Source of the DNA: Diphasiastrum complanatum
Lineage: Eukaryota > Streptophyta > Lycopodiopsida > Lycopodiales > Lycopodiaceae
Length of the DNA stretch: 64,000 nucleotides
Assembly: GCA_029204225.1 (NCBI GenBank)
Contig: CM055104.1
Coordinates: 53,557,165-53,621,164 of the forward strand
Direction: 5' to 3'
Below the pieces are notes generated by a model. That model ran no database searches, had not been told where the DNA came from, and saw only the letters and a list, made by a program, of their open reading frames with translations. Numbering within the stretch: position 1 is the stretch's first letter; the number at the start of each line of letters is the position of its first letter. The translations under genes were made by a program, and so were the position numbers. Of this stretch, positions 1 through 64,000 are shown piece by piece.

Positions 1-249
1 AGTGGCTCAAGCGGTTTGTCTACGAGCCTTGGCCTCTTCCGTATAGTGAAATCCACTTTTGTATTTTTCTCACTATTAAGAATGCAAAACTTATTTACCT
101 TCTCCCCGAAGGACTCACTCATTCTCATGATCGCTCCTTTTCCTTGAGAAACCTCCCCAACAAATAGAAGGATCGCTATGAGCAAGGAACTCCGTGATGT
201 AAACCATGGAATCTTGCACTAGTCATCCTTCCGCCATGCTACCCTCATG
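1..249. other. Unassigned flank left of gypsy-1 3' LTR
   Basis: No gene is recognised on either strand. The similarity between the two gypsy-1 LTRs stops at about base 250, so this stretch is either foreign sequence joined to a truncated LTR or an LTR part that has diverged beyond recognition. A minus-strand frame is partly open but matches no family I know. Confidence 0.3.
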
Positions 250-485
250 TCACAAAAAAATTGTACAATTGATAATTCATTGTGACAATTTGAATCTAGT
301 CGCTTCGTATCCAAGTGTTGTTTCATTTCAAGAGGTCATGACTTTAAGTAAAAGGTAGGTCCTTAACAATTATGCTTGAAAATATGGTGTAGGCCTCTTC
401 AAAATATATAGTTGTCTAGCACATATCCTCATTCCTAAGTATAATTTGTCATTTTTGATTAAGCATACAAATATGCGGTATCACA
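250..485 (-). repeat. Truncated 3' LTR of gypsy-1
   Basis: This 236-bp stretch is a direct, imperfect copy of about 7423-7659. Shared landmarks are TCGCTTCGTATCCAAGTG and GACTTTAAGTAAAAGGTAGG. On the minus strand it begins TGTGATACC directly after a polypurine tract, as a 3' LTR should. The 5' LTR is about 1.2 kb, so only the U3 start is kept here. The copies differ at many positions, so the insertion is not recent. Confidence 0.8.
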
Positions 486-497
486 TATCTCCTCCTT
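486..497 (-). promoter_or_regulatory. Polypurine tract of gypsy-1
   Basis: The minus strand reads AAGGAGGAGATA immediately before the TG that opens the 3' LTR. This is the expected plus-strand DNA priming site for reverse transcription and fixes the element's orientation and its 3' internal end. Confidence 0.75.
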
Positions 498-1681
498 AAA
501 TGTGAAACGTCCTCGTGGACAAATATTCTTTGTTTTGAGATTTATACATTTCTCGGGAAAGAATAATTTCATGTCGAGGATTTTCGTTAGGTCATATGTA
601 GAGATATTTCTTCATTCGTTGCATGGAAAACGGTCATTTGATATTTCAGAATCAAATATTGATTCAAAATATATTTCGGCGACATAAAATAAGCATCATC
701 ACATATGAAACTCAACATCAAATAATCTACAACACAATATAGAAGAAAAACTTCATGTATTAAGCTCTTCATGTAGTTATTCTGCCATCTCTAAGTCCCT
801 TTGACACTCGAGCAACAATACATCTTCTTTTGCTCTGGTGTAACTCCCGATAGGTAAGTTGATGTAAGGCGACAATCTCACAGGAAGTAAAGAGCCATCG
901 AACGATTCTTGTACTAACCGAAAATCTTCTTCAAATCTTCTTCATAATCTTTACTGAATACAAACTGTTCGAATAAAGTGGAGGAGAACTGAATATATTT
1001 ACACTTGACAAATAAACTTTGAACAGAAAATAAAACTTTGACTGCAAATGTGCCAAACGGGCAAAAATTATATGTACAAAATGTTCTATATTTGCAAGAT
1101 TTAAATCTGTCTTGTAAATTATGTTTTATCTTCACAAAATAACTGAAAATATTCCTCTCCCAATCGGTGTAGATACTATACAGCTCCGGATATGCCATGT
1201 TAATATCCAACAGCAGACCTACATCATCAAATTCTGTGATATTTGCTCGGCCTTCTGGTGAATACAACTCGAACTATGCATGCTTCCTCCAAAGCTTTTG
1301 CTTCGAGTCGTTATGCCGCAAAAATTGGTACTCCTTGATTTGGATGTACTCCAGCGCAGACAAAAAGGTTGACCCTATGTACAATTCAACTAATCCAAAG
1401 GCTATAACTTTGAACTTACCCTGGATTATGGCCCAGCATAGAGATTTTTTCTACTATATGCTTAACTACTCCGACAACTAAAGGAAGTCTTCTTTGCTCC
1501 ATTCTGATTGCCAGTCGTCGAATGCCATGCCTATTAACCCTGGTAGCATCAAATAATTTATATGCCACTTTAACTCCACATTGAAATGGCATGGACTCCA
1601 TTTCCAAAATCTTTCAAAAAAAACTTGAAATCGTTTAGCTCATACCTTCGACTGATTTCTCTTCTGTTGCTTTGGATTAGG
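498..1681 (-). other. Gypsy-1 3' internal region without recognisable gene
   Basis: This internal region lies between the coiled-coil fragments and the polypurine tract. Short minus-strand frames at 914-1267 and 1416-1607 resemble no integrase, envelope or other family I recognise. Splice-like signals occur (for example AAGGTATGAG on the minus strand near 1645), so these could be exons of a captured host gene, but that is inference. Confidence 0.3.
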
Positions 1682-2246
1682 CTATGCTTCTACTTTCTTT
1701 TGTAGACCAAAAATTTTTACACACGCCTCAGCATACTCCAGGTGATCTGCTACCCTTGTACATGTTCGGGCTGCTTGGAGCTGCTTAGTCAATTCTTCGA
1801 TCTTCTCTAGGGCCTGCGAATACTCTTCGTGTGCATCTGGCCCAAAGCAAGTAGTCGTTTTGGCTGACAACTCCTTTAGCTTAGCAATTCCTCCTTGACA
1901 AGTGCTTTGTCGTTTTCAAGCAGAATAAGATACTCGACTCGAAAATTCTTTAGCATTTGATCTTGAAGAGACTACAGCTTTGGAGAACATATCTAGGTTA
2001 CACCAGAGCTACTGTGTCGTTGCAAGGTAGTTTCAGCCTTTATCGCTTTAAGCCTTCATCATGAAGTTTGGTCTGCAGAGACGTTTTTTCTGCCCTGACC
2101 TTATTAAGTTCGGTTGCCAACAAATCAAAATGCTTCTGCAATTCTGCAGATTTGGCTTGGAGCGCCTTATTATCATCCTCAAAAATTTGGACTTCCTCGT
2201 TCTTCTGGAGCAGTCGGCCCAGTGAGCGATTTCGCTCATTCAAAAG
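1682..2246 (-). pseudogene. Coiled-coil coding fragments replacing integrase in gypsy-1
   Basis: Two minus-strand open stretches, 2243-2040 (67 codons) and 1870-1682 (62 codons), encode charged, heptad-like sequence such as LQAKSAELQKHFDLLATEL and ALEKIEELTKQLQAA. This is typical of a coiled coil and unlike any gypsy pol domain. The first stretch begins within a few bases of the point where RNase H stops (the VKKF motif at about 2250). No integrase zinc finger or D,D-35-E core follows. The simplest reading is a captured host gene fragment, perhaps two exons with an intron between 2040 and 1870, or a lineage-specific extra ORF. The function is unknown. Confidence 0.45.
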
Positions 2247-3761
2247 TCAGAATTTCTTTACAATAGAAATCATTCCAAGTTCTTCCCTTTCTATTGTCGA
2301 ATGATTTTTCTTCGAGGAGCTAAGCTAGCGACTTGCATAGTATATTGGATGGTCTTTCTTCTATTTGTCCTTCTAGCTCAGACAAAGACCAATAGCAAAT
2401 GCTAACACATCAACATAACAATGAAATAGTTTTGTCCAGTTAGGTTGTCTCAGAATTGGAACATTAATCAATCTATGCTTCAATTATTCGAATGCTCTCT
2501 ATTGTGCTGCCGTCCAAATATAAGCAACTTGTTTCTTAAGTAACTGCGTTAAAATAGCAACAATATAGGCATGATTCTGGATAAATCTTTGATAATAACC
2601 CACATGTCCTAGGAAACCCCTTAGTTCATGTAGATTCTTTGGTATCAACAGATTCTTGATAACTTTGGCTTTACCTTTGTCGACTTCAATACCTCTGCTG
2701 GATATTCTATGACCCAGAAAAAGTATACCTTCTCTCATACCGAAAAAACAACTATCTCGACACCTTTGCAATGTAAGCTTCAGTTTTTGTTTATGAGTCT
2801 TAATATTATTGTAAACACATAAATCATCAATGAAAATTTTGAGAAATGTTCTTAGAAAAGCAGCAAAAATCAACATCATAATTCTCTGAAAAGTAGCTGG
2901 TCGTTACAAAGACTGAAGGGCATTTTATTGTAGGCATAAGTGCCCCAATCAGTAGTAAAAGTAGTTTTGGTCGATCCTCCTTCCTTACTCCAATCTGACT
3001 TGATTATAACCAGAGAAGCCATAACAGAAACTGTAACGTTCTTGTGCACCGAATTGGTCTAAAATAGATTATGTGAAAGGTAATGGATGCTGATCTTTTT
3101 TTGTAATAGCATTCAGCTTTCGGAAATCCTAGCAAATCCGAATCTTGCTAGACTTCTTCTTTGGAACTACAACAATAGGTGATACCCATTCACTACTTAA
3201 GATGAGATAGATAATATATGCCTTAAGATGCTTGTTGAGTTTATCCTTTACCATTAAAGAGTACTTTGGATTAAAACAATACTATCTCTCTCGAACAGGA
3301 ACTACGTCTTCTTTAAGATCAATGCGGTGCTCACCAAATTCCAGAGATATTCCTTTCAAATCATCGAGCGGCCAAGCAAATACATCTTGGTACTCTTTCA
3401 GTAGTTCAGTAAATTCTGCTAATCCAGTCTCTCCAAGGGACTTCAAAACATGCACATATTTTCTAGGTGCAAGTTCAATTAGCTTTGTAGAATCAAATAG
3501 AATTATACCTTCTGTCGTACTGGCCTGGATATGGCCATGAATCTTACGTATAGTTGACTTCATAGATTTATTCTTGTTGTCAGCATGATTTTTATCACCA
3601 AATTCTTGTTCGGATTCTTCTAATTTGTCATCTGTATCCTCATCATCGGCACCAAAATTTTTCAGAGTTCTGGTCTGCCGCTTTTGATTCACGCAAATCA
3701 GTATCTGCAGTGCAAACTTTGAAGAATTCTTCTTCATCCTCCGATGAATCATTATTCTCAT
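2247..3761 (-). pseudogene. pol: Gypsy-1 reverse transcriptase and RNase H (decayed)
   Basis: The minus-strand pol region is broken by several frameshifts and stops. In order: an RT N-terminus (LLKEYQDVFAWPLDDL, then EHRIDLKEDVVPVRER, about 3400-3290); the VVPKKK / IRICxDFRKLN segment near 3150; the fingers-palm part FQRIMMLIFAAFLR; the catalytic box FIDDLCVY near 2830; RGFLGHVGYYQRFI near 2600; then RNase H with ILRQPNWTK and PIYYASR near 2300-2330. It reverse-transcribes element RNA into cDNA. The RNase H stops at VKKF near 2250 and no integrase follows. The PBS type and gag organisation suggest the Athila/Tat side of Ty3/gypsy, but the clade is inferred. Confidence 0.85.
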
Positions 3762-3850
3762 AACATTTGAAATAGTTTACATCAATATTGATGCCTTAGA
3801 GAATATATTAAGATCATATGAAGAATCTTCTGAAGTGAAACTGGTGTCAC

Positions 3851-4361
3851 TCACCGGAGTCTCACCTTTATATTTATCATGGTTCCAAGTGATAATATGT
3901 TCTTCTGGTTTGCCATGATTACTTTTCTCACCAGTCGAAATATTAGTTCTCTAGACTTCCAGTGTACACTTGCATTAGTTTGATAAAGCCAAGGTAATCC
4001 GATTAAAATGGAATATGATGACAAACCAAGTGGTTTGATAACAATAAAATTCATCAAAATACTTGGCTTGTATATACACTGTTACGTCATTTAATTCACC
4101 AACAGACTTTCTTTGTGTCGAATCGGCCAATTTGATATTTCTTTGGGTTGGTTAAATATTCGTCAACCCCAAGGTACAAGCAATGTCTTCAATTATTATA
4201 TTGACACTTGAACCTGAATCAATCGGCACTTTCTCATTTAAACATCCAGCAATCGTAACATTGGTTTCTGGCACACCAAGATCTCCCAGATCAATGGACA
4301 ATATACCAATATTTGGCAAGGAAATTGGTTTCTTCTTCTTAGGAGCAGAAAGACTTTTCAA
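3851..4361 (-). pseudogene. Gypsy-1 aspartic protease (decayed)
   Basis: A minus-strand protease region lies between gag and RT. The active-site motif VPIDSGSSVNIII (D-S-G) lies at about 4185-4225, and the downstream strand SYSILIGLPWLYQTN at about 3965-4010 corresponds to the usual ILLGRPWL box. The two parts sit in different open stretches (4152-4361 and 3851-4057), so the frame is broken between them. The enzyme would cleave the Gag-Pol polyprotein inside the particle. Confidence 0.8.
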
Positions 4362-4364
4362 CTG

Positions 4365-6364
4365 CTAACGATAGTGATTATTGTCAACCAATAATTGCTC
4401 TAAAGTAATGTTAGGACAAAGTGAACCAATATCAGTGACAATATCATAGTCTGTCGTCTTCGCTTTTGAGATAGGCTTGTCGATAATAGCCTCCGAAAGT
4501 TTTGTCTTCATGATTTCCATGTCCCCTTCCTCAAAGGTAACTTTCTTCTCTGCAACAACTATTTGTATCTCAGAATTAATAATTTCTTTTGCTTCTACAA
4601 AAATATCCTTTGAAAATAACTTAGTTGCATCACGATCATAATTAGGATCAGCTTCAAGATATTCTTTTGTTATTGCTTTGGTCGAAGATTTCTGTTTCGA
4701 GGACTTCCTTCGTTCCTTTGAAGGTACTTTCGTGTCGGGTTTCGAGGAGCTTTTTCTTCTCGTAGTCACTTTAAATAATTTCTCGACATCACCAGACCAA
4801 GATTGGTCAACTGGCTTTAACTGTTTAGGTTCAATGACATCAACCTTCTGCACAACAACATCATCCGAAGATTTTAGTTTCGTATCAACAGTAGCAGTAG
4901 CAGTAGCAATATACTGGTACTTTGGATGCAGCTTTAATGGTTGTGGACAGTCCGGATACTTGTGGCCTGGCTCCTTATAGTTTGAATAGAAAGGGATAAA
5001 TCAGATCGGTTTTTGCGGGTACGAACAGTCCGACGAAAAGTGTCTAGGTTCAACACAATTGTAACAGTTTTTCAAAACTGATTTATTCATACTAGAAGGG
5101 CCAAAAAATTCTGGCGAGTTGTGTCTCTTTGGTGCAAACTTTGGTTTGCCTTGTTGGAATGGTGCTATAGTACCTTGAACATAATTGGCAGTTGCATCAT
5201 CTTGATATATAAAAAGACTTCCTGAGAAGGATCTTCGACATATTTCACCTTCACATATCTACCCTCTTCTTTAGAATGTCTAGATGTACCGCACTTCGTA
5301 CACCAAAGTGCTAAATTCAAAGAAGAAGCTTTTGGTCTCTTGTCTACAACTTCTGAAATCTGAACTTTCAGATCGTTAAATTTCTTGTTAAGGTCAGCCA
5401 TGTTACTTTTCCAAATGTTTTCAACTTTAGAAGTTGACGACTTATTCTCATGATTTTTACCATCTTCTTTTCATTTAGACGTTCGTTTCTTCGATTGGAA
5501 TCATCGGTTTCTATGTCTGATGAGTCACTAGAATCAGAATCACAACTGGAAAACTTAAACGAGATTCAGATTTAGATTCATCTTCACTGTCACTAGAGTC
5601 ATGCTTAGATTTTTGAATACGTCTGGTAGAACATCTTTTACGGGCTAACTTGGAAGTCTCATAATTCTCAGCACTCACTATGACTACTGTTAAAGAAGTC
5701 ATATCTCATTGTCTACAGTATCAGTCAATTTTCAATGGTAAACCTGCCAAAACCACTCGATCTGCATTGTGACAGGGTACACGCCCGTTAGTTTTCCAAT
5801 CAGATTCTTTACTTTTCGTGTATACCTTCGAAGCGATTCTTTTTTTTTCTTCTAGACATTATTAAGTCATCCAAGGATTCTAGACGAATAACGAATTTCT
5901 CTGAATTGGTTTAAAAATGCATCTATCAGTAGTACCCAGGTGGTGACATGTCTTGGTTCAACTTGACTATACCATATGCGTGCTTGCTTTCTTAGAAGAC
6001 CTGGAAAAATTTGCAACTTCTCTGCATCAACACCTTGGTTATTCGAGTTAGAAATTGACTCAAACTGTGAAACGTAATTGTCAGCATGATCTGAAGATGT
6101 TCCTTTAAAATAATCATATTTGATCTTCGAGATTGAATTAGAGCAAGGAGCCGGGGCTTCCATAATCGGCTCTGGAACTGGATTAGCAAATTCAAAATCT
6201 AGTTCAGCTATAGTAGAAGCTTCAGGAAGAGAATTTTCCAGTAGGTTTTCAGGATTAACATTCAAGAAGGGTGATTCTCCTCTTTGCAAAGATTCTTGAA
6301 TTCTTTTGAAAAAAAATTCTAGAAGTTTCCGATATCTTTCTAGTCGAGCAGCTCTATCTGACAT
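4365..6364 (-). pseudogene. gag: Gypsy-1 gag (decayed)
   Basis: The capsid gene starts at the ATG at 6364, 51 bases inside the primer-binding site. The first open stretch (5867-6364, 165 codons) carries the Retrotrans_gag core, recognisable from FPGLLRKQARIWYSQV and the helix before it. Downstream the frame is interrupted. The stretch at 5165-5401 has a WCTKCGTSRHSKEEG segment that looks like a degraded zinc knuckle, and 4365-4853 encodes a Lys/Ser-rich, disordered linker. It would form the virus-like particle shell in the cytoplasm. Several stops and frameshifts make it non-functional. Confidence 0.8.
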
Positions 6365-6414
6365 GTATTAGGGATGGAGATAGAAATGTCAGTTTGCATC
6401 AACTTGTTTGGTTA

Positions 6415-6432
6415 TCCCCGGCAACGGCGCCA
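6415..6432 (-). promoter_or_regulatory. Gypsy-1 primer-binding site
   Basis: The minus strand reads TGGCGCCGTTGCCGGGGA, the PBS commonly seen in plant Athila/Tat-type gypsy elements. It follows the 5' LTR end by a few bases and precedes gag, so it anchors the 5' end of the internal region. Confidence 0.9.
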
Positions 6433-6436
6433 AAAA

Positions 6437-7268
6437 TTGGTATATTTGGCAATATACCAACACGAAATTGCTATATTTATGTAGTATTTAGATCGTTCCC
6501 CAAGGATATAGCTCTTAAAAGATGTCAAGTTGATATTTTATTTACTTATTTTGAATGAAATTGGTCTAAATGAGAATTTGGTTGTCATCAGACATTTTGT
6601 AAGCAGCCAATACACTTTTAGAAAAGGTGTGTAGAGAAATGAGTGCTAAACAATAGTCTTCCGTTATCAAACTGAATGTAAAGCATTCTGCAAATGAAAT
6701 GTTATGAGAGTAGCTTGAAGGAATTACACTTTGATGGATTAAGTTGTCAGCAAGGATCTGTTCAGGCATGTACGAACAGACAAAATGTTAATCTTATTCA
6801 TGAACCAATGTGTTCTAGGTAGAAGTCCTCAACAGCTAAAGTCCAATTATGGTTAAAGAACTCAAGTGATTCACGAATATGTTAGAAACATTTATCTTTG
6901 TTACTAATATGAATATAGATCAATAATGCAGTTCCTCAGTCAAGGACTATCATTTGACAACATACATACTTTTCTATCAGCAACTATGGAAAACTGCACC
7001 AAGGGTATGTTTACTCGAATGCCGAACACAAAGTATTCACTCATACGAGCAAAGCTATTTTAAGACAGTTCTTTAGATCAACTTTATGGATACACAGCAA
7101 ACAACTGTAATGAAGGAAAGTACTTTCTGACCAAAGAATGATTGAAGTTCTGTGTACGAGATTGCTAGTAGACTCAAAATCACTCACACTCAGCAGTGCA
7201 GAGAATAGAAATTAGAAATAATAACCTTCGTCACTCTATTCATTTCTCCAATCTCAAACATACAATAA

Positions 7269-7299
<31 letters not shown>

Positions 7300-7659
7300 T
7301 CTCTCTCGGTAATGTGAGAATGAAGAGTGTCTAGGTTTATAATCTACGGAACAAACAAACACACCTCTAGGAATTCCTGGTGCATCGCTCCATTTACAAA
7401 TTTTAATTATCACATAAGTTACAAGTACAAATAAATTGTACATTTGATGATTCATTGTGACGATTTGAAATCAGTCGCTTCGTATCCAAGTGTCGTTTCA
7501 TTTCAGGTGGTCATGACTTTAAGTAAAAGGTAGGTCCTTAACAATTATACTTGAAAAATGGTGTAGGCCTCTTCAAAGTATATAGTTGTCCCGCACATAT
7601 ACTCATTCCTAAGTATAAATTGTCATTGTTAATTAAGTATACAAATATGTGATATTACA
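6437..7659 (-). repeat. 5' LTR of gypsy-1
   Basis: On the minus strand the LTR opens with TGTAATATC at 7659 and runs about 1.22 kb to the PBS; the exact 3' end is uncertain by a few bases. Its first 237 bp match the truncated 3' LTR at 250-485. It contains a (CT)n microsatellite at 7270-7307. Its outer edge directly abuts CACTA transposase coding sequence, so the element inserted into, or was joined to, that gene. Confidence 0.8.
7270..7307. repeat. (CT)n microsatellite
   Basis: An almost uninterrupted CT dinucleotide run, broken once by CA, lies inside the gypsy-1 5' LTR. On the element's sense strand it is (GA)n. Confidence 0.95.
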
Positions 7660-7664
7660 CCTCA

Positions 7665-10290
7665 GGCCTTTCTCTTTGTCTTACGAAGCTTTTCAATGTT
7701 TTCATGAATCGTTCCAAGAAAAATATCCAGCGACTATGGATAGTGCCCGAATTAAAATAAATAAATCAATGTTAGTGAGAGAACATGAGAATTACCACAA
7801 TAACAATAGTCTAGCATGAACTAAGAATAGGTAATTGACGCAAGTATATGATGTACCTGCGATGCCCTTCTCATCTACCAAATGCACAATGAGATGCATT
7901 TGAATGGTGAGAATGGATGTGGGAAAGTGCTTCTCGATCAAACACGTTGCCTCGATGGAGCTTTGTCTTGCCGCCTCAATAAATGCCAGCGGTATCTCTT
8001 TGGATGAAATGTATCTTCATATGAAAGAGAAACAACAATGACATACATGTTAGTAAGATCATCATCTTGAATCACCCCAAGAAAAAATGATGTGAATCGC
8101 ATGCGCATTCACCGTACCTCACCAAACCACTATTTTTGTAGATTGCACTCCTTAACTCCTCTGTCAAGAACCCTCTCAACACCAAGGGAAGCACAAACAG
8201 CATGCACAAAAATAATTTGGTCATCTAGATACATATATGCGCAATGAGATCATCTTGAAATCACAAGACATGCTATAAAATGTAATCGACAATGTTGAGG
8301 TGGAAGAAATGTCAAAAAACATGCCACGCCAACCTGTAAAAACTTATGCCAGTCATGAGACTTTAGTCCACTTAGCTTGTTGTCTCTCACCCTTTAGGCA
8401 TCGTATGTGTCCTGTTGGAGTTCAAAAAGAGGCTATTGCCCTCTTTACAATCGTCTCTCCTCGAGAAGATCCACGGGGCCTTTGGTAGGACAATCGAAGT
8501 CCCCACCATTTGTGGCCATAAATCAGCCATCATTGCCACTTCTTTTAAATTATCTCGTGCGTCTTTTTTATCTTTCGACCTAGTCAAGTGCTCCCAAATC
8601 ATGCTCCCGACATTCTTGAATCAGATCCAAAAGATGGATTATCAACAATTCCCCCCAATATGGGAGTTCATGACGTATTGATAACCAATTCATGCCAGGA
8701 GGGAGTTGCCCTAGATCTTGATTGGATCTCCAAATCCGAAACCAATCACTTGCCTACAATATTAACAAACAAGCACACACATTTAATGCAGATTATGTAT
8801 CGCTAAAAGAAATATAAAGAGAGTAATTATAAAATAAATAAATGACATGTACCATTAATTAGCCCAAATATGTATCGTAGCTTCATGGAATGAGGGCGTT
8901 GACCAACAAGTCCATCATGCATAGGGTGATCGAGTGGACGGTATCGAGTGTGTGTGGCCCTCATAAACCATCTTTTGCAAATGTTGTGAGTGACGTGCTT
9001 GCAAATACTGGCCACAAATGGGGCACGCATTGTAACTACTAGTTTAGAGCCCTACATTGAGACAAAACAACCTAGTTAATCGTGGGTCAAATGTTTGAAT
9101 TGAGAGTAATTTTGTGGATGCACATAAAATTTAATATAATAGCATAGATCGAACCAATAGCAAGGACATTTCACCTGAATATTCCCCATATTCAAGAAAG
9201 TCGTGCATCGTCCACATCAAGATGCCCTTTACCACAAAATCTCTTTGACAATGTCTTAGTGGTCTTGATATATCGCTCACTTGAACTCCTTGCCATAGAA
9301 TCTTTAGCTCATCTATCAAGGGAGCCATATACACGTCCATATTTTTTACCTTGTATTTTTCCAGGATAAGAAAGGCGAGCATTAGGTGCCCCTTCTTTAT
9401 AATTTGCCAAGATGTTGTAGTTTACAAGGACAACCAACCAAGTGGACCATGATGTGGAGTGCAAACCGAATGGATTCACACCATCCATGGCCAACCCCAA
9501 ATGCAAATGTGAGGCTCATCCCTAAACTCATGCCAGGTAGCATCCACGTGCTTCCCTGTTGGAGAATCGATATGGATTCTCATAGTATCGTCTGATGAAC
9601 GATTGCTCGAATGCCATGTCATTAGTTCCACGATGGAATTACACTTAAACATGTGGCGTATCCTAGGTATGATGGAAAAATGTCATACCACCTTGATGGG
9701 TATGGTCGCTCCTTGTATATCTTGCTTGTAGGGGTGTTCCCCACAACATGGACATGTGCTTGCCTCTGGCAAACTCATCTCGATATAAGATGCAATCATT
9801 AGGACATGCATGAATACTCTTGTAATCCATGCCAACCACGGATAGCATTTTCTTGGCTTCTTGTCGAGACGTCGCCATTGTGTTATTTGGGAGCAACATT
9901 TTCTTGAGCAAACTGTGACAAAACATATGTTTATATAATTAGTGATATATAGTTTGTCACAACGCATGAATTAAAAATAAAATGAGATTAGAGCAATTTG
10001 TCTATAACACACATGAAGCTAGCAAGCTTACTCAAACAACTTCACACTCGCATCTGACCACCCGTGCTTAGTTTGCAAGTTCAAAAGTAACAAACAAACT
10101 CACAACTTTGATATTTGTGCACCCTCGTACAAAGGAGTAGATGCCAAGCCACGCATCATCTCTTCTTCCCTTGTCAATGTGGCCTTGGGTGGATTTTTGA
10201 AGAATGCCTCCTTGTTTGTTGTGAATCCATTGAGGATGCGAAGGGGGGATCCAATAAGCAAGTAGTAGAAAAAAACAAATCAAAGGTGAA
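7665..10290 (-). pseudogene. CACTA (En/Spm) transposase fragment, left copy
   Basis: Minus-strand pieces of the Tnp2-type transposase (Transposase_21 / DUF4218) follow family order. They are LASTPLYEGAQISKL near 10130; KHGWSDASVKLF near 10050; a cysteine segment IHACPNDCILYRDEFA near 9790; DGVNPFG near 9470; YMAPLIDELKILWQG near 9310; ILMWTMHDFLEYGEYSG near 9190; KAPWIFSRRDD near 8470; KSHDWHKFLQ near 8350; CLIEKHFPTSILTIQMHLIV near 7920; and RWIFFLERFMKTLKSF near 7710. Frames change repeatedly and introns cannot be separated from decay. The C-terminus is cut by the gypsy-1 LTR at 7659. The enzyme moved CACTA DNA transposons in the nucleus. No terminal inverted repeats were found. Confidence 0.85.
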
Positions 10291-10299
10291 TTTCTTTTA

Positions 10300-11470
10300 G
10301 TAGAAAAGGCTTGGTCATTTTATAGGTGAATGTTTTAAGAGGAAGATGACTTTAACAAAAGGGCGGTAGCCAAGGTAACTTTACATTTGATAAGGTTGAT
10401 GGGAGTTCCCTTATGATATCTTCAAATATTATGTGTTATCTAATGGATCATGGGATTCAAGGTGGACAGGTAGGTGCTTCTGCTAGTTCTCACATGACTA
10501 GTCACCATTAGGAGAAAAACATAATATTAAGAAACATAGTAGGATTTATAAGCTAGAAGCTTCTATTTATAAGCGTGGAGAAGTTAAGAATGTTATGCAA
10601 ATTGTGTCTTTGATTGAGTTGTGGCACAAGAGATTGGGACATCCAATTTAGATGCATACATTTTTTGGTCAATTATAATCTAACCGGTCTACCTCTTGAT
10701 TTTTTTACAATATACAACACATGTTTACTACAAAACAATATACAACACATTTGATACATTGATTATTTATGACAATAGTAGGCATACCTAGATATACTTA
10801 CTTAAGAGCATGGAACAAGTGAAGGAGACATTCTTTAAGTTTAAATCTATGATGGAGAACCAAATCAACATCAAGATCAAAATATTGAGATTAAGCAATA
10901 TGAGTAGATTCCTAAAGACTCTATCAAAATTTGTGACAACACATGGTATTCAAAGTAAAATTTCTTATCCAAAGACTCCTCAACAAAATGAAATGGACAA
11001 GAGATAAAATAGAAGTTTTCGAGTGTTCTAACGCTCCCACTTTAGGTGGATGAGACAATCAATTACACTTAACTTCATTTCAAATAGGCCACCATTTGCT
11101 CCACTTGATGGTAAGTTATCTTATGCAATTCTTTAAGGTAAACACCTCAAAGTGTTTTCATGCAAAAAGTTTGTTTGCCTTAAAAAAAGAACACTTGTAT
11201 GGGCTCAAGCAAGCCCCAAGATATTTGAATGCTCGATTCGAAATTTCTAGCTTGGGCTTTAGTTCATTGTGAGAGAGCATAATGCATTTTCTTAACATCA
11301 CATTTATGATTGATGAATTTAACATCAAACTTCTATAATATATGTTGATGACACTGTTCAAGAAAGATAGTCATGGAGAAATTGTAAAGATCAAGCTAGC
11401 ACTTAGCCAAGTGTTTAAAATAAAGCTTGGTTTAAGAGATAGTAAGCGAGGTATAAGAGATAGAGAAGCA
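10300..11470 (+). pseudogene. Copia-D pol fragment, left copy
   Basis: A strongly decayed Ty1/copia internal region on the plus strand. In order: a GAG-pre-integrase piece (ELWHKRLGHP-like, near 10620-10650); an integrase core piece (KETFFKFKSMMENQINIKIK, about 10820-10885); an integrase tail HGIQSKISYPKTPQQNEMDKR (10945-11007); and RT pieces including EHLYGLKQAPRYLNARFEI near 11190 and a degraded YVDD region near 11340. Stops and frameshifts are frequent and no LTR was found, so this is an old remnant. It lies between the CACTA fragment and the ARD gene and is transcribed opposite to both. Confidence 0.75.
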
Positions 11471-12870
11471 ACCTCTGAAGAAACTACTCTCTATAAAAGC
11501 TCATGAGCAGGCTCATATAGTTAACAACTAATGGATTCATGAATAATTTCTTAAAATTTACTTTTGGCCTTTAATTTGTTAGACAAAAGTTGAATCAATT
11601 AGTCACATCTATGTTAATTAAAAGAGCATTCCGTAGTGTAGTACACCAAGATTTCTAGTATATGTAGCGATCAATTAGTAATGCAGCTCCTCGTAATATA
11701 GCTAATAATCCTTGCAATGCTCCTTTCGATCCCCAATTATTTGCATCTACACGATTCATAGAAAGATACTAAAATGATCTCAAAAGCTCCAAGAACAAAG
11801 GATTCCAGGCAAGCTATGATCATCATCCAAGTGACTATAGCCATAGTATGCACTTTCACATAAGAATTCAAACCTTCAGCACATAAGAATGTATGGGATC
11901 TAAACCACGAAGAGTTTGAAGGATATGCCAAGCCTCAAATTTTGCTTCAGGGTAGAATAATAGTTCAGGTTGTTTGATATACAATGCCCTCAAAAGTTAT
12001 TATTTCTTGTTGCAGTTATCCAAAGAAGGAATAATAACTTCTGAGATTTCGGCACATAGAAAGACATCTAGATCTGAAGCTAATTTCCGATAGACAAGAA
12101 TATGTATTATGTTGAAGCTCAAGTGAATTAAGATATAATTCTACAAGAGAGAAGAAATTCAGAAAGATATCGTAAAGTATATTTCTGGGAATTTGTCATA
12201 TTAAATATCAAGTAGCTTTATGTGGGCATTGTAGATCAAGTAGCTTCATGTGGGATCATCATGAAAATTTCACCTTCCATGCAGCCCTTAATTCCAAAAA
12301 AAAAAAGAAATTGGGCAGCATGTTAATGCTCAAAAAGGTAATAAAATAGAATGTTATGAGCTCTTCAGAGAGAATCATCATATAGATAAATATATGCCTT
12401 GTACAAGCACAGAACTTATCCAGGTGAATGGAAAGAATCCCGCTCATTTTCTATGATTGTATCAGTTTTGTACTGTACCAATCAATTGTATATCTAACTA
12501 ATATATCCTGCGAATTAGGAGCGTCTTAAAAAACGAGATATGCCGATATAAACTAATCTATAACTGGCTATTTATGTCGTCCGGACACAGCCGCTAGAGA
12601 TATTTTTAGGACAGCTATATAAGAGATCCAACAGCCACCATCTTGGCTGGAAAAAGTCTGATAACAGACTAGACTGGCTGTCACTGAGTGGTAATCCGGT
12701 GTCTATGAACGGCCGCAGGGTTATTCAGCACTTTGTCCACGTATTGTTTCCTGTACCACGATCCAGACAATGAGAGCAACGTAAAAGAGCTTGCTTTTTT
12801 TCGTGGTAGTCGAGAACTTTATGAATGTTTAGATAATTTGCGAATGTTACCCATTCTCAAGCTGGCTTTC
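11471..12870. other. Intergenic stretch downstream of ARD, left copy
   Basis: About 1.4 kb of AT-rich sequence beyond the ARD stop codon. A few minus-strand stretches near 11737-11931 and 12259-12447 are open by chance length only, and no family is recognised. A poly-A run of 11 at 12296-12306 is the same length in the other arm. Confidence 0.5.
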
Positions 12871-14397
12871 TTACCTTGCAGCACTTTCACTCCCCGCTCC
12901 ATGCTGAGTCCTGTATGGAATGTCTGTGTAGAGAAGTGCCTGTACCCAAGTATGCAGGCTTTAGAGTGTAACACTAGCACTGCAATCAACAAGATTCTGA
13001 AATCGTTATGATGGGAAAAAGTTTCATACATGGTTGCATTACCTTGATATAATTGTTCTCATCAATCGTAAACCTGTGAAACATTCCTGGAGGAAGAACA
13101 ATCATATCACCCTTAGTTACGCGGAAACGAATCCATTTACCGTCATAATCTCGAATGTCCCAGTAGCCTGCAAACGCAAGATCAACCCATTACGGCTAAA
13201 TTGTTCTTGCAATCACTGAATTTGACTGAAAACAGAGACAAAACAACATATTCTAATTTTTAAGCTAATATTCGTTAATGGCCTCTTCTGACCGTTGCCA
13301 TCAAGTATCAACCGTATTTCCTCTTGAGAATGCATATGTTCTTGGAAAAATCCTTTCACTTTTTTTTCGAAATCTTCCATCTCTTTGGGGCAAACAGTCA
13401 CGACCTCCTAGTGCCACGCATCATTGAGAATATTAGAATATTGCGATTCCAATAACAAACTCAAGCTGATAGAAACTCCAGAGTCACAAACCAACTGAAT
13501 CAATTTAGGCGAGGACAATACCGAGTATTTGTACCCACGATCCATCTTGATTGTTTCTAGCAAAGTGTTCTTTTCCCATTCGTCTACATCAAGCTTCCAT
13601 GTCAGCACTCCCTGCTCTGACAGTCAAAACTTGCATAGTTAGTAAATTCAGCTTGAATTTGCTCCTTTCATATCCTCTCCAATATCTCCAATAGGTACAA
13701 GCAAAACTAATCTTAGTAGTTGCTTGTTGAGTGTGAATACCGTGGATGTGTTCCTGTGGCACTGGACGATTGGGACTAAACTTGTCCGTAAGCCGGTGAT
13801 CCTCATCGTTTGCATTGTACTCCCAAGCTTCCAACTCTTTCTACATTCAGTGAAAACAATATAAGTAGAACGTCTTAACTAGCAAAAGCTTTTGTAACTG
13901 AAATGTCATAACTGATCAACCATTTAGTATCAGTCCATTTGTAGGTTGCTGTGTCCATGTTAGAAAAATGTTGGCAAGACTATGTGAAGTGATGAAGGAA
14001 AGAAAGCGATGTGTACTGCTTGCATGGGCTTTGGATCAAACCATCTTTCGACTCAAAAACATGTTCTCACCAATTCCGAAAGAAAAACTTCCTCTGACAA
14101 GTTAATATATAGAAATGCAACCGAATGCAAGAGAAATTAATTAGAGTAAGTGACGGATCGTGGAAAAGCAAGCTGAATTAAACTCACACTCTGGCCAGTC
14201 TATGTTCAATCATTATCCGACACTACTAAGCAATGACCTGCCAGGTGCCCGTCCTCACTCCCAAATAGCTACGAAATATACAATTAGTTACAACCAACTA
14301 TCAACACATAGCATTGACGAAAACTCCAGCTGCCAACGAGCATCACAAAAACAAGTTTGTAAACACACACCTGAACGTGAATCTGGGCAATATCCAT
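12871..14397 (-). CDS. ARD: Acireductone dioxygenase, six exons, left copy
   Basis: Mirror copy of the right-arm gene at 58087-59613, with identical exon sequence as far as I compared. Minus-strand coding exons: 14397-14371, 13840-13741, 13616-13522, 13407-13293, 13167-13043 and 12939-12871. Splicing joins them into one 176-codon frame with no stop. The metal ligands of the family (H98, H100, E104, H143) are all present. The enzyme catalyses the dioxygen step of the methionine salvage (Yang) cycle. An upstream in-frame ATG at 14511 could add 38 residues. It is the only host-type gene in the arm, between the copia-D fragment (downstream) and the CCGG minisatellite (upstream). Splice sites were placed by hand. 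Confidence 0.85.
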
Positions 14398-14872
14398 GCT
14401 GAAATTGAATATACTGAGATAAGCCCGACCAAAAAACACTATGCAGCAGAAGCCCAAAATGCTGTTAGAGCTAGTGAGTGCCAATGTAGGCTTTATACAG
14501 GAACAATGCATCAGAATTGGTCCTGGTATCAGTGGTGCAGAGAGCAGCAGTGCAATGGTGGCGTTGGAGACAGGAAACTTCTCCCGATCAGTGGGCGGCG
14601 GAGTAGTTTTTTGAGCAATAGCAGCCGACTAGCTAGCAGTATCTTTAGCTATACAGCATTAGTGTGGTAGTTTCTCCACCGTCAGTGATATGTATGCGCG
14701 CACGAGAGCAAAAGCAACCAAAAGATCGAGAGATCGAGAGAGAGATTTCCCAGATTTCGAAGAAGCGTAAGAGATCGAGAAGGTTAAGGGTGAAGGAGAG
14801 GTGGCGGTGGCACTGCAGCCTAAGTCTTCTCGGAGAGAACCAACACCCAACCTTTGTATATGCATGGCAACC

Positions 14873-14880
14873 TTTATATA
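14873..14880 (-). promoter_or_regulatory. Candidate TATA box of ARD, left copy
   Basis: TATATAAA on the minus strand lies 476 bp upstream of the short-form ATG (14397) and 362 bp upstream of the long-form ATG (14511). A CT-rich leader-like stretch follows. This is plausible by position only. Confidence 0.45.
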
Positions 14881-14929
14881 TGCATGGCAAGACTACTGCA
14901 GGTGGCAACAATGACTATAAAGATTATGA

Positions 14930-15138
14930 AGAGAGATTTTGGGTATTTATTTCTAGTTGGTATTTAAGCCTAAAAGTGTACTCCCTCTTGGGAGTCTATG
15001 TTTTACTTGTGTACTCTATGTAGAAGAACATTCTCCAATGATGGACTTTGTCAAAAATGAATACACATTAGAGGCCTTCTTTTTCATGTACTCTCAATCC
15101 TATTATACATCTAATTTTACTCCAACAAAACCATCACA
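14930..15138 (+). repeat. Possible LTR end upstream of ARD, left copy
   Basis: The plus strand reads ...AACCATCACA followed by TGGTATCCGG. A terminal CA directly before TGGTATC is the usual copia LTR/PBS junction. The left boundary of this presumed LTR is not clear. No gag or pol follows; the tandem repeat starts instead. Confidence 0.4.
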
Positions 15139-15620
15139 TGGTATCCGGTCAAGATTTTAAACAGGTGATCCGGTCGAGATTTAAGATACTGATCCGATCG
15201 AGATTTTGTCTTTTGGATCCGGTCAAGATGTGTTAACTCTGATCCGGTCGAGATTTAGTCTTTGGATTCGGTCGAGATTTTTTCTTTGGATCCAATCGAG
15301 ATGTGATGACTCTACTCTGGTCGAGATCTAAAATAGTTGATACGGTCAAGATTTTTTCTTTGGATCCAGTCGAGATGTGATGACTCTGCTCTGGTCTTTT
15401 AAACAGGTGATCCAGTCGATATGTGATGACTCTGATCCGGTCGAGATTTAAAACAGGTGATTCGGTCGGTATGTGATGACTTTGATCTAGTCAAGATTTT
15501 GTCTTTGTTGGCATCCGGTCGAGATTGCCATTCGGTTGAGATTTGAGTTGTTGGTATCCGGTCAAGATTGCCATCCGGTTGAGATGTGAGTTGTTGGCAT
15601 CTGGTTGCGATTCCATTTGT
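15139..15620. repeat. CCGGTCGAGAT-type tandem repeat, block 1, left copy
   Basis: A variable-length minisatellite built on the core GATCCGGTCGAGATTT with variants (CGGTCAAGAT, CGGTTGAGAT, GATATGTGATGACTCTG spacers). More than a dozen cores occur. The array begins exactly at the PBS-like TGGTATC. Units are not of equal length, so it looks like a higher-order or eroded array. Confidence 0.85.
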
Positions 15621-16114
15621 GGATCACGAGGCAACCCTAACCCTAGTTAATAAGTGAGAGGGATTTGGCACCCTGCGTGTGTAAGTCCAACCCAATGATC
15701 ACATAGTTATTTGATTAATTAGAAAGTCAATAAAAGGACTTTAGGCCTTTTTGCGGGACTTTTATGTCATAAGGCCTAGTTAGTAAATAAAGTTCGGTTT
15801 CCCTCCAATTTTGGATAGTTCTCACTCTTTTTTAAATTTGAATAATTAGGGAGGTAGAAATGGACCAATAGGATTATGAGGCCAGGGTTCTCCTCTCTAT
15901 TATAAAAAGGGAACGACTCGAGTTATCTTTATTGTGGATCTTAGTGCTAATGCTTAGGGTTAATGGATGTTAGAGCTAGATGTGGATCTTCCATTCATGC
16001 TGAAATCTAAAATATGCTATCTCTCTCATGGGAATGAACCTACGCGTGACAACTAACTTCATCACCTTGATGCTAGATTGATTAGATCTTGGGTTGAGGA
16101 TAGGCAAGGAAAAA
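15621..16114. other. Non-coding interval between repeat blocks, left copy
   Basis: No gene seen. It contains AACCCTAACCCTAG near 15630-15650, two units resembling the plant telomere motif but far too short to be a telomere array, and AT-rich sequence. Confidence 0.5.
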
Positions 16115-16345
16115 AACCCAGTACAGATTGCCATCCGGTTGAGATTTGAGTTGTTGGTATCCAGTTGAGATTGCCATCCGGTTGAGATGTGATCTATTGG
16201 CATTTGGTCGAGTTTGTCATCCGGTTGAGATGTAATCTGTTTATATTCGGTCAAGATTGCCATCTCGTTGAGATGTGAGCTGTTGGCATCCGGTTGAGAT
16301 TTGAACTGTTGGCATCTGGTCGAGATTGCCATCCGCTTGAGAAAT
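16115..16345. repeat. CCGGTCGAGAT-type tandem repeat, block 2, left copy
   Basis: A second block of the same minisatellite with the form GCCATCCGGTTGAGAT(T/G)TGA...GTTGGCATCCGG. It is separated from block 1 by about 500 bp of unrelated sequence. Confidence 0.85.
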
Positions 16346-16647
16346 AAGGTACCGAAGTGGAAATGGCAAGTGTATCAATATGAGGAAGTTCTTAGAGGTT
16401 TTGTAGGTCTTAATTATCAGATTTGTCTGTGCATGTACAAAAATGACGGCTCTGAACTGTAGACAGAATATGGACACTAAAAGTGAGAAAACCTAACTTG
16501 TGAAGCTTGACCAGAGGATGTTGACCTTGAACATAAAAAGTAAATAAAAAATAACAAATAACAAGAAGGTAGGCATCCAAAGGGACCATGAACAAGAATG
16601 GAAACAGTGTGGAAGCAATAAAAGAGTAAAGACGAAAGGGATGAGTA

Positions 16648-16671
16648 TATATAGATATATATATATATATA
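16648..16671. repeat. (TA)n microsatellite, left copy
   Basis: An alternating TA run broken by one G lies just beyond the gypsy-2 integrase C-terminus. It has the same structure in the right arm. Confidence 0.9.
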
Positions 16672-16698
16672 ATTTCTTGAGAGATTAAATGGAGTCAA

Positions 16699-18901
16699 CA
16701 AAAAATAACTCTTCATAGTATCGTCGTAAATGACAATCATTGACGACAGTCTCTAGGAGTACGTCGTCAAGTGTTTCTAATGAGACTGCTCCATTTGAAA
16801 AGATTTTATTAATTATATGGTCCTTCACTTCGGAATTTGAGTTTCCCTAGGTGCTTCTTAGATGTGTAGAAAAGCATCTGATCACCTAAGTATAAGTCTT
16901 CATTGCACAGGTGACGATCATGCCAGGCTTTTTGGCGACGTTTGTTGACTAACTGTGCATGATATGAGATGAGTCGAGTCTCGCACAATTGGGCTAACGT
17001 AAATAGCCTAGTTTGGACTTCTTGTTTGATTGCAACTTTCTCACATAGATCAGTAGAGAAAGCTTGCATGACTCGCAAGGAAGGAACTAAAAATTCAACA
17101 GGCATTACTGTCTCTTGACCGTAGACGAGATGGAAGAGAGTAACCCATCCAATGACCTTCTTGGGAGTGGTTCGGTACGCCCAAATAGTTGAGAATAGCT
17201 TGGTTTTCCAATCTGATTGACTTGTTTTAACTATCTTCGCTAGGATCTTACAGATTGTCTTGTTGGTAAATTCCGCCTGGCCATTACATCAGGGATGATA
17301 TGGAGTACTTTTGCGGTGGACAACAAGGTAATGGCATAAGAGATTGTCAACCACTTCATTTAAGAAGTGTGAACCTCTATCACTAACAAGCTCGATTAGA
17401 CAGCCAAAGCGTGTAATGATGTTTTCATAAAGAAAACGCGCGATGGTCTTCGCATTGGCATCTTTGTTGTGCGCGCCTCAACCCATTTTGTGGCATAATC
17501 AGTTGAAATCAGGATATAATGGGCTTGAGTATTTTTTGCTGCTGGGATAATGGGCCCAACAAAGTCTATACCCCACTTATGGAAAGCTATGGAAGCTTTG
17601 CCTTCTATAATGGAGTTAAGCGGTGTGAAGTCTGCTTTTGCAGTCTTTTTGGGTCGTTGGCAAACATCACATGATTTGATGATAGCAAATGTATTCTTAA
17701 ACAATGATGGCTACCATAAGCCTGCACGGAGGATTATCTTTGCAGTCGCTTTCACGGAGAAGTGACCACCACCAATGCCTTCATGTGCATGAGATATGAT
17801 AGGTCGTATTTCAGATTCATATGCACATCGGCATATAATACCATCAGCAACCCTGTTATATAATGGTCTGGCGATAAGTTGAAAGGGTGTGATTTTATTA
17901 AAAAATTTCTTCTGGCCACTTGGTTTAGCCCTTTTTTTAGTCGGCCAGTTGTAAGGAACTGAGTGATTTCCTCAACCCATGGTGGAGTGGCATCAATCTG
18001 AAAAAAGCATGCATCAGGTAGATCATTGTTGACTAGTGCATCAGCTTTTTCAGCATTGGCAAGTCTAGAAAGGTGGTCGGCCATGAAGTGTTGTGTGCCT
18101 TTCCTGATGACTGCGCCGAATGTGAATTCCTCAAGTATTAACAGCCACCTAGTTATGCGTCCGGTTTTACAGGATTTATTTACAATATTTAACAAGGCTT
18201 GATTGTCTATATAGAAAGCAAAGGTTTACCCTAGCAAATAATGTCGCAATTGTTGAATGACGTAGACCATGGCCAGTGCTTCACGCTTTGTTGTGGTATA
18301 GTTTACTTTAGCAGACACCAGTTGTCTGCTCAAGAAATGTATTGGAAAATCTTTTCCATACTCACCCGGTTGTACTAGGATACCTCCAATGGCATACTTA
18401 CTTGCGTCAGTATGCACATGGAATTCCTTCGTGTAATCTGGGGAACGAAGTATGGGTGCAGTGGTAAGTGTTGTTTCTAATTCCTCAAAAGCTTTTATGC
18501 GCTCTTCGGTCCATCTAGGGTCGACCACAACTAAATAGGTGAGTCGTGCCTTACTGGCGTAGTCGACTATGAAGATGCGGTAGTAGTTATTATGGCCTAA
18601 AAAGATGTATACTTCTTTCAATGTGGTGAGTAAGGGCATCTCAACTATAACCTTGATCTTTGAAGGATCGGTAGAAATACCATCCTTGGATATAATATGT
18701 CTGAGCACAACCCCATGGGTGACCTAGATTTGACATTTTTTGGGGTTTAGTGATATTCCAAACCTTCGACAACAAATGAAAATCTTTTCAGGTGTTTCGA
18801 GGTGTTTGTCTGTAAAAGAATGTACACCAAGATCATCAAGATAGATCTCAACAATCTGGTGTAGCAAGTCTTGGAATGACATTTGCATGAGACGTTGAAA
18901 T
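16699..18901 (-). pseudogene. pol: Gypsy-2 RT C-terminus, RNase H, integrase, left copy
   Basis: Minus-strand Ty3/gypsy pol. It resumes at FQRLMQMSFQDLLHQ right next to the copia-B LTR end at 18902. Next come the catalytic YLDDLGVHSFTDKHLE, GISLNPKKC, RNase H (YTKEFHVHTDASKYAIGG, then ILVQPGEYGKDFPIHFLSRQ), the connection with MADHLSRL, the integrase zinc finger end SCDVCQRPKKT, the core start HKWGIDFVGPI with STDYATKWVEA, a degraded middle, and the C-terminal domain ending GPYN...FSNGAVSLETLD...LRRYYE near 16720. Stops (for example at 18225) and frameshifts inactivate it. This arm has GKASIAFHKW where the other has GKAFHKW, a 9-bp difference. The N-terminal RT lies beyond the nested copia at 24165-24620. 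Confidence 0.9.
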
Positions 18902-19637
18902 TGTCACGAACGGGTTTAGTGTATCGTGAACGGATTTGTTTCTTTTGAATTTTCTTAGGCGGAAGCTTGCAGGATCCTAGACATGCAACTATAGATCATA
19001 GAATAGATATCATTCTAGCAATCAAGAAAATGGAAGACAAGGAGATGCACAAGATAGAGCAACTGTATTATCAGTTTGATTTTTAGAGCCAGATGATCAG
19101 TGTCTCGTTCGTGGGCGGCCTGACACTCTACTCTTTCGATGTGTTCTTCTAGTTGGTAGACTTTCATGCACAACTATTTCATTTCTATTCTTTTTCTTTT
19201 CTACTCTACTCATGCACACTCTCAGTGTATTCTTTTGATCCTAAAAAAATTTTCTATCTCCACTTGTGGAGTTTACACGAAAGCTAAACAAAGAATTACA
19301 AGAGTAGTTAACAGTAATCAACTAATTAGTTACTCTCCGTTATTGCTAACTGTTTCAGCTGACCGTGAAGTTTAAGATTCCACGCCCATTGAGCTGCCAG
19401 CTGGCAACATGAAAGATTTTCTTTCATTTTCTTTTCATTTTGTGTCATGACGTGTCTTTTGGTCCTGGAGGCATGTTTGACTTTCGCGAATCATTCGCCC
19501 TTCGAGTTTCGCTTCGCTTCGTGTCTTAGGGTTTTTGAGGTACGTTGACTTTCGCGAATTGTTCGCCATTTGACCTTCACTTCATGTTGCTTAGCTTCGC
19601 GTCGCGACAAAGTTGCAGGAGTTCACCATTTCTAACA
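18902..19637 (-). repeat. Copia-B 3' LTR, left copy
   Basis: A 736-bp LTR, TGTTAGAAATGG at 19637 to TTCGTGACA at 18902 on the minus strand. It follows the copia-B RNase H end and a purine-rich tract (TCTAGAGGGAAG). Inside are two direct copies of ATTCGCGAAAGTCAA and a string of CGAAGCGAA words. Its outer end abuts gypsy-2 RT, so copia-B inserted into gypsy-2. No second copy of this LTR was found in the window. Confidence 0.75.
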
Positions 19638-21582
19638 CTTCCCTCTAGAACCTTGCAGCTTTGCACATTTAATCCAATTGTCTTTCTTTGCTTTGCAAAT
19701 AGTGGCTTGTCGAGCGGCTTCGTGAGCAGATAAGCAATCATGTCTTCAGACTTTATGTACTAGTTCTGGAGCTCTCCTTCAAGATCAAATCTCGAATGTG
19801 ATGGTACTTTAGAGGTATGTGTTTTGTCTTTGAATGAAAGACAGTATCTTGGGACAAATAAACGGCAATCTGAGAATCCATCATCGTCATGCATGGTCTT
19901 CCTTGTGATATTCCAATTGCCTCCAACATCATCTGCAATCAAACTACCTCGTTCACCACCTTTAAAGTTGCGACGTATTCAGCTTTGCAAGAAGATTGAG
20001 CTACCAAGGTTTGTTTTTTGTATATTTAACTGATTGCTGCTCCACACGCTATTGAACATCCTCCAGTTACGGAATTCCTGTCATCTTTGTAGCTCGCCCA
20101 GCTTGCATTACTATAGTGGTCCAGTTCGAATCCTTTTCTTTCATTTTCTGTTATGTAGGCAGTGGTCTAGTGTCCATGCCTCGTTTTGCCTCATCAACTC
20201 GATCTCTTCTGACATTGTCTGCTTCCAGAATTCTCCCTCTAGACTCTAGATAGCTTCTTGATATGTTGCTGGCTCTTCAGTGAAGCTACAATACTTCTCG
20301 TGTGTATGTAGGAGTGAATTGATGCTCTATCCCCTGTTCTTGGTAGAATTTTGAAAATTCTTTGCTCTTGTACTCACCTCCATTGTCAGATCTGATGATC
20401 TAAATCTTCTTTGACGTGTGTCGCTCTACAAATGCCACTAACTTCTTGAAAGAGTCAAACATATCAGATTTTTTCTTTAGGTAGTAGATCGTAGTCATCC
20501 GGCTGTAATCATCTATGAATGTCAAGAAATACCTCAATCCTGAGAGCGAATCCATTTTCATCAGTTCACAAACATCTGAGTGGACGAGCTCAAGAACTTC
20601 TTTGGCTCTTCTTCCCTCATGTGTGAATGGATTCCGATGTTGTTTGTCTTTCTAACAAGCTTCGCAAAACTCAGTATCGGATTTTGATATCTTTAGACCT
20701 ATGACTATGTCTTTCTTACACATGTCATATAGGCTCCTCATGTTTAGATGATATATTCTTCTGTGACAGAGCTAATCTTCATTTTCTGATGCATTTAATA
20801 TGCTATCAAAATTGCTGATTATCTTAGCTTGGTAGAGGTTTTCTTCTCTGCATCCAACTGTCAGCAATTTGTTTGTAGTTTTCTCGATCATGCGGCATGT
20901 ATTGCCATTGAACAAAACTTGAATTCCAAGATCTGCCATCTTGGAGACTGATAGCAATTCTTTTCTCAGTGAAGACATGTAGAGTGCCCTTGGCAGCTCT
21001 GCTTGACCTGACAATGTTTGCAGCTGTAGAGTCCTGATGCCTTTGACATCGTGTCTGCTCCCATCATCTAGAATCACTGCTCTATTAATTTATAGTTCTC
21101 TGAAGTCGATCAAGATTTTCTTGTTGCAAGTGATGTGTGATGTTGCCCCTGAATCAATGACTACATCCTAGTCTTGTTCATTGTAGCTCGTTGAAGCTTC
21201 ATCAAGTATTGTGAAGGCTTCATCACCTCTATCTACATCTTTGGATGACTCTGCAACATTTGTTTTCTCAGTCTTGTTCTTTCTTTTTGGGTTGAATCTG
21301 CAATCGTATGCAAAGTGCCCCTTCTTCTTGTAATGCATGCAAGGTATTGCTAGATTGAACCAGAATTTGTTGGGTATATGGCCTAGTTTGTGATAGTGAT
21401 CACAGGAAGAAGATTGTTGAATAGAGGACTTTGTCTTGTCAAATCTGGGTTTGTTCTTCTTCTTCTTCTTCCCTTTTGTGAAGAGGGCTTTCTCTTGATC
21501 ATTGCTTCCTTCTTCTTCCTCTCTCATCAGTCTCTCATCAGCGTCAAGACTAATTGTTTTGTCGAATGTCAACGACTGATAG
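19638..21582 (-). pseudogene. Copia-B internal region with deletions, left copy
   Basis: Minus-strand Ty1/copia remnant: a Lys-rich gag end with two knuckle-like motifs (21168-21572); protease DSGATSHITC near 21140; a pre-integrase piece; an integrase core with EVLELVHSDVCE, YFLTFIDDYSRMTT and IRSDNGGEYKSKEF (about 20380-20610); then a jump to an RT N-terminus (ATYQEAI, EFWKQTMSEEIELM) and a second jump to RNase H (YKDDRNSVTGGCSIACGAAI, SSCKAEYVAT, 19760-20110). Most of RT is missing. Both knuckle motifs read CxxY instead of CxxC. It is non-autonomous and dead. Confidence 0.85.
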
Positions 21583-22408
21583 TGTCAATTTTCAGAGAAA
21601 AAGGACAATTATGATTGTACTTATCAATCATTAAGAGTTATTGATTGCTTAATCCAAAGATCTTGATCTAGATGCTTTACACTATGATTTAAGCAAGAGC
21701 AATGGATCAAATGATTAAAAACTTGGATGAGCGGCCTCACACGTGTGGAGGATAGTACCTGTACGGCCTATATATAGAGAGTAAAGTACTCAAGCTTAGA
21801 AATTCATTTTAATCACAAAAACACAAGTCAAATGTGGAAAATATAAGCAAGACTATAATTTGCCAATATCACATCACCTTCTCATTGAATTGGTTGATCC
21901 CTTTATAGATCAAGTACATCCACGAGCTGTGTACTTTCCAGCAAGCCTTCACACGTGTAAAGAGTGCCTAGTCATCCAGATCCACCGATGGGAGCCATAT
22001 GTGCTCATTTCCCAAAGTTGACTATTCTATTTGGCTAGAAAACAAAAAGCTAGTCTTCCACATTTATAGGAATATTCCCTATAAAATAGGATCTAATGGA
22101 ATCTTCTTATCTTATCATTTAGAAGCTTATCCACACGTGTGAATGATATCTTGACATGTGTGAGTAATAACTCATTCACATGGAAGTCCAATCTATTTAC
22201 ATAAAGTTTGACCAATTTGACCGATTTCAAGATTCTACTCAAAGGTCAATTTCACACTAGTGTAGATCAAGCTAAAATCAATCTAACTTTATAAAAGTGA
22301 CTTACGTACATTCTTTCACACGTGGGAATAGAAACATGTGAGATCCTATCAAGATCAATTATCTTAAGATCTACAAGATACATCAAGTTGGAAGTGATAT
22401 TTTTAACA
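21583..22408 (-). repeat. Copia-A 3' LTR, left copy
   Basis: An 826-bp LTR, TGTTAAAAATATC at 22408 to AAATTGACA at 21583, preceded by the polypurine tract GAGGAGGGG. It contains four near-perfect CACACGTGTG palindromes and a TATA box (CTATATATAGG). It abuts copia-B gag, so copia-A appears nested in copia-B. Confidence 0.75.
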
Positions 22409-24164
22409 CCCCTCCTCACTTATAGCTTGGAAAGTCTAATGTACATCTATCTAAAACTCCAAGAGCATCTCTTAACTTGAAAAATGAATCTTTAGCCAAA
22501 GGTTTGATTAAGATATCAGCTATGCACTCGGATGATGGCACATGATGAAGTTAAACCTCCTTGGATTGCACCTTCTCCCTCACAAAGTGATGAGCTATCT
22601 CAATATGCTTTGTTCTAGCATGGAAGATCGGATTGGTAGCAATTTGTTGAGAAGCTTGATTGTCACAATAGATGCAAGCATCTCCTCAACCTTTAGCACT
22701 TGAAGCTCCACCAAAAGTCTTCTAAGCCATAGGATTTCTCCGGGTTGTTGAAGTCAATGCCTTGTACTCAGCTTCACAAGAGGAAAGAGAAATTGTATCC
22801 TGATTTTTGGAAAGCCAAGATATCACTCCTCCACAAAGAAAAGTGACAAATGCACTTATGGACCTTCTATCCATCTTGTCTCGTGCAAAATCTGAATCCA
22901 AAAATGCCCTCAAGTAAAAGTTAGATCCTTGATAGAGAATGCCAAAAAATCTAGTAGAAGAGACATATCTAAGCACTCTCTTGGCACTTTTCCAATGATA
23001 CATCAAAGGACCTTGCATACATTGACTTAACTTGCTTACACTATAACTAAAATCTGGTCTAGTGATTGTCAAATAGATTAAGGAGCCTATTAGCTTTCTA
23101 AAGAGTGTGATGTCCTCAAAGGATGCTTCATCACAATCATTAGTAACTTTACAAACTTGTTCCATAGGGGTGTCAATCCCCTTACATCTTTCATGCCAAA
23201 CCTTTCAAGAATGGAAGTAGCATACTGTGATTGACTTATAAAAGTAAAATTACTACCTCTAGTAACCTCTATTCCATGTATGAACTTAAGAAGTCCTAGA
23301 TCTACCATCTTGAATTCACTAGACAAAGAAGTTTTAACATTTCTTATGCCTTCACCATCATTCCCTGTCAATATGATATCATCAACATAAAGTACTAAAA
23401 TGATGATCTTTCCATCATTACATTTGATGTACAAAGAAGGCTCATAAGAGCTAATCACAAAGCCAAGAGAATAAAGAAAATCATGCAACCTAGAGAACCA
23501 AGCTCTAGGTGCTTGCTTCAAGCCATATAGGCTCTTCCTTAAGTGGAAAACCTTGTCCTCCTCACCATCCTTGATGAAGCCCTCGGGTTGCAACATGTAT
23601 ATTTCCTCCTCCAAGTAGTCATTCAAGAAAGGATTTGTCACCTCCATTTGATAGAGATTCCACTTGAATAAAGTAGCAATACAAATGATCAATCTAATGG
23701 TTTCAAGCCGCTGCTACAAGAGCAAATGTTTCTTCATAATCTATGCCTTTAGTTTGAAGAAATCCCTTAGCAACCAATCTAGCAATGTACTTACTTGTAG
23801 ATCCATCTTGATTGTACTTTAATCTATAGATTCACTTACATGCAAGTGGCTTCTTCCCATATGGAAGGTGTACAAGATTCCAAGTTTGATTATCTATCAA
23901 AGCATCAAACTCTACTTGCATTGCATCTCTCCAAACTTGTGATCTACTTGCATCTTCATAGCATGATGGCTCTTCAAGCATTGTGGTTAGAAAAGAGTAA
24001 GAGGTAGAAGGAGTTGTGTCCTCCCTTTGCTTCCCTTTCTCAAAGTATGTGAGCCTTGAAGGCTCGGCCTTGCTCCTTGTGGATCTTCTCGGCTCCTTTG
24101 GAACTTGATTTTGATCTTCCAAAAGATCATTTTCAAGAGGCTCCTCCTATAGACCAAAGGGCAT
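22409..24164 (-). pseudogene. Copia-A RT and RNase H, left copy
   Basis: Minus-strand copia pol 3' half: a linker (KEPRRSTRSKAEPSRLTY); an RT start VWRDAMQVEFDALIDNQTW; YLEEEIYMLQPEGFIKDG; SLYGLKQAPRAWFSRLHDFL; the catalytic VLYVDDIILTG; then RNase H with RKLIGSLIYLTITRPDFSYS, FLDSDFARDKMDRRS and LSSCEAEYKALTS. It has a stop near 23840, a frameshift near 23165 and further stops. The upstream half (gag, protease, integrase) is absent: at 24164 the sequence switches to gypsy-2 RT. The inverted-repeat boundary (23896) lies inside this gene. Confidence 0.88.
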
Positions 24165-24620
24165 GACATTGTATGCATAAATGTCGCATTTCGTGGCAAA
24201 TGCAATTTTGTGTCTATCTTCCAAAGCAATTTGAACCAAAAAATAGCAGTAAACTCATCTAAGAAGTTGAAAGCATCAGCTCTTGCCATTTCATCTAGGA
24301 TATGCGTAGTTAAAAGTAAGAGGAAATGGTCTTTTTTGTAACCACGTTAAGGTTCTCCAGATCAATGCAGATATGAAGTTTGCCATTTTTCTTGGGTACC
24401 ACTATGATGGAAGATACATAATCGGTATGCTGGACTTCATAAATGAAACCAACATTGAGCAACTTCTTAATATCTTCATCGATTCGTTCTCTATAAGCAG
24501 GGCTACATCTATACGGCTTAGACCAAATAGGCTTAGCATTGTCTTCCAGTGGTATAGTGTTGACATCCTCAGAGCCTATAGAATATGTTCACTAGTTCTT
24601 CCTTGTTTCTTTCTTCTTCT
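24165..24620 (-). pseudogene. pol: Gypsy-2 RT N-terminal part
   Basis: Minus-strand gypsy RT fragment: KPIWSKPYRCSPAYRERIDE, IKKLLNVGFIYEVQ, IIVVPKKNGKLHICIDLENL and TTHILDEMARADAFNFLD, ending KIAFATKCDIYAYNVMPFGL. The next expected residues resume at 18901 (FQRLMQMSF), so this is the other half of gypsy-2, split by the nested copia-A/B block. Only about six residues are missing between the halves. Confidence 0.85.
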
Positions 24621-27600
24621 GCCTATCAGCAGAGACTGTGGGCACTTCTTGAGATTATCTTTCTTGTTTTAAGGCCTAGATTAGGCAGAAGGGGTAGATA
24701 ATCATTGTAGTATTGTCCTGCCTGTCAGAGGACATCCGGATGGGTCACTCTTGAACTGAATCACATGCATAATCAACCAAAATGCAAGCCAATGTGTTCA
24801 ACAAATGATCTACGTTACTGCTCAGTTGAACAACGATGGATTCCTACTTCTACTTTGCTTGCATAAATTGACAAAACAAGAAACAAAAACTAATCTACAG
24901 CATGTTAGAAGTCCAAGAATCAAGAAACTAAACAGTCTTTTGATTCTTGGACATCCCAAGAACATAAAAAACTAGAATGCTAGAGAATATGCAAGATTTA
25001 TGCAACATTTCTAGCCTATTTAGTTTACTTGAATGCTGGCTCCTACATTAATCCACAAGAAAAGATGAAATCTAATCCACAACTAGGAAAGCAAGAAAAC
25101 TAATCCACTCTAAATCCACAACCACACACAATATGAATGGAAGGGCATGATCATAGGGGTGTCACTCAAGAAAACCATCATGATCAAGGAGCTCAATGGA
25201 TGCATCTAACTCATGGAGGCTCTTCTCATTTCAACATGGAGTTGATACAATACACAAAAAGCTCCTCGACTCAAAGAGGAAGTCTCTTAAATAAGCAAGA
25301 GAGCTCCTTAGGTGGCATCCTAGTGGAATTTCCACATTTCACAAATTACAAGTGGAATAATGCTCTTCACTAGAAGTTACCATCAAAAGGTGGCTCACTC
25401 TACTTTCTTTAAGAGGGGTCTACTTGTATTTAATACATTTGCCTAGAAATACTAGTTCCTACATGGTCATTCCATCTTCCGGGATTCACCATGAGGCTTA
25501 CATAGTGTTTGCTTGCCATTCCTAACTAGCATTTCTCGGCTCTCAGTCTTTATTACTCTTGTCTTCTCAGAGACCTCCTTGGTCTAAGGTGAGAGGTGCT
25601 CTTGAGTTGCTCTATCCGAGTATCTTGGGGATTCGTCAGAATCAGCCAACATCGTCCCACCCCTAATGTGTTGCAGGACCCACTGCAACTCATATTGAAT
25701 GATGTTGCTCCGCTTCCACATTGGCGTCTTCGATTGGCACTTGGAAAAGCGTAGATCCTTGTTTGCTTGCATAAAACCAAGTGTTTATTATTGTCAGTCT
25801 TTATCAAAACTGTCTTCGCAAATTGTCGCAATTTAACCAGAATGTCTTATTGTTGTAATGGGTTGACATTCTCAAAATTTGGAGAGCTCTCAGTAGCTTC
25901 ACAACTCTACATGCATGAGTGCTTCTCGCGTGTCTTCTTTCTTATCACTTGTATTTGTCATTGACGGTTTCACTTCTAGTTTCTAGGCAGATTCTAACTT
26001 CTGGGAGGTTGTATCCTCCATATTGCTTCTGGGTGTTTCTACAGTTCTTCTCTCAGTTGAAGTTTCAGTCTCAAGGAAAACCTTTGATCTACAAATTGCA
26101 CAAACTTTGATTATCAGTCTCAAGGGAATGGATTCATCAAAAATTGGTGGTAGGAATAGTTTTGGATGGACGATTTGGTAACGGTAAGAAAACATGATGA
26201 AGGCTTGGTGAAAGAATGAAGGAAATGATAGTTCTATAGTTGCAGCCTTGGACCCTTACAATGTCAAGCTTTGACCACCACTTGCTGGGTGAGGAACTTG
26301 CTTTATTTGCAGGTTCACGGTTGTCTTCATCTTTCATTTTCTGCAGCTCTTTCTTTTGATCCGTTACTTTTGGATCTCTTTGGGCTTCATAAGAGGGGAT
26401 TCAACTATCATTACTCTAGAGATTTTCTTTTGATCAAGATTGATCTGACTCATTTTGCTTAAGTTTTGTCCTTTCCTTCTCAGCTTCTTGGATCTTCCTC
26501 TTTAGTTCTTCTAGCTACTTCGTCTGCTTCTTAGATCTTCGTTTGGCTGATCTTCCATTGTAGGTGGCAGTTGGTCTCCATAGGACATTTGTAATGATCT
26601 ATCAGCTGCTTCAGTAAGACTATCAAAACTGGGGATTTCTCAGAAGAACAATAACTGGTGATAAACAAACAGATGGAAGGAAGGGTGTTGGTGACAACAG
26701 TAGATGGTGTGAACGATAGGCATAAGAGTGGATGTAGATGTATGGCAAGATGCTGGTTGAAGAAGAGAGAATTTTCCAATGCCCGTGTTTCTCTTTTTTG
26801 AAGGATCTTTGTCATGACTAGGATACTTCTTATGATGAAGTCGCTTTGGATTGTCCATCTGTCTTCTTAGCCTTGTCGTTGTCGACTTTGGGTTTGTGAC
26901 CTTGGTTGTTGATCTTGTTGGTGTTGTTGTTGGCAGTGTAACTACTCCAGTGGATCCAAGCAGATCCACTCTCCCCCCCCCAAAAAAAAATCTATTGGTG
27001 GGGATGTTGTTGCTGGTAAATGTTCATGCTCAGGATTGGATCGGCGTGTGGAACACGTAGTTGAAACTCGTTGAACATGCGACTGGACTAAAGATTGAAC
27101 AAATTTTAACTAAAGTTGTTTCGATCTTGTTGTAGTTGACTCAAAGAATAATATGGCAATGAGATGCAGGAATCAACTCTAATTTGACATGGATTTTTCA
27201 TATGTCTCAAAAATCCTAAATTGCTGTACAAGGGAATCTGAAGATGGATAGATGAATGAAAATGTGTATTGGAGATGCTCTACAGAAGACTCTTGTGCAA
27301 TAGCTATTCCTCAAGCAAAAATCAATCACACAAAATAGGTGATGAGAAACAAGGAAATAAACAAACGTTACAGAGAGTGAGAACTGTATAGCACTTGTCG
27401 AACAAAACTTGCATTCATCAACATTGATAATGTACCTTGATAGTTGCAATATTTCAGTTGTTTTGTAGAGTAATGTGACTTACTCTAACATGCCCTTGTT
27501 AAAACAAGGCAGGGTGGGTGACGCTAAAATCTACCATCATTGATAGCAGATGTTGTAAGATATAGCTTGAGATGCAGGTATTATGGAGGTACTATGTCCT

Positions 27601-27868
27601 GAGGACCTCTGTGAAGAAGACATTCAAAATCGAATCTCTATCTGGATTTCCGAATCCGAGAAATATTGTATTTTGTGGTTGTTTCGTTTGCAGTATCTGC
27701 AAAACAGCTTATTCTTTGTCTGCGGATTCGACTGTTCCTTGTGTTGACTGGTTTCTGGTCTTGCTTTGATTGCTTTGGGCCTTTCTTCTTCTTCTGCTTT
27801 GTCTTGCTCTTGTTGATGTACAAGGCGTGAGAATCAGTTGAGAAAATCAAGGCTTCGTTCCTTCACGT
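24621..27868. other. About 3.2 kb without a recognised gene
   Basis: Both strands were examined. Minus-strand open stretches (25553-25831, 26137-26337, 26640-26969) and a plus one (25137-25373) match no family I know; composition and position suggest retrotransposon leader, spacer or LTR sequence. A C-run/A-run (8 C then 9 A) occurs near 26971-26989. A small perfect hairpin at 24913-24954 is listed separately. Confidence 0.4.
24913..24954. repeat. Short hairpin
   Basis: GTCCAAGAATCAA and its exact reverse complement TTGATTCTTGGAC are separated by a 16-base loop. It is a 13-bp perfect stem in otherwise AT-rich DNA of unknown role. Confidence 0.7.
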
Positions 27869-27874
27869 GTCTTC

Positions 27875-28430
27875 CTACAACAACATAGTAATGACTCTCG
27901 AAAGAGTCAATTCTGGATGAGTCATGATGATCATCACCCAGCTGTCGTAAGAACTTGACAAGCTTGTAAGCAGTTGCATCACTGCATGTTGATCGTCTAT
28001 GACAGATCTGACAACGACCATTTGTCTTAGCAGATTCTTGAATTGATTAATGTGATTCTGCAGAAAATCACCATTCGTCATCTTGAGGGAGTATAATTTC
28101 TTCCTGAGATGTATCTTGGAAGCTATATCTCGCACTTCGTGTAGTGTACTCAAGATGTCCCAGACTTCTTTTGACGTCTGAGCCTCGGATACATGGCCGA
28201 TCTGGGTATCCGTGATGTTGAGGATGATCAGCGCGAAAGCTTTTCCATCCTTCAGCTTTCATCTGGCGATTGTTGCATCGTCTCTTTCGGATTTCCCTTC
28301 TGCAGCTGTAACAACGTCGTACAGTTCTTTTGCCATTAGTACAATTTTCATCTTAAATTTTCACAGATGGTAATTGGCTCCATCAAGCTTGTCCATGATA
28401 GGACTGGATTTCCCTTGGAAATCCATGTGT
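27875..28430 (-). pseudogene. gag: Copia-E gag (UBN2 type)
   Basis: Minus-strand gag of Ty1/copia: a start region near 28425; KLKDGKAFALIILNITDTQI and EVWDILSTLHEVRD; then KIHLRKKLYSLKMTNGDFLQ, LLRQMVVVRSVIDDQHAV and QLLTSLSSSYDSWVM. This is the UBN2/gag-polypeptide core. Stops interrupt the N-terminal third. It follows a PBS (28566-28577) and an LTR, so it is the 5' part of a copia unit whose remaining pol is not found further left. It would encode the particle shell. Confidence 0.85.
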
Positions 28431-28565
28431 TAGAATTAGTCTAAGTGATTGGAGAAACTATCAGTGACTTGAGTATGAAAATCTGATATTTACTAAACAA
28501 GAAAATAATTACTCTATCGGCTAGTAGAGTCTTGTACTGTGGAAGCTTATCAAGCTATGAAAATA

Positions 28566-28577
28566 GCTCTAATACCA
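28566..28577 (-). promoter_or_regulatory. Copia-E primer-binding site
   Basis: The minus strand reads TGGTATTAGAGC, one base off the tRNA-iMet-complementary TGGTATCAGAGC. It directly follows the LTR's terminal CA. Confidence 0.85.
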
Positions 28578-29689
28578 TGTTTGGGAGAGAGGAGGATAAT
28601 AAATGACGAACACGAACGAGAAACGAACTCAAACAAGAAACGAACGAGAAACGAACTCGAACGGGAAAATGTTTGTGCGCAGCGGAATAAGTTATACGAC
28701 TCTCTCCGTAAGCATGACTATGCCTATCAGAATGACAGAACTTTTAGTGATAGAAATCACGGTCATTCTAGATTACATAGCCAAACATTAATAGATGAAG
28801 TGCCAGAAGAATAATTTGTCGCGAATAGCAAAAAGAATTATATGTCACAAATGATTCGCGAAAAAGCTAGACTGTGCTCGACTGATAATTAGTCGCGAAT
28901 GATTCACAAAAGATAAGACTAAATGCTAGTCATCTATTACTAGAAAGATCAGATAGAATGAAGAATAAGCATAGCAATATTAACACAAATCTGAATGCAG
29001 AACAAAGAGCTATATCAGATTAAGTATATCATGTATACATGTCAATAATGCGGTAGAGCACAATACAATAGCGGACGAAACCGCGTGCCCTACAAAGCTT
29101 ATTTCAATCTATAAAAAAGAATTTAAACCTTAATTCTTACAAAATGAAGAATCAATGCTCAAGGCATCTACTTCATTTATGTCTTCTTCTTCTGCTCTCT
29201 TCATCATCTATTCTTCATCTCATCTCATATGAATGGTGTCCAGTATATGTATATATACATAATATTATAGGTGTGCAGATGTGAAAGTACAGAGTGGATG
29301 TGATGTCTGTAGGAGATCGTGGGTGGCTGTCCAATCTGTTAGCACAACTGTGTGGGGTGAACGTAAAAAGAGTGCAACGTCAGCCAATGCTGAAGTCAAC
29401 GTTGGTGATGATGCAAAAAGTGCGTCAATCTTACGAATGGCCTTAGGATAAGATTTACAGGGTGCCTTAGCTTTTAGGGCACCTTCGGCATTCTGTAAGA
29501 TAGTGTCCTCTTTTTGTCTGTCACCTTAACCTGTGTAAAAATACAATGTCATGATTTTTTTGCCTATTATTCGTCTGTGCGAATTTGCATGTGAATATGC
29601 AGGCTGCGTGACAACGTTAGTAAATATGCAACAAAAATGGAGGCAGATTAAAAATGGGATTTAGGAGAGTAGAAGGAGTAAATCCAACA
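28578..29689 (-). repeat. LTR shared by two copia-E units
   Basis: A 1112-bp LTR on the minus strand from TGTTGGATTTAC (29689) to CCCAAACA (28578). On one side a polypurine tract and RNase H precede it; on the other a PBS and gag follow it. It therefore acts as the 3' LTR of one unit and the 5' LTR of the next. Near its 3' end (28606-28665) is a tandem of ACGAACGAGAAACGAACTC-like units. The first 70 bp are homologous to a truncated LTR at 40207 on the plus strand. Confidence 0.85.
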
Positions 29690-29699
29690 CCCCCCCTTA
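29690..29699 (-). promoter_or_regulatory. Copia-E polypurine tract
   Basis: The minus strand reads TTAAGGGGGGG directly before the TGTTGG of the LTR. Confidence 0.85.
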
Positions 29700-30935
29700 A
29701 TCTAGATCCGTGAATGCCTTGATCTTCATACTGAGCGATGCACAAAATTTGTTGTGTGCATTAACACTGAGTGTTTTTTGTGAAAATGTCTACATGTCCT
29801 GTGTTTTGCAATACGTTAAGCTTACCTCCCTGTCGAGAATTTTGCCCCTGATGTAATGATATCTGATCTCAATGTGCTTACTCCTAGAATTAAATCTAGA
29901 GTTGGCCGATAAGGCAATAGCACTTTGGTTATCAAAAAACAAAATTGTAGGGCTTTATTGATACAGATTGATGTTTGACGGCAAATTTCTCAACCAAAAC
30001 ACTTCCTTAATAGATTGAGAAGCAGCAATGTATTCTGCTTCAGTAGAAGAAAGTGCGATAGAGGTTTGCTTATGACTGTTCCACGAAATAGGATCTTTGT
30101 TGAAGAAAATGTAAATCCGGATGTGGATTTACGATTGTCTACATCTCCTCCCCAGCTTGCATCAGAATAGCCACTGAGTTGATGAAGATTGTCATTGTTG
30201 ACATCTCCATAGCAGATGCACTGGTCCATGGTAGTTCAAATATATCTCATGACTCGAATAAGAGTCTTCCAATGGGTGATGCCAGGATTAGCCATATATT
30301 GGTTGAGTGAGCTTACATCAAAAGAGATATCTGGTCTTGTACAGACCATTGCATACATAAGAGATCCAAGTATCGATCGATACGGATATTCTCTCATCTA
30401 TTTCTCTTCCTGCTTGGTCTGGGAACATTGGTTCTTTGACAAATGCAGACCTGGATCCATTGGTGAGTGAGCTAATTTACAATTCATCAAATTGTATTTG
30501 TTAAGAACATTGTGAATATACCTTTGTTGAGTGATGTAAATCAGTTAATTTGCTCTATCTCTGCGGATCTGAGTTCCAAGACAGAAGTAAGCTTCGCCCA
30601 GATCAGTCATGTTGAATTATGAGAACAACATCTGTTTTGCATCCTTGACCATTTTGGTATTGTTGCTGAAGAACAACGTATCATTAATGTACAAGGTGAT
30701 GATAATGAAGGATTGTTGTACTGACCTTGAATAAACGTTGCAATCAGCAGTGCTTGGTTTGAATCCTTGTTCAATGAGGAATGTGTTGATCTGAAACCAA
30801 GCTCTGGCAGACTATTTCAAGTTGTATAGTGCCTTGTGGAGTTTACACACATGATTCTTCATGCCTTCTAGAATGTATCCTTTGGGCTGGATCATGTAGA
30901 TATTTTCTTGTATAACTCCCCCTACACCACCAACA
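29700..30935 (-). pseudogene. Copia-E RT and RNase H
   Basis: Minus-strand copia pol 3' half. RT begins at QENIYMIQPKGYILEGMKNH (30910), followed by KLHKALYNLK, ARAWFQINTFLIEQGF, a degraded catalytic box LYINDTLFF (normally YVDD), DLGEAYFCLGTQI, GSLMYAMVCTRPDIS, then RNase H with YSDASWGGDVDNRKSTSG and the tail SKHIEIRYHYIRGKIL. Stops are frequent. Upstream it ends abruptly in a (GGT/GGC)n poly-glycine microsatellite. Confidence 0.85.
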
Positions 30936-31030
30936 TCGCCTCCACCTCCACCTCCACCGCCACCGCCTCCACCACCACCTCCACCACCACCATCTCCACC
31001 ACCACCACCACCACCACCTTCACCGCCTCC
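30918..31030. repeat. (CCA/CCG/CCT)n trinucleotide microsatellite
   Basis: A CCN run of over 30 codons reads poly-Gly into copia-E RT on the minus strand and poly-Pro toward the H3-like frame on the plus strand. It sits exactly where copia sequence ends and the H3-like locus begins. Confidence 0.9.
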
Positions 31031-31126
31031 AAGTTCTGTCGCAGCTGGCCCAAGTAGGACCGTAGAGCAGTCGCAGGGATAGGCCGGCCCCTCGTGCAGC
31101 ACCATGGGCTGGAAAGGAGCTCAAAA

Positions 31127-31435
31127 ATGCAGCCACCACCTCCTCGACCATGTAGGAAGCACAGGATCGCAAAGTGGCTCCAGGATATACGGAGCTATCA
31201 GAAGTCCGTAAAATTTTTTATCCCTAGGGCCCCTTTTGTGAGGCTTGTAAAAGAAATAGTCAATGAATTTTCCTTGGGGAACAGAGTTACCGCAGATGCG
31301 GTGTCCGCAATACAAGAGTCTACGGAAATGTACCTAACGCAGCTCTTTGAGGTCTCATTTTTGTGTGTAGTGCACGGGAAGAGAGTCACAATACTCCCAA
31401 AGGATCTCCGCCTAGCTAGAAGGCTAAGGAGATAG
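31127..31435 (+). CDS. Divergent histone H3 / CENH3-like protein
   Basis: A 102-codon intronless frame. Residues after a short Pro/Arg start (MQPPPPRPCRKHR) fit the H3 histone fold: alpha-N LQDIRSYQKSVKFF; alpha-1 APFVRLVKEIVNEF; loop 1 SLGNRVTADAV; alpha-2 AIQESTEMYLTQLFEVSFLC; then VVHGKRVTILPKDLRLARRL as loop 2/alpha-3. Canonical H3 has KLPFQRLVREI; here PRAPFVRLVKEI is closer to plant CENH3. Loop 1 lacks the extra residue usual in CENH3, so it sits between the two. The conserved N-terminal tail with modifiable lysines is missing; a Pro-rich plus-strand stretch just upstream ends in a stop and is out of frame. The core is undamaged despite being surrounded by dead transposons. It could be a retrocopy, a truncated variant or a live divergent H3. 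Confidence 0.8.
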   Translation: MQPPPPRPCRKHRIAKWLQDIRSYQKSVKFFIPRAPFVRLVKEIVNEFSLGNRVTADAVSAIQESTEMYLTQLFEVSFLCVVHGKRVTILPKDLRLARRLRR

Positions 31436-31689
31436 CGAAATTAAAAATATCATGTACATGATTTTATTTATAATATACTGAAGATTTGGTGTCAAGTTTC
31501 TTGCAGAATTTCAGGTTGTGTGAATGCAAATTGTTGTGATTGAGTTTGATATCTGATTTCAGTACTGTTTATGTGAATGTAGTCATTTGAAAATTTTAGT
31601 ATCATCTATGTGAATGCAGTGATTTAAAATTTTCAGTACTATGGGAATGGTAGTTTCTTTAACCATGTTTTAGATAAGATAGGTTTCCA
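31436..31689. other. AT-rich 3' flank of the H3-like frame
   Basis: No gene. A roughly 45-bp unit (TATGTGAATG(T/C)AGT... AAAATTTT(C)AGTA) occurs about two to three times between 31560 and 31650, an imperfect tandem repeat that may belong to a 3' UTR. Confidence 0.5.
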
Positions 31690-31855
31690 TGTCGTGGCAT
31701 GGAAATCACGCCAGGGCGCGACAGGGCCCGTTTGACCTGGTCAAACCGGCGCTGGTCGTGCCTTGGCATGATTTTCACACCAAGGCGCGACCAGAGCCCG
31801 TTTGACCAGGTCAAACGGGCCCTGGTCGCGCCCTGGCGTGAAAATCACGTCACGT
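31690..31855. repeat. GC-rich tandem hairpins
   Basis: Two adjacent copies of a GC-rich inverted repeat in AT-rich surroundings. The second folds around the palindrome GCCCGTTTGACC-A-GGTCAAACGGGC (31796-31820), flanked by GGCGCGACCAG / CTGGTCGCGCC and then TTTTCACACCA / TGGCGTGAAAA, giving a stem of about 35 bp. The first has the same design with more mismatches. It could be a foldback MITE or a transposon end. Confidence 0.85.
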
Positions 31856-31980
31856 AAAAAAAGGAGGAGAAATCTTTATCAGAAAAAAAAATTAAATTCT
31901 AAATTCAATAAAATAGCACATCATATAATGACAACAGAGAATTAGGAGAGTCCACAAGAAAAAAAGGACAAAATCTTTAT

Positions 31981-33441
31981 TCACATTTGATCCATTTCCT
32001 TCAGAGAGGACTTCAGCTTCTCTGATGACAGTACCGGTTTTAACATTTCTAATGCTAATTTAGGAGCATCTCCCTCATCTTCATAAGGGCCAATTAAACC
32101 TGAGAGAATGAGCCGGGCTCTCGAATCCAGGGCAGGAATCATGCAAAATGGCTTTTCGGAGGACATAGTAAGCCTTTGGGGCTGATGGTGACAAGTCCAG
32201 CTCACCAATGTGCTTGGAGAGTGCTGTGCATTTAAGAAGCTCTATTTGTCCATCTGGGCTGTACTTGTTGCTGAAGCAGAAAATAAAGTTGTTGGGCAAG
32301 TTCCCAATGTAGTGGGCCATAGACCTATCCAGAGTTCCTACTTCAACTTTCTCCCGAGAGCCACCCCTTCGCATTGCAAATGCAACAAGCTCCACTGCAT
32401 CCTGCATTTGGTTCAAATTATTGCAAAATGAGTATAATGAAGACAAACAAACATAACAAACACACTCAAGTTGAATTATTGGGTCAGACTTGCCTCGGTG
32501 CCTTCATCAATGTCTTCAGTTTGCGCAAGATTAATTCCTTTGCCTTTGTACTTCACGTCAGCAGTTTTCCCTTCGAGTACCTTGAATGGCCTCGTTTGAA
32601 CTGGTGGTGGTTGAAGCGTTTTCAATTGGCAAAGCACCCTTGCCAGTGCTTGCTTGGTGGTGTCCGTGTCATGCCCGATCAGCTTCTCATACGTGTTGTC
32701 GGGCTGGGTGTGGTCGAAAGTGAAACTGCCATTCTGCAAATTTACCAATGCTGCCAGCATCTCATCTTCTCGCAAGCCGAGAATATGTTGCAAGTCATGC
32801 ATGAACACATACTTCCGCCCATCAATGATGATTGGAACAAGGCCATGGATTCGAAGCACGACATCATCGGACTCATCTATATCTTCTGGCTCCGCTGATG
32901 TGGATGCACGTGTTGCCTCTTGCGCAGCCAAGATTGCTTCGTGCTCCGCAGATAAATCTTTCTCTTCACCCGAGTCGTTCATCTCGTTCACCTGCTCACT
33001 GGGATTGTGTTTGTTGCTGGCCACAGTCATTGAAAACTCATAAAGCAAAAAAATAACAGTAATCACACTGGATAGAAACTTCTTTCCTACACTTTCAAGA
33101 TCAAAAGTTTTCAGCTGATCCTTCGTCAGCTCCAAGTAATGATCGTTATCCAAGTGACTAATAAATCTATTGAGACGAGCAATAAAGGGTCTATCTCCTT
33201 TCCATATATGACTAAGCAAGTTATATGGAATCCACATGATAGTTGAGCCAGGAATTTGTATGGCATAAGGCTTCAAAGTTGCATCTATATACTCACTCAC
33301 GTACGTGAATGCATCCGTATTAGCCCGTAGAGTGGCAAGCGTGTCTATTCTACCGGTAAACATACAATAAATACGATCTAACTGATCTAAAAACTCTGTG
33401 GGGGCTAGCAAATTGGCCAACTCTATTTTAGGGGACGACAT
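31981..33441 (-). pseudogene. Unrecognised two-exon gene (gene U2)
   Basis: Minus strand. Exon 1 runs 33441-32494, starting MSSPKIELANLLAPTEFLDQ. It has a globular N-terminal half (about 150 residues, YVSEYIDATLKPYAIQIPG, WIPYNLLSHIWKGDRPF), a hydrophobic stretch VITVIFLLYEFSM near residues 125-138, an acidic linker (EEKDLSAEHEAILAAQEA), then KYVFMHDLQHILGLREDEML. A GC-AG intron (32493-32402) joins it in frame to exon 2, DAVELVAFAMRRGGS...AHYIGNLPNNF. A frame change near 32110-32180 leads to ILSGLIGPYEDEGDAPKLAL and a stop at 31981. I do not recognise the family. It lies directly downstream of gene U1 on the same strand and may belong to the same mobile element. The frame change makes it a probable recent pseudogene; an unseen third exon is the alternative. 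Confidence 0.55.
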
Positions 33442-33683
33442 TGTTATGCAACTAAGAACACTAATTGACTAGCAAACTAGTAGTCTAATTGAACAAGACA
33501 AGCTAAATTACGAGGAAATAAATTTCAACAAAGCAAGAAGTGACAACAAAATAAAAACCCCCACTCTTATATAGAGAGACATGTATCCAAAAATAGATAT
33601 TATTATAAAGCCAAATAAAATAATTTCTATTTATAACAACAATCCAATTCGGCAGTAATATTTATCACAAAGGAATATTTGAA

Positions 33684-36403
33684 TTACAATTCAACATAAA
33701 TTGTTTCTATTCCATCTTCAGTTTCTGTAGTTTCTCTAGCGCTGTTTTCCAAAACATTGGATGTTGGTGTCCTCGGCATCCATCTCTTTCCAACTCGGAC
33801 TCTAGACATCCTCCATTCTTGATGCCTTGTTCTAGCATTAGAGGATTGCCATGCTGTCTTTCTGACTGAATTTGAATTGGAGATCATTGAACACAACTCT
33901 TTAGTTCTTGTGTTTTGAAAGTGTCCTCGGCCCAAAACTCCTTTGTAAAACCATTAGAATATCTCAACCAATGCATTGCTAAGTCCCTTTCCTCCGCCAT
34001 GCCGTGAATTTTTTAAATACGCAGCCTTTGCCCTATAATGACTCTTTTCTACTCTTTTCCATGCCTTGCGTATTCCATAAAGCTAATGATCCATAGGTTT
34101 TCATAAACCAAGGTCCATGAGCATAGAAGATGTGTTGTTCATAGAATATTTGTATTAGTTTAAATCTTTACAAATACATAAATATGAAAGTAGAAAATAT
34201 GAGACACACATACCATATAGTGGGTTGTGTGTGTTTCTCCCCATGCATCGATCATCAATTCAGTAAATGTTTTGACTTCTCTTGCGTATCTATCCAAATC
34301 TTCATCTCTCACAATATTTTTGTTGATAGTTTGTGACAAGGCATCAAATGCTTGCCAAACCTTAGCAAGTGTACTTGCCATGCGAGGATCTGAGCCAATA
34401 TTTGTCGTGCATTGACATATTTTCCTCCAATACTCCCATTCAACACTGCTTTCACGTGCAGTATGATTTGACAATAGGTGTCTCGCTTTCGCACCACCCA
34501 TTGAAACTTTTGCTAAAACATCTTGCGTTTTTCCACTCATCTCAACGTCTTTGGTAAGACTCACGTGGCCCCCGTGCAATCCCATATCGGATAAAATTAT
34601 CTGTAAATTTTTGATGCTAACATCTATTCTTGATTTGGGCTGCATCTTCCATGCGTAACAACAATGCAAAATTTATAATTTGTCTAGTATTCGTAATTCA
34701 CAATGCATTGTGCAAGAATGGACTCTTTCGAGAGGAATGTTCAACACATAACTCCAAGCTTTGTCTAGGTTGTGCCTATTTGGTGCAAGACGTTGGTTGC
34801 AATTCAAAATACTTTTGTTCCACCTAGATTCAAACATACAATATATACAAAAATTCTTTGCTTTTGCATCGAGACCACAACCGTACATGCATTTCAAAGT
34901 CTTCAAATCAGCAGCTAGGTGCCATTCTACAGCAAAGCTTTCTCCTTCAACATTGAGCAAATTGCCTTCATTTTGTGCATGTATTATCTTAGATATACTA
35001 CATTTTTCTAATAGCCACTCCAGTACGTCGTGAGACTCCTTAGGAACTTCAAATGCAGCTATCCACCATATGTGATTTTCGGATTGCACACTAAATTCTC
35101 TACAATAACTTCCGCCAAACTGTTGCAATTCACGATTCATCAAGGTGATTGTGACACGTTCAAGTTTACGCCCTTTTACGATTTCCGCTTCGTCCAACTT
35201 AATAACAAATATAACTTTACCTCCGCAATCTGTAAAACAGAAATTTCATTACTAAAACATATTAGTTGAAGAAAAGCATACAATTGAAAATCAAAATTCA
35301 CAATAAATGTTCTTACCATTTGTTCTAACTTTGTAATGTCGGATCATCATCGCTTGGACCTTTTCCAGATCTAAGAATATATTATTGCCTTGATGATAAT
35401 GAAAACATGTCGGAGGTCCTTTCTTCTTATTGGTTACTGTAAAAGAATCCTCAATATGTTGAAACTCTCCTAATTCAGAGAGCAATATCGAATTGCATTC
35501 TTGTTTGGCGGATTCGACGAGTTTATAAGTAGGTATTATTTGATGACGTTTTAACCCATTTTTGTCAGAGCGTTTCATATACTTCCTCAAAACTCTATAC
35601 CCCTTGCGACTCACACCTCCTTGGTCACATGCGTACACCATCTCTTTAACATTTGGATTTGGCTTGAACTTGTCGACTAGCTTTTTTGCAATTCTCAAGC
35701 GAATTGAATCACTTGTTTCATCTTCCACAATCTTAATCAAATCTTTACCCTTCAAAAAATGTTTCATATATTTTCCGGCAATAAAATATTTTCCAACCGT
35801 CTTTTTCAAGAACTCTTTTGTGTCCCTCATACGTCTTTTACTGGCACCACCACCTGGTGCCAAAGCTTCTATTTTGTGTCTCTTAGTGTTTTCATTTTCT
35901 GCTTGCTGATCCATCGAGACTCTACGCTTTCGTTGTAAGCCATATATTGTCCTTTGAAATATACTGATTGAAGATTGCAATTCTTCAATTTTTGCGACAG
36001 AACTGGCAAGCTCTATTTTCAAACCATTTATCTCCTGCTCCAATTTCATATTTATTCCATGCAAAGACTTTAAATTGTCATTCATACTCAATATATGAAT
36101 GTTTGCCGTATTTGCCAATGTCTCAGCTTGAATTCTTCGAGAATCCATTGCTTGACAATAGCCAAGCAGTCCATTCCGACCATCTCGAACGAACCTTAAC
36201 AAACTATGTACATCAGAAAATTTAGGAGGAGCATCTACCAGTGGATTATGAGGGTATAAATGACCTCTTACCCATAGGTCAATATGTTTTTTTCCTTCTA
36301 ATCTCCAACAATGCATGTCATACGGATTTAAGTTAACACCCCATGCAACTTGGCGAGGCCAACTGATCCTTATCCACTGATAGGACTCACAGTACAGTAA
36401 CAC
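33684..36403 (-). pseudogene. Unrecognised multi-exon gene (gene U1), possibly a transposase
   Basis: Minus strand. Exon 1 (36403-35317) encodes an aromatic N-terminus (WRLEGKKHIDLWVRGHLYPH), a coiled coil (about residues 95-165), and a basic region with GGASKRRMRDTKEFLKKTVG. A clean GT-AG intron (35316-35230) joins VRTN to DCGGKVIFVIKLDEAEIV in frame. Next come a Cys cluster (CMYGCGLDAKAKNFCIYC) and VHSCTMHCELRILDKL, then LHGGHVSLTKDVEM and ETHTTHYM; after another break near 34213 comes HGPWFMKTYGSLALWNTQ, then GMEKSHYRAKAAYLKNSRH. In-frame TAA codons at 34673-34675 (after ILDKL) and 33954-33956 (in VEIF-WFYKG) look like single-base losses. The 5' end may be cut by copia-F. The Cys/His clusters and setting suggest a DNA-transposon protein, but no named family is claimed. 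Confidence 0.6.
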
Positions 36404-36480
36404 AATAATTCTACTTTAATTCTAACTCTCTCCTTTAAAGTAGATTCACTTTTAATACAGTCATATACATAGCTTTAAAG
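36404..36480 (-). repeat. Copia-F 3' end / LTR remnant
   Basis: The minus strand has a purine tract CTTTAAAGGAGAGAG followed by a few tens of bases before gene U1 starts. It is probably the polypurine tract and a stub of the 3' LTR. The LTR body is missing. Confidence 0.4.
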
Positions 36481-39400
36481 TCAACAAACTTTAAGTATAG
36501 AAAGCTTTGATCTAAACTTATCAAACTTTTCTCCAGTAAGTGGCTTAGTGAAAATATCAGCTAGTTGTTTTTCTGTGATACAATGAACAACATCAATTTC
36601 ACAACTTAGCAGCCTCTCACGTATGAAGTGATACTGAATCTCAATGAGTTTAGTTCTCACATGGAACAATAGATTCTTTGCTAGCTGAATGCCACTCTAA
36701 CTGTCGCTATGTAAAGTCATGGAATTTTTCTGCTTCATGCCAATTTTTTCCAAGATTTGTCTCAACCAGATAGCTTCCTGTGTTTCACTCATTGCCTTAT
36801 ACTCTGCTTCTGTGGTGGAAAGAGCAATTGTACTTTGCTTCTTACTAGACTAGGAAAAGAAACTACCACAAAACTAGAATATATATCCTGTGGTGGATCT
36901 ACGATCATCATAGTCGCCTCCCCAATCCACATCCACATAGCCACACAACTCAGGTAAACCATCATGCTTCCTATAAATCAAGCCATACTCTATAGTGCCT
37001 TTCACATAACGCAAAATGCTTTTAGCTGCCTTCCAATGCATTTCCGTAGGTGCTGCCATAAACAGACTTACAATGCCAACAACATAGCATGTATCTGGTC
37101 TAGTTGTGGTAAGGTAAATCAAGCTCCCTACTAACTGTCTATATAGCATAGCATCAAATGACTGTGACTCATCAATCTTAGAAAGATTTTTACCTGGTTC
37201 AATAGGAGTGTTTACAGGTTTGCAATCCTGCAACCTAAACTTGTGCAACAACTCTTTGACATACTTCACCTATGCTAAACCCACTTCGTGTCCTTTTTGC
37301 CACACTTCTAGTGCAAGGCAGTAATGCATCAGATTGAGATCTGTCATCTCGAATTGTTCCATGAGGTCTTTCTTAATCATGTCTATCATCTCTTGATTAT
37401 TTCTCGTAATAATCAAGTCATCAAAATAAAGAGCAATTAAAGCAACCATACCATCAAAGTATAAGACTTATAGATTTGGATCAGAATGTGTTCTCACCAT
37501 CCCCTTTGAATGAAAGTAGGCATCAATCCTGCTATACCACGCATGTGGTGCTTGTTTAAGACCATAAAGCGCTTTCTTCAAGTGACATACTTTATTTTCC
37601 TGTCCCTTTGTTACAAAGCCTTCAGGTTGATCCATGAACACTTCTTCTTCTAACTCACCATTTAGAAAAGCAGATTTTACATCCATTTGATGCAAAGGCC
37701 AACCAAAATGTGAAGCTAAAGCAGCGAGTATTCCACTTACAAACTGACGCAAAGGTCTCCTCATAGTCGATGCATTTATTTTGTGCGTACCCTTTGATCA
37801 CCAATCTTGATTTGTGCTTTGCTATACTTCCATCTACATGGTACTTAGTCCTGTATACCCATTTGCAACCAATGGGTTTCTTGCCAACTGGTGGTTCTAC
37901 TAAGTCCCATGTGCTATGCTTAGCAATTGACTCCATTTTCTCTCCCATGGCCTTGACCCAAATGTCATCATCCTTCGCTTCACCATAAGTCGAAGGTTCT
38001 TTGCTTTGAATAATGCTAGATAAGAGAGCATAATTTGTTTCATACCTTTTAGGTAGTATCTTCTCTCTTGTTGATCTTTGTAGCTCTCCCTGGTTAGATG
38101 ATCCTGGAAAGTCATCTATGTCGCGGCTCTCCAACAATCTCTCAAACCACTTAGGGAGCTTTCTGTCAGGTGATCGGCTTCCTGGTGAAAATGTATCCCA
38201 CGGTACATCCTTCTCCTTGCATTTGTCACCTGCAATTTCAATCCTTCTTGCACCAAAAGGTTTGTCCCTACCTCTCCAACCTATTTCTTGAGGTTGAGTA
38301 GTAGTATCTTGAGATGTATCCTCATGTACATCACTCGGAAGGTCAATGAATGGATCATCATCAGGTGGTATCCTCACTATACGATCTTTCCCACTGGATG
38401 TGTCTATCTTCTCAGCATCCTCGTCTTCATACATCTTAGATTCATCAAAGATAACATCACGGCTTATATGGATTTTGTTTTTGACTGGATCAAATCATCC
38501 ATAGCCCTTCACACGATCATCATATCATAGGAATATGCATTTGATAGCTTTTACATCAAGTTTACGTCTCTCTTCCTTAGGAATGTGTACAAAGGCCTTA
38601 CATCCAAAGATTCGCAAGTGGTTCACCTTTGGCTTCTTCTTCGTGAATGCTTCCTCGGGTGTTATCTTTGGTATGGCAATGGTAGGACTTCTATTTTGAA
38701 GATATACTGATGTGCTACATGCTTCTGACCAAAAATCTTTTGGTAGTTTCATTTTAACTAACATAGATCTGGCACTTTCCACAATTGTACGATTCTTGCG
38801 CTCAGCTACACCATTGAGAGCAGGAGTATGAGCTTGAGTAAATTGTCTTTTAATCCCACATTGATCACAAAGATCATTGAAGTCATTAGACTTGTACTCA
38901 CCTCCACTATCTGATCTTAGGACTTTGATCTTCCTACCTGTCTGATTTTTGACCAATGCTTTGAAGCTCTTGAAGTTATCAAATGCATATGATTTCTTCT
39001 TCAAGAAGTAGATCCATGTCTTACGTGACATATCATCAATAAAGGTCATGAAATAGAAGGCTTTACCTAAGGACATGGTCCTCATAGGCCTGCATAAATT
39101 TGTGTGGATTAAATCCAGGATGTTCTTTGCTCTTGCAATGCCCCCTTTATTGAACTTCTCTCGATGTTGCTTCCCATCTACACAAGATTCGCACATCGAT
39201 TTCAAGTAATCTTCTATGGTAGGCAATCATGTTACCATCTCCAATTTTCTCATCAAACTGAGGCTTCCCAAGTTCAAGTGACCAAGCCTCTTATGCCACA
39301 ACTCAGTTTGCGATGGAATTGATGATACAAGTCCATGTTGCCCCTTAATTGTAGCATTCAACTTGTACAATTTTGTATTGGGCTCTCTTACTCCATCCGC

Positions 39401-39890
39401 AACAACTTTGAACTTTTGGTTCACATCCTTCACAAAGCAACGATCATGGGTGAATTCTACTTTCAACTTTTGATCAGTAATGACTCCAACAGAAAGTAGA
39501 TTTTTCTTCAAACCTGGTACGTAAACTACCTCCCTGATCATCTTGCTTTTGTCATCAGGTAGTTGAATTGAAACGGTGCCTATCCCCTTGATCATGCATA
39601 CTTGCTTGTGAAACAGATATTCCATTATCCAACACCTTCAAACTACTGAACCAATTCTTGTTACCTGTCATGTGTCTTGTGGCTCCTGAGTCAATATATC
39701 ATGCTTGATCATCTTGATTAGATGACAATGCATATATGAAGATGTTAGAGTCTTCAATCTCACCCTTATCGACAAGGTTACCTGCTTGTTTTGGTTTTCC
39801 CTTGCCTTGTTCCGCCAGAAATTTGCGACATTCACTCTTCCAATGGCCCTTTTTACCACAATGGAAGCACTTGTCTTTCTTCTTAGTTTT
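36481..39890 (-). pseudogene. Copia-F gag end, protease region, integrase, RT, RNase H
   Basis: The most complete copia pol in the window, minus strand. In order: zinc knuckle CFHCGKKGHWKSEC (near 39850); post-protease region IKGIGTVSIQLPDD and VVYVPGLKKNLLSVG; GAG-pre-integrase ELWHKRLGHLNLGSLS (39227-39625); integrase CESCVDGKQHREKF, YFMTFIDDMSRKTWIYFL, LRSDSGGEYKSNDF, NGVAERKNRTIVE (38525-39226); linker; RT DVKSAFLNGELEEEVFMDQP and KALYGLKQAPHAWYSRID (37468-37764); RYVKGTIEYGL and YVDVDWGGDYDDRRSTTG (36874-37269); RNase H tail TEKQLADIFTKPLTG (36481-36669). Integrase is uninterrupted for 233 codons with D, D and E present. A few stops and a frameshift near 37760 and 37450 break RT. It lost its 5' end at about 39890, where it meets a plus-strand copia piece head to head. 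Confidence 0.9.
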
Positions 39891-40197
39891 AGTGACAGTC
39901 GTAAGCAAACCTCTATCGCAGTTTCTTCTACAAAAGCAAAATACATGGTTGTGTCTCAATCTATTAAGGAAGCATTTTGGTTTATCGGCCAACCCTAGAT
40001 TTCACTCTAGGAGTAAGCACATTGAAATTAGATATCACTACACTAGGGACAAGGTTCTCAACAAAGAGGTAAGCTTAACGTACTGCATAATGCAGGACAT
40101 GGTTGCAGACATATTTACAAAAGCACTCAGTGTTAATGCACACAACAGATTTTGTGCATTGCTTAGTCTGTAGATCAAGGCATTCACGGATCCAAAT
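39891..40197 (+). pseudogene. Copia-E-family RNase H end, plus strand
   Basis: Plus-strand RNase H fragment: SRKQTSIAVSSTKAKYMVVS, QSIKEAFWF, then FHSRSKHIEIRYHYTRDKVL and DMVADIFTKALSVNAHNRFC. It closely resembles the minus-strand copia-E end near 29720-30060, so it is the same family in the other orientation. It is cut on the left by copia-F. Confidence 0.85.
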
Positions 40198-40370
40198 TAA
40201 GGGAGGATTGGATTTATCTCCTCTACTCTCCTAAATCCTATTAGTTTGCCTCCATTCATGTTGTACTTTTACTCATGTTGTTGCACAGTCTGCATATTTA
40301 CATGTAAAATAAGAAAGACGAATAAAACGCAACTGTCTACATAAATACAAGAAGAGACATTGATACTTGT
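40198..40370 (+). repeat. Polypurine tract and truncated copia-E-family LTR
   Basis: AAATTAAGGGAGGA is followed by TTGGATTTATCTCCTCTACTCTCC, which aligns with the first 70 bp of the LTR at 29689 going left. The similarity fades after roughly 150 bp, where the next copia piece begins. Confidence 0.7.
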
Positions 40371-40389
40371 ATATATTAAGTCATTGTTT

Positions 40390-41250
40390 TTCTACCTCTA
40401 GTTAGGCTTTGAGTACTTCTATTTATGCAAATAATGGTTTACTTTGGCATTATAGACTTGGTCATTTGAATCATGTTGCTGTACAACAAATGTCTAGACA
40501 ATCTATTGTTCTTGATCTCAACTATCCTCACAATAAAGTTGAGTTACTTGTCTTTTATGACCTTTATTGATGAATTTTCTAGACGGACTATGGTATATTT
40601 CATAAAGAAGAAATCAAAAGCCTTCAACTGCTTCAAAATCTTTAGGAGCGTGCGGAAAAGGAGACTGGACAGAAGATCAAGGCTCTAAAGTCAGACAACG
40701 ACGGAGAATATGTCTCTATCGAGTTTAAGGAGTACTGCCAAAGCCAAGGCATTGAGCAGTAGTTCATCACTCCTTACAGTCCTCAGTCTAATGGCTTAGC
40801 CGAGAGGAAGAATATACCCTAGTTGAATTTGCCAAATGTATGTTATCGCATGAATCGTTGCCCGAGAGATTCTGGCCTAAAGCTGTCTCCACTACAGCTT
40901 ACATCCAGAACAAATGTTCGACTAAGGCCCTCTCAGGCAAGACACTCCACGAGGTGTGGACAGGCCCTAAGCCTTCTTTGAAGAACCTAAGAGTGTTTGG
41001 GTGCAATGCCTACGCGCAGATCCCAAAAGACACGAGGAAGAAATTGGACTTCCAAAGTCTCAAAACCATCCCGATCGGATATACTTCATCTGATAATACT
41101 TACAAGCTGTGTGATCCTGATACCTAGCAAATCTTGTATAGTCGGGATACAATCTTTATCAAGGATCAGTTTGTCGACCTCAAAGGCAAAAATATTACTC
41201 CAGGAGAACCTTCATCACCTGCATCATGGCATGTGTTTGTAAGCCCATGA
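40390..41250 (+). pseudogene. Copia-G integrase fragment
   Basis: Plus-strand copia integrase broken by stops and frameshifts: a pre-integrase piece LWHYRLGHLNHVAVQQMSRQ (near 40440); MTFIDEFSRRTMVYFIKKKS (near 40560); a shifted SDN-GEY part near 40690; then FAKCMLSHESLPERFWPKAV, TTAYIQNKCSTKALSGKTLH and LKNLRVFGCNAYAQIPKDTR (40840-41127). No RT follows. It is a separate family from copia-F. Confidence 0.85.
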
Positions 41251-42096
41251 GTAGAAGTTTTAAAGAATAATAAAATAACTTTAACTTAAATTTAGAACTT
41301 AGATTTAGGAAAGTTAAGATTAGAAATATTTTGTCTTATGTTTTCCTAAGTTAAGAAACTTTGAAGTTCTAAACCCCAAGTTAGAAGTTCTAGAAAGGCT
41401 AAAAATATATTAGTCCCATAAGTTAGTGGATACTTATGAAAGATCCTCCTTGCCATAGAAGGAGAGGTATTTTCCTTGTAAATAACACTTTTGAAATTAA
41501 GTTATCAAGTTTTCTATCTTTGATATTATCTCTCTATTTCCTTTGTGTTCCCTTTGAGAAGGTGCATAGCTTGAGGGAAGGTGCTATTGTGGCATGTATT
41601 TTGTTGATTGATTATTAGTTAGCCTCAATCTTCCATTCTAATTCCCTTTGGGTGTTAATCTAGGATTTAGTTTGATGACCTTGCTAGTTGGGTAAGCCTT
41701 AGTAAGGTTTTGTATTTTGTCATCTTAGTTAGATTCATTTGTATTTCAAGCACTAGCTGGGTAAGCCTTAGTGCTTTCATCATTGTTTTCTATTTTCACA
41801 CTTCGTTTAAAGTTTCATAGAAACTTAGAAAGTGGATGATGCTCTCTATACTACACCACATCGTGAGTAGATCTAGCCAAACATTCGCAAATCAGATTGA
41901 CATCCAACATTTGGCTGGAATTATAAAGACTCAAAATTCAACCTCGAGCTAGAATTCGACCTTGACGAAAAATTTGACCCAAACTGCATGTTGCTCCTTT
42001 TGCAAGAATAATCTGACTGTGTAGATCTATTTGATCTAAACTTCTAATTTTTGGAGGTTGCAAAATTTTTTACTTCCTCTTGTAGAAGCATCAAAA
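41251..42096. other. LTR-like stretch without coding sequence
   Basis: No gene. The motif TAGYTGGGTAAGCCTTAGT occurs twice (near 41685 and 41755). The composition resembles an LTR/leader, but no paired copy or clear ends were found. Confidence 0.4.
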
Positions 42097-42600
42097 TTAC
42101 TCTCGAAAGAGTAGATGCTCCTGGGTCAAAATTGCCAGGACCCAATTTTCATAGGCTTCAGGAAGACTTGATAATAGAGTCATAACAGCATCAGAATCTT
42201 CAATCATTGAACCGATTGCTGCCATTTGCTCTAGAAGGACTTTGAAAGTGATGAGATGGCTCGAGACATTTTCTATGTTGAAGAATTTCTTTCTCAAATG
42301 TAAGATATGGTATCCCTGATATGATAAAGGGTCCCATGCATCCTTGTGGCAGTCTTAGCAACGCTTATGTAAATGATTTGAGTGTCTCTGATGTTGAGAG
42401 TGATGTAGGCAAATGCCTTGCCATCTTTCAGTCTCCATTTGGTGATAGTGGTTGCATCACACTCTGGTTTAACCTTTGTGCCATCAACTACGTCCCACAG
42501 TTCCTTGGTTAGTGGTATGGTCTTCACTTTGAACTTCTAGTGATGGTAGTTACTTGCATCGAGTCTCTCAATGACAGAAGAACTAGTAGGTAGATCCATT
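42097..42600 (-). pseudogene. gag: Copia-H gag (UBN2 type)
   Basis: Minus-strand gag with start ATG at 42600. It reads KTIPLTKELWDVVDGTKVKP, KWRLKDGKAFAYITLNIRDT, LRKKFFNIENVSSHLITFKV and LEQMAAIGSMIEDSDAVMTL. A stop at about 42538 and a frameshift near 42297 inactivate it. It follows a PBS at 42731-42742. Confidence 0.85.
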
Positions 42601-42730
42601 CTGGTTGAGTGAGATCATTGGTAGATACAATGATTTCAGAATACTGTTGGTTGTGTGCTTGGTAGAACAACAACTTGGTAGAGACAAGTCTTGATAATTC
42701 GTAGATATTGTGTAGATTCCTGAATTGCTC

Positions 42731-42742
42731 GCTTTGATACCA
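42731..42742 (-). promoter_or_regulatory. Copia-H primer-binding site
   Basis: The minus strand reads TGGTATCAAAGC, one base from the tRNA-iMet PBS, directly after CAACA, the presumed LTR end. Confidence 0.8.
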
Positions 42743-44150
42743 TGTTGAAAATCAGTGGGTTTGTGAGCGGAAGCTTGAGCGAGTGGGCCTTAGGATCGGA
42801 AGTGCCACAGTTAGCAGCAGAATATTCAAAACTGAATGAATCAGAAATGCATAATGGAACAATAACTAAGTGGAGACACAATGTACTTTCATTAATATCC
42901 ACAAGGAGTACAATCACATGAAGTGAAAATTTCAACTGACTACAAAATGACAACTCGGATCGTTGTGTGTGATAACAATGCAACATAATTATCTGAGTGA
43001 ATTCATTAAAATAAATTATCAGAAGATCAGAAGAAGTTTTTTTCATAAAGATTCTAGGATTAGATATACTATGATGGGAAAAAAAAATGTGAAAGTTCAA
43101 AATTTCAGTAAAATTCTAGAAGCGAACTAATAAGAGTCTCTGGAATGATTCGCAAACATTTTGTGAAACCGTTCTGATCACAAATAATTTTTGCTCGAGA
43201 AGAATTTGCGATCTAGGCAAGCTCTGCAATGAAATGAAACAAAATGAAGCAAAACTAGATGAAAGATAAGAATTTACAAAAAGATCAATCAGGCTTTGTA
43301 ACGAGTCGAAACAAAATGAAACAAAGCGAATCAAAACTTAAATGAGCTCTGAAATTGATTTACACTTAAGGCCATGTGATCGCGAAGCGAAACGAAATGA
43401 TATACGAAGCAAAAACATTCACGAATAAATCCAGTTCATGTGGAATTCATATATGATTGTTGGTCACTGCCGGCTATATCATTCTTACAATCCTCCAGAA
43501 TGTAGACAGACACTACTGATCTACATTATAGATTATTCATAGCATTCAACATAATCAAACCAATGTGCAGAATTGAATAAATAAGTGAATCAGACACACA
43601 AATAGTAACAGAAAAATATTCATTCGAGATCATACAATCATTCAAAATAATATACGTGTAACAGCTACAATATTATCTATTGATCTTCTGATTTCAAGCA
43701 CTGTGTGACAGATCCACATAGTGCATTGGCGTGAGAGAATTGTATTTCTCTCACGAATGATGTCTCGTTTACTAGCAGACTTCAGGATCTATTGATCCTC
43801 TTGCAAGATTGTCTCGCTCACAAGCGGACATATATTCTGTATATTTTTGTCTTACAATATTATGCATCGAGCAGCAAGTATATTGTTCGCAAAATATTTC
43901 GTGTCGCATTGTGTAACTTCCAGATCAAAAAGATTAAACATCTACAACTAATCACAAATTACAAGAGTGGCATATTAGCCATGATCTAGAGTACTTCTAT
44001 TGATGTCATGATATCTGATCAAATACTTGTACCCCATGGTACTTGGTTGATCTTCTTGGTCCTTTGTGGAGCATGAATGATTTTGTGTCGTGAAACAATT
44101 TCATGTCGTGTGTTGCAAAATTGTTCATGAACATTTTTGTTTTATGTGTC
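42743..44150 (-). repeat. Presumed copia-H LTR region
   Basis: Non-coding DNA between an RNase H end (about 44230, to its right) and a PBS (to its left) on the minus strand. By position it is an LTR that serves both neighbours, as at 28578-29689. The outer LTR end was not located precisely. It contains repeated GCGAAACGAAAT-like words near 43380, reminiscent of the copia-B and copia-E LTRs. Confidence 0.5.
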
Positions 44151-44229
44151 TTTTTTGTCAAAATCTAGGTGGAAAGCTAGCAAGCCGTTGGCAATAGAAA
44201 CATTTTGTTTCTTCAGCTCTCTCTCAAAG

Positions 44230-46384
44230 CATGATAGCTTGACGACTCCAAGACTGCTCCTCTATTTCTCAAATAGACCTTTTTCTAAGGCCTTTGTGAA
44301 AATGTCAGCTATTATCTCCTTCGTTCCAATGAAAGTAGTTTGCAACATCTTCTTCCCGATCAGATTCCTTGTCAAGTAGTACTTGATTGCAATGTGTTTC
44401 ATCCTTGAGTGAAACACATAGTCTTTTGTTAGATGTATAGCAGACATGTTGTCCATCTGCAATACTAGAGGTTCATTCGTTATTTCACCCAGTTCGTCAA
44501 GGAACTGTTAGAGCCAAATTATATCATTGGCCATCTTTGTTATTGCAATGTACTCTGCTTTGCAGAATGACTAAGCCACGATAGCCTGCTTCTTGCTGAC
44601 CCAGAGAATTGTTGCTCCTGACAAGGTGGTACATCCTCCTGAGACACTTTTGCAGTCGTCCTTGAGAGATGCCTAGCTAGGATAACTGTAGGAAAGCATC
44701 TGGAACCCATGCATCATGAGAATAACACAAACCAAAATCTTTTGTTGATTGAAGATATTGCAAAATTCATTTTGCAATCTTCTAATGAGATGAGCCTGGA
44801 TTTGTACAAAATTGACTCATCCTGAACACGACATAAGCAATGTCAAGATGTGTGTTATCTGCAAGGTACATCAATGATCCGATCAACTTCATGTACGGTG
44901 GTGTAAGCTGCATCAATTCTCTTTCTTCTTCAGTCCTTATACAGTTTTCATTGTTTCTGCAAGCATTGTAGTATTAGCTCCTTTGCAATTCAGCATCCCA
45001 AAATCTTCTAAGATTTTTTGAGTATATCTGGACTGATGAAGGTACAATTTACCTCCCTCATAGTCCCTGTCAATCTGTAAGCCAAAATAACATCTGGCTT
45101 CTCCCAGATCTACAGTCTCAAAATGTTTCGAGATATCATACTTCACTTCAGCAATAAGCTTCTCACTCTTGCAGAGTATCAGAGTGGCATCCACATGCAC
45201 AGCTACAATGATGATCTTCCCATCTGTAATTCTTACATAGACATTGGAATAAGCCATTAGTGGCTTGAATCCTAAGAATTTCAGGGTTTGATCTTTCTTC
45301 TTGTACCATCGTCACGTTGACTACTTCAGACCATAGATAGTCCTATGCATTCTGCATGCATAAGTAGGAAGTGAATTCGAGACATAGCCTGGGGGTTGAT
45401 CCATGTAGACTTCTTCGTCTAGCTCACCATGCAAGAAGGCTGTCTTCTCATCCACAATGTGAATTCTAAGATCATAAGCAGCTGCATATGCAAATAGTAA
45501 ATGTAGGGACAAATGTTTCACAACAATAGAGAAGGTCTCAGAATAATCAATACCATATCTCTGAGAAAATCTCTTCGCTACAAGTCTTGCTTTATACTTC
45601 GAGACATTTCCATCTGGTCCATACTTTAGCTTATATACCCATTTGTATTTTACATTCTTTCTCTTATCTGGTAATGGCTGCAACATCCATACCTGGTTCT
45701 TCCTCATGGATTTCATCTCCTCATTCATGGCTTGGATCCATTTGTCCTTCTCTAGACATTCAATTGCTTTCTTGAATGTCTGTGGTTCACCACTGAATCC
45801 ACAGAACTCTTTTGATGTAGAAGCTGAGTTGTCTGGCACATATCTTGCTGGTGCTCTTCATTGTCTTGTCGACCTTCTAGGAGATCCTCTTGAAACTTCA
45901 ATGCTTTTGTCTTTATCTGCTCTGCTAGGTCCGGAACCATTTTGGTTTACAAGTACTATAGCAGTAGGCTACCTCTCAAATATTTCTTCGGCTAATTCGT
46001 CACTTGAATGAGATGTGACTCGAACATCTTCGTTTGAGTGTTCGGCCTCTGCTCCCTCTGTCACAATTGGCAGATTATAGTATTGTCTTTCAAGAACTTC
46101 ATAACTGACAAGATCATCATTGGCCATCGTTACGCTCTCATCAAATTTGACATCTCTGACTGTCTTCATTTGTTTGTCTCTGACATATAGAATCTGTAGT
46201 ATGATGAATTATTGTCCTATCCTACAAGATATCTCTGTTTTGCTTTCTCGTCAAACTTCTTTTGAAGCTTATGAGGAACATGTGCATAAGCTGCATAGCC
46301 AGAGATACGGATGTAAGTCAGATTGGATTTTCTACCCCACCATAATCTGTGTGGTGTCGTGTGAGATGTTTGCATCTCAATTTG
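44230..46384 (-). pseudogene. Copia-H integrase end, RT and RNase H
   Basis: Minus-strand copia pol: an integrase C-terminal piece with LWWGRKSNLTYIRISGYAAY and KFDEKAKQRYLVG (46217-46350); a linker; RT WIQAMNEEMKSMRKNQVWML, KYKWVYKLKYGPDGNVSKYK, AFLHGELDEEVYMDQPPGYV (45321-45839); then VDATLILCKSEKLI, where the catalytic YVDD is degraded to HVDA (44937-45257); RNase H with YVFHSRMKHIAIKYYLTRNL and ADIFTKALEKGLFEK (44262-44462). Truncated at about 46384. Confidence 0.88.
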
Positions 46385-46491
46385 TGTGTAGATGTTGATT
46401 TTTTTACATTGGTGAGATTGGTAGTGTATTTTTCTTTCTAACCAAAGATCATTCAAGTAGATTGGATCTTAAGGATCTGAAATCTTTCACA
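46385..46491 (+). repeat. 5' LTR remnant of plus-strand copia
   Basis: About 107 bp ending in TTTCACA immediately before a perfect PBS. The rest of the LTR is missing at the junction with copia-H. Confidence 0.65.
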
Positions 46492-46503
46492 TGGTATCAG
46501 AGC
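46492..46503 (+). promoter_or_regulatory. Perfect copia primer-binding site
   Basis: TGGTATCAGAGC, the exact tRNA-iMet-complementary PBS of plant copia elements. Confidence 0.92.
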
Positions 46504-47090
46504 TTGTGTTTCAGGTTATGAAGGAGGAAATCAGATCTATCAATGATTTGGTTAAGATATCAAGTCTAGAGCATGCTAGAGAGGATTCTGAACCAAAATC
46601 GGATTTTTTGCTTTTATAGATTGGATCTTTTGTAGATCAAAACACTAAATAGGTCAATATACTTGTTCAATTCCGATTTTTGAACTCACATACTAGATTT
46701 GGCCAATTTTTGGATCATGGGTTCAGCTTAAGTGGTGGCTTATAGATTGCATATCAAAATTTCAGCATTTGCATGTAGATTTGGAATAGTCAATTTTTTG
46801 TGATTTTGTCAAAACCCTAATTTTGATTGGATCTCTAGATAGTGAGGTTGTTGGACTTCAGCTGAGTGTGTTTCAATCTTAGGAAGTGGCAAAAGTCATT
46901 AGATTGAGGATATATCATAGGTTGATCAAGATTCCATGATTCTATGTGTTGATTTGCTTGGATAAGTGCTAGAAGAGAATTTATGAGATAGTTTCAAATC
47001 TTGGTGATTTCTTTTGAAAGCATCTGTTGTTATTTAAAGGAGTGCTTTGTGCATTGAAACAAGTTGAAAGAGAATATCAGGTATTGCTAC

Positions 47091-48597
47091 ATGGCAACCT
47101 CAATTGGAGTCATGTTGGAAGCCAATGATAGGCTTAGCTCAAGTAACTATTCATTGTGGAAAGTGATGATGGAGTCACTTCTTGAGATGAATGATGTTTT
47201 GGATATTGTTGTAGGTTTGAAAGACAGACCAACAACACAACAAAATCAATTGAGGTATGACAAGAGGGCCAAGAAGGCTCTACACATGATAAAGATGAAT
47301 GTTACCAATGAACTTCTCAAGGAAGTTGGTAAGTGCACATCATCTTTGGAAGCGGAATTCATTGAAGAAACTTTATGAATCCAAGTCTACTTCTAGAGTG
47401 TTGACTCTAAGAAGGCAAATCTTTTCTTGTTTGCAAAAGGAAAGCATTGAATGATGAGTTAGCTTGCATAGATGAAAGCATTAAGGAAGGAGAGCCTATT
47501 CAAGTGATTCTTAATGGCTTGTTGGATGCTCATGCTAACATTGTTCAAAGTATTTTTGGCATTAACAACAGTTTTTATCTTTTCTTTGTGGTCAGAAGAC
47601 TTTGCCAAGTTTGATGGATCTTCAAGAGATCTTGACCAATGAGGAATATAGGCTTCAAGCAAGAGGTGGACCTACATCAACAATTCAAGAGGATGCTATG
47701 TTCACAAAGGGCAAATTCAAGGGCAAAACCAAAAGTAAGTGGTCTAACGGGCAAGATCAAGTGGATGCTTCTTCAAGTGGCAAAAAGAAGGATAGAACAA
47801 AGCTCAAGTGCTTCTATTGTGGCATCAAAGGACACTTTGCAAGGGAGTGCTACAAGAAGAAGAGAGATCAAGGAGACAAGCAAGGTAATCTTACTCTTGA
47901 TGAGGATGGTCTGGATTTTCAAGATGCAAATATGCTTTTGTGATGTCTTCATGTATGCTTGCTAATGATGGAGATCTAGATCCTTGGTGGATTGATAGTG
48001 GAGCAAGTTCACACATGACCTTTCACAAAGAGTACTTCACTTCTTTGCTGGCATATGGAGATGACAAGAGGGTGATCTACACAGCCAATGATGGTAAGTG
48101 TGCAATCAAAGGGATTGGCACAATTCCTATTTCTCTCTCTAAAAATAGGAATGTTCATTTGGAGGATCTCTTGTTTATTCCATCTATTACCAAGATTTTG
48201 CTTAGTCTGAGTCAAACGCTAAGAACGGGCCTCAAGGTGGAGTTTGATGGAGATGCTTGTTTGATCAAAAGGAAGGATGTCTTATTGGAAAAGGTAAAAG
48301 ACAAGGAAAGTTATTCAAACTTGATGCTTGTGTTATTGCTAACCAAGTTGGATGTGTTGCAAGGGAACAAATTTCTATTCAAGAGGTTTGGCACCAAAGG
48401 ATGGGACACCTCAACTTCAAGTCATTGGAGGTAATGGCAAGGAAGAAGGTTGTGATTGGTCTTCCAAGTTCCTTAAGTAATGACAAGCATGTTTGTGAGT
48501 CTTGTGCTTTGTTTAAGTCACATAGACTACCTTATACTAGATCTATTTCTAGATCTACAAAGCCTTTTCAACTTGTACATTCAGATATTCATGGATT
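47091..48597 (+). pseudogene. Copia gag, protease and GAG-pre-integrase, plus strand
   Basis: It begins at the ATG at 47091, about 590 bp after the PBS. It reads MATSIGVMLEANDRLSSSNY, a UBN2 gag (SLWKVMMESLLEMNDVLDIV, then a frameshift near 47375), zinc knuckle CFYCGIKGHFARECY (near 47815), protease WWIDSGASSHMTFHKEYF (near 47985), and GAG-pre-integrase VWHQRMGHLNFKSLEVMARK with CESCALFKSHRLPYTRS. It breaks off at QLVHSDIHG. The next base starts the right arm of the inverted repeat, which supplies copia RT in the same direction but a different frame. The whole integrase core is missing at that joint. Confidence 0.88.
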
Positions 48598-48600
48598 TAG

Positions 48601-50085
48601 ATAATCAAACTTGGAATCTTGTACACCTTCCATATGGGAAGAAGCCACTTGCATGTAAGTGAATCTATAGATTAAAGTACAATCAAGATGGATCTACAAG
48701 TAAGTACATTGCTAGATTGGTTGCTAAGGGATTTCTTCAAACTAAAGGCATAGATTATGAAGAAACATTTGCTCTTGTAGCAGCGGCTTGAAACCATTAG
48801 ATTGATCATTTGTATTGCTACTTTATTCAAGTGGAATCTCTATCAAATGGAGGTGACAAATCCTTTCTTGAATGACTACTTGGAGGAGGAGATATACATG
48901 TTGCAACCCGAGGGCTTCATCAAGGATGGTGAGGAGGACAAGGTTTTCCACTTAAGGAAGAGCCTATATGGCTTGAAGCAAGCACCTAGAGCTTGGTTCT
49001 CTAGGTTGCATGATTTTCTTTATTCTCTTGGCTTTGTGATTAGCTCTTATGAGCCTTCTTTGTACATCAAATGTAATGATGGAAAGATCATCATTTTAGT
49101 ACTTTATGTTGATGATATCATATTGACAGGGAATGATGGTGAAGGCATAAGAAATGTTAAAACTTCTTTGTCTAGTGAATTCAAGATGGTAGATCTAGGA
49201 CTTCTTAAGTTCATACATGGAATAGAGGTTACTAGAGGTAGTAATTTTACTTTTATAAGTCAATCACAGTATGCTACTTCCATTCTTGAAAGGTTTGGCA
49301 TGAAAGATGTAAGGGGATTGACACCCCTATGGAACAAGTTTGTAAAGTTACTAATGATTGTGATGAAGCATCCTTTGAGGACATCACACTCTTTAGAAAG
49401 CTAATAGGCTCCTTAATCTATTTGACAATCACTAGACCAGATTTTAGTTATAGTGTAAGCAAGTTAAGTCAATGTATGCAAGGTCCTTTGATGTATCATT
49501 GGAAAAGTGCCAAGAGAGTGCTTAGATATGTCTCTTCTACTAGATTTTTTGGCATTCTCTATCAAGGATCTAACTTTTACTTGAGGGCATTTTTGGATTC
49601 AGATTTTGCACGAGACAAGATGGATAGAAGGTCCATAAGTGCATTTGTCACTTTTCTTTGTGGAGGAGTGATATCTTGGCTTTCCAAAAATCAGGATACA
49701 ATTTCTCTTTCCTCTTGTGAAGCTGAGTACAAGGCATTGACTTCAACAACCCGGAGAAATCCTATGGCTTAGAAGACTTTTGGTGGAGCTTCAAGTGCTA
49801 AAGGTTGAGGAGATGCTTGCATCTATTGTGACAATCAAGCTTCTCAACAAATTGCTACCAATCCGATCTTCCATGCTAGAACAAAGCATATTGAGATAGC
49901 TCATCACTTTGTGAGGGAGAAGGTGCAATCCAAGGAGGTTTAACTTCATCATGTGCCATCATCCGAGTGCATAGCTGATATCTTAATCAAACCTTTGGCT
50001 AAAGATTCATTTTTTAAGTTAAGAGATGCTCTTGGAGTTTTAGATAGATGTACATTAGACTTTCCAAGCTATAAGTGAGGAGGGG
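48601..50085 (+). pseudogene. Copia-A RT and RNase H, right copy
   Basis: Mirror of 22409-23893. It starts DNQTWNLVHLPYGKKPLACK and runs through SLYGLKQAPRAWFSRLHDFL, VLYVDDIILTG and LSSCEAEYKALTS to the polypurine tract. It shares the left copy's stop after KPLACK and the frameshift near 49329, so those lesions predate the duplication. Unlike the left copy it is preceded by copia gag-protease instead of its own RT N-terminus. Confidence 0.88.
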
Positions 50086-50911
50086 TGTTAAAAATATCAC
50101 TTCCAACTTGATGTATCTTGTAGATCTTAAGATAATTGATCTTGATAGGATCTCACATGTTTCTATTCCCACGTGTGAAAGAATGTACGTAAGTCACTTT
50201 TATAAAGTTAGATTGATTTTAGCTTGATCTACACTAGTGTGAAATTGACCTTTGAGTAGAATCTTGAAATCGGTCAAATTGGTCAAACTTTATGTAAATA
50301 GATTGGACTTCCATGTGAATGAGTTATTACTCACACATGTCAAGATATCATTCACACGTGTGGATAAGCTTCTAAATGATAAGATAAGAAGATTCCATTA
50401 GATCCTATTTTATAGGGAATATTCCTATAAATGTGGAAGACTAGCTTTTTGTTTTCTAGCCAAATAGAATAGTCAACTTTGGGAAATGAGCACATATGGC
50501 TCCCATCGGTGGATCTGGATGACTAGGCACTCTTTACACGTGTGAAGGCTTGCTGGAAAGTACACAGCTCGTGGATGTACTTGATCTATAAAGGGATCAA
50601 CCAATTCAATGAGAAGGTGATGTGATATTGGCAAATTATAGTCTTGCTTATATTTTCCACATTTGACTTGTGTTTTTGTGATTAAAATGAATTTCTAAGC
50701 TTGAGTACTTTACTCTCTATATATAGGCCGTACAGGTACTATCCTCCACACGTGTGAGGCCGCTCATCCAAGTTTTTAATCATTTGATCCATTGCTCTTG
50801 CTTAAATCATAGTGTAAAGCATCTAGATCAAGATCTTTGGATTAAGCAATCAATAACTCTTAATGATTGATAAGTACAATCATAATTGTCCTTTTTCTCT
50901 GAAAATTGACA
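50086..50911 (+). repeat. Copia-A 3' LTR, right copy
   Basis: Mirror of 21583-22408. The TATA-like CTATATATAGG lies at 50717-50727. ACGTG palindromes are at about 50169-50177, 50353-50362, 50536-50543 and 50747-50756. Confidence 0.75.
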
Positions 50912-52855
50912 CTATCAGTCGTTGACATTCGACAAAACAATTAGTCTTGACGCTGATGAGAGACTGATGAGAGAGGAAGAAGAAGGAAGCAATGATCAAG
51001 AGAAAGCCCTCTTCACAAAAGGGAAGAAGAAGAAGAAGAACAAACCCAGATTTGACAAGACAAAGTCCTCTATTCAACAATCTTCTTCCTGTGATCACTA
51101 TCACAAACTAGGCCATATACCCAACAAATTCTGGTTCAATCTAGCAATACCTTGCATGCATTACAAGAAGAAGGGGCACTTTGCATACGATTGCAGATTC
51201 AACCCAAAAAGAAAGAACAAGACTGAGAAAACAAATGTTGCAGAGTCATCCAAAGATGTAGATAGAGGTGATGAAGCCTTCACAATACTTGATGAAGCTT
51301 CAACGAGCTACAATGAACAAGACTAGGATGTAGTCATTGATTCAGGGGCAACATCACACATCACTTGCAACAAGAAAATCTTGATCGACTTCAGAGAACT
51401 ATAAATTAATAGAGCAGTGATTCTAGATGATGGGAGCAGACACGATGTCAAAGGCATCAGGACTCTACAGCTGCAAACATTGTCAGGTCAAGCAGAGCTG
51501 CCAAGGGCACTCTACATGTCTTCACTGAGAAAAGAATTGCTATCAGTCTCCAAGATGGCAGATCTTGGAATTCAAGTTTTGTTCAATGGCAATACATGCC
51601 GCATGATCGAGAAAACTACAAACAAATTGCTGACAGTTGGATGCAGAGAAGAAAACCTCTACCAAGCTAAGATAATCAGCAATTTTGATAGCATATTAAA
51701 TGCATCAGAAAATGAAGATTAGCTCTGTCACAGAAGAATATATCATCTAAACATGAGGAGCCTATATGACATGTGTAAGAAAGACATAGTCATAGGTCTA
51801 AAGATATCAAAATCCGATACTGAGTTTTGCGAAGCTTGTTAGAAAGACAAACAACATCGGAATCCATTCACACATGAGGGAAGAAGAGCCAAAGAAGTTC
51901 TTGAGCTCGTCCACTCAGATGTTTGTGAACTGATGAAAATGGATTCGCTCTCAGGATTGAGGTATTTCTTGACATTCATAGATGATTACAGCCGGATGAC
52001 TACGATCTACTACCTAAAGAAAAAATCTGATATGTTTGACTCTTTCAAGAAGTTAGTGGCATTTGTAGAGCGACACACGTCAAAGAAGATTTAGATCATC
52101 AGATCTGACAATGGAGGTGAGTACAAGAGCAAAGAATTTTCAAAATTCTACCAAGAACAGGGGATAGAGCATCAATTCACTCCTACATACACACGAGAAG
52201 TATTGTAGCTTCACTGAAGAGCCAGCAACATATCAAGAAGCTATCTAGAGTCTAGAGGGAGAATTCTGGAAGCAGACAATGTCAGAAGAGATCGAGTTGA
52301 TGAGGCAAAACGAGGCATGGACACTAGACCACTGCCTACATAACAGAAAATGAAAGAAAAGGATTCGAACTGGACCACTATAGTAATGCAAGCTGGGCGA
52401 GCTACAAAGATGACAGGAATTCCGTAACTGGAGGATGTTCAATAGCGTGTGGAGCAGCAATCAGTTAAATATACAAAAAACAAACCTTGGTAGCTCAATC
52501 TTCTTGCAAAGCTGAATACGTCGCAACTTTAAAGGTGGTGAACGAGGTAGTTTGATTGCAGATGATGTTGGAGGCAATTGGAATATCACAAGGAAGACCA
52601 TGCATGACGATGATGGATTCTCAGATTGCCGTTTATTTGTCCCAAGATACTGTCTTTCATTCAAAGACAAAACACATACCTCTAAAGTACCATCACATTC
52701 GAGATTTGATCTTGAAGGAGAGCTCCAGAACTAGTACATAAAGTCTGAAGACATGATTGCTTATCTGCTCACGAAGCCGCTCGACAAGCCACTATTTGCA
52801 AAGCAAAGAAAGACAATTGGATTAAATGTGCAAAGCTGCAAGGTTCTAGAGGAAG
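50912..52855 (+). pseudogene. Copia-B internal region with deletions, right copy
   Basis: Mirror of 19638-21582 with the same internal deletions (integrase tail and most of RT missing). The gag end is at 50922-51326, protease DSGATSHITC near 51335-51370, integrase near 51830-52180 and RNase H at 52360-52740. The polypurine tract before the LTR reads TCTAGAGGAAG, one G shorter than in the left arm. Confidence 0.85.
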
Positions 52856-53591
52856 TGTTAGAAATGGTGAACTCCTGCAACTTTGTCGCGACGCGAAGCT
52901 AAGCAACATGAAGTGAAGGTCAAATGGCGAACAATTCGCGAAAGTCAACGTACCTCAAAAACCCTAAGACACGAAGCGAAGCGAAACTCGAAGGGCGAAT
53001 GATTCGCGAAAGTCAAACATGCCTCCAGGACCAAAAGACACGTCATGACACAAAATGAAAAGAAAATGAAAGAAAATCTTTCATGTTGCCAGCTGGCAGC
53101 TCAATGGGCGTGGAATCTTAAACTTCACGGTCAGCTGAAACAGTTAGCAATAACGGAGAGTAACTAATTAGTTGATTACTGTTAACTACTCTTGTAATTC
53201 TTTGTTTAGCTTTCGTGTAAACTCCACAAGTGGAGATAGAAAATTTTTTTAGGATCAAAAGAATACACTGAGAGTGTGCATGAGTAGAGTAGAAAAGAAA
53301 AAGAATAGAAATGAAATAGTTGTGCATGAAAGTCTACCAACTAGAAGAACACATCGAAAGAGTAGAGTGTCAGGCCGCCCACGAACGAGACACTGATCAT
53401 CTGGCTCTAAAAATCAAACTGATAATACAGTTGCTCTATCTTGTGCATCTCCTTGTCTTCCATTTTCTTGATTGCTAGAATGATATCTATTCTATGATCT
53501 ATAGTTGCATGTCTAGGATCCTGCAAGCTTCCGCCTAAGAAAATTCAAAAGAAACAAATCCGTTCACGATACACTAAACCCGTTCGTGACA
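52856..53591 (+). repeat. Copia-B 3' LTR, right copy
   Basis: Mirror of 18902-19637, TGTTAGAAATGG to TTCGTGACA, abutting gypsy-2 RT at 53592. Confidence 0.75.
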
Positions 53592-55785
53592 ATTTCAACG
53601 TCTCATGCAAATGTCATTCCAAGACTTGCTACACCAGATTGTTGAGATCTATCTTGATGATCTTGGTGTACATTCTTTTACAGACAAACACCTCGAAACA
53701 CCTGAAAAGATTTTCATTTGTTGTCGAAGGTTTGGAATATCACTAAACCCCAAAAAATGTCAAATCTAGGTCACCCATGGGGTTGTGCTCAGACATATTA
53801 TATCCAAGGATGGTATTTCTACCGATCCTTCAAAGATCAAGGTTATAGTTGAGATGCCCTTACTCACCACATTGAAAGAAGTATACATCTTTTTAGGCCA
53901 TAATAACTACTACCGCATCTTCATAGTCGACTACGCCAGTAAGGCACGACTCACCTATTTAGTTGTGGTCGACCCTAGATGGACCGAAGAGCGCATAAAA
54001 GCTTTTGAGGAATTAGAAACAACACTTACCACTGCACCCATACTTCGTTCCCCAGATTACACGAAGGAATTCCATGTGCATACTGACGCAAGTAAGTATG
54101 CCATTGGAGGTATCCTAGTACAACCGGGTGAGTATGGAAAAGATTTTCCAATACATTTCTTGAGCAGACAACTGGTGTCTGCTAAAGTAAACTATACCAC
54201 AACAAAGCGTGAAGCACTGGCCATGGTCTACGTCATTCAACAATTGCGACATTATTTGCTAGGGTAAACCTTTGCTTTCTATATAGACAATCAAGCCTTG
54301 TTAAATATTGTAAATAAATCCTGTAAAACCGGACGCATAACTAGGTGGCTGTTAATACTTGAGGAATTCACATTCGGCGCAGTCATCAGGAAAGGCACAC
54401 AACACTTCATGGCCGACCACCTTTCTAGACTTGCCAATGCTGAAAAAGCTGATGCACTAGTCAACAATGATCTACCTGATGCATGCTTTTTTCAGATTGA
54501 TGCCACTCCACCATGGGTTGAGGAAATCACTCAGTTCCTTACAACTGGCCGACTAAAAAAAGGGCTAAACCAAGTGGCCAGAAGAAATTTTTTAATAAAA
54601 TCACACCCTTTCAACTTATCGCCAGACCATTATATAACAGGGTTGCTGATGGTATTATATGCCGATGTGCATATGAATCTGAAATACGACCTATCATATC
54701 TCATGCACATGAAGGCATTGGTGGTGGTCACTTCTCCGTGAAAGCGACTGCAAAGATAATCCTCCGTGCAGGCTTATGGTAGCCATCATTGTTTAAGAAT
54801 ACATTTGCTATCATCAAATCATGTGATGTTTGCCAACGACCCAAAAAGACTGCAAAAGCAGACTTCACACCGCTTAACTCCATTATAGAAGGCAAAGCTT
54901 TCCATAAGTGGGGTATAGACTTTGTTGGGCCCATTATCCCAGCAGCAAAAAATACTCAAGCCCATTATATCCTGATTTCAACTGATTATGCCACAAAATG
55001 GGTTGAGGCGCGCACAACAAAGATGCCAATGCGAAGACCATCGCGCGTTTTCTTTATGAAAACATCATTACACGCTTTGGCTGTCTAATCGAGCTTGTTA
55101 GTGATAGAGGTTCACACTTCTTAAATGAAGTGGTTGACAATCTCTTATGCCATTACCTTGTTGTCCACCGCAAAAGTACTCCATATCATCCCTGATGTAA
55201 TGGCCAGGCGGAATTTACCAACAAGACAATCTGTAAGATCCTAGCGAAGATAGTTAAAACAAGTCAATCAGATTGGAAAACCAAGCTATTCTCAACTATT
55301 TGGGCGTACCGAACCACTCCCAAGAAGGTCATTGGATGGGTTACTCTCTTCCATCTCGTCTACGGTCAAGAGACAGTAATGCCTGTTGAATTTTTAGTTC
55401 CTTCCTTGCGAGTCATGCAAGCTTTCTCTACTGATCTATGTGAGAAAGTTGCAATCAAACAAGAAGTCCAAACTAGGCTATTTACGTTAGCCCAATTGTG
55501 CGAGACTCGACTCATCTCATATCATGCACAGTTAGTCAACAAACGTCGCCAAAAAGCCTGGCATGATCGTCACCTGTGCAATGAAGACTTATACTTAGGT
55601 GATCAGATGCTTTTCTACACATCTAAGAAGCACCTAGGGAAACTCAAATTCCGAAGTGAAGGACCATATAATTAATAAAATCTTTTCAAATGGAGCAGTC
55701 TCATTAGAAACACTTGACGACGTACTCCTAGAGACTGTCGTCAATGATTGTCATTTACGACGATACTATGAAGAGTTATTTTTTG
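53592..55785 (+). pseudogene. pol: Gypsy-2 RT C-terminus, RNase H, integrase, right copy
   Basis: Mirror of 16699-18901 with the same stops. It differs by a 9-bp in-frame loss near 54898, giving IIEGKAFHKWGIDFVGP without the SIA residues. Comparable gypsy integrases usually have only a short link here, so the shorter form may be nearer the ancestral one, but this is inference. The RT N-terminal half present in the spacer at 24165-24620 has no counterpart near this copy. Confidence 0.9.
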
Positions 55786-55812
55786 TTGACTCCATTTAAT
55801 CTCTCAAGAAAT

Positions 55813-55836
55813 TATATATATATATATATCTATATA
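55813..55836. repeat. (TA)n microsatellite, right copy
   Basis: Same length and same interrupting base as in the left arm. Fast-mutating repeats being equal argues that the arms are very young or one is an artefact. Confidence 0.9.
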
Positions 55837-56138
55837 TACTCATCCCTTTCGTCTTTACTCTTTTATTGCTTCCACACTGTTTCCATTCTTGTTCATGGTC
55901 CCTTTGGATGCCTACCTTCTTGTTATTTGTTATTTTTTATTTACTTTTTATGTTCAAGGTCAACATCCTCTGGTCAAGCTTCACAAGTTAGGTTTTCTCA
56001 CTTTTAGTGTCCATATTCTGTCTACAGTTCAGAGCCGTCATTTTTGTACATGCACAGACAAATCTGATAATTAAGACCTACAAAACCTCTAAGAACTTCC
56101 TCATATTGATACACTTGCCATTTCCACTTCGGTACCTT

Positions 56139-56369
56139 ATTTCTCAAGCGGATGGCAATCTCGACCAGATGCCAACAGTTCAAATCTCAACCGGATGCCA
56201 ACAGCTCACATCTCAACGAGATGGCAATCTTGACCGAATATAAACAGATTACATCTCAACCGGATGACAAACTCGACCAAATGCCAATAGATCACATCTC
56301 AACCGGATGGCAATCTCAACTGGATACCAACAACTCAAATCTCAACCGGATGGCAATCTGTACTGGGTT
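56139..56369. repeat. CCGGTCGAGAT-type tandem repeat, block 2, right copy
   Basis: Mirror of 16115-16345; cores read ATCTCAACCGGATGGCAATC on the plus strand. Confidence 0.85.
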
Positions 56370-56863
56370 TTTTTCCTTGCCTATCCTCAACCCAAGATCT
56401 AATCAATCTAGCATCAAGGTGATGAAGTTAGTTGTCACGCGTAGGTTCATTCCCATGAGAGAGATAGCATATTTTAGATTTCAGCATGAATGGAAGATCC
56501 ACATCTAGCTCTAACATCCATTAACCCTAAGCATTAGCACTAAGATCCACAATAAAGATAACTCGAGTCGTTCCCTTTTTATAATAGAGAGGAGAACCCT
56601 GGCCTCATAATCCTATTGGTCCATTTCTACCTCCCTAATTATTCAAATTTAAAAAAGAGTGAGAACTATCCAAAATTGGAGGGAAACCGAACTTTATTTA
56701 CTAACTAGGCCTTATGACATAAAAGTCCCGCAAAAAGGCCTAAAGTCCTTTTATTGACTTTCTAATTAATCAAATAACTATGTGATCATTGGGTTGGACT
56801 TACACACGCAGGGTGCCAAATCCCTCTCACTTATTAACTAGGGTTAGGGTTGCCTCGTGATCC
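56370..56863. other. Non-coding interval between repeat blocks, right copy
   Basis: Mirror of 15621-16114. No gene seen. Confidence 0.5.
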
Positions 56864-57345
56864 ACAAATGGAATCGCAACCAGATGCCAACAACTCACAT
56901 CTCAACCGGATGGCAATCTTGACCGGATACCAACAACTCAAATCTCAACCGAATGGCAATCTCGACCGGATGCCAACAAAGACAAAATCTTGACTAGATC
57001 AAAGTCATCACATACCGACCGAATCACCTGTTTTAAATCTCGACCGGATCAGAGTCATCACATATCGACTGGATCACCTGTTTAAAAGACCAGAGCAGAG
57101 TCATCACATCTCGACTGGATCCAAAGAAAAAATCTTGACCGTATCAACTATTTTAGATCTCGACCAGAGTAGAGTCATCACATCTCGATTGGATCCAAAG
57201 AAAAAATCTCGACCGAATCCAAAGACTAAATCTCGACCGGATCAGAGTTAACACATCTTGACCGGATCCAAAAGACAAAATCTCGATCGGATCAGTATCT
57301 TAAATCTCGACCGGATCACCTGTTTAAAATCTTGACCGGATACCA
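56864..57345. repeat. CCGGTCGAGAT-type tandem repeat, block 1, right copy
   Basis: Mirror of 15139-15620, with cores AATCTCGACCGGATC. No unit gain or loss relative to the left arm, since the coordinate sum stays 72484 across it. Confidence 0.85.
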
Positions 57346-57554
57346 TGTGATGGTTTTGTTGGAGTAAAATTAGATGTATAATAGGATTGAGAGTACATGA
57401 AAAAGAAGGCCTCTAATGTGTATTCATTTTTGACAAAGTCCATCATTGGAGAATGTTCTTCTACATAGAGTACACAAGTAAAACATAGACTCCCAAGAGG
57501 GAGTACACTTTTAGGCTTAAATACCAACTAGAAATAAATACCCAAAATCTCTCT
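57346..57554 (-). repeat. Possible LTR end upstream of ARD, right copy
   Basis: Mirror of 14930-15138. The terminal CA is followed on the minus strand by TGGTATCC. Confidence 0.4.
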
Positions 57555-57603
57555 TCATAATCTTTATAGTCATTGTTGCCACCTGCAGTAGTCTTGCCAT
57601 GCA

Positions 57604-57611
57604 TATATAAA
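57604..57611 (+). promoter_or_regulatory. Candidate TATA box of ARD, right copy
   Basis: TATATAAA is followed within 40-180 bp by a CT-rich leader (CTCTCTCTCGATCTCTCGAT). A short upstream ORF (ATGCTGTATAGCTAA, near 57824) lies in the presumed leader. Confidence 0.45.
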
Positions 57612-58086
57612 GGTTGCCATGCATATACAAAGGTTGGGTGTTGGTTCTCTCCGAGAAGACTTAGGCTGCAGTGCCACCGCCACCTCTCCTTCACCCTTAA
57701 CCTTCTCGATCTCTTACGCTTCTTCGAAATCTGGGAAATCTCTCTCTCGATCTCTCGATCTTTTGGTTGCTTTTGCTCTCGTGCGCGCATACATATCACT
57801 GACGGTGGAGAAACTACCACACTAATGCTGTATAGCTAAAGATACTGCTAGCTAGTCGGCTGCTATTGCTCAAAAAACTACTCCGCCGCCCACTGATCGG
57901 GAGAAGTTTCCTGTCTCCAACGCCACCATTGCACTGCTGCTCTCTGCACCACTGATACCAGGACCAATTCTGATGCATTGTTCCTGTATAAAGCCTACAT
58001 TGGCACTCACTAGCTCTAACAGCATTTTGGGCTTCTGCTGCATAGTGTTTTTTGGTCGGGCTTATCTCAGTATATTCAATTTCAGC

Positions 58087-59613
58087 ATGGATATTGCCCA
58101 GATTCACGTTCAGGTGTGTGTTTACAAACTTGTTTTTGTGATGCTCGTTGGCAGCTGGAGTTTTCGTCAATGCTATGTGTTGATAGTTGGTTGTAACTAA
58201 TTGTATATTTCGTAGCTATTTGGGAGTGAGGACGGGCACCTGGCAGGTCATTGCTTAGTAGTGTCGGATAATGATTGAACATAGACTGGCCAGAGTGTGA
58301 GTTTAATTCAGCTTGCTTTTCCACGATCCGTCACTTACTCTAATTAATTTCTCTTGCATTCGGTTGCATTTCTATATATTAACTTGTCAGAGGAAGTTTT
58401 TCTTTCGGAATTGGTGAGAACATGTTTTTGAGTCGAAAGATGGTTTGATCCAAAGCCCATGCAAGCAGTACACATCGCTTTCTTTCCTTCATCACTTCAC
58501 ATAGTCTTGCCAACATTTTTCTAACATGGACACAGCAACCTACAAATGGACTGATACTAAATGGTTGATCAGTTATGACATTTCAGTTACAAAAGCTTTT
58601 GCTAGTTAAGACGTTCTACTTATATTGTTTTCACTGAATGTAGAAAGAGTTGGAAGCTTGGGAGTACAATGCAAACGATGAGGATCACCGGCTTACGGAC
58701 AAGTTTAGTCCCAATCGTCCAGTGCCACAGGAACACATCCACGGTATTCACACTCAACAAGCAACTACTAAGATTAGTTTTGCTTGTACCTATTGGAGAT
58801 ATTGGAGAGGATATGAAAGGAGCAAATTCAAGCTGAATTTACTAACTATGCAAGTTTTGACTGTCAGAGCAGGGAGTGCTGACATGGAAGCTTGATGTAG
58901 ACGAATGGGAAAAGAACACTTTGCTAGAAACAATCAAGATGGATCGTGGGTACAAATACTCGGTATTGTCCTCGCCTAAATTGATTCAGTTGGTTTGTGA
59001 CTCTGGAGTTTCTATCAGCTTGAGTTTGTTATTGGAATCGCAATATTCTAATATTCTCAATGATGCGTGGCACTAGGAGGTCGTGACTGTTTGCCCCAAA
59101 GAGATGGAAGATTTCGAAAAAAAAGTGAAAGGATTTTTCCAAGAACATATGCATTCTCAAGAGGAAATACGGTTGATACTTGATGGCAACGGTCAGAAGA
59201 GGCCATTAACGAATATTAGCTTAAAAATTAGAATATGTTGTTTTGTCTCTGTTTTCAGTCAAATTCAGTGATTGCAAGAACAATTTAGCCGTAATGGGTT
59301 GATCTTGCGTTTGCAGGCTACTGGGACATTCGAGATTATGACGGTAAATGGATTCGTTTCCGCGTAACTAAGGGTGATATGATTGTTCTTCCTCCAGGAA
59401 TGTTTCACAGGTTTACGATTGATGAGAACAATTATATCAAGGTAATGCAACCATGTATGAAACTTTTTCCCATCATAACGATTTCAGAATCTTGTTGATT
59501 GCAGTGCTAGTGTTACACTCTAAAGCCTGCATACTTGGGTACAGGCACTTCTCTACACAGACATTCCATACAGGACTCAGCATGGAGCGGGGAGTGAAAG
59601 TGCTGCAAGGTAA
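58087..59613 (+). CDS. ARD: Acireductone dioxygenase, six exons, right copy
   Basis: Coding exons 58087-58113, 58644-58743, 58868-58962, 59077-59191, 59317-59441 and 59545-59613 total 528 coding bases plus TAA, or 176 codons, all with GT-AG introns of 103-530 bp and no stop. This is the usual ARD length. The protein reads EAWEYNANDEDHRL, GVLTWKLDVDEWEKN, VTVCPKEMEDFEKKV, then the cupin motif EHMHSQEEIR and GDMIVLPPGMFHRFTID. H98, H100, E104 and H143 match the Fe/Ni ligands known in bacterial ARD (H96, H98, E102, H140). The product oxidises the acireductone intermediate of methionine salvage in the cytosol or nucleus. The C-terminus (TDIPYRTQHGAGSESAAR) differs from the common WTPYNRP ending. 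An in-frame ATG at 57973 would add 38 residues with a hydrophobic stretch (SILGFCCIVFFGRAYL). Exon limits were read by eye. Confidence 0.9.
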
Positions 59614-61013
59614 GAAAGCCAGCTTGAGAATGGGTAACATTCGCAAATTATCTAAACATTCATAAAGTTCTCGACTACCACGAAAAAAAGCAAGCTCTTT
59701 TACGTTGCTCTCATTGTCTGGATCGTGGTACAGGAAACAATACGTGGACAAAGTGCTGAATAACCCTGCGGCCGTTCATAGACACCGGATTACCACTCAG
59801 TGACAGCCAGTCTAGTCTGTTATCAGACTTTTTCCAGCCAAGATGGTGGCTGTTGGATCTCTTATATAGCTGTCCTAAAAATATCTCTAGCGGCTGTGTC
59901 CGGACGACATAAATAGCCAGTTATAGATTAGTTTATATCGGCATATCTCGTTTTTTAAGACGCTCCTAATTCGCAGGATATATTAGTTAGATATACAATT
60001 GATTGGTACAGTACAAAACTGATACAATCATAGAAAATGAGCGGGATTCTTTCCATTCACCTGGATAAGTTCTGTGCTTGTACAAGGCATATATTTATCT
60101 ATATGATGATTCTCTCTGAAGAGCTCATAACATTCTATTTTATTACCTTTTTGAGCATTAACATGCTGCCCAATTTCTTTTTTTTTTTGGAATTAAGGGC
60201 TGCATGGAAGGTGAAATTTTCATGATGATCCCACATGAAGCTACTTGATCTACAATGCCCACATAAAGCTACTTGATATTTAATATGACAAATTCCCAGA
60301 AATATACTTTACGATATCTTTCTGAATTTCTTCTCTCTTGTAGAATTATATCTTAATTCACTTGAGCTTCAACATAATACATATTCTTGTCTATCGGAAA
60401 TTAGCTTCAGATCTAGATGTCTTTCTATGTGCCGAAATCTCAGAAGTTATTATTCCTTCTTTGGATAACTGCAACAAGAAATAATAACTTTTGAGGGCAT
60501 TGTAGATCAAACAACCTGAACTATTATTCTACCCTGAAGCAAAATTTGAGGCTTGGCATATCCTTCAAACTCTTCGTGGTTTAGATCCCATACATTCTTA
60601 TGTGCTGAAGGTTTGAATTCTTATGTGAAAGTGCATACTATGGCTATAGTCACTTGGATGATGATCATAGCTTGCCTGGAATCCTTTGTTCTTGGAGCTT
60701 TTGAGATCATTTTAGTATCTTTCTATGAATCGTGTAGATGCAAATAATTGGGGATCGAAAGGAGCATTGCAAGGATTATTAGCTATATTACGAGGAGCTG
60801 CATTACTAATTGATCGCTACATATACTAGAAATCTTGGTGTACTACACTACGGAATGCTCTTTTAATTAACATAGATGTGACTAATTGATTCAACTTTTG
60901 TCTAACAAATTAAAGGCCAAAAGTAAATTTTAAGAAATTATTCATGAATCCATTAGTTGTTAACTATATGAGCCTGCTCATGAGCTTTTATAGAGAGTAG
61001 TTTCTTCAGAGGT
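59614..61013. other. Intergenic stretch downstream of ARD, right copy
   Basis: Mirror of 11471-12870. No gene recognised. It holds the ARD 3' UTR and AT-rich DNA. Confidence 0.5.
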
Positions 61014-62184
61014 TGCTTCTCTATCTCTTATACCTCGCTTACTATCTCTTAAACCAAGCTTTATTTTAAACACTTGGCTAAGTGCTAGCTTGATCTTTAC
61101 AATTTCTCCATGACTATCTTTCTTGAACAGTGTCATCAACATATATTATAGAAGTTTGATGTTAAATTCATCAATCATAAATGTGATGTTAAGAAAATGC
61201 ATTATGCTCTCTCACAATGAACTAAAGCCCAAGCTAGAAATTTCGAATCGAGCATTCAAATATCTTGGGGCTTGCTTGAGCCCATACAAGTGTTCTTTTT
61301 TTAAGGCAAACAAACTTTTTGCATGAAAACACTTTGAGGTGTTTACCTTAAAGAATTGCATAAGATAACTTACCATCAAGTGGAGCAAATGGTGGCCTAT
61401 TTGAAATGAAGTTAAGTGTAATTGATTGTCTCATCCACCTAAAGTGGGAGCGTTAGAACACTCGAAAACTTCTATTTTATCTCTTGTCCATTTCATTTTG
61501 TTGAGGAGTCTTTGGATAAGAAATTTTACTTTGAATACCATGTGTTGTCACAAATTTTGATAGAGTCTTTAGGAATCTACTCATATTGCTTAATCTCAAT
61601 ATTTTGATCTTGATGTTGATTTGGTTCTCCATCATAGATTTAAACTTAAAGAATGTCTCCTTCACTTGTTCCATGCTCTTAAGTAAGTATATCTAGGTAT
61701 GCCTACTATTGTCATAAATAATCAATGTATCAAATGTGTTGTATATTGTTTTGTAGTAAACATGTGTTGTATATTGTAAAAAAATCAAGAGGTAGACCGG
61801 TTAGATTATAATTGACCAAAAAATGTATGCATCTAAATTGGATGTCCCAATCTCTTGTGCCACAACTCAATCAAAGACACAATTTGCATAACATTCTTAA
61901 CTTCTCCACGCTTATAAATAGAAGCTTCTAGCTTATAAATCCTACTATGTTTCTTAATATTATGTTTTTCTCCTAATGGTGACTAGTCATGTGAGAACTA
62001 GCAGAAGCACCTACCTGTCCACCTTGAATCCCATGATCCATTAGATAACACATAATATTTGAAGATATCATAAGGGAACTCCCATCAACCTTATCAAATG
62101 TAAAGTTACCTTGGCTACCGCCCTTTTGTTAAAGTCATCTTCCTCTTAAAACATTCACCTATAAAATGACCAAGCCTTTTCTAC
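61014..62184 (-). pseudogene. Copia-D pol fragment, right copy
   Basis: Mirror of 10300-11470, with the same broken integrase and RT pieces (KETFFKFKSMMENQINIKIK at about 61600-61660). Confidence 0.75.
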
Positions 62185-62193
62185 TAAAAGAAA

Positions 62194-64000
62194 TTCACCT
62201 TTGATTTGTTTTTTTCTACTACTTGCTTATTGGATCCCCCCTTCGCATCCTCAATGGATTCACAACAAACAAGGAGGCATTCTTCAAAAATCCACCCAAG
62301 GCCACATTGACAAGGGAAGAAGAGATGATGCGTGGCTTGGCATCTACTCCTTTGTACGAGGGTGCACAAATATCAAAGTTGTGAGTTTGTTTGTTACTTT
62401 TGAACTTGCAAACTAAGCACGGGTGGTCAGATGCGAGTGTGAAGTTGTTTGAGTAAGCTTGCTAGCTTCATGTGTGTTATAGACAAATTGCTCTAATCTC
62501 ATTTTATTTTTAATTCATGCGTTGTGACAAACTATATATCACTAATTATATAAACATATGTTTTGTCACAGTTTGCTCAAGAAAATGTTGCTCCCAAATA
62601 ACACAATGGCGACGTCTCGACAAGAAGCCAAGAAAATGCTATCCGTGGTTGGCATGGATTACAAGAGTATTCATGCATGTCCTAATGATTGCATCTTATA
62701 TCGAGATGAGTTTGCCAGAGGCAAGCACATGTCCATGTTGTGGGGAACACCCCTACAAGCAAGATATACAAGGAGCGACCATACCCATCAAGGTGGTATG
62801 ACATTTTTCCATCATACCTAGGATACGCCACATGTTTAAGTGTAATTCCATCGTGGAACTAATGACATGGCATTCGAGCAATCGTTCATCAGACGATACT
62901 ATGAGAATCCATATCGATTCTCCAACAGGGAAGCACGTGGATGCTACCTGGCATGAGTTTAGGGATGAGCCTCACATTTGCATTTGGGGTTGGCCATGGA
63001 TGGTGTGAATCCATTCGGTTTGCACTCCACATCATGGTCCACTTGGTTGGTTGTCCTTGTAAACTACAACATCTTGGCAAATTATAAAGAAGGGGCACCT
63101 AATGCTCGCCTTTCTTATCCTGGAAAAATACAAGGTAAAAAATATGGACGTGTATATGGCTCCCTTGATAGATGAGCTAAAGATTCTATGGCAAGGAGTT
63201 CAAGTGAGCGATATATCAAGACCACTAAGACATTGTCAAAGAGATTTTGTGGTAAAGGGCATCTTGATGTGGACGATGCACGACTTTCTTGAATATGGGG
63301 AATATTCAGGTGAAATGTCCTTGCTATTGGTTCGATCTATGCTATTATATTAAATTTTATGTGCATCCACAAAATTACTCTCAATTCAAACATTTGACCC
63401 ACGATTAACTAGGTTGTTTTGTCTCAATGTAGGGCTCTAAACTAGTAGTTACAATGCGTGCCCCATTTGTGGCCAGTATTTGCAAGCACGTCACTCACAA
63501 CATTTGCGAAAGATGGTTTATGAGGGCCACACACACTCGATACCGTCCACTCGATCACCCTATGCATGATGGACTTGTTGGTCAACGCCCTCATTCCATG
63601 AAGCTACGATACATATTTGGGCTAATTAATGGTACATGTCATTTATTTATTTTATAATTACTCTCTTTATATTTCTTTTAGCGATACATAATCTGCATTA
63701 AATGTGTGTGCTTGTTTGTTAATATTGTAGGCAAGTGATTGGTTTCGGATTTGGAGATCCAATCAAGATCTAGGGCAACTCCCTCCTGGCATGAATTGGT
63801 TATCAATACGTCATGAACTCCCATATTGGGGGGAATTGTTGATAATCCATCTTTTGGATCTGATTCAAGAATGTCGGGAGCATGATTTGGGAGCACTTGA
63901 CTAGGTCGAAAGATAAAAAAGACGCACGAGATAATTTAAAAGAAGTGGCAATGATGGCTGATTTATGGCCACAAATGGTGGGGACTTCGATTGTCCTACC
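62194..64000 (+). pseudogene. CACTA transposase fragment, right copy
   Basis: Mirror of 8484-10290; it runs off the window. The order of motifs is the same. One residue differs between arms: HNICERWFMRATH here versus HNICKRWFMRATH on the left (position 63508 versus 8976). Whether the gypsy-1 LTR truncation is also mirrored cannot be seen. Confidence 0.85.

Follow-up and report, generated by a model that had tools for sequence, protein, structure and literature searches.

A 64,000-nucleotide stretch of DNA from the clubmoss Diphasiastrum complanatum (hereafter, the window) raises the question of whether two near-identical sequences, facing each other in inverted orientation across a long spacer, were duplicated in the plant or were brought together when the contig was assembled. 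The answer depends on the differences between the two copies, and on the structure of the two joints at which they meet the spacer.

Extent and Identity of the Inverted Repeat

Self-BLAST of the window yielded one long inverted match, 8484-23896 versus 64000-48598, comprising 15,413 columns with 4 mismatches and 10 gap positions (99.909% identity). This bears out the initial annotation, which had claimed a giant near-identical inverted repeat with arms of at least 15.4 kb around a spacer of ~24.7 kb; the arms are two long reverse-complementary sequences with an identity above 99%. A match of this length and identity would lie far beyond chance expectation, and a chance match is ruled out. The repeat is composed of the following parts:

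8484..23896, plus strand: arm A; its low end is fixed by the window end, and no boundary is seen there
48598..64000, minus strand: arm B; continues up to the window end
23897..48597, no strand: spacer of 24,701 bp with retrotransposon pieces, including a copia-type open reading frame (ORF) at 38528-39226

The sums of paired positions that had been reported for the arms, stepping from 72494 on the inner side to 72493 and then to 72484 on the outer side, agree with the alignment. The start of the repeat that had been placed at 8484 does not hold: arm B reaches the window end and 8484 is the mirror position of that end, so that no boundary is seen there, and both arms may extend further on their outer sides.

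The arms differ by six events, namely four substitutions, one 9-bp indel and one 1-bp indel, which are distributed along the length of the arm (positions are those of arm A):

8976: T/C
11979: A/C
17584-17592: 9 bp extra in A
19641: 1 bp extra in A
22479: G/A
23603: T/C

The G+C content amounts to 38.9% for each arm, compared with 38.8% for the spacer and 36.9% for the left flank. The window is made up of the letters A, C, G and T only, with no N; therefore, the spacer contains no gap marked as such.

The Gene Carried by the Arms

Each arm contains a gene for acireductone dioxygenase (ARD), an enzyme of the methionine salvage pathway:

12681..14397, minus strand: intact ARD gene of arm A; 7 exons, six GT-AG introns, 198 amino acids
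58087..59803, plus strand: identical ARD gene of arm B; reproduces 12684-14397 of the opposite strand without a change

The two copies are identical because no arm difference falls between 11979 and 17584, and 12684-14397 recurs unchanged in arm B. The initial annotation was right both in identifying this gene and in placing the whole of it within the arms, since the model has all seven exons and no internal stop. A partial, 167-residue ARD model matched PF03079 with 145.9 bits versus a cut-off of 27, which places the protein in the ARD/ARD' family; nine distinct sequences of solved structures also match the partial protein, the best being acireductone dioxygenases. The metal-binding pattern known for ARD appears intact in the translation.

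The closest match is the D. complanatum protein O6H91_01G173900, with 95% protein identity over the full length, nine mismatches and one gap position. The nine mismatches suggest that the gene in the window is either a further paralogue or comes from another species. In a search with the partial model, from which the first and last exons were missing, D. complanatum proteins made up 9 of the 21 rows and came from eight named loci; the remaining organism-named rows belonged to Selaginella, the fern Adiantum and the moss Ceratodon. With these eight loci, ARD forms a multigene family in the species.

An Insertion Private to Arm A

Of the six arm differences, one could be polarized:

17584..17592, minus strand: 9-bp in-frame insertion private to arm A, within the retrotransposon integrase fragment 17399-17710

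Pfam gives no match for the fragment itself, but integrase domains are present in the majority of the 11 homologues found for it. Since the 9 bp are missing from arm B, and from all six homologues that were aligned (of the 11 found), they arose in arm A after the copies separated. An insertion private to one arm means that the arms represent two distinct DNA copies, and double placement of the same reads by the assembler is thus made unlikely. It should be noted that the insertion counts against this simplest artefact only; an assembler that joined two alleles or dispersed paralogues could leave such a difference as well.

Structure of the Inner Joints

The two inner joints had been treated alike in the initial annotation; they prove to be different, an ORF running uninterrupted over joint 1 (23896/23897), and a copia element being broken at joint 2 (48597/48598):

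23835..24146, minus strand: copia-type ORF spanning joint 1; 104 amino acids, uninterrupted, ending at the start of reverse transcriptase (RT)
48248..48659, plus strand: joint 2 region; copia gag-pre-integrase and integrase start, with the arm's RT start coming next in another frame

The ORF at joint 1 has no Pfam match of its own, and leads into the RVT_2 reverse transcriptase at 23093-23713 (PF07727). Three other copia stretches of the window align with this ORF over the joint and show no break at that point: 38086-37862 (E 1e-12), 45881-45642 (a weak match, E 4e-4) and, from residue 58 of the ORF onward, 20278-20144 with its mirror at 52216-52350 (also weak, E 0.001). The gaps in the alignments over joint 1 lie upstream of the joint, as does a stop in the two weaker matches. 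Near 24146, ~250 bp from joint 1 on the spacer side, the copia-type ORF abuts another RT-like stretch, which we called gypsy by eye (24313-24588 has no Pfam match); as two retrotransposon-like stretches meet there, the site had already undergone an earlier rearrangement.

At joint 2, both partner sequences end. The ORF 48248-48601 comprises the gag-pre-integrase region and the integrase start (PF13976), and the RT start of the arm follows directly in a different frame. The integrase core appears to be missing, since the homologous stretch in the copia copy 38528-39226 continues into that core. Because the ORF is unbroken over joint 1, whereas the element is broken at joint 2, we infer that joint 1 is probably the original arrangement and joint 2 probably the new junction. 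The copia pieces on either side of joint 2 stand in domain order and share their orientation, as would also be expected if a single element had undergone an internal deletion.

Origin of the Inverted Repeat

With confidence somewhat better than even, we favor the view that the clubmoss nuclear genome recently underwent a segmental duplication in inverted, spaced form, or a small inversion that duplicated the region around its breakpoint. At least 15.4 kb of sequence, comprising the intact ARD gene and the remains of old retrotransposons, would have been copied in reverse ~25 kb away. Either of these two routes would leave one original and one new inner joint, which agrees with what is seen. 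Joint 2 would have been formed by end joining or a replication template switch, given that the joined pieces are non-equivalent positions of copia sequence, which also argues against simple homologous recombination between copia copies at this joint. The outer end of arm B lies beyond the window, and the second new junction would be outside the sequence seen.

Either the arms arose recently, or arm-to-arm gene conversion keeps them alike. If substitutions accumulate at between 7e-9 and 1e-9 per site and year, an assumption based on general values that are not specific to this plant, the 4 that separate the arms over 15.4 kb would represent about 19,000 to 130,000 years; gene conversion would reset the divergence clock and void this estimate, and the same number of substitutions is also compatible with two alleles.

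The strongest competitor, to which we assign an appreciable minority of our belief, is an assembly error in which the contig unites, in the spacer or at joint 2, alleles or dispersed paralogues that are separate in the plant, so that the inverted arrangement would be absent there. The very low divergence of the arms is consistent with such a misjoin, as are the many retrotransposon pieces in the spacer and the position of joint 2 inside copia sequence, of which there are several copies in the window alone. However, the insertion private to arm A marks two distinct sequences, although two alleles are compatible with it, and the window contains no N. Furthermore, a misjoin driven by repeats would be expected to yield a collinear element, which is not what joint 2 shows, since the positions joined there are non-equivalent. 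The available part of PMC10419180 gives no account of how the assembly was made.

Less likely is a gene-bearing palindrome whose arms are held near-identical by gene conversion, doubling a working ARD gene. Such a palindrome would have no tie to a sex chromosome in a homosporous clubmoss, clubmosses of this family being homosporous, and what is seen of the arms may belong to something much larger. Still more doubtful is an old palindrome kept identical by gene conversion, in which a longer repeat with a complete copia element later lost different parts: the 5' part of the element in arm A, with a fusion near 24146, and the integrase part in arm B, at joint 2. The domain order and common orientation of the copia pieces around joint 2 agree with this history, and so does the chimeric boundary that arm A has of its own near 24146, formed with an RT-like stretch named by eye and without a Pfam match. 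Conversely, two deletions would be needed at the same place in arms that are otherwise six events apart over 15.4 kb. Mirror symmetry is also lacking at the ends of the spacer: over 3 kb on each side, only two matching words, of 12 and 13 bp, were found.

A breakage-fusion or fold-back palindrome fits poorly with a spacer of 24.7 kb and no mirror axis in the compared 3-kb ends. The initial annotation had listed sex chromosomes, amplified loci, breakage-fusion events and assembly artefacts as possible origins; of these, breakage-fusion fits poorly for want of mirror symmetry in these spacer ends. Among artefacts, double placement of reads is unlikely given the private insertion, whereas a misjoin keeps the standing given above. 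A plastid quadripartite inverted repeat, suggested by the roughly equal size of lycophyte plastid repeats, has a negligible probability and is refuted by content: no tRNA genes were found in the search and no Rfam family, rRNA included, reached the gathering score, whereas the sequence holds retrotransposon pieces and an intron-bearing ARD gene. With an organelle excluded by content and an ARD gene closest to that of D. complanatum, the window is taken to be nuclear clubmoss DNA, its content pointing to D. complanatum or a near relative.

If the spaced inverted duplication is real, a complete gene has recently been duplicated in inverted form in a lycophyte, a group with few genomes, and the direction of the event can be read from a rearrangement joint inside retrotransposon sequence. 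If it is not, the locus serves as a caution for contigs in which near-identical copies have been joined.

Comparison with Known Systems

Whichever reading holds, the kind of structure is already known. In the staggered-break model, the breakpoints of an inversion gain inverted duplications, and inverted copies of the breakpoint region come to flank the inverted segment; the clubmoss arms would correspond to such copies if the spacer is inverted relative to the ancestor. Palindromes of the Salix purpurea W chromosome have gene-bearing arms of ~20 kb with a mean identity >99% and LTR retrotransposons inside (PMC7023750). They resemble the clubmoss repeat in being gene-bearing inverted arms of similar size and identity, in a plant, with retrotransposons inside; unlike it, they comprise four arms, with a spacer that is short (~3 kb) or unidentified, compared to 24.7 kb here (PMC7023750). 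The willow palindromes are sex-linked, which the clubmoss repeat may or may not be. Human copy number variants include inverted duplications beside copy-neutral segments, having a junction with little or no homology (PMC10766186). The likeness lies in the inverted duplicate across an intervening stretch and in one junction with little or no homology; in contrast to the clubmoss repeat, the human cases are disease alleles of known copy number and outer junction (PMC10766186). Our literature search found no paper joining D. complanatum with a palindrome, and no Diphasiastrum paper reported such a structure in its title or the beginning of its abstract.

Other Repeats and Open Frames in the Window

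In the assignment of retrotransposon pieces, gypsy and copia labels follow Pfam where there was a match, and known motifs for the other pieces; pieces without a Pfam match were called retrotransposon-like by eye or by their neighbors. No Pfam match was obtained for the retrotransposon-like pieces 16812-17288, 17399-17710, 21171-21584, 22725-23204, 23835-24146, 24313-24588, 32479-33441, 34163-34669, 34676-35197 and 35294-36403. The last of these is a 370-codon open frame on the minus strand, flanked by the open frames 34163-34669 and 34676-35197; among 2240 candidates, no homologue of the 370-amino-acid product was found at E 0.001 or better.

Within the spacer, there is an inverted match of 29560-29912 with 39982-40332, and one weak match links the spacer to an arm (169 columns, 68%). 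At 31706-31841, two tandem units of ~70 bp are also self-complementary, the stretch having an 89% inverted match with itself. These matches, together with some shorter ones inside the spacer, are located away from both joints and are not counted as part of the structure.

Outside the repeat, a direct repeat of ~235 bp (252-485 and 7427-7659, 91% identical) flanks retrotransposon-like open frames, named by eye; its two copies are possibly the terminal repeats of one element. Inside the repeat, both arms carry minisatellite arrays built of 17-74 bp units around the motif ATCCGGTCGAGAT; they occupy 15139-15617 and 16118-16342 in arm A, and their mirror in arm B lies at 56142-57345.
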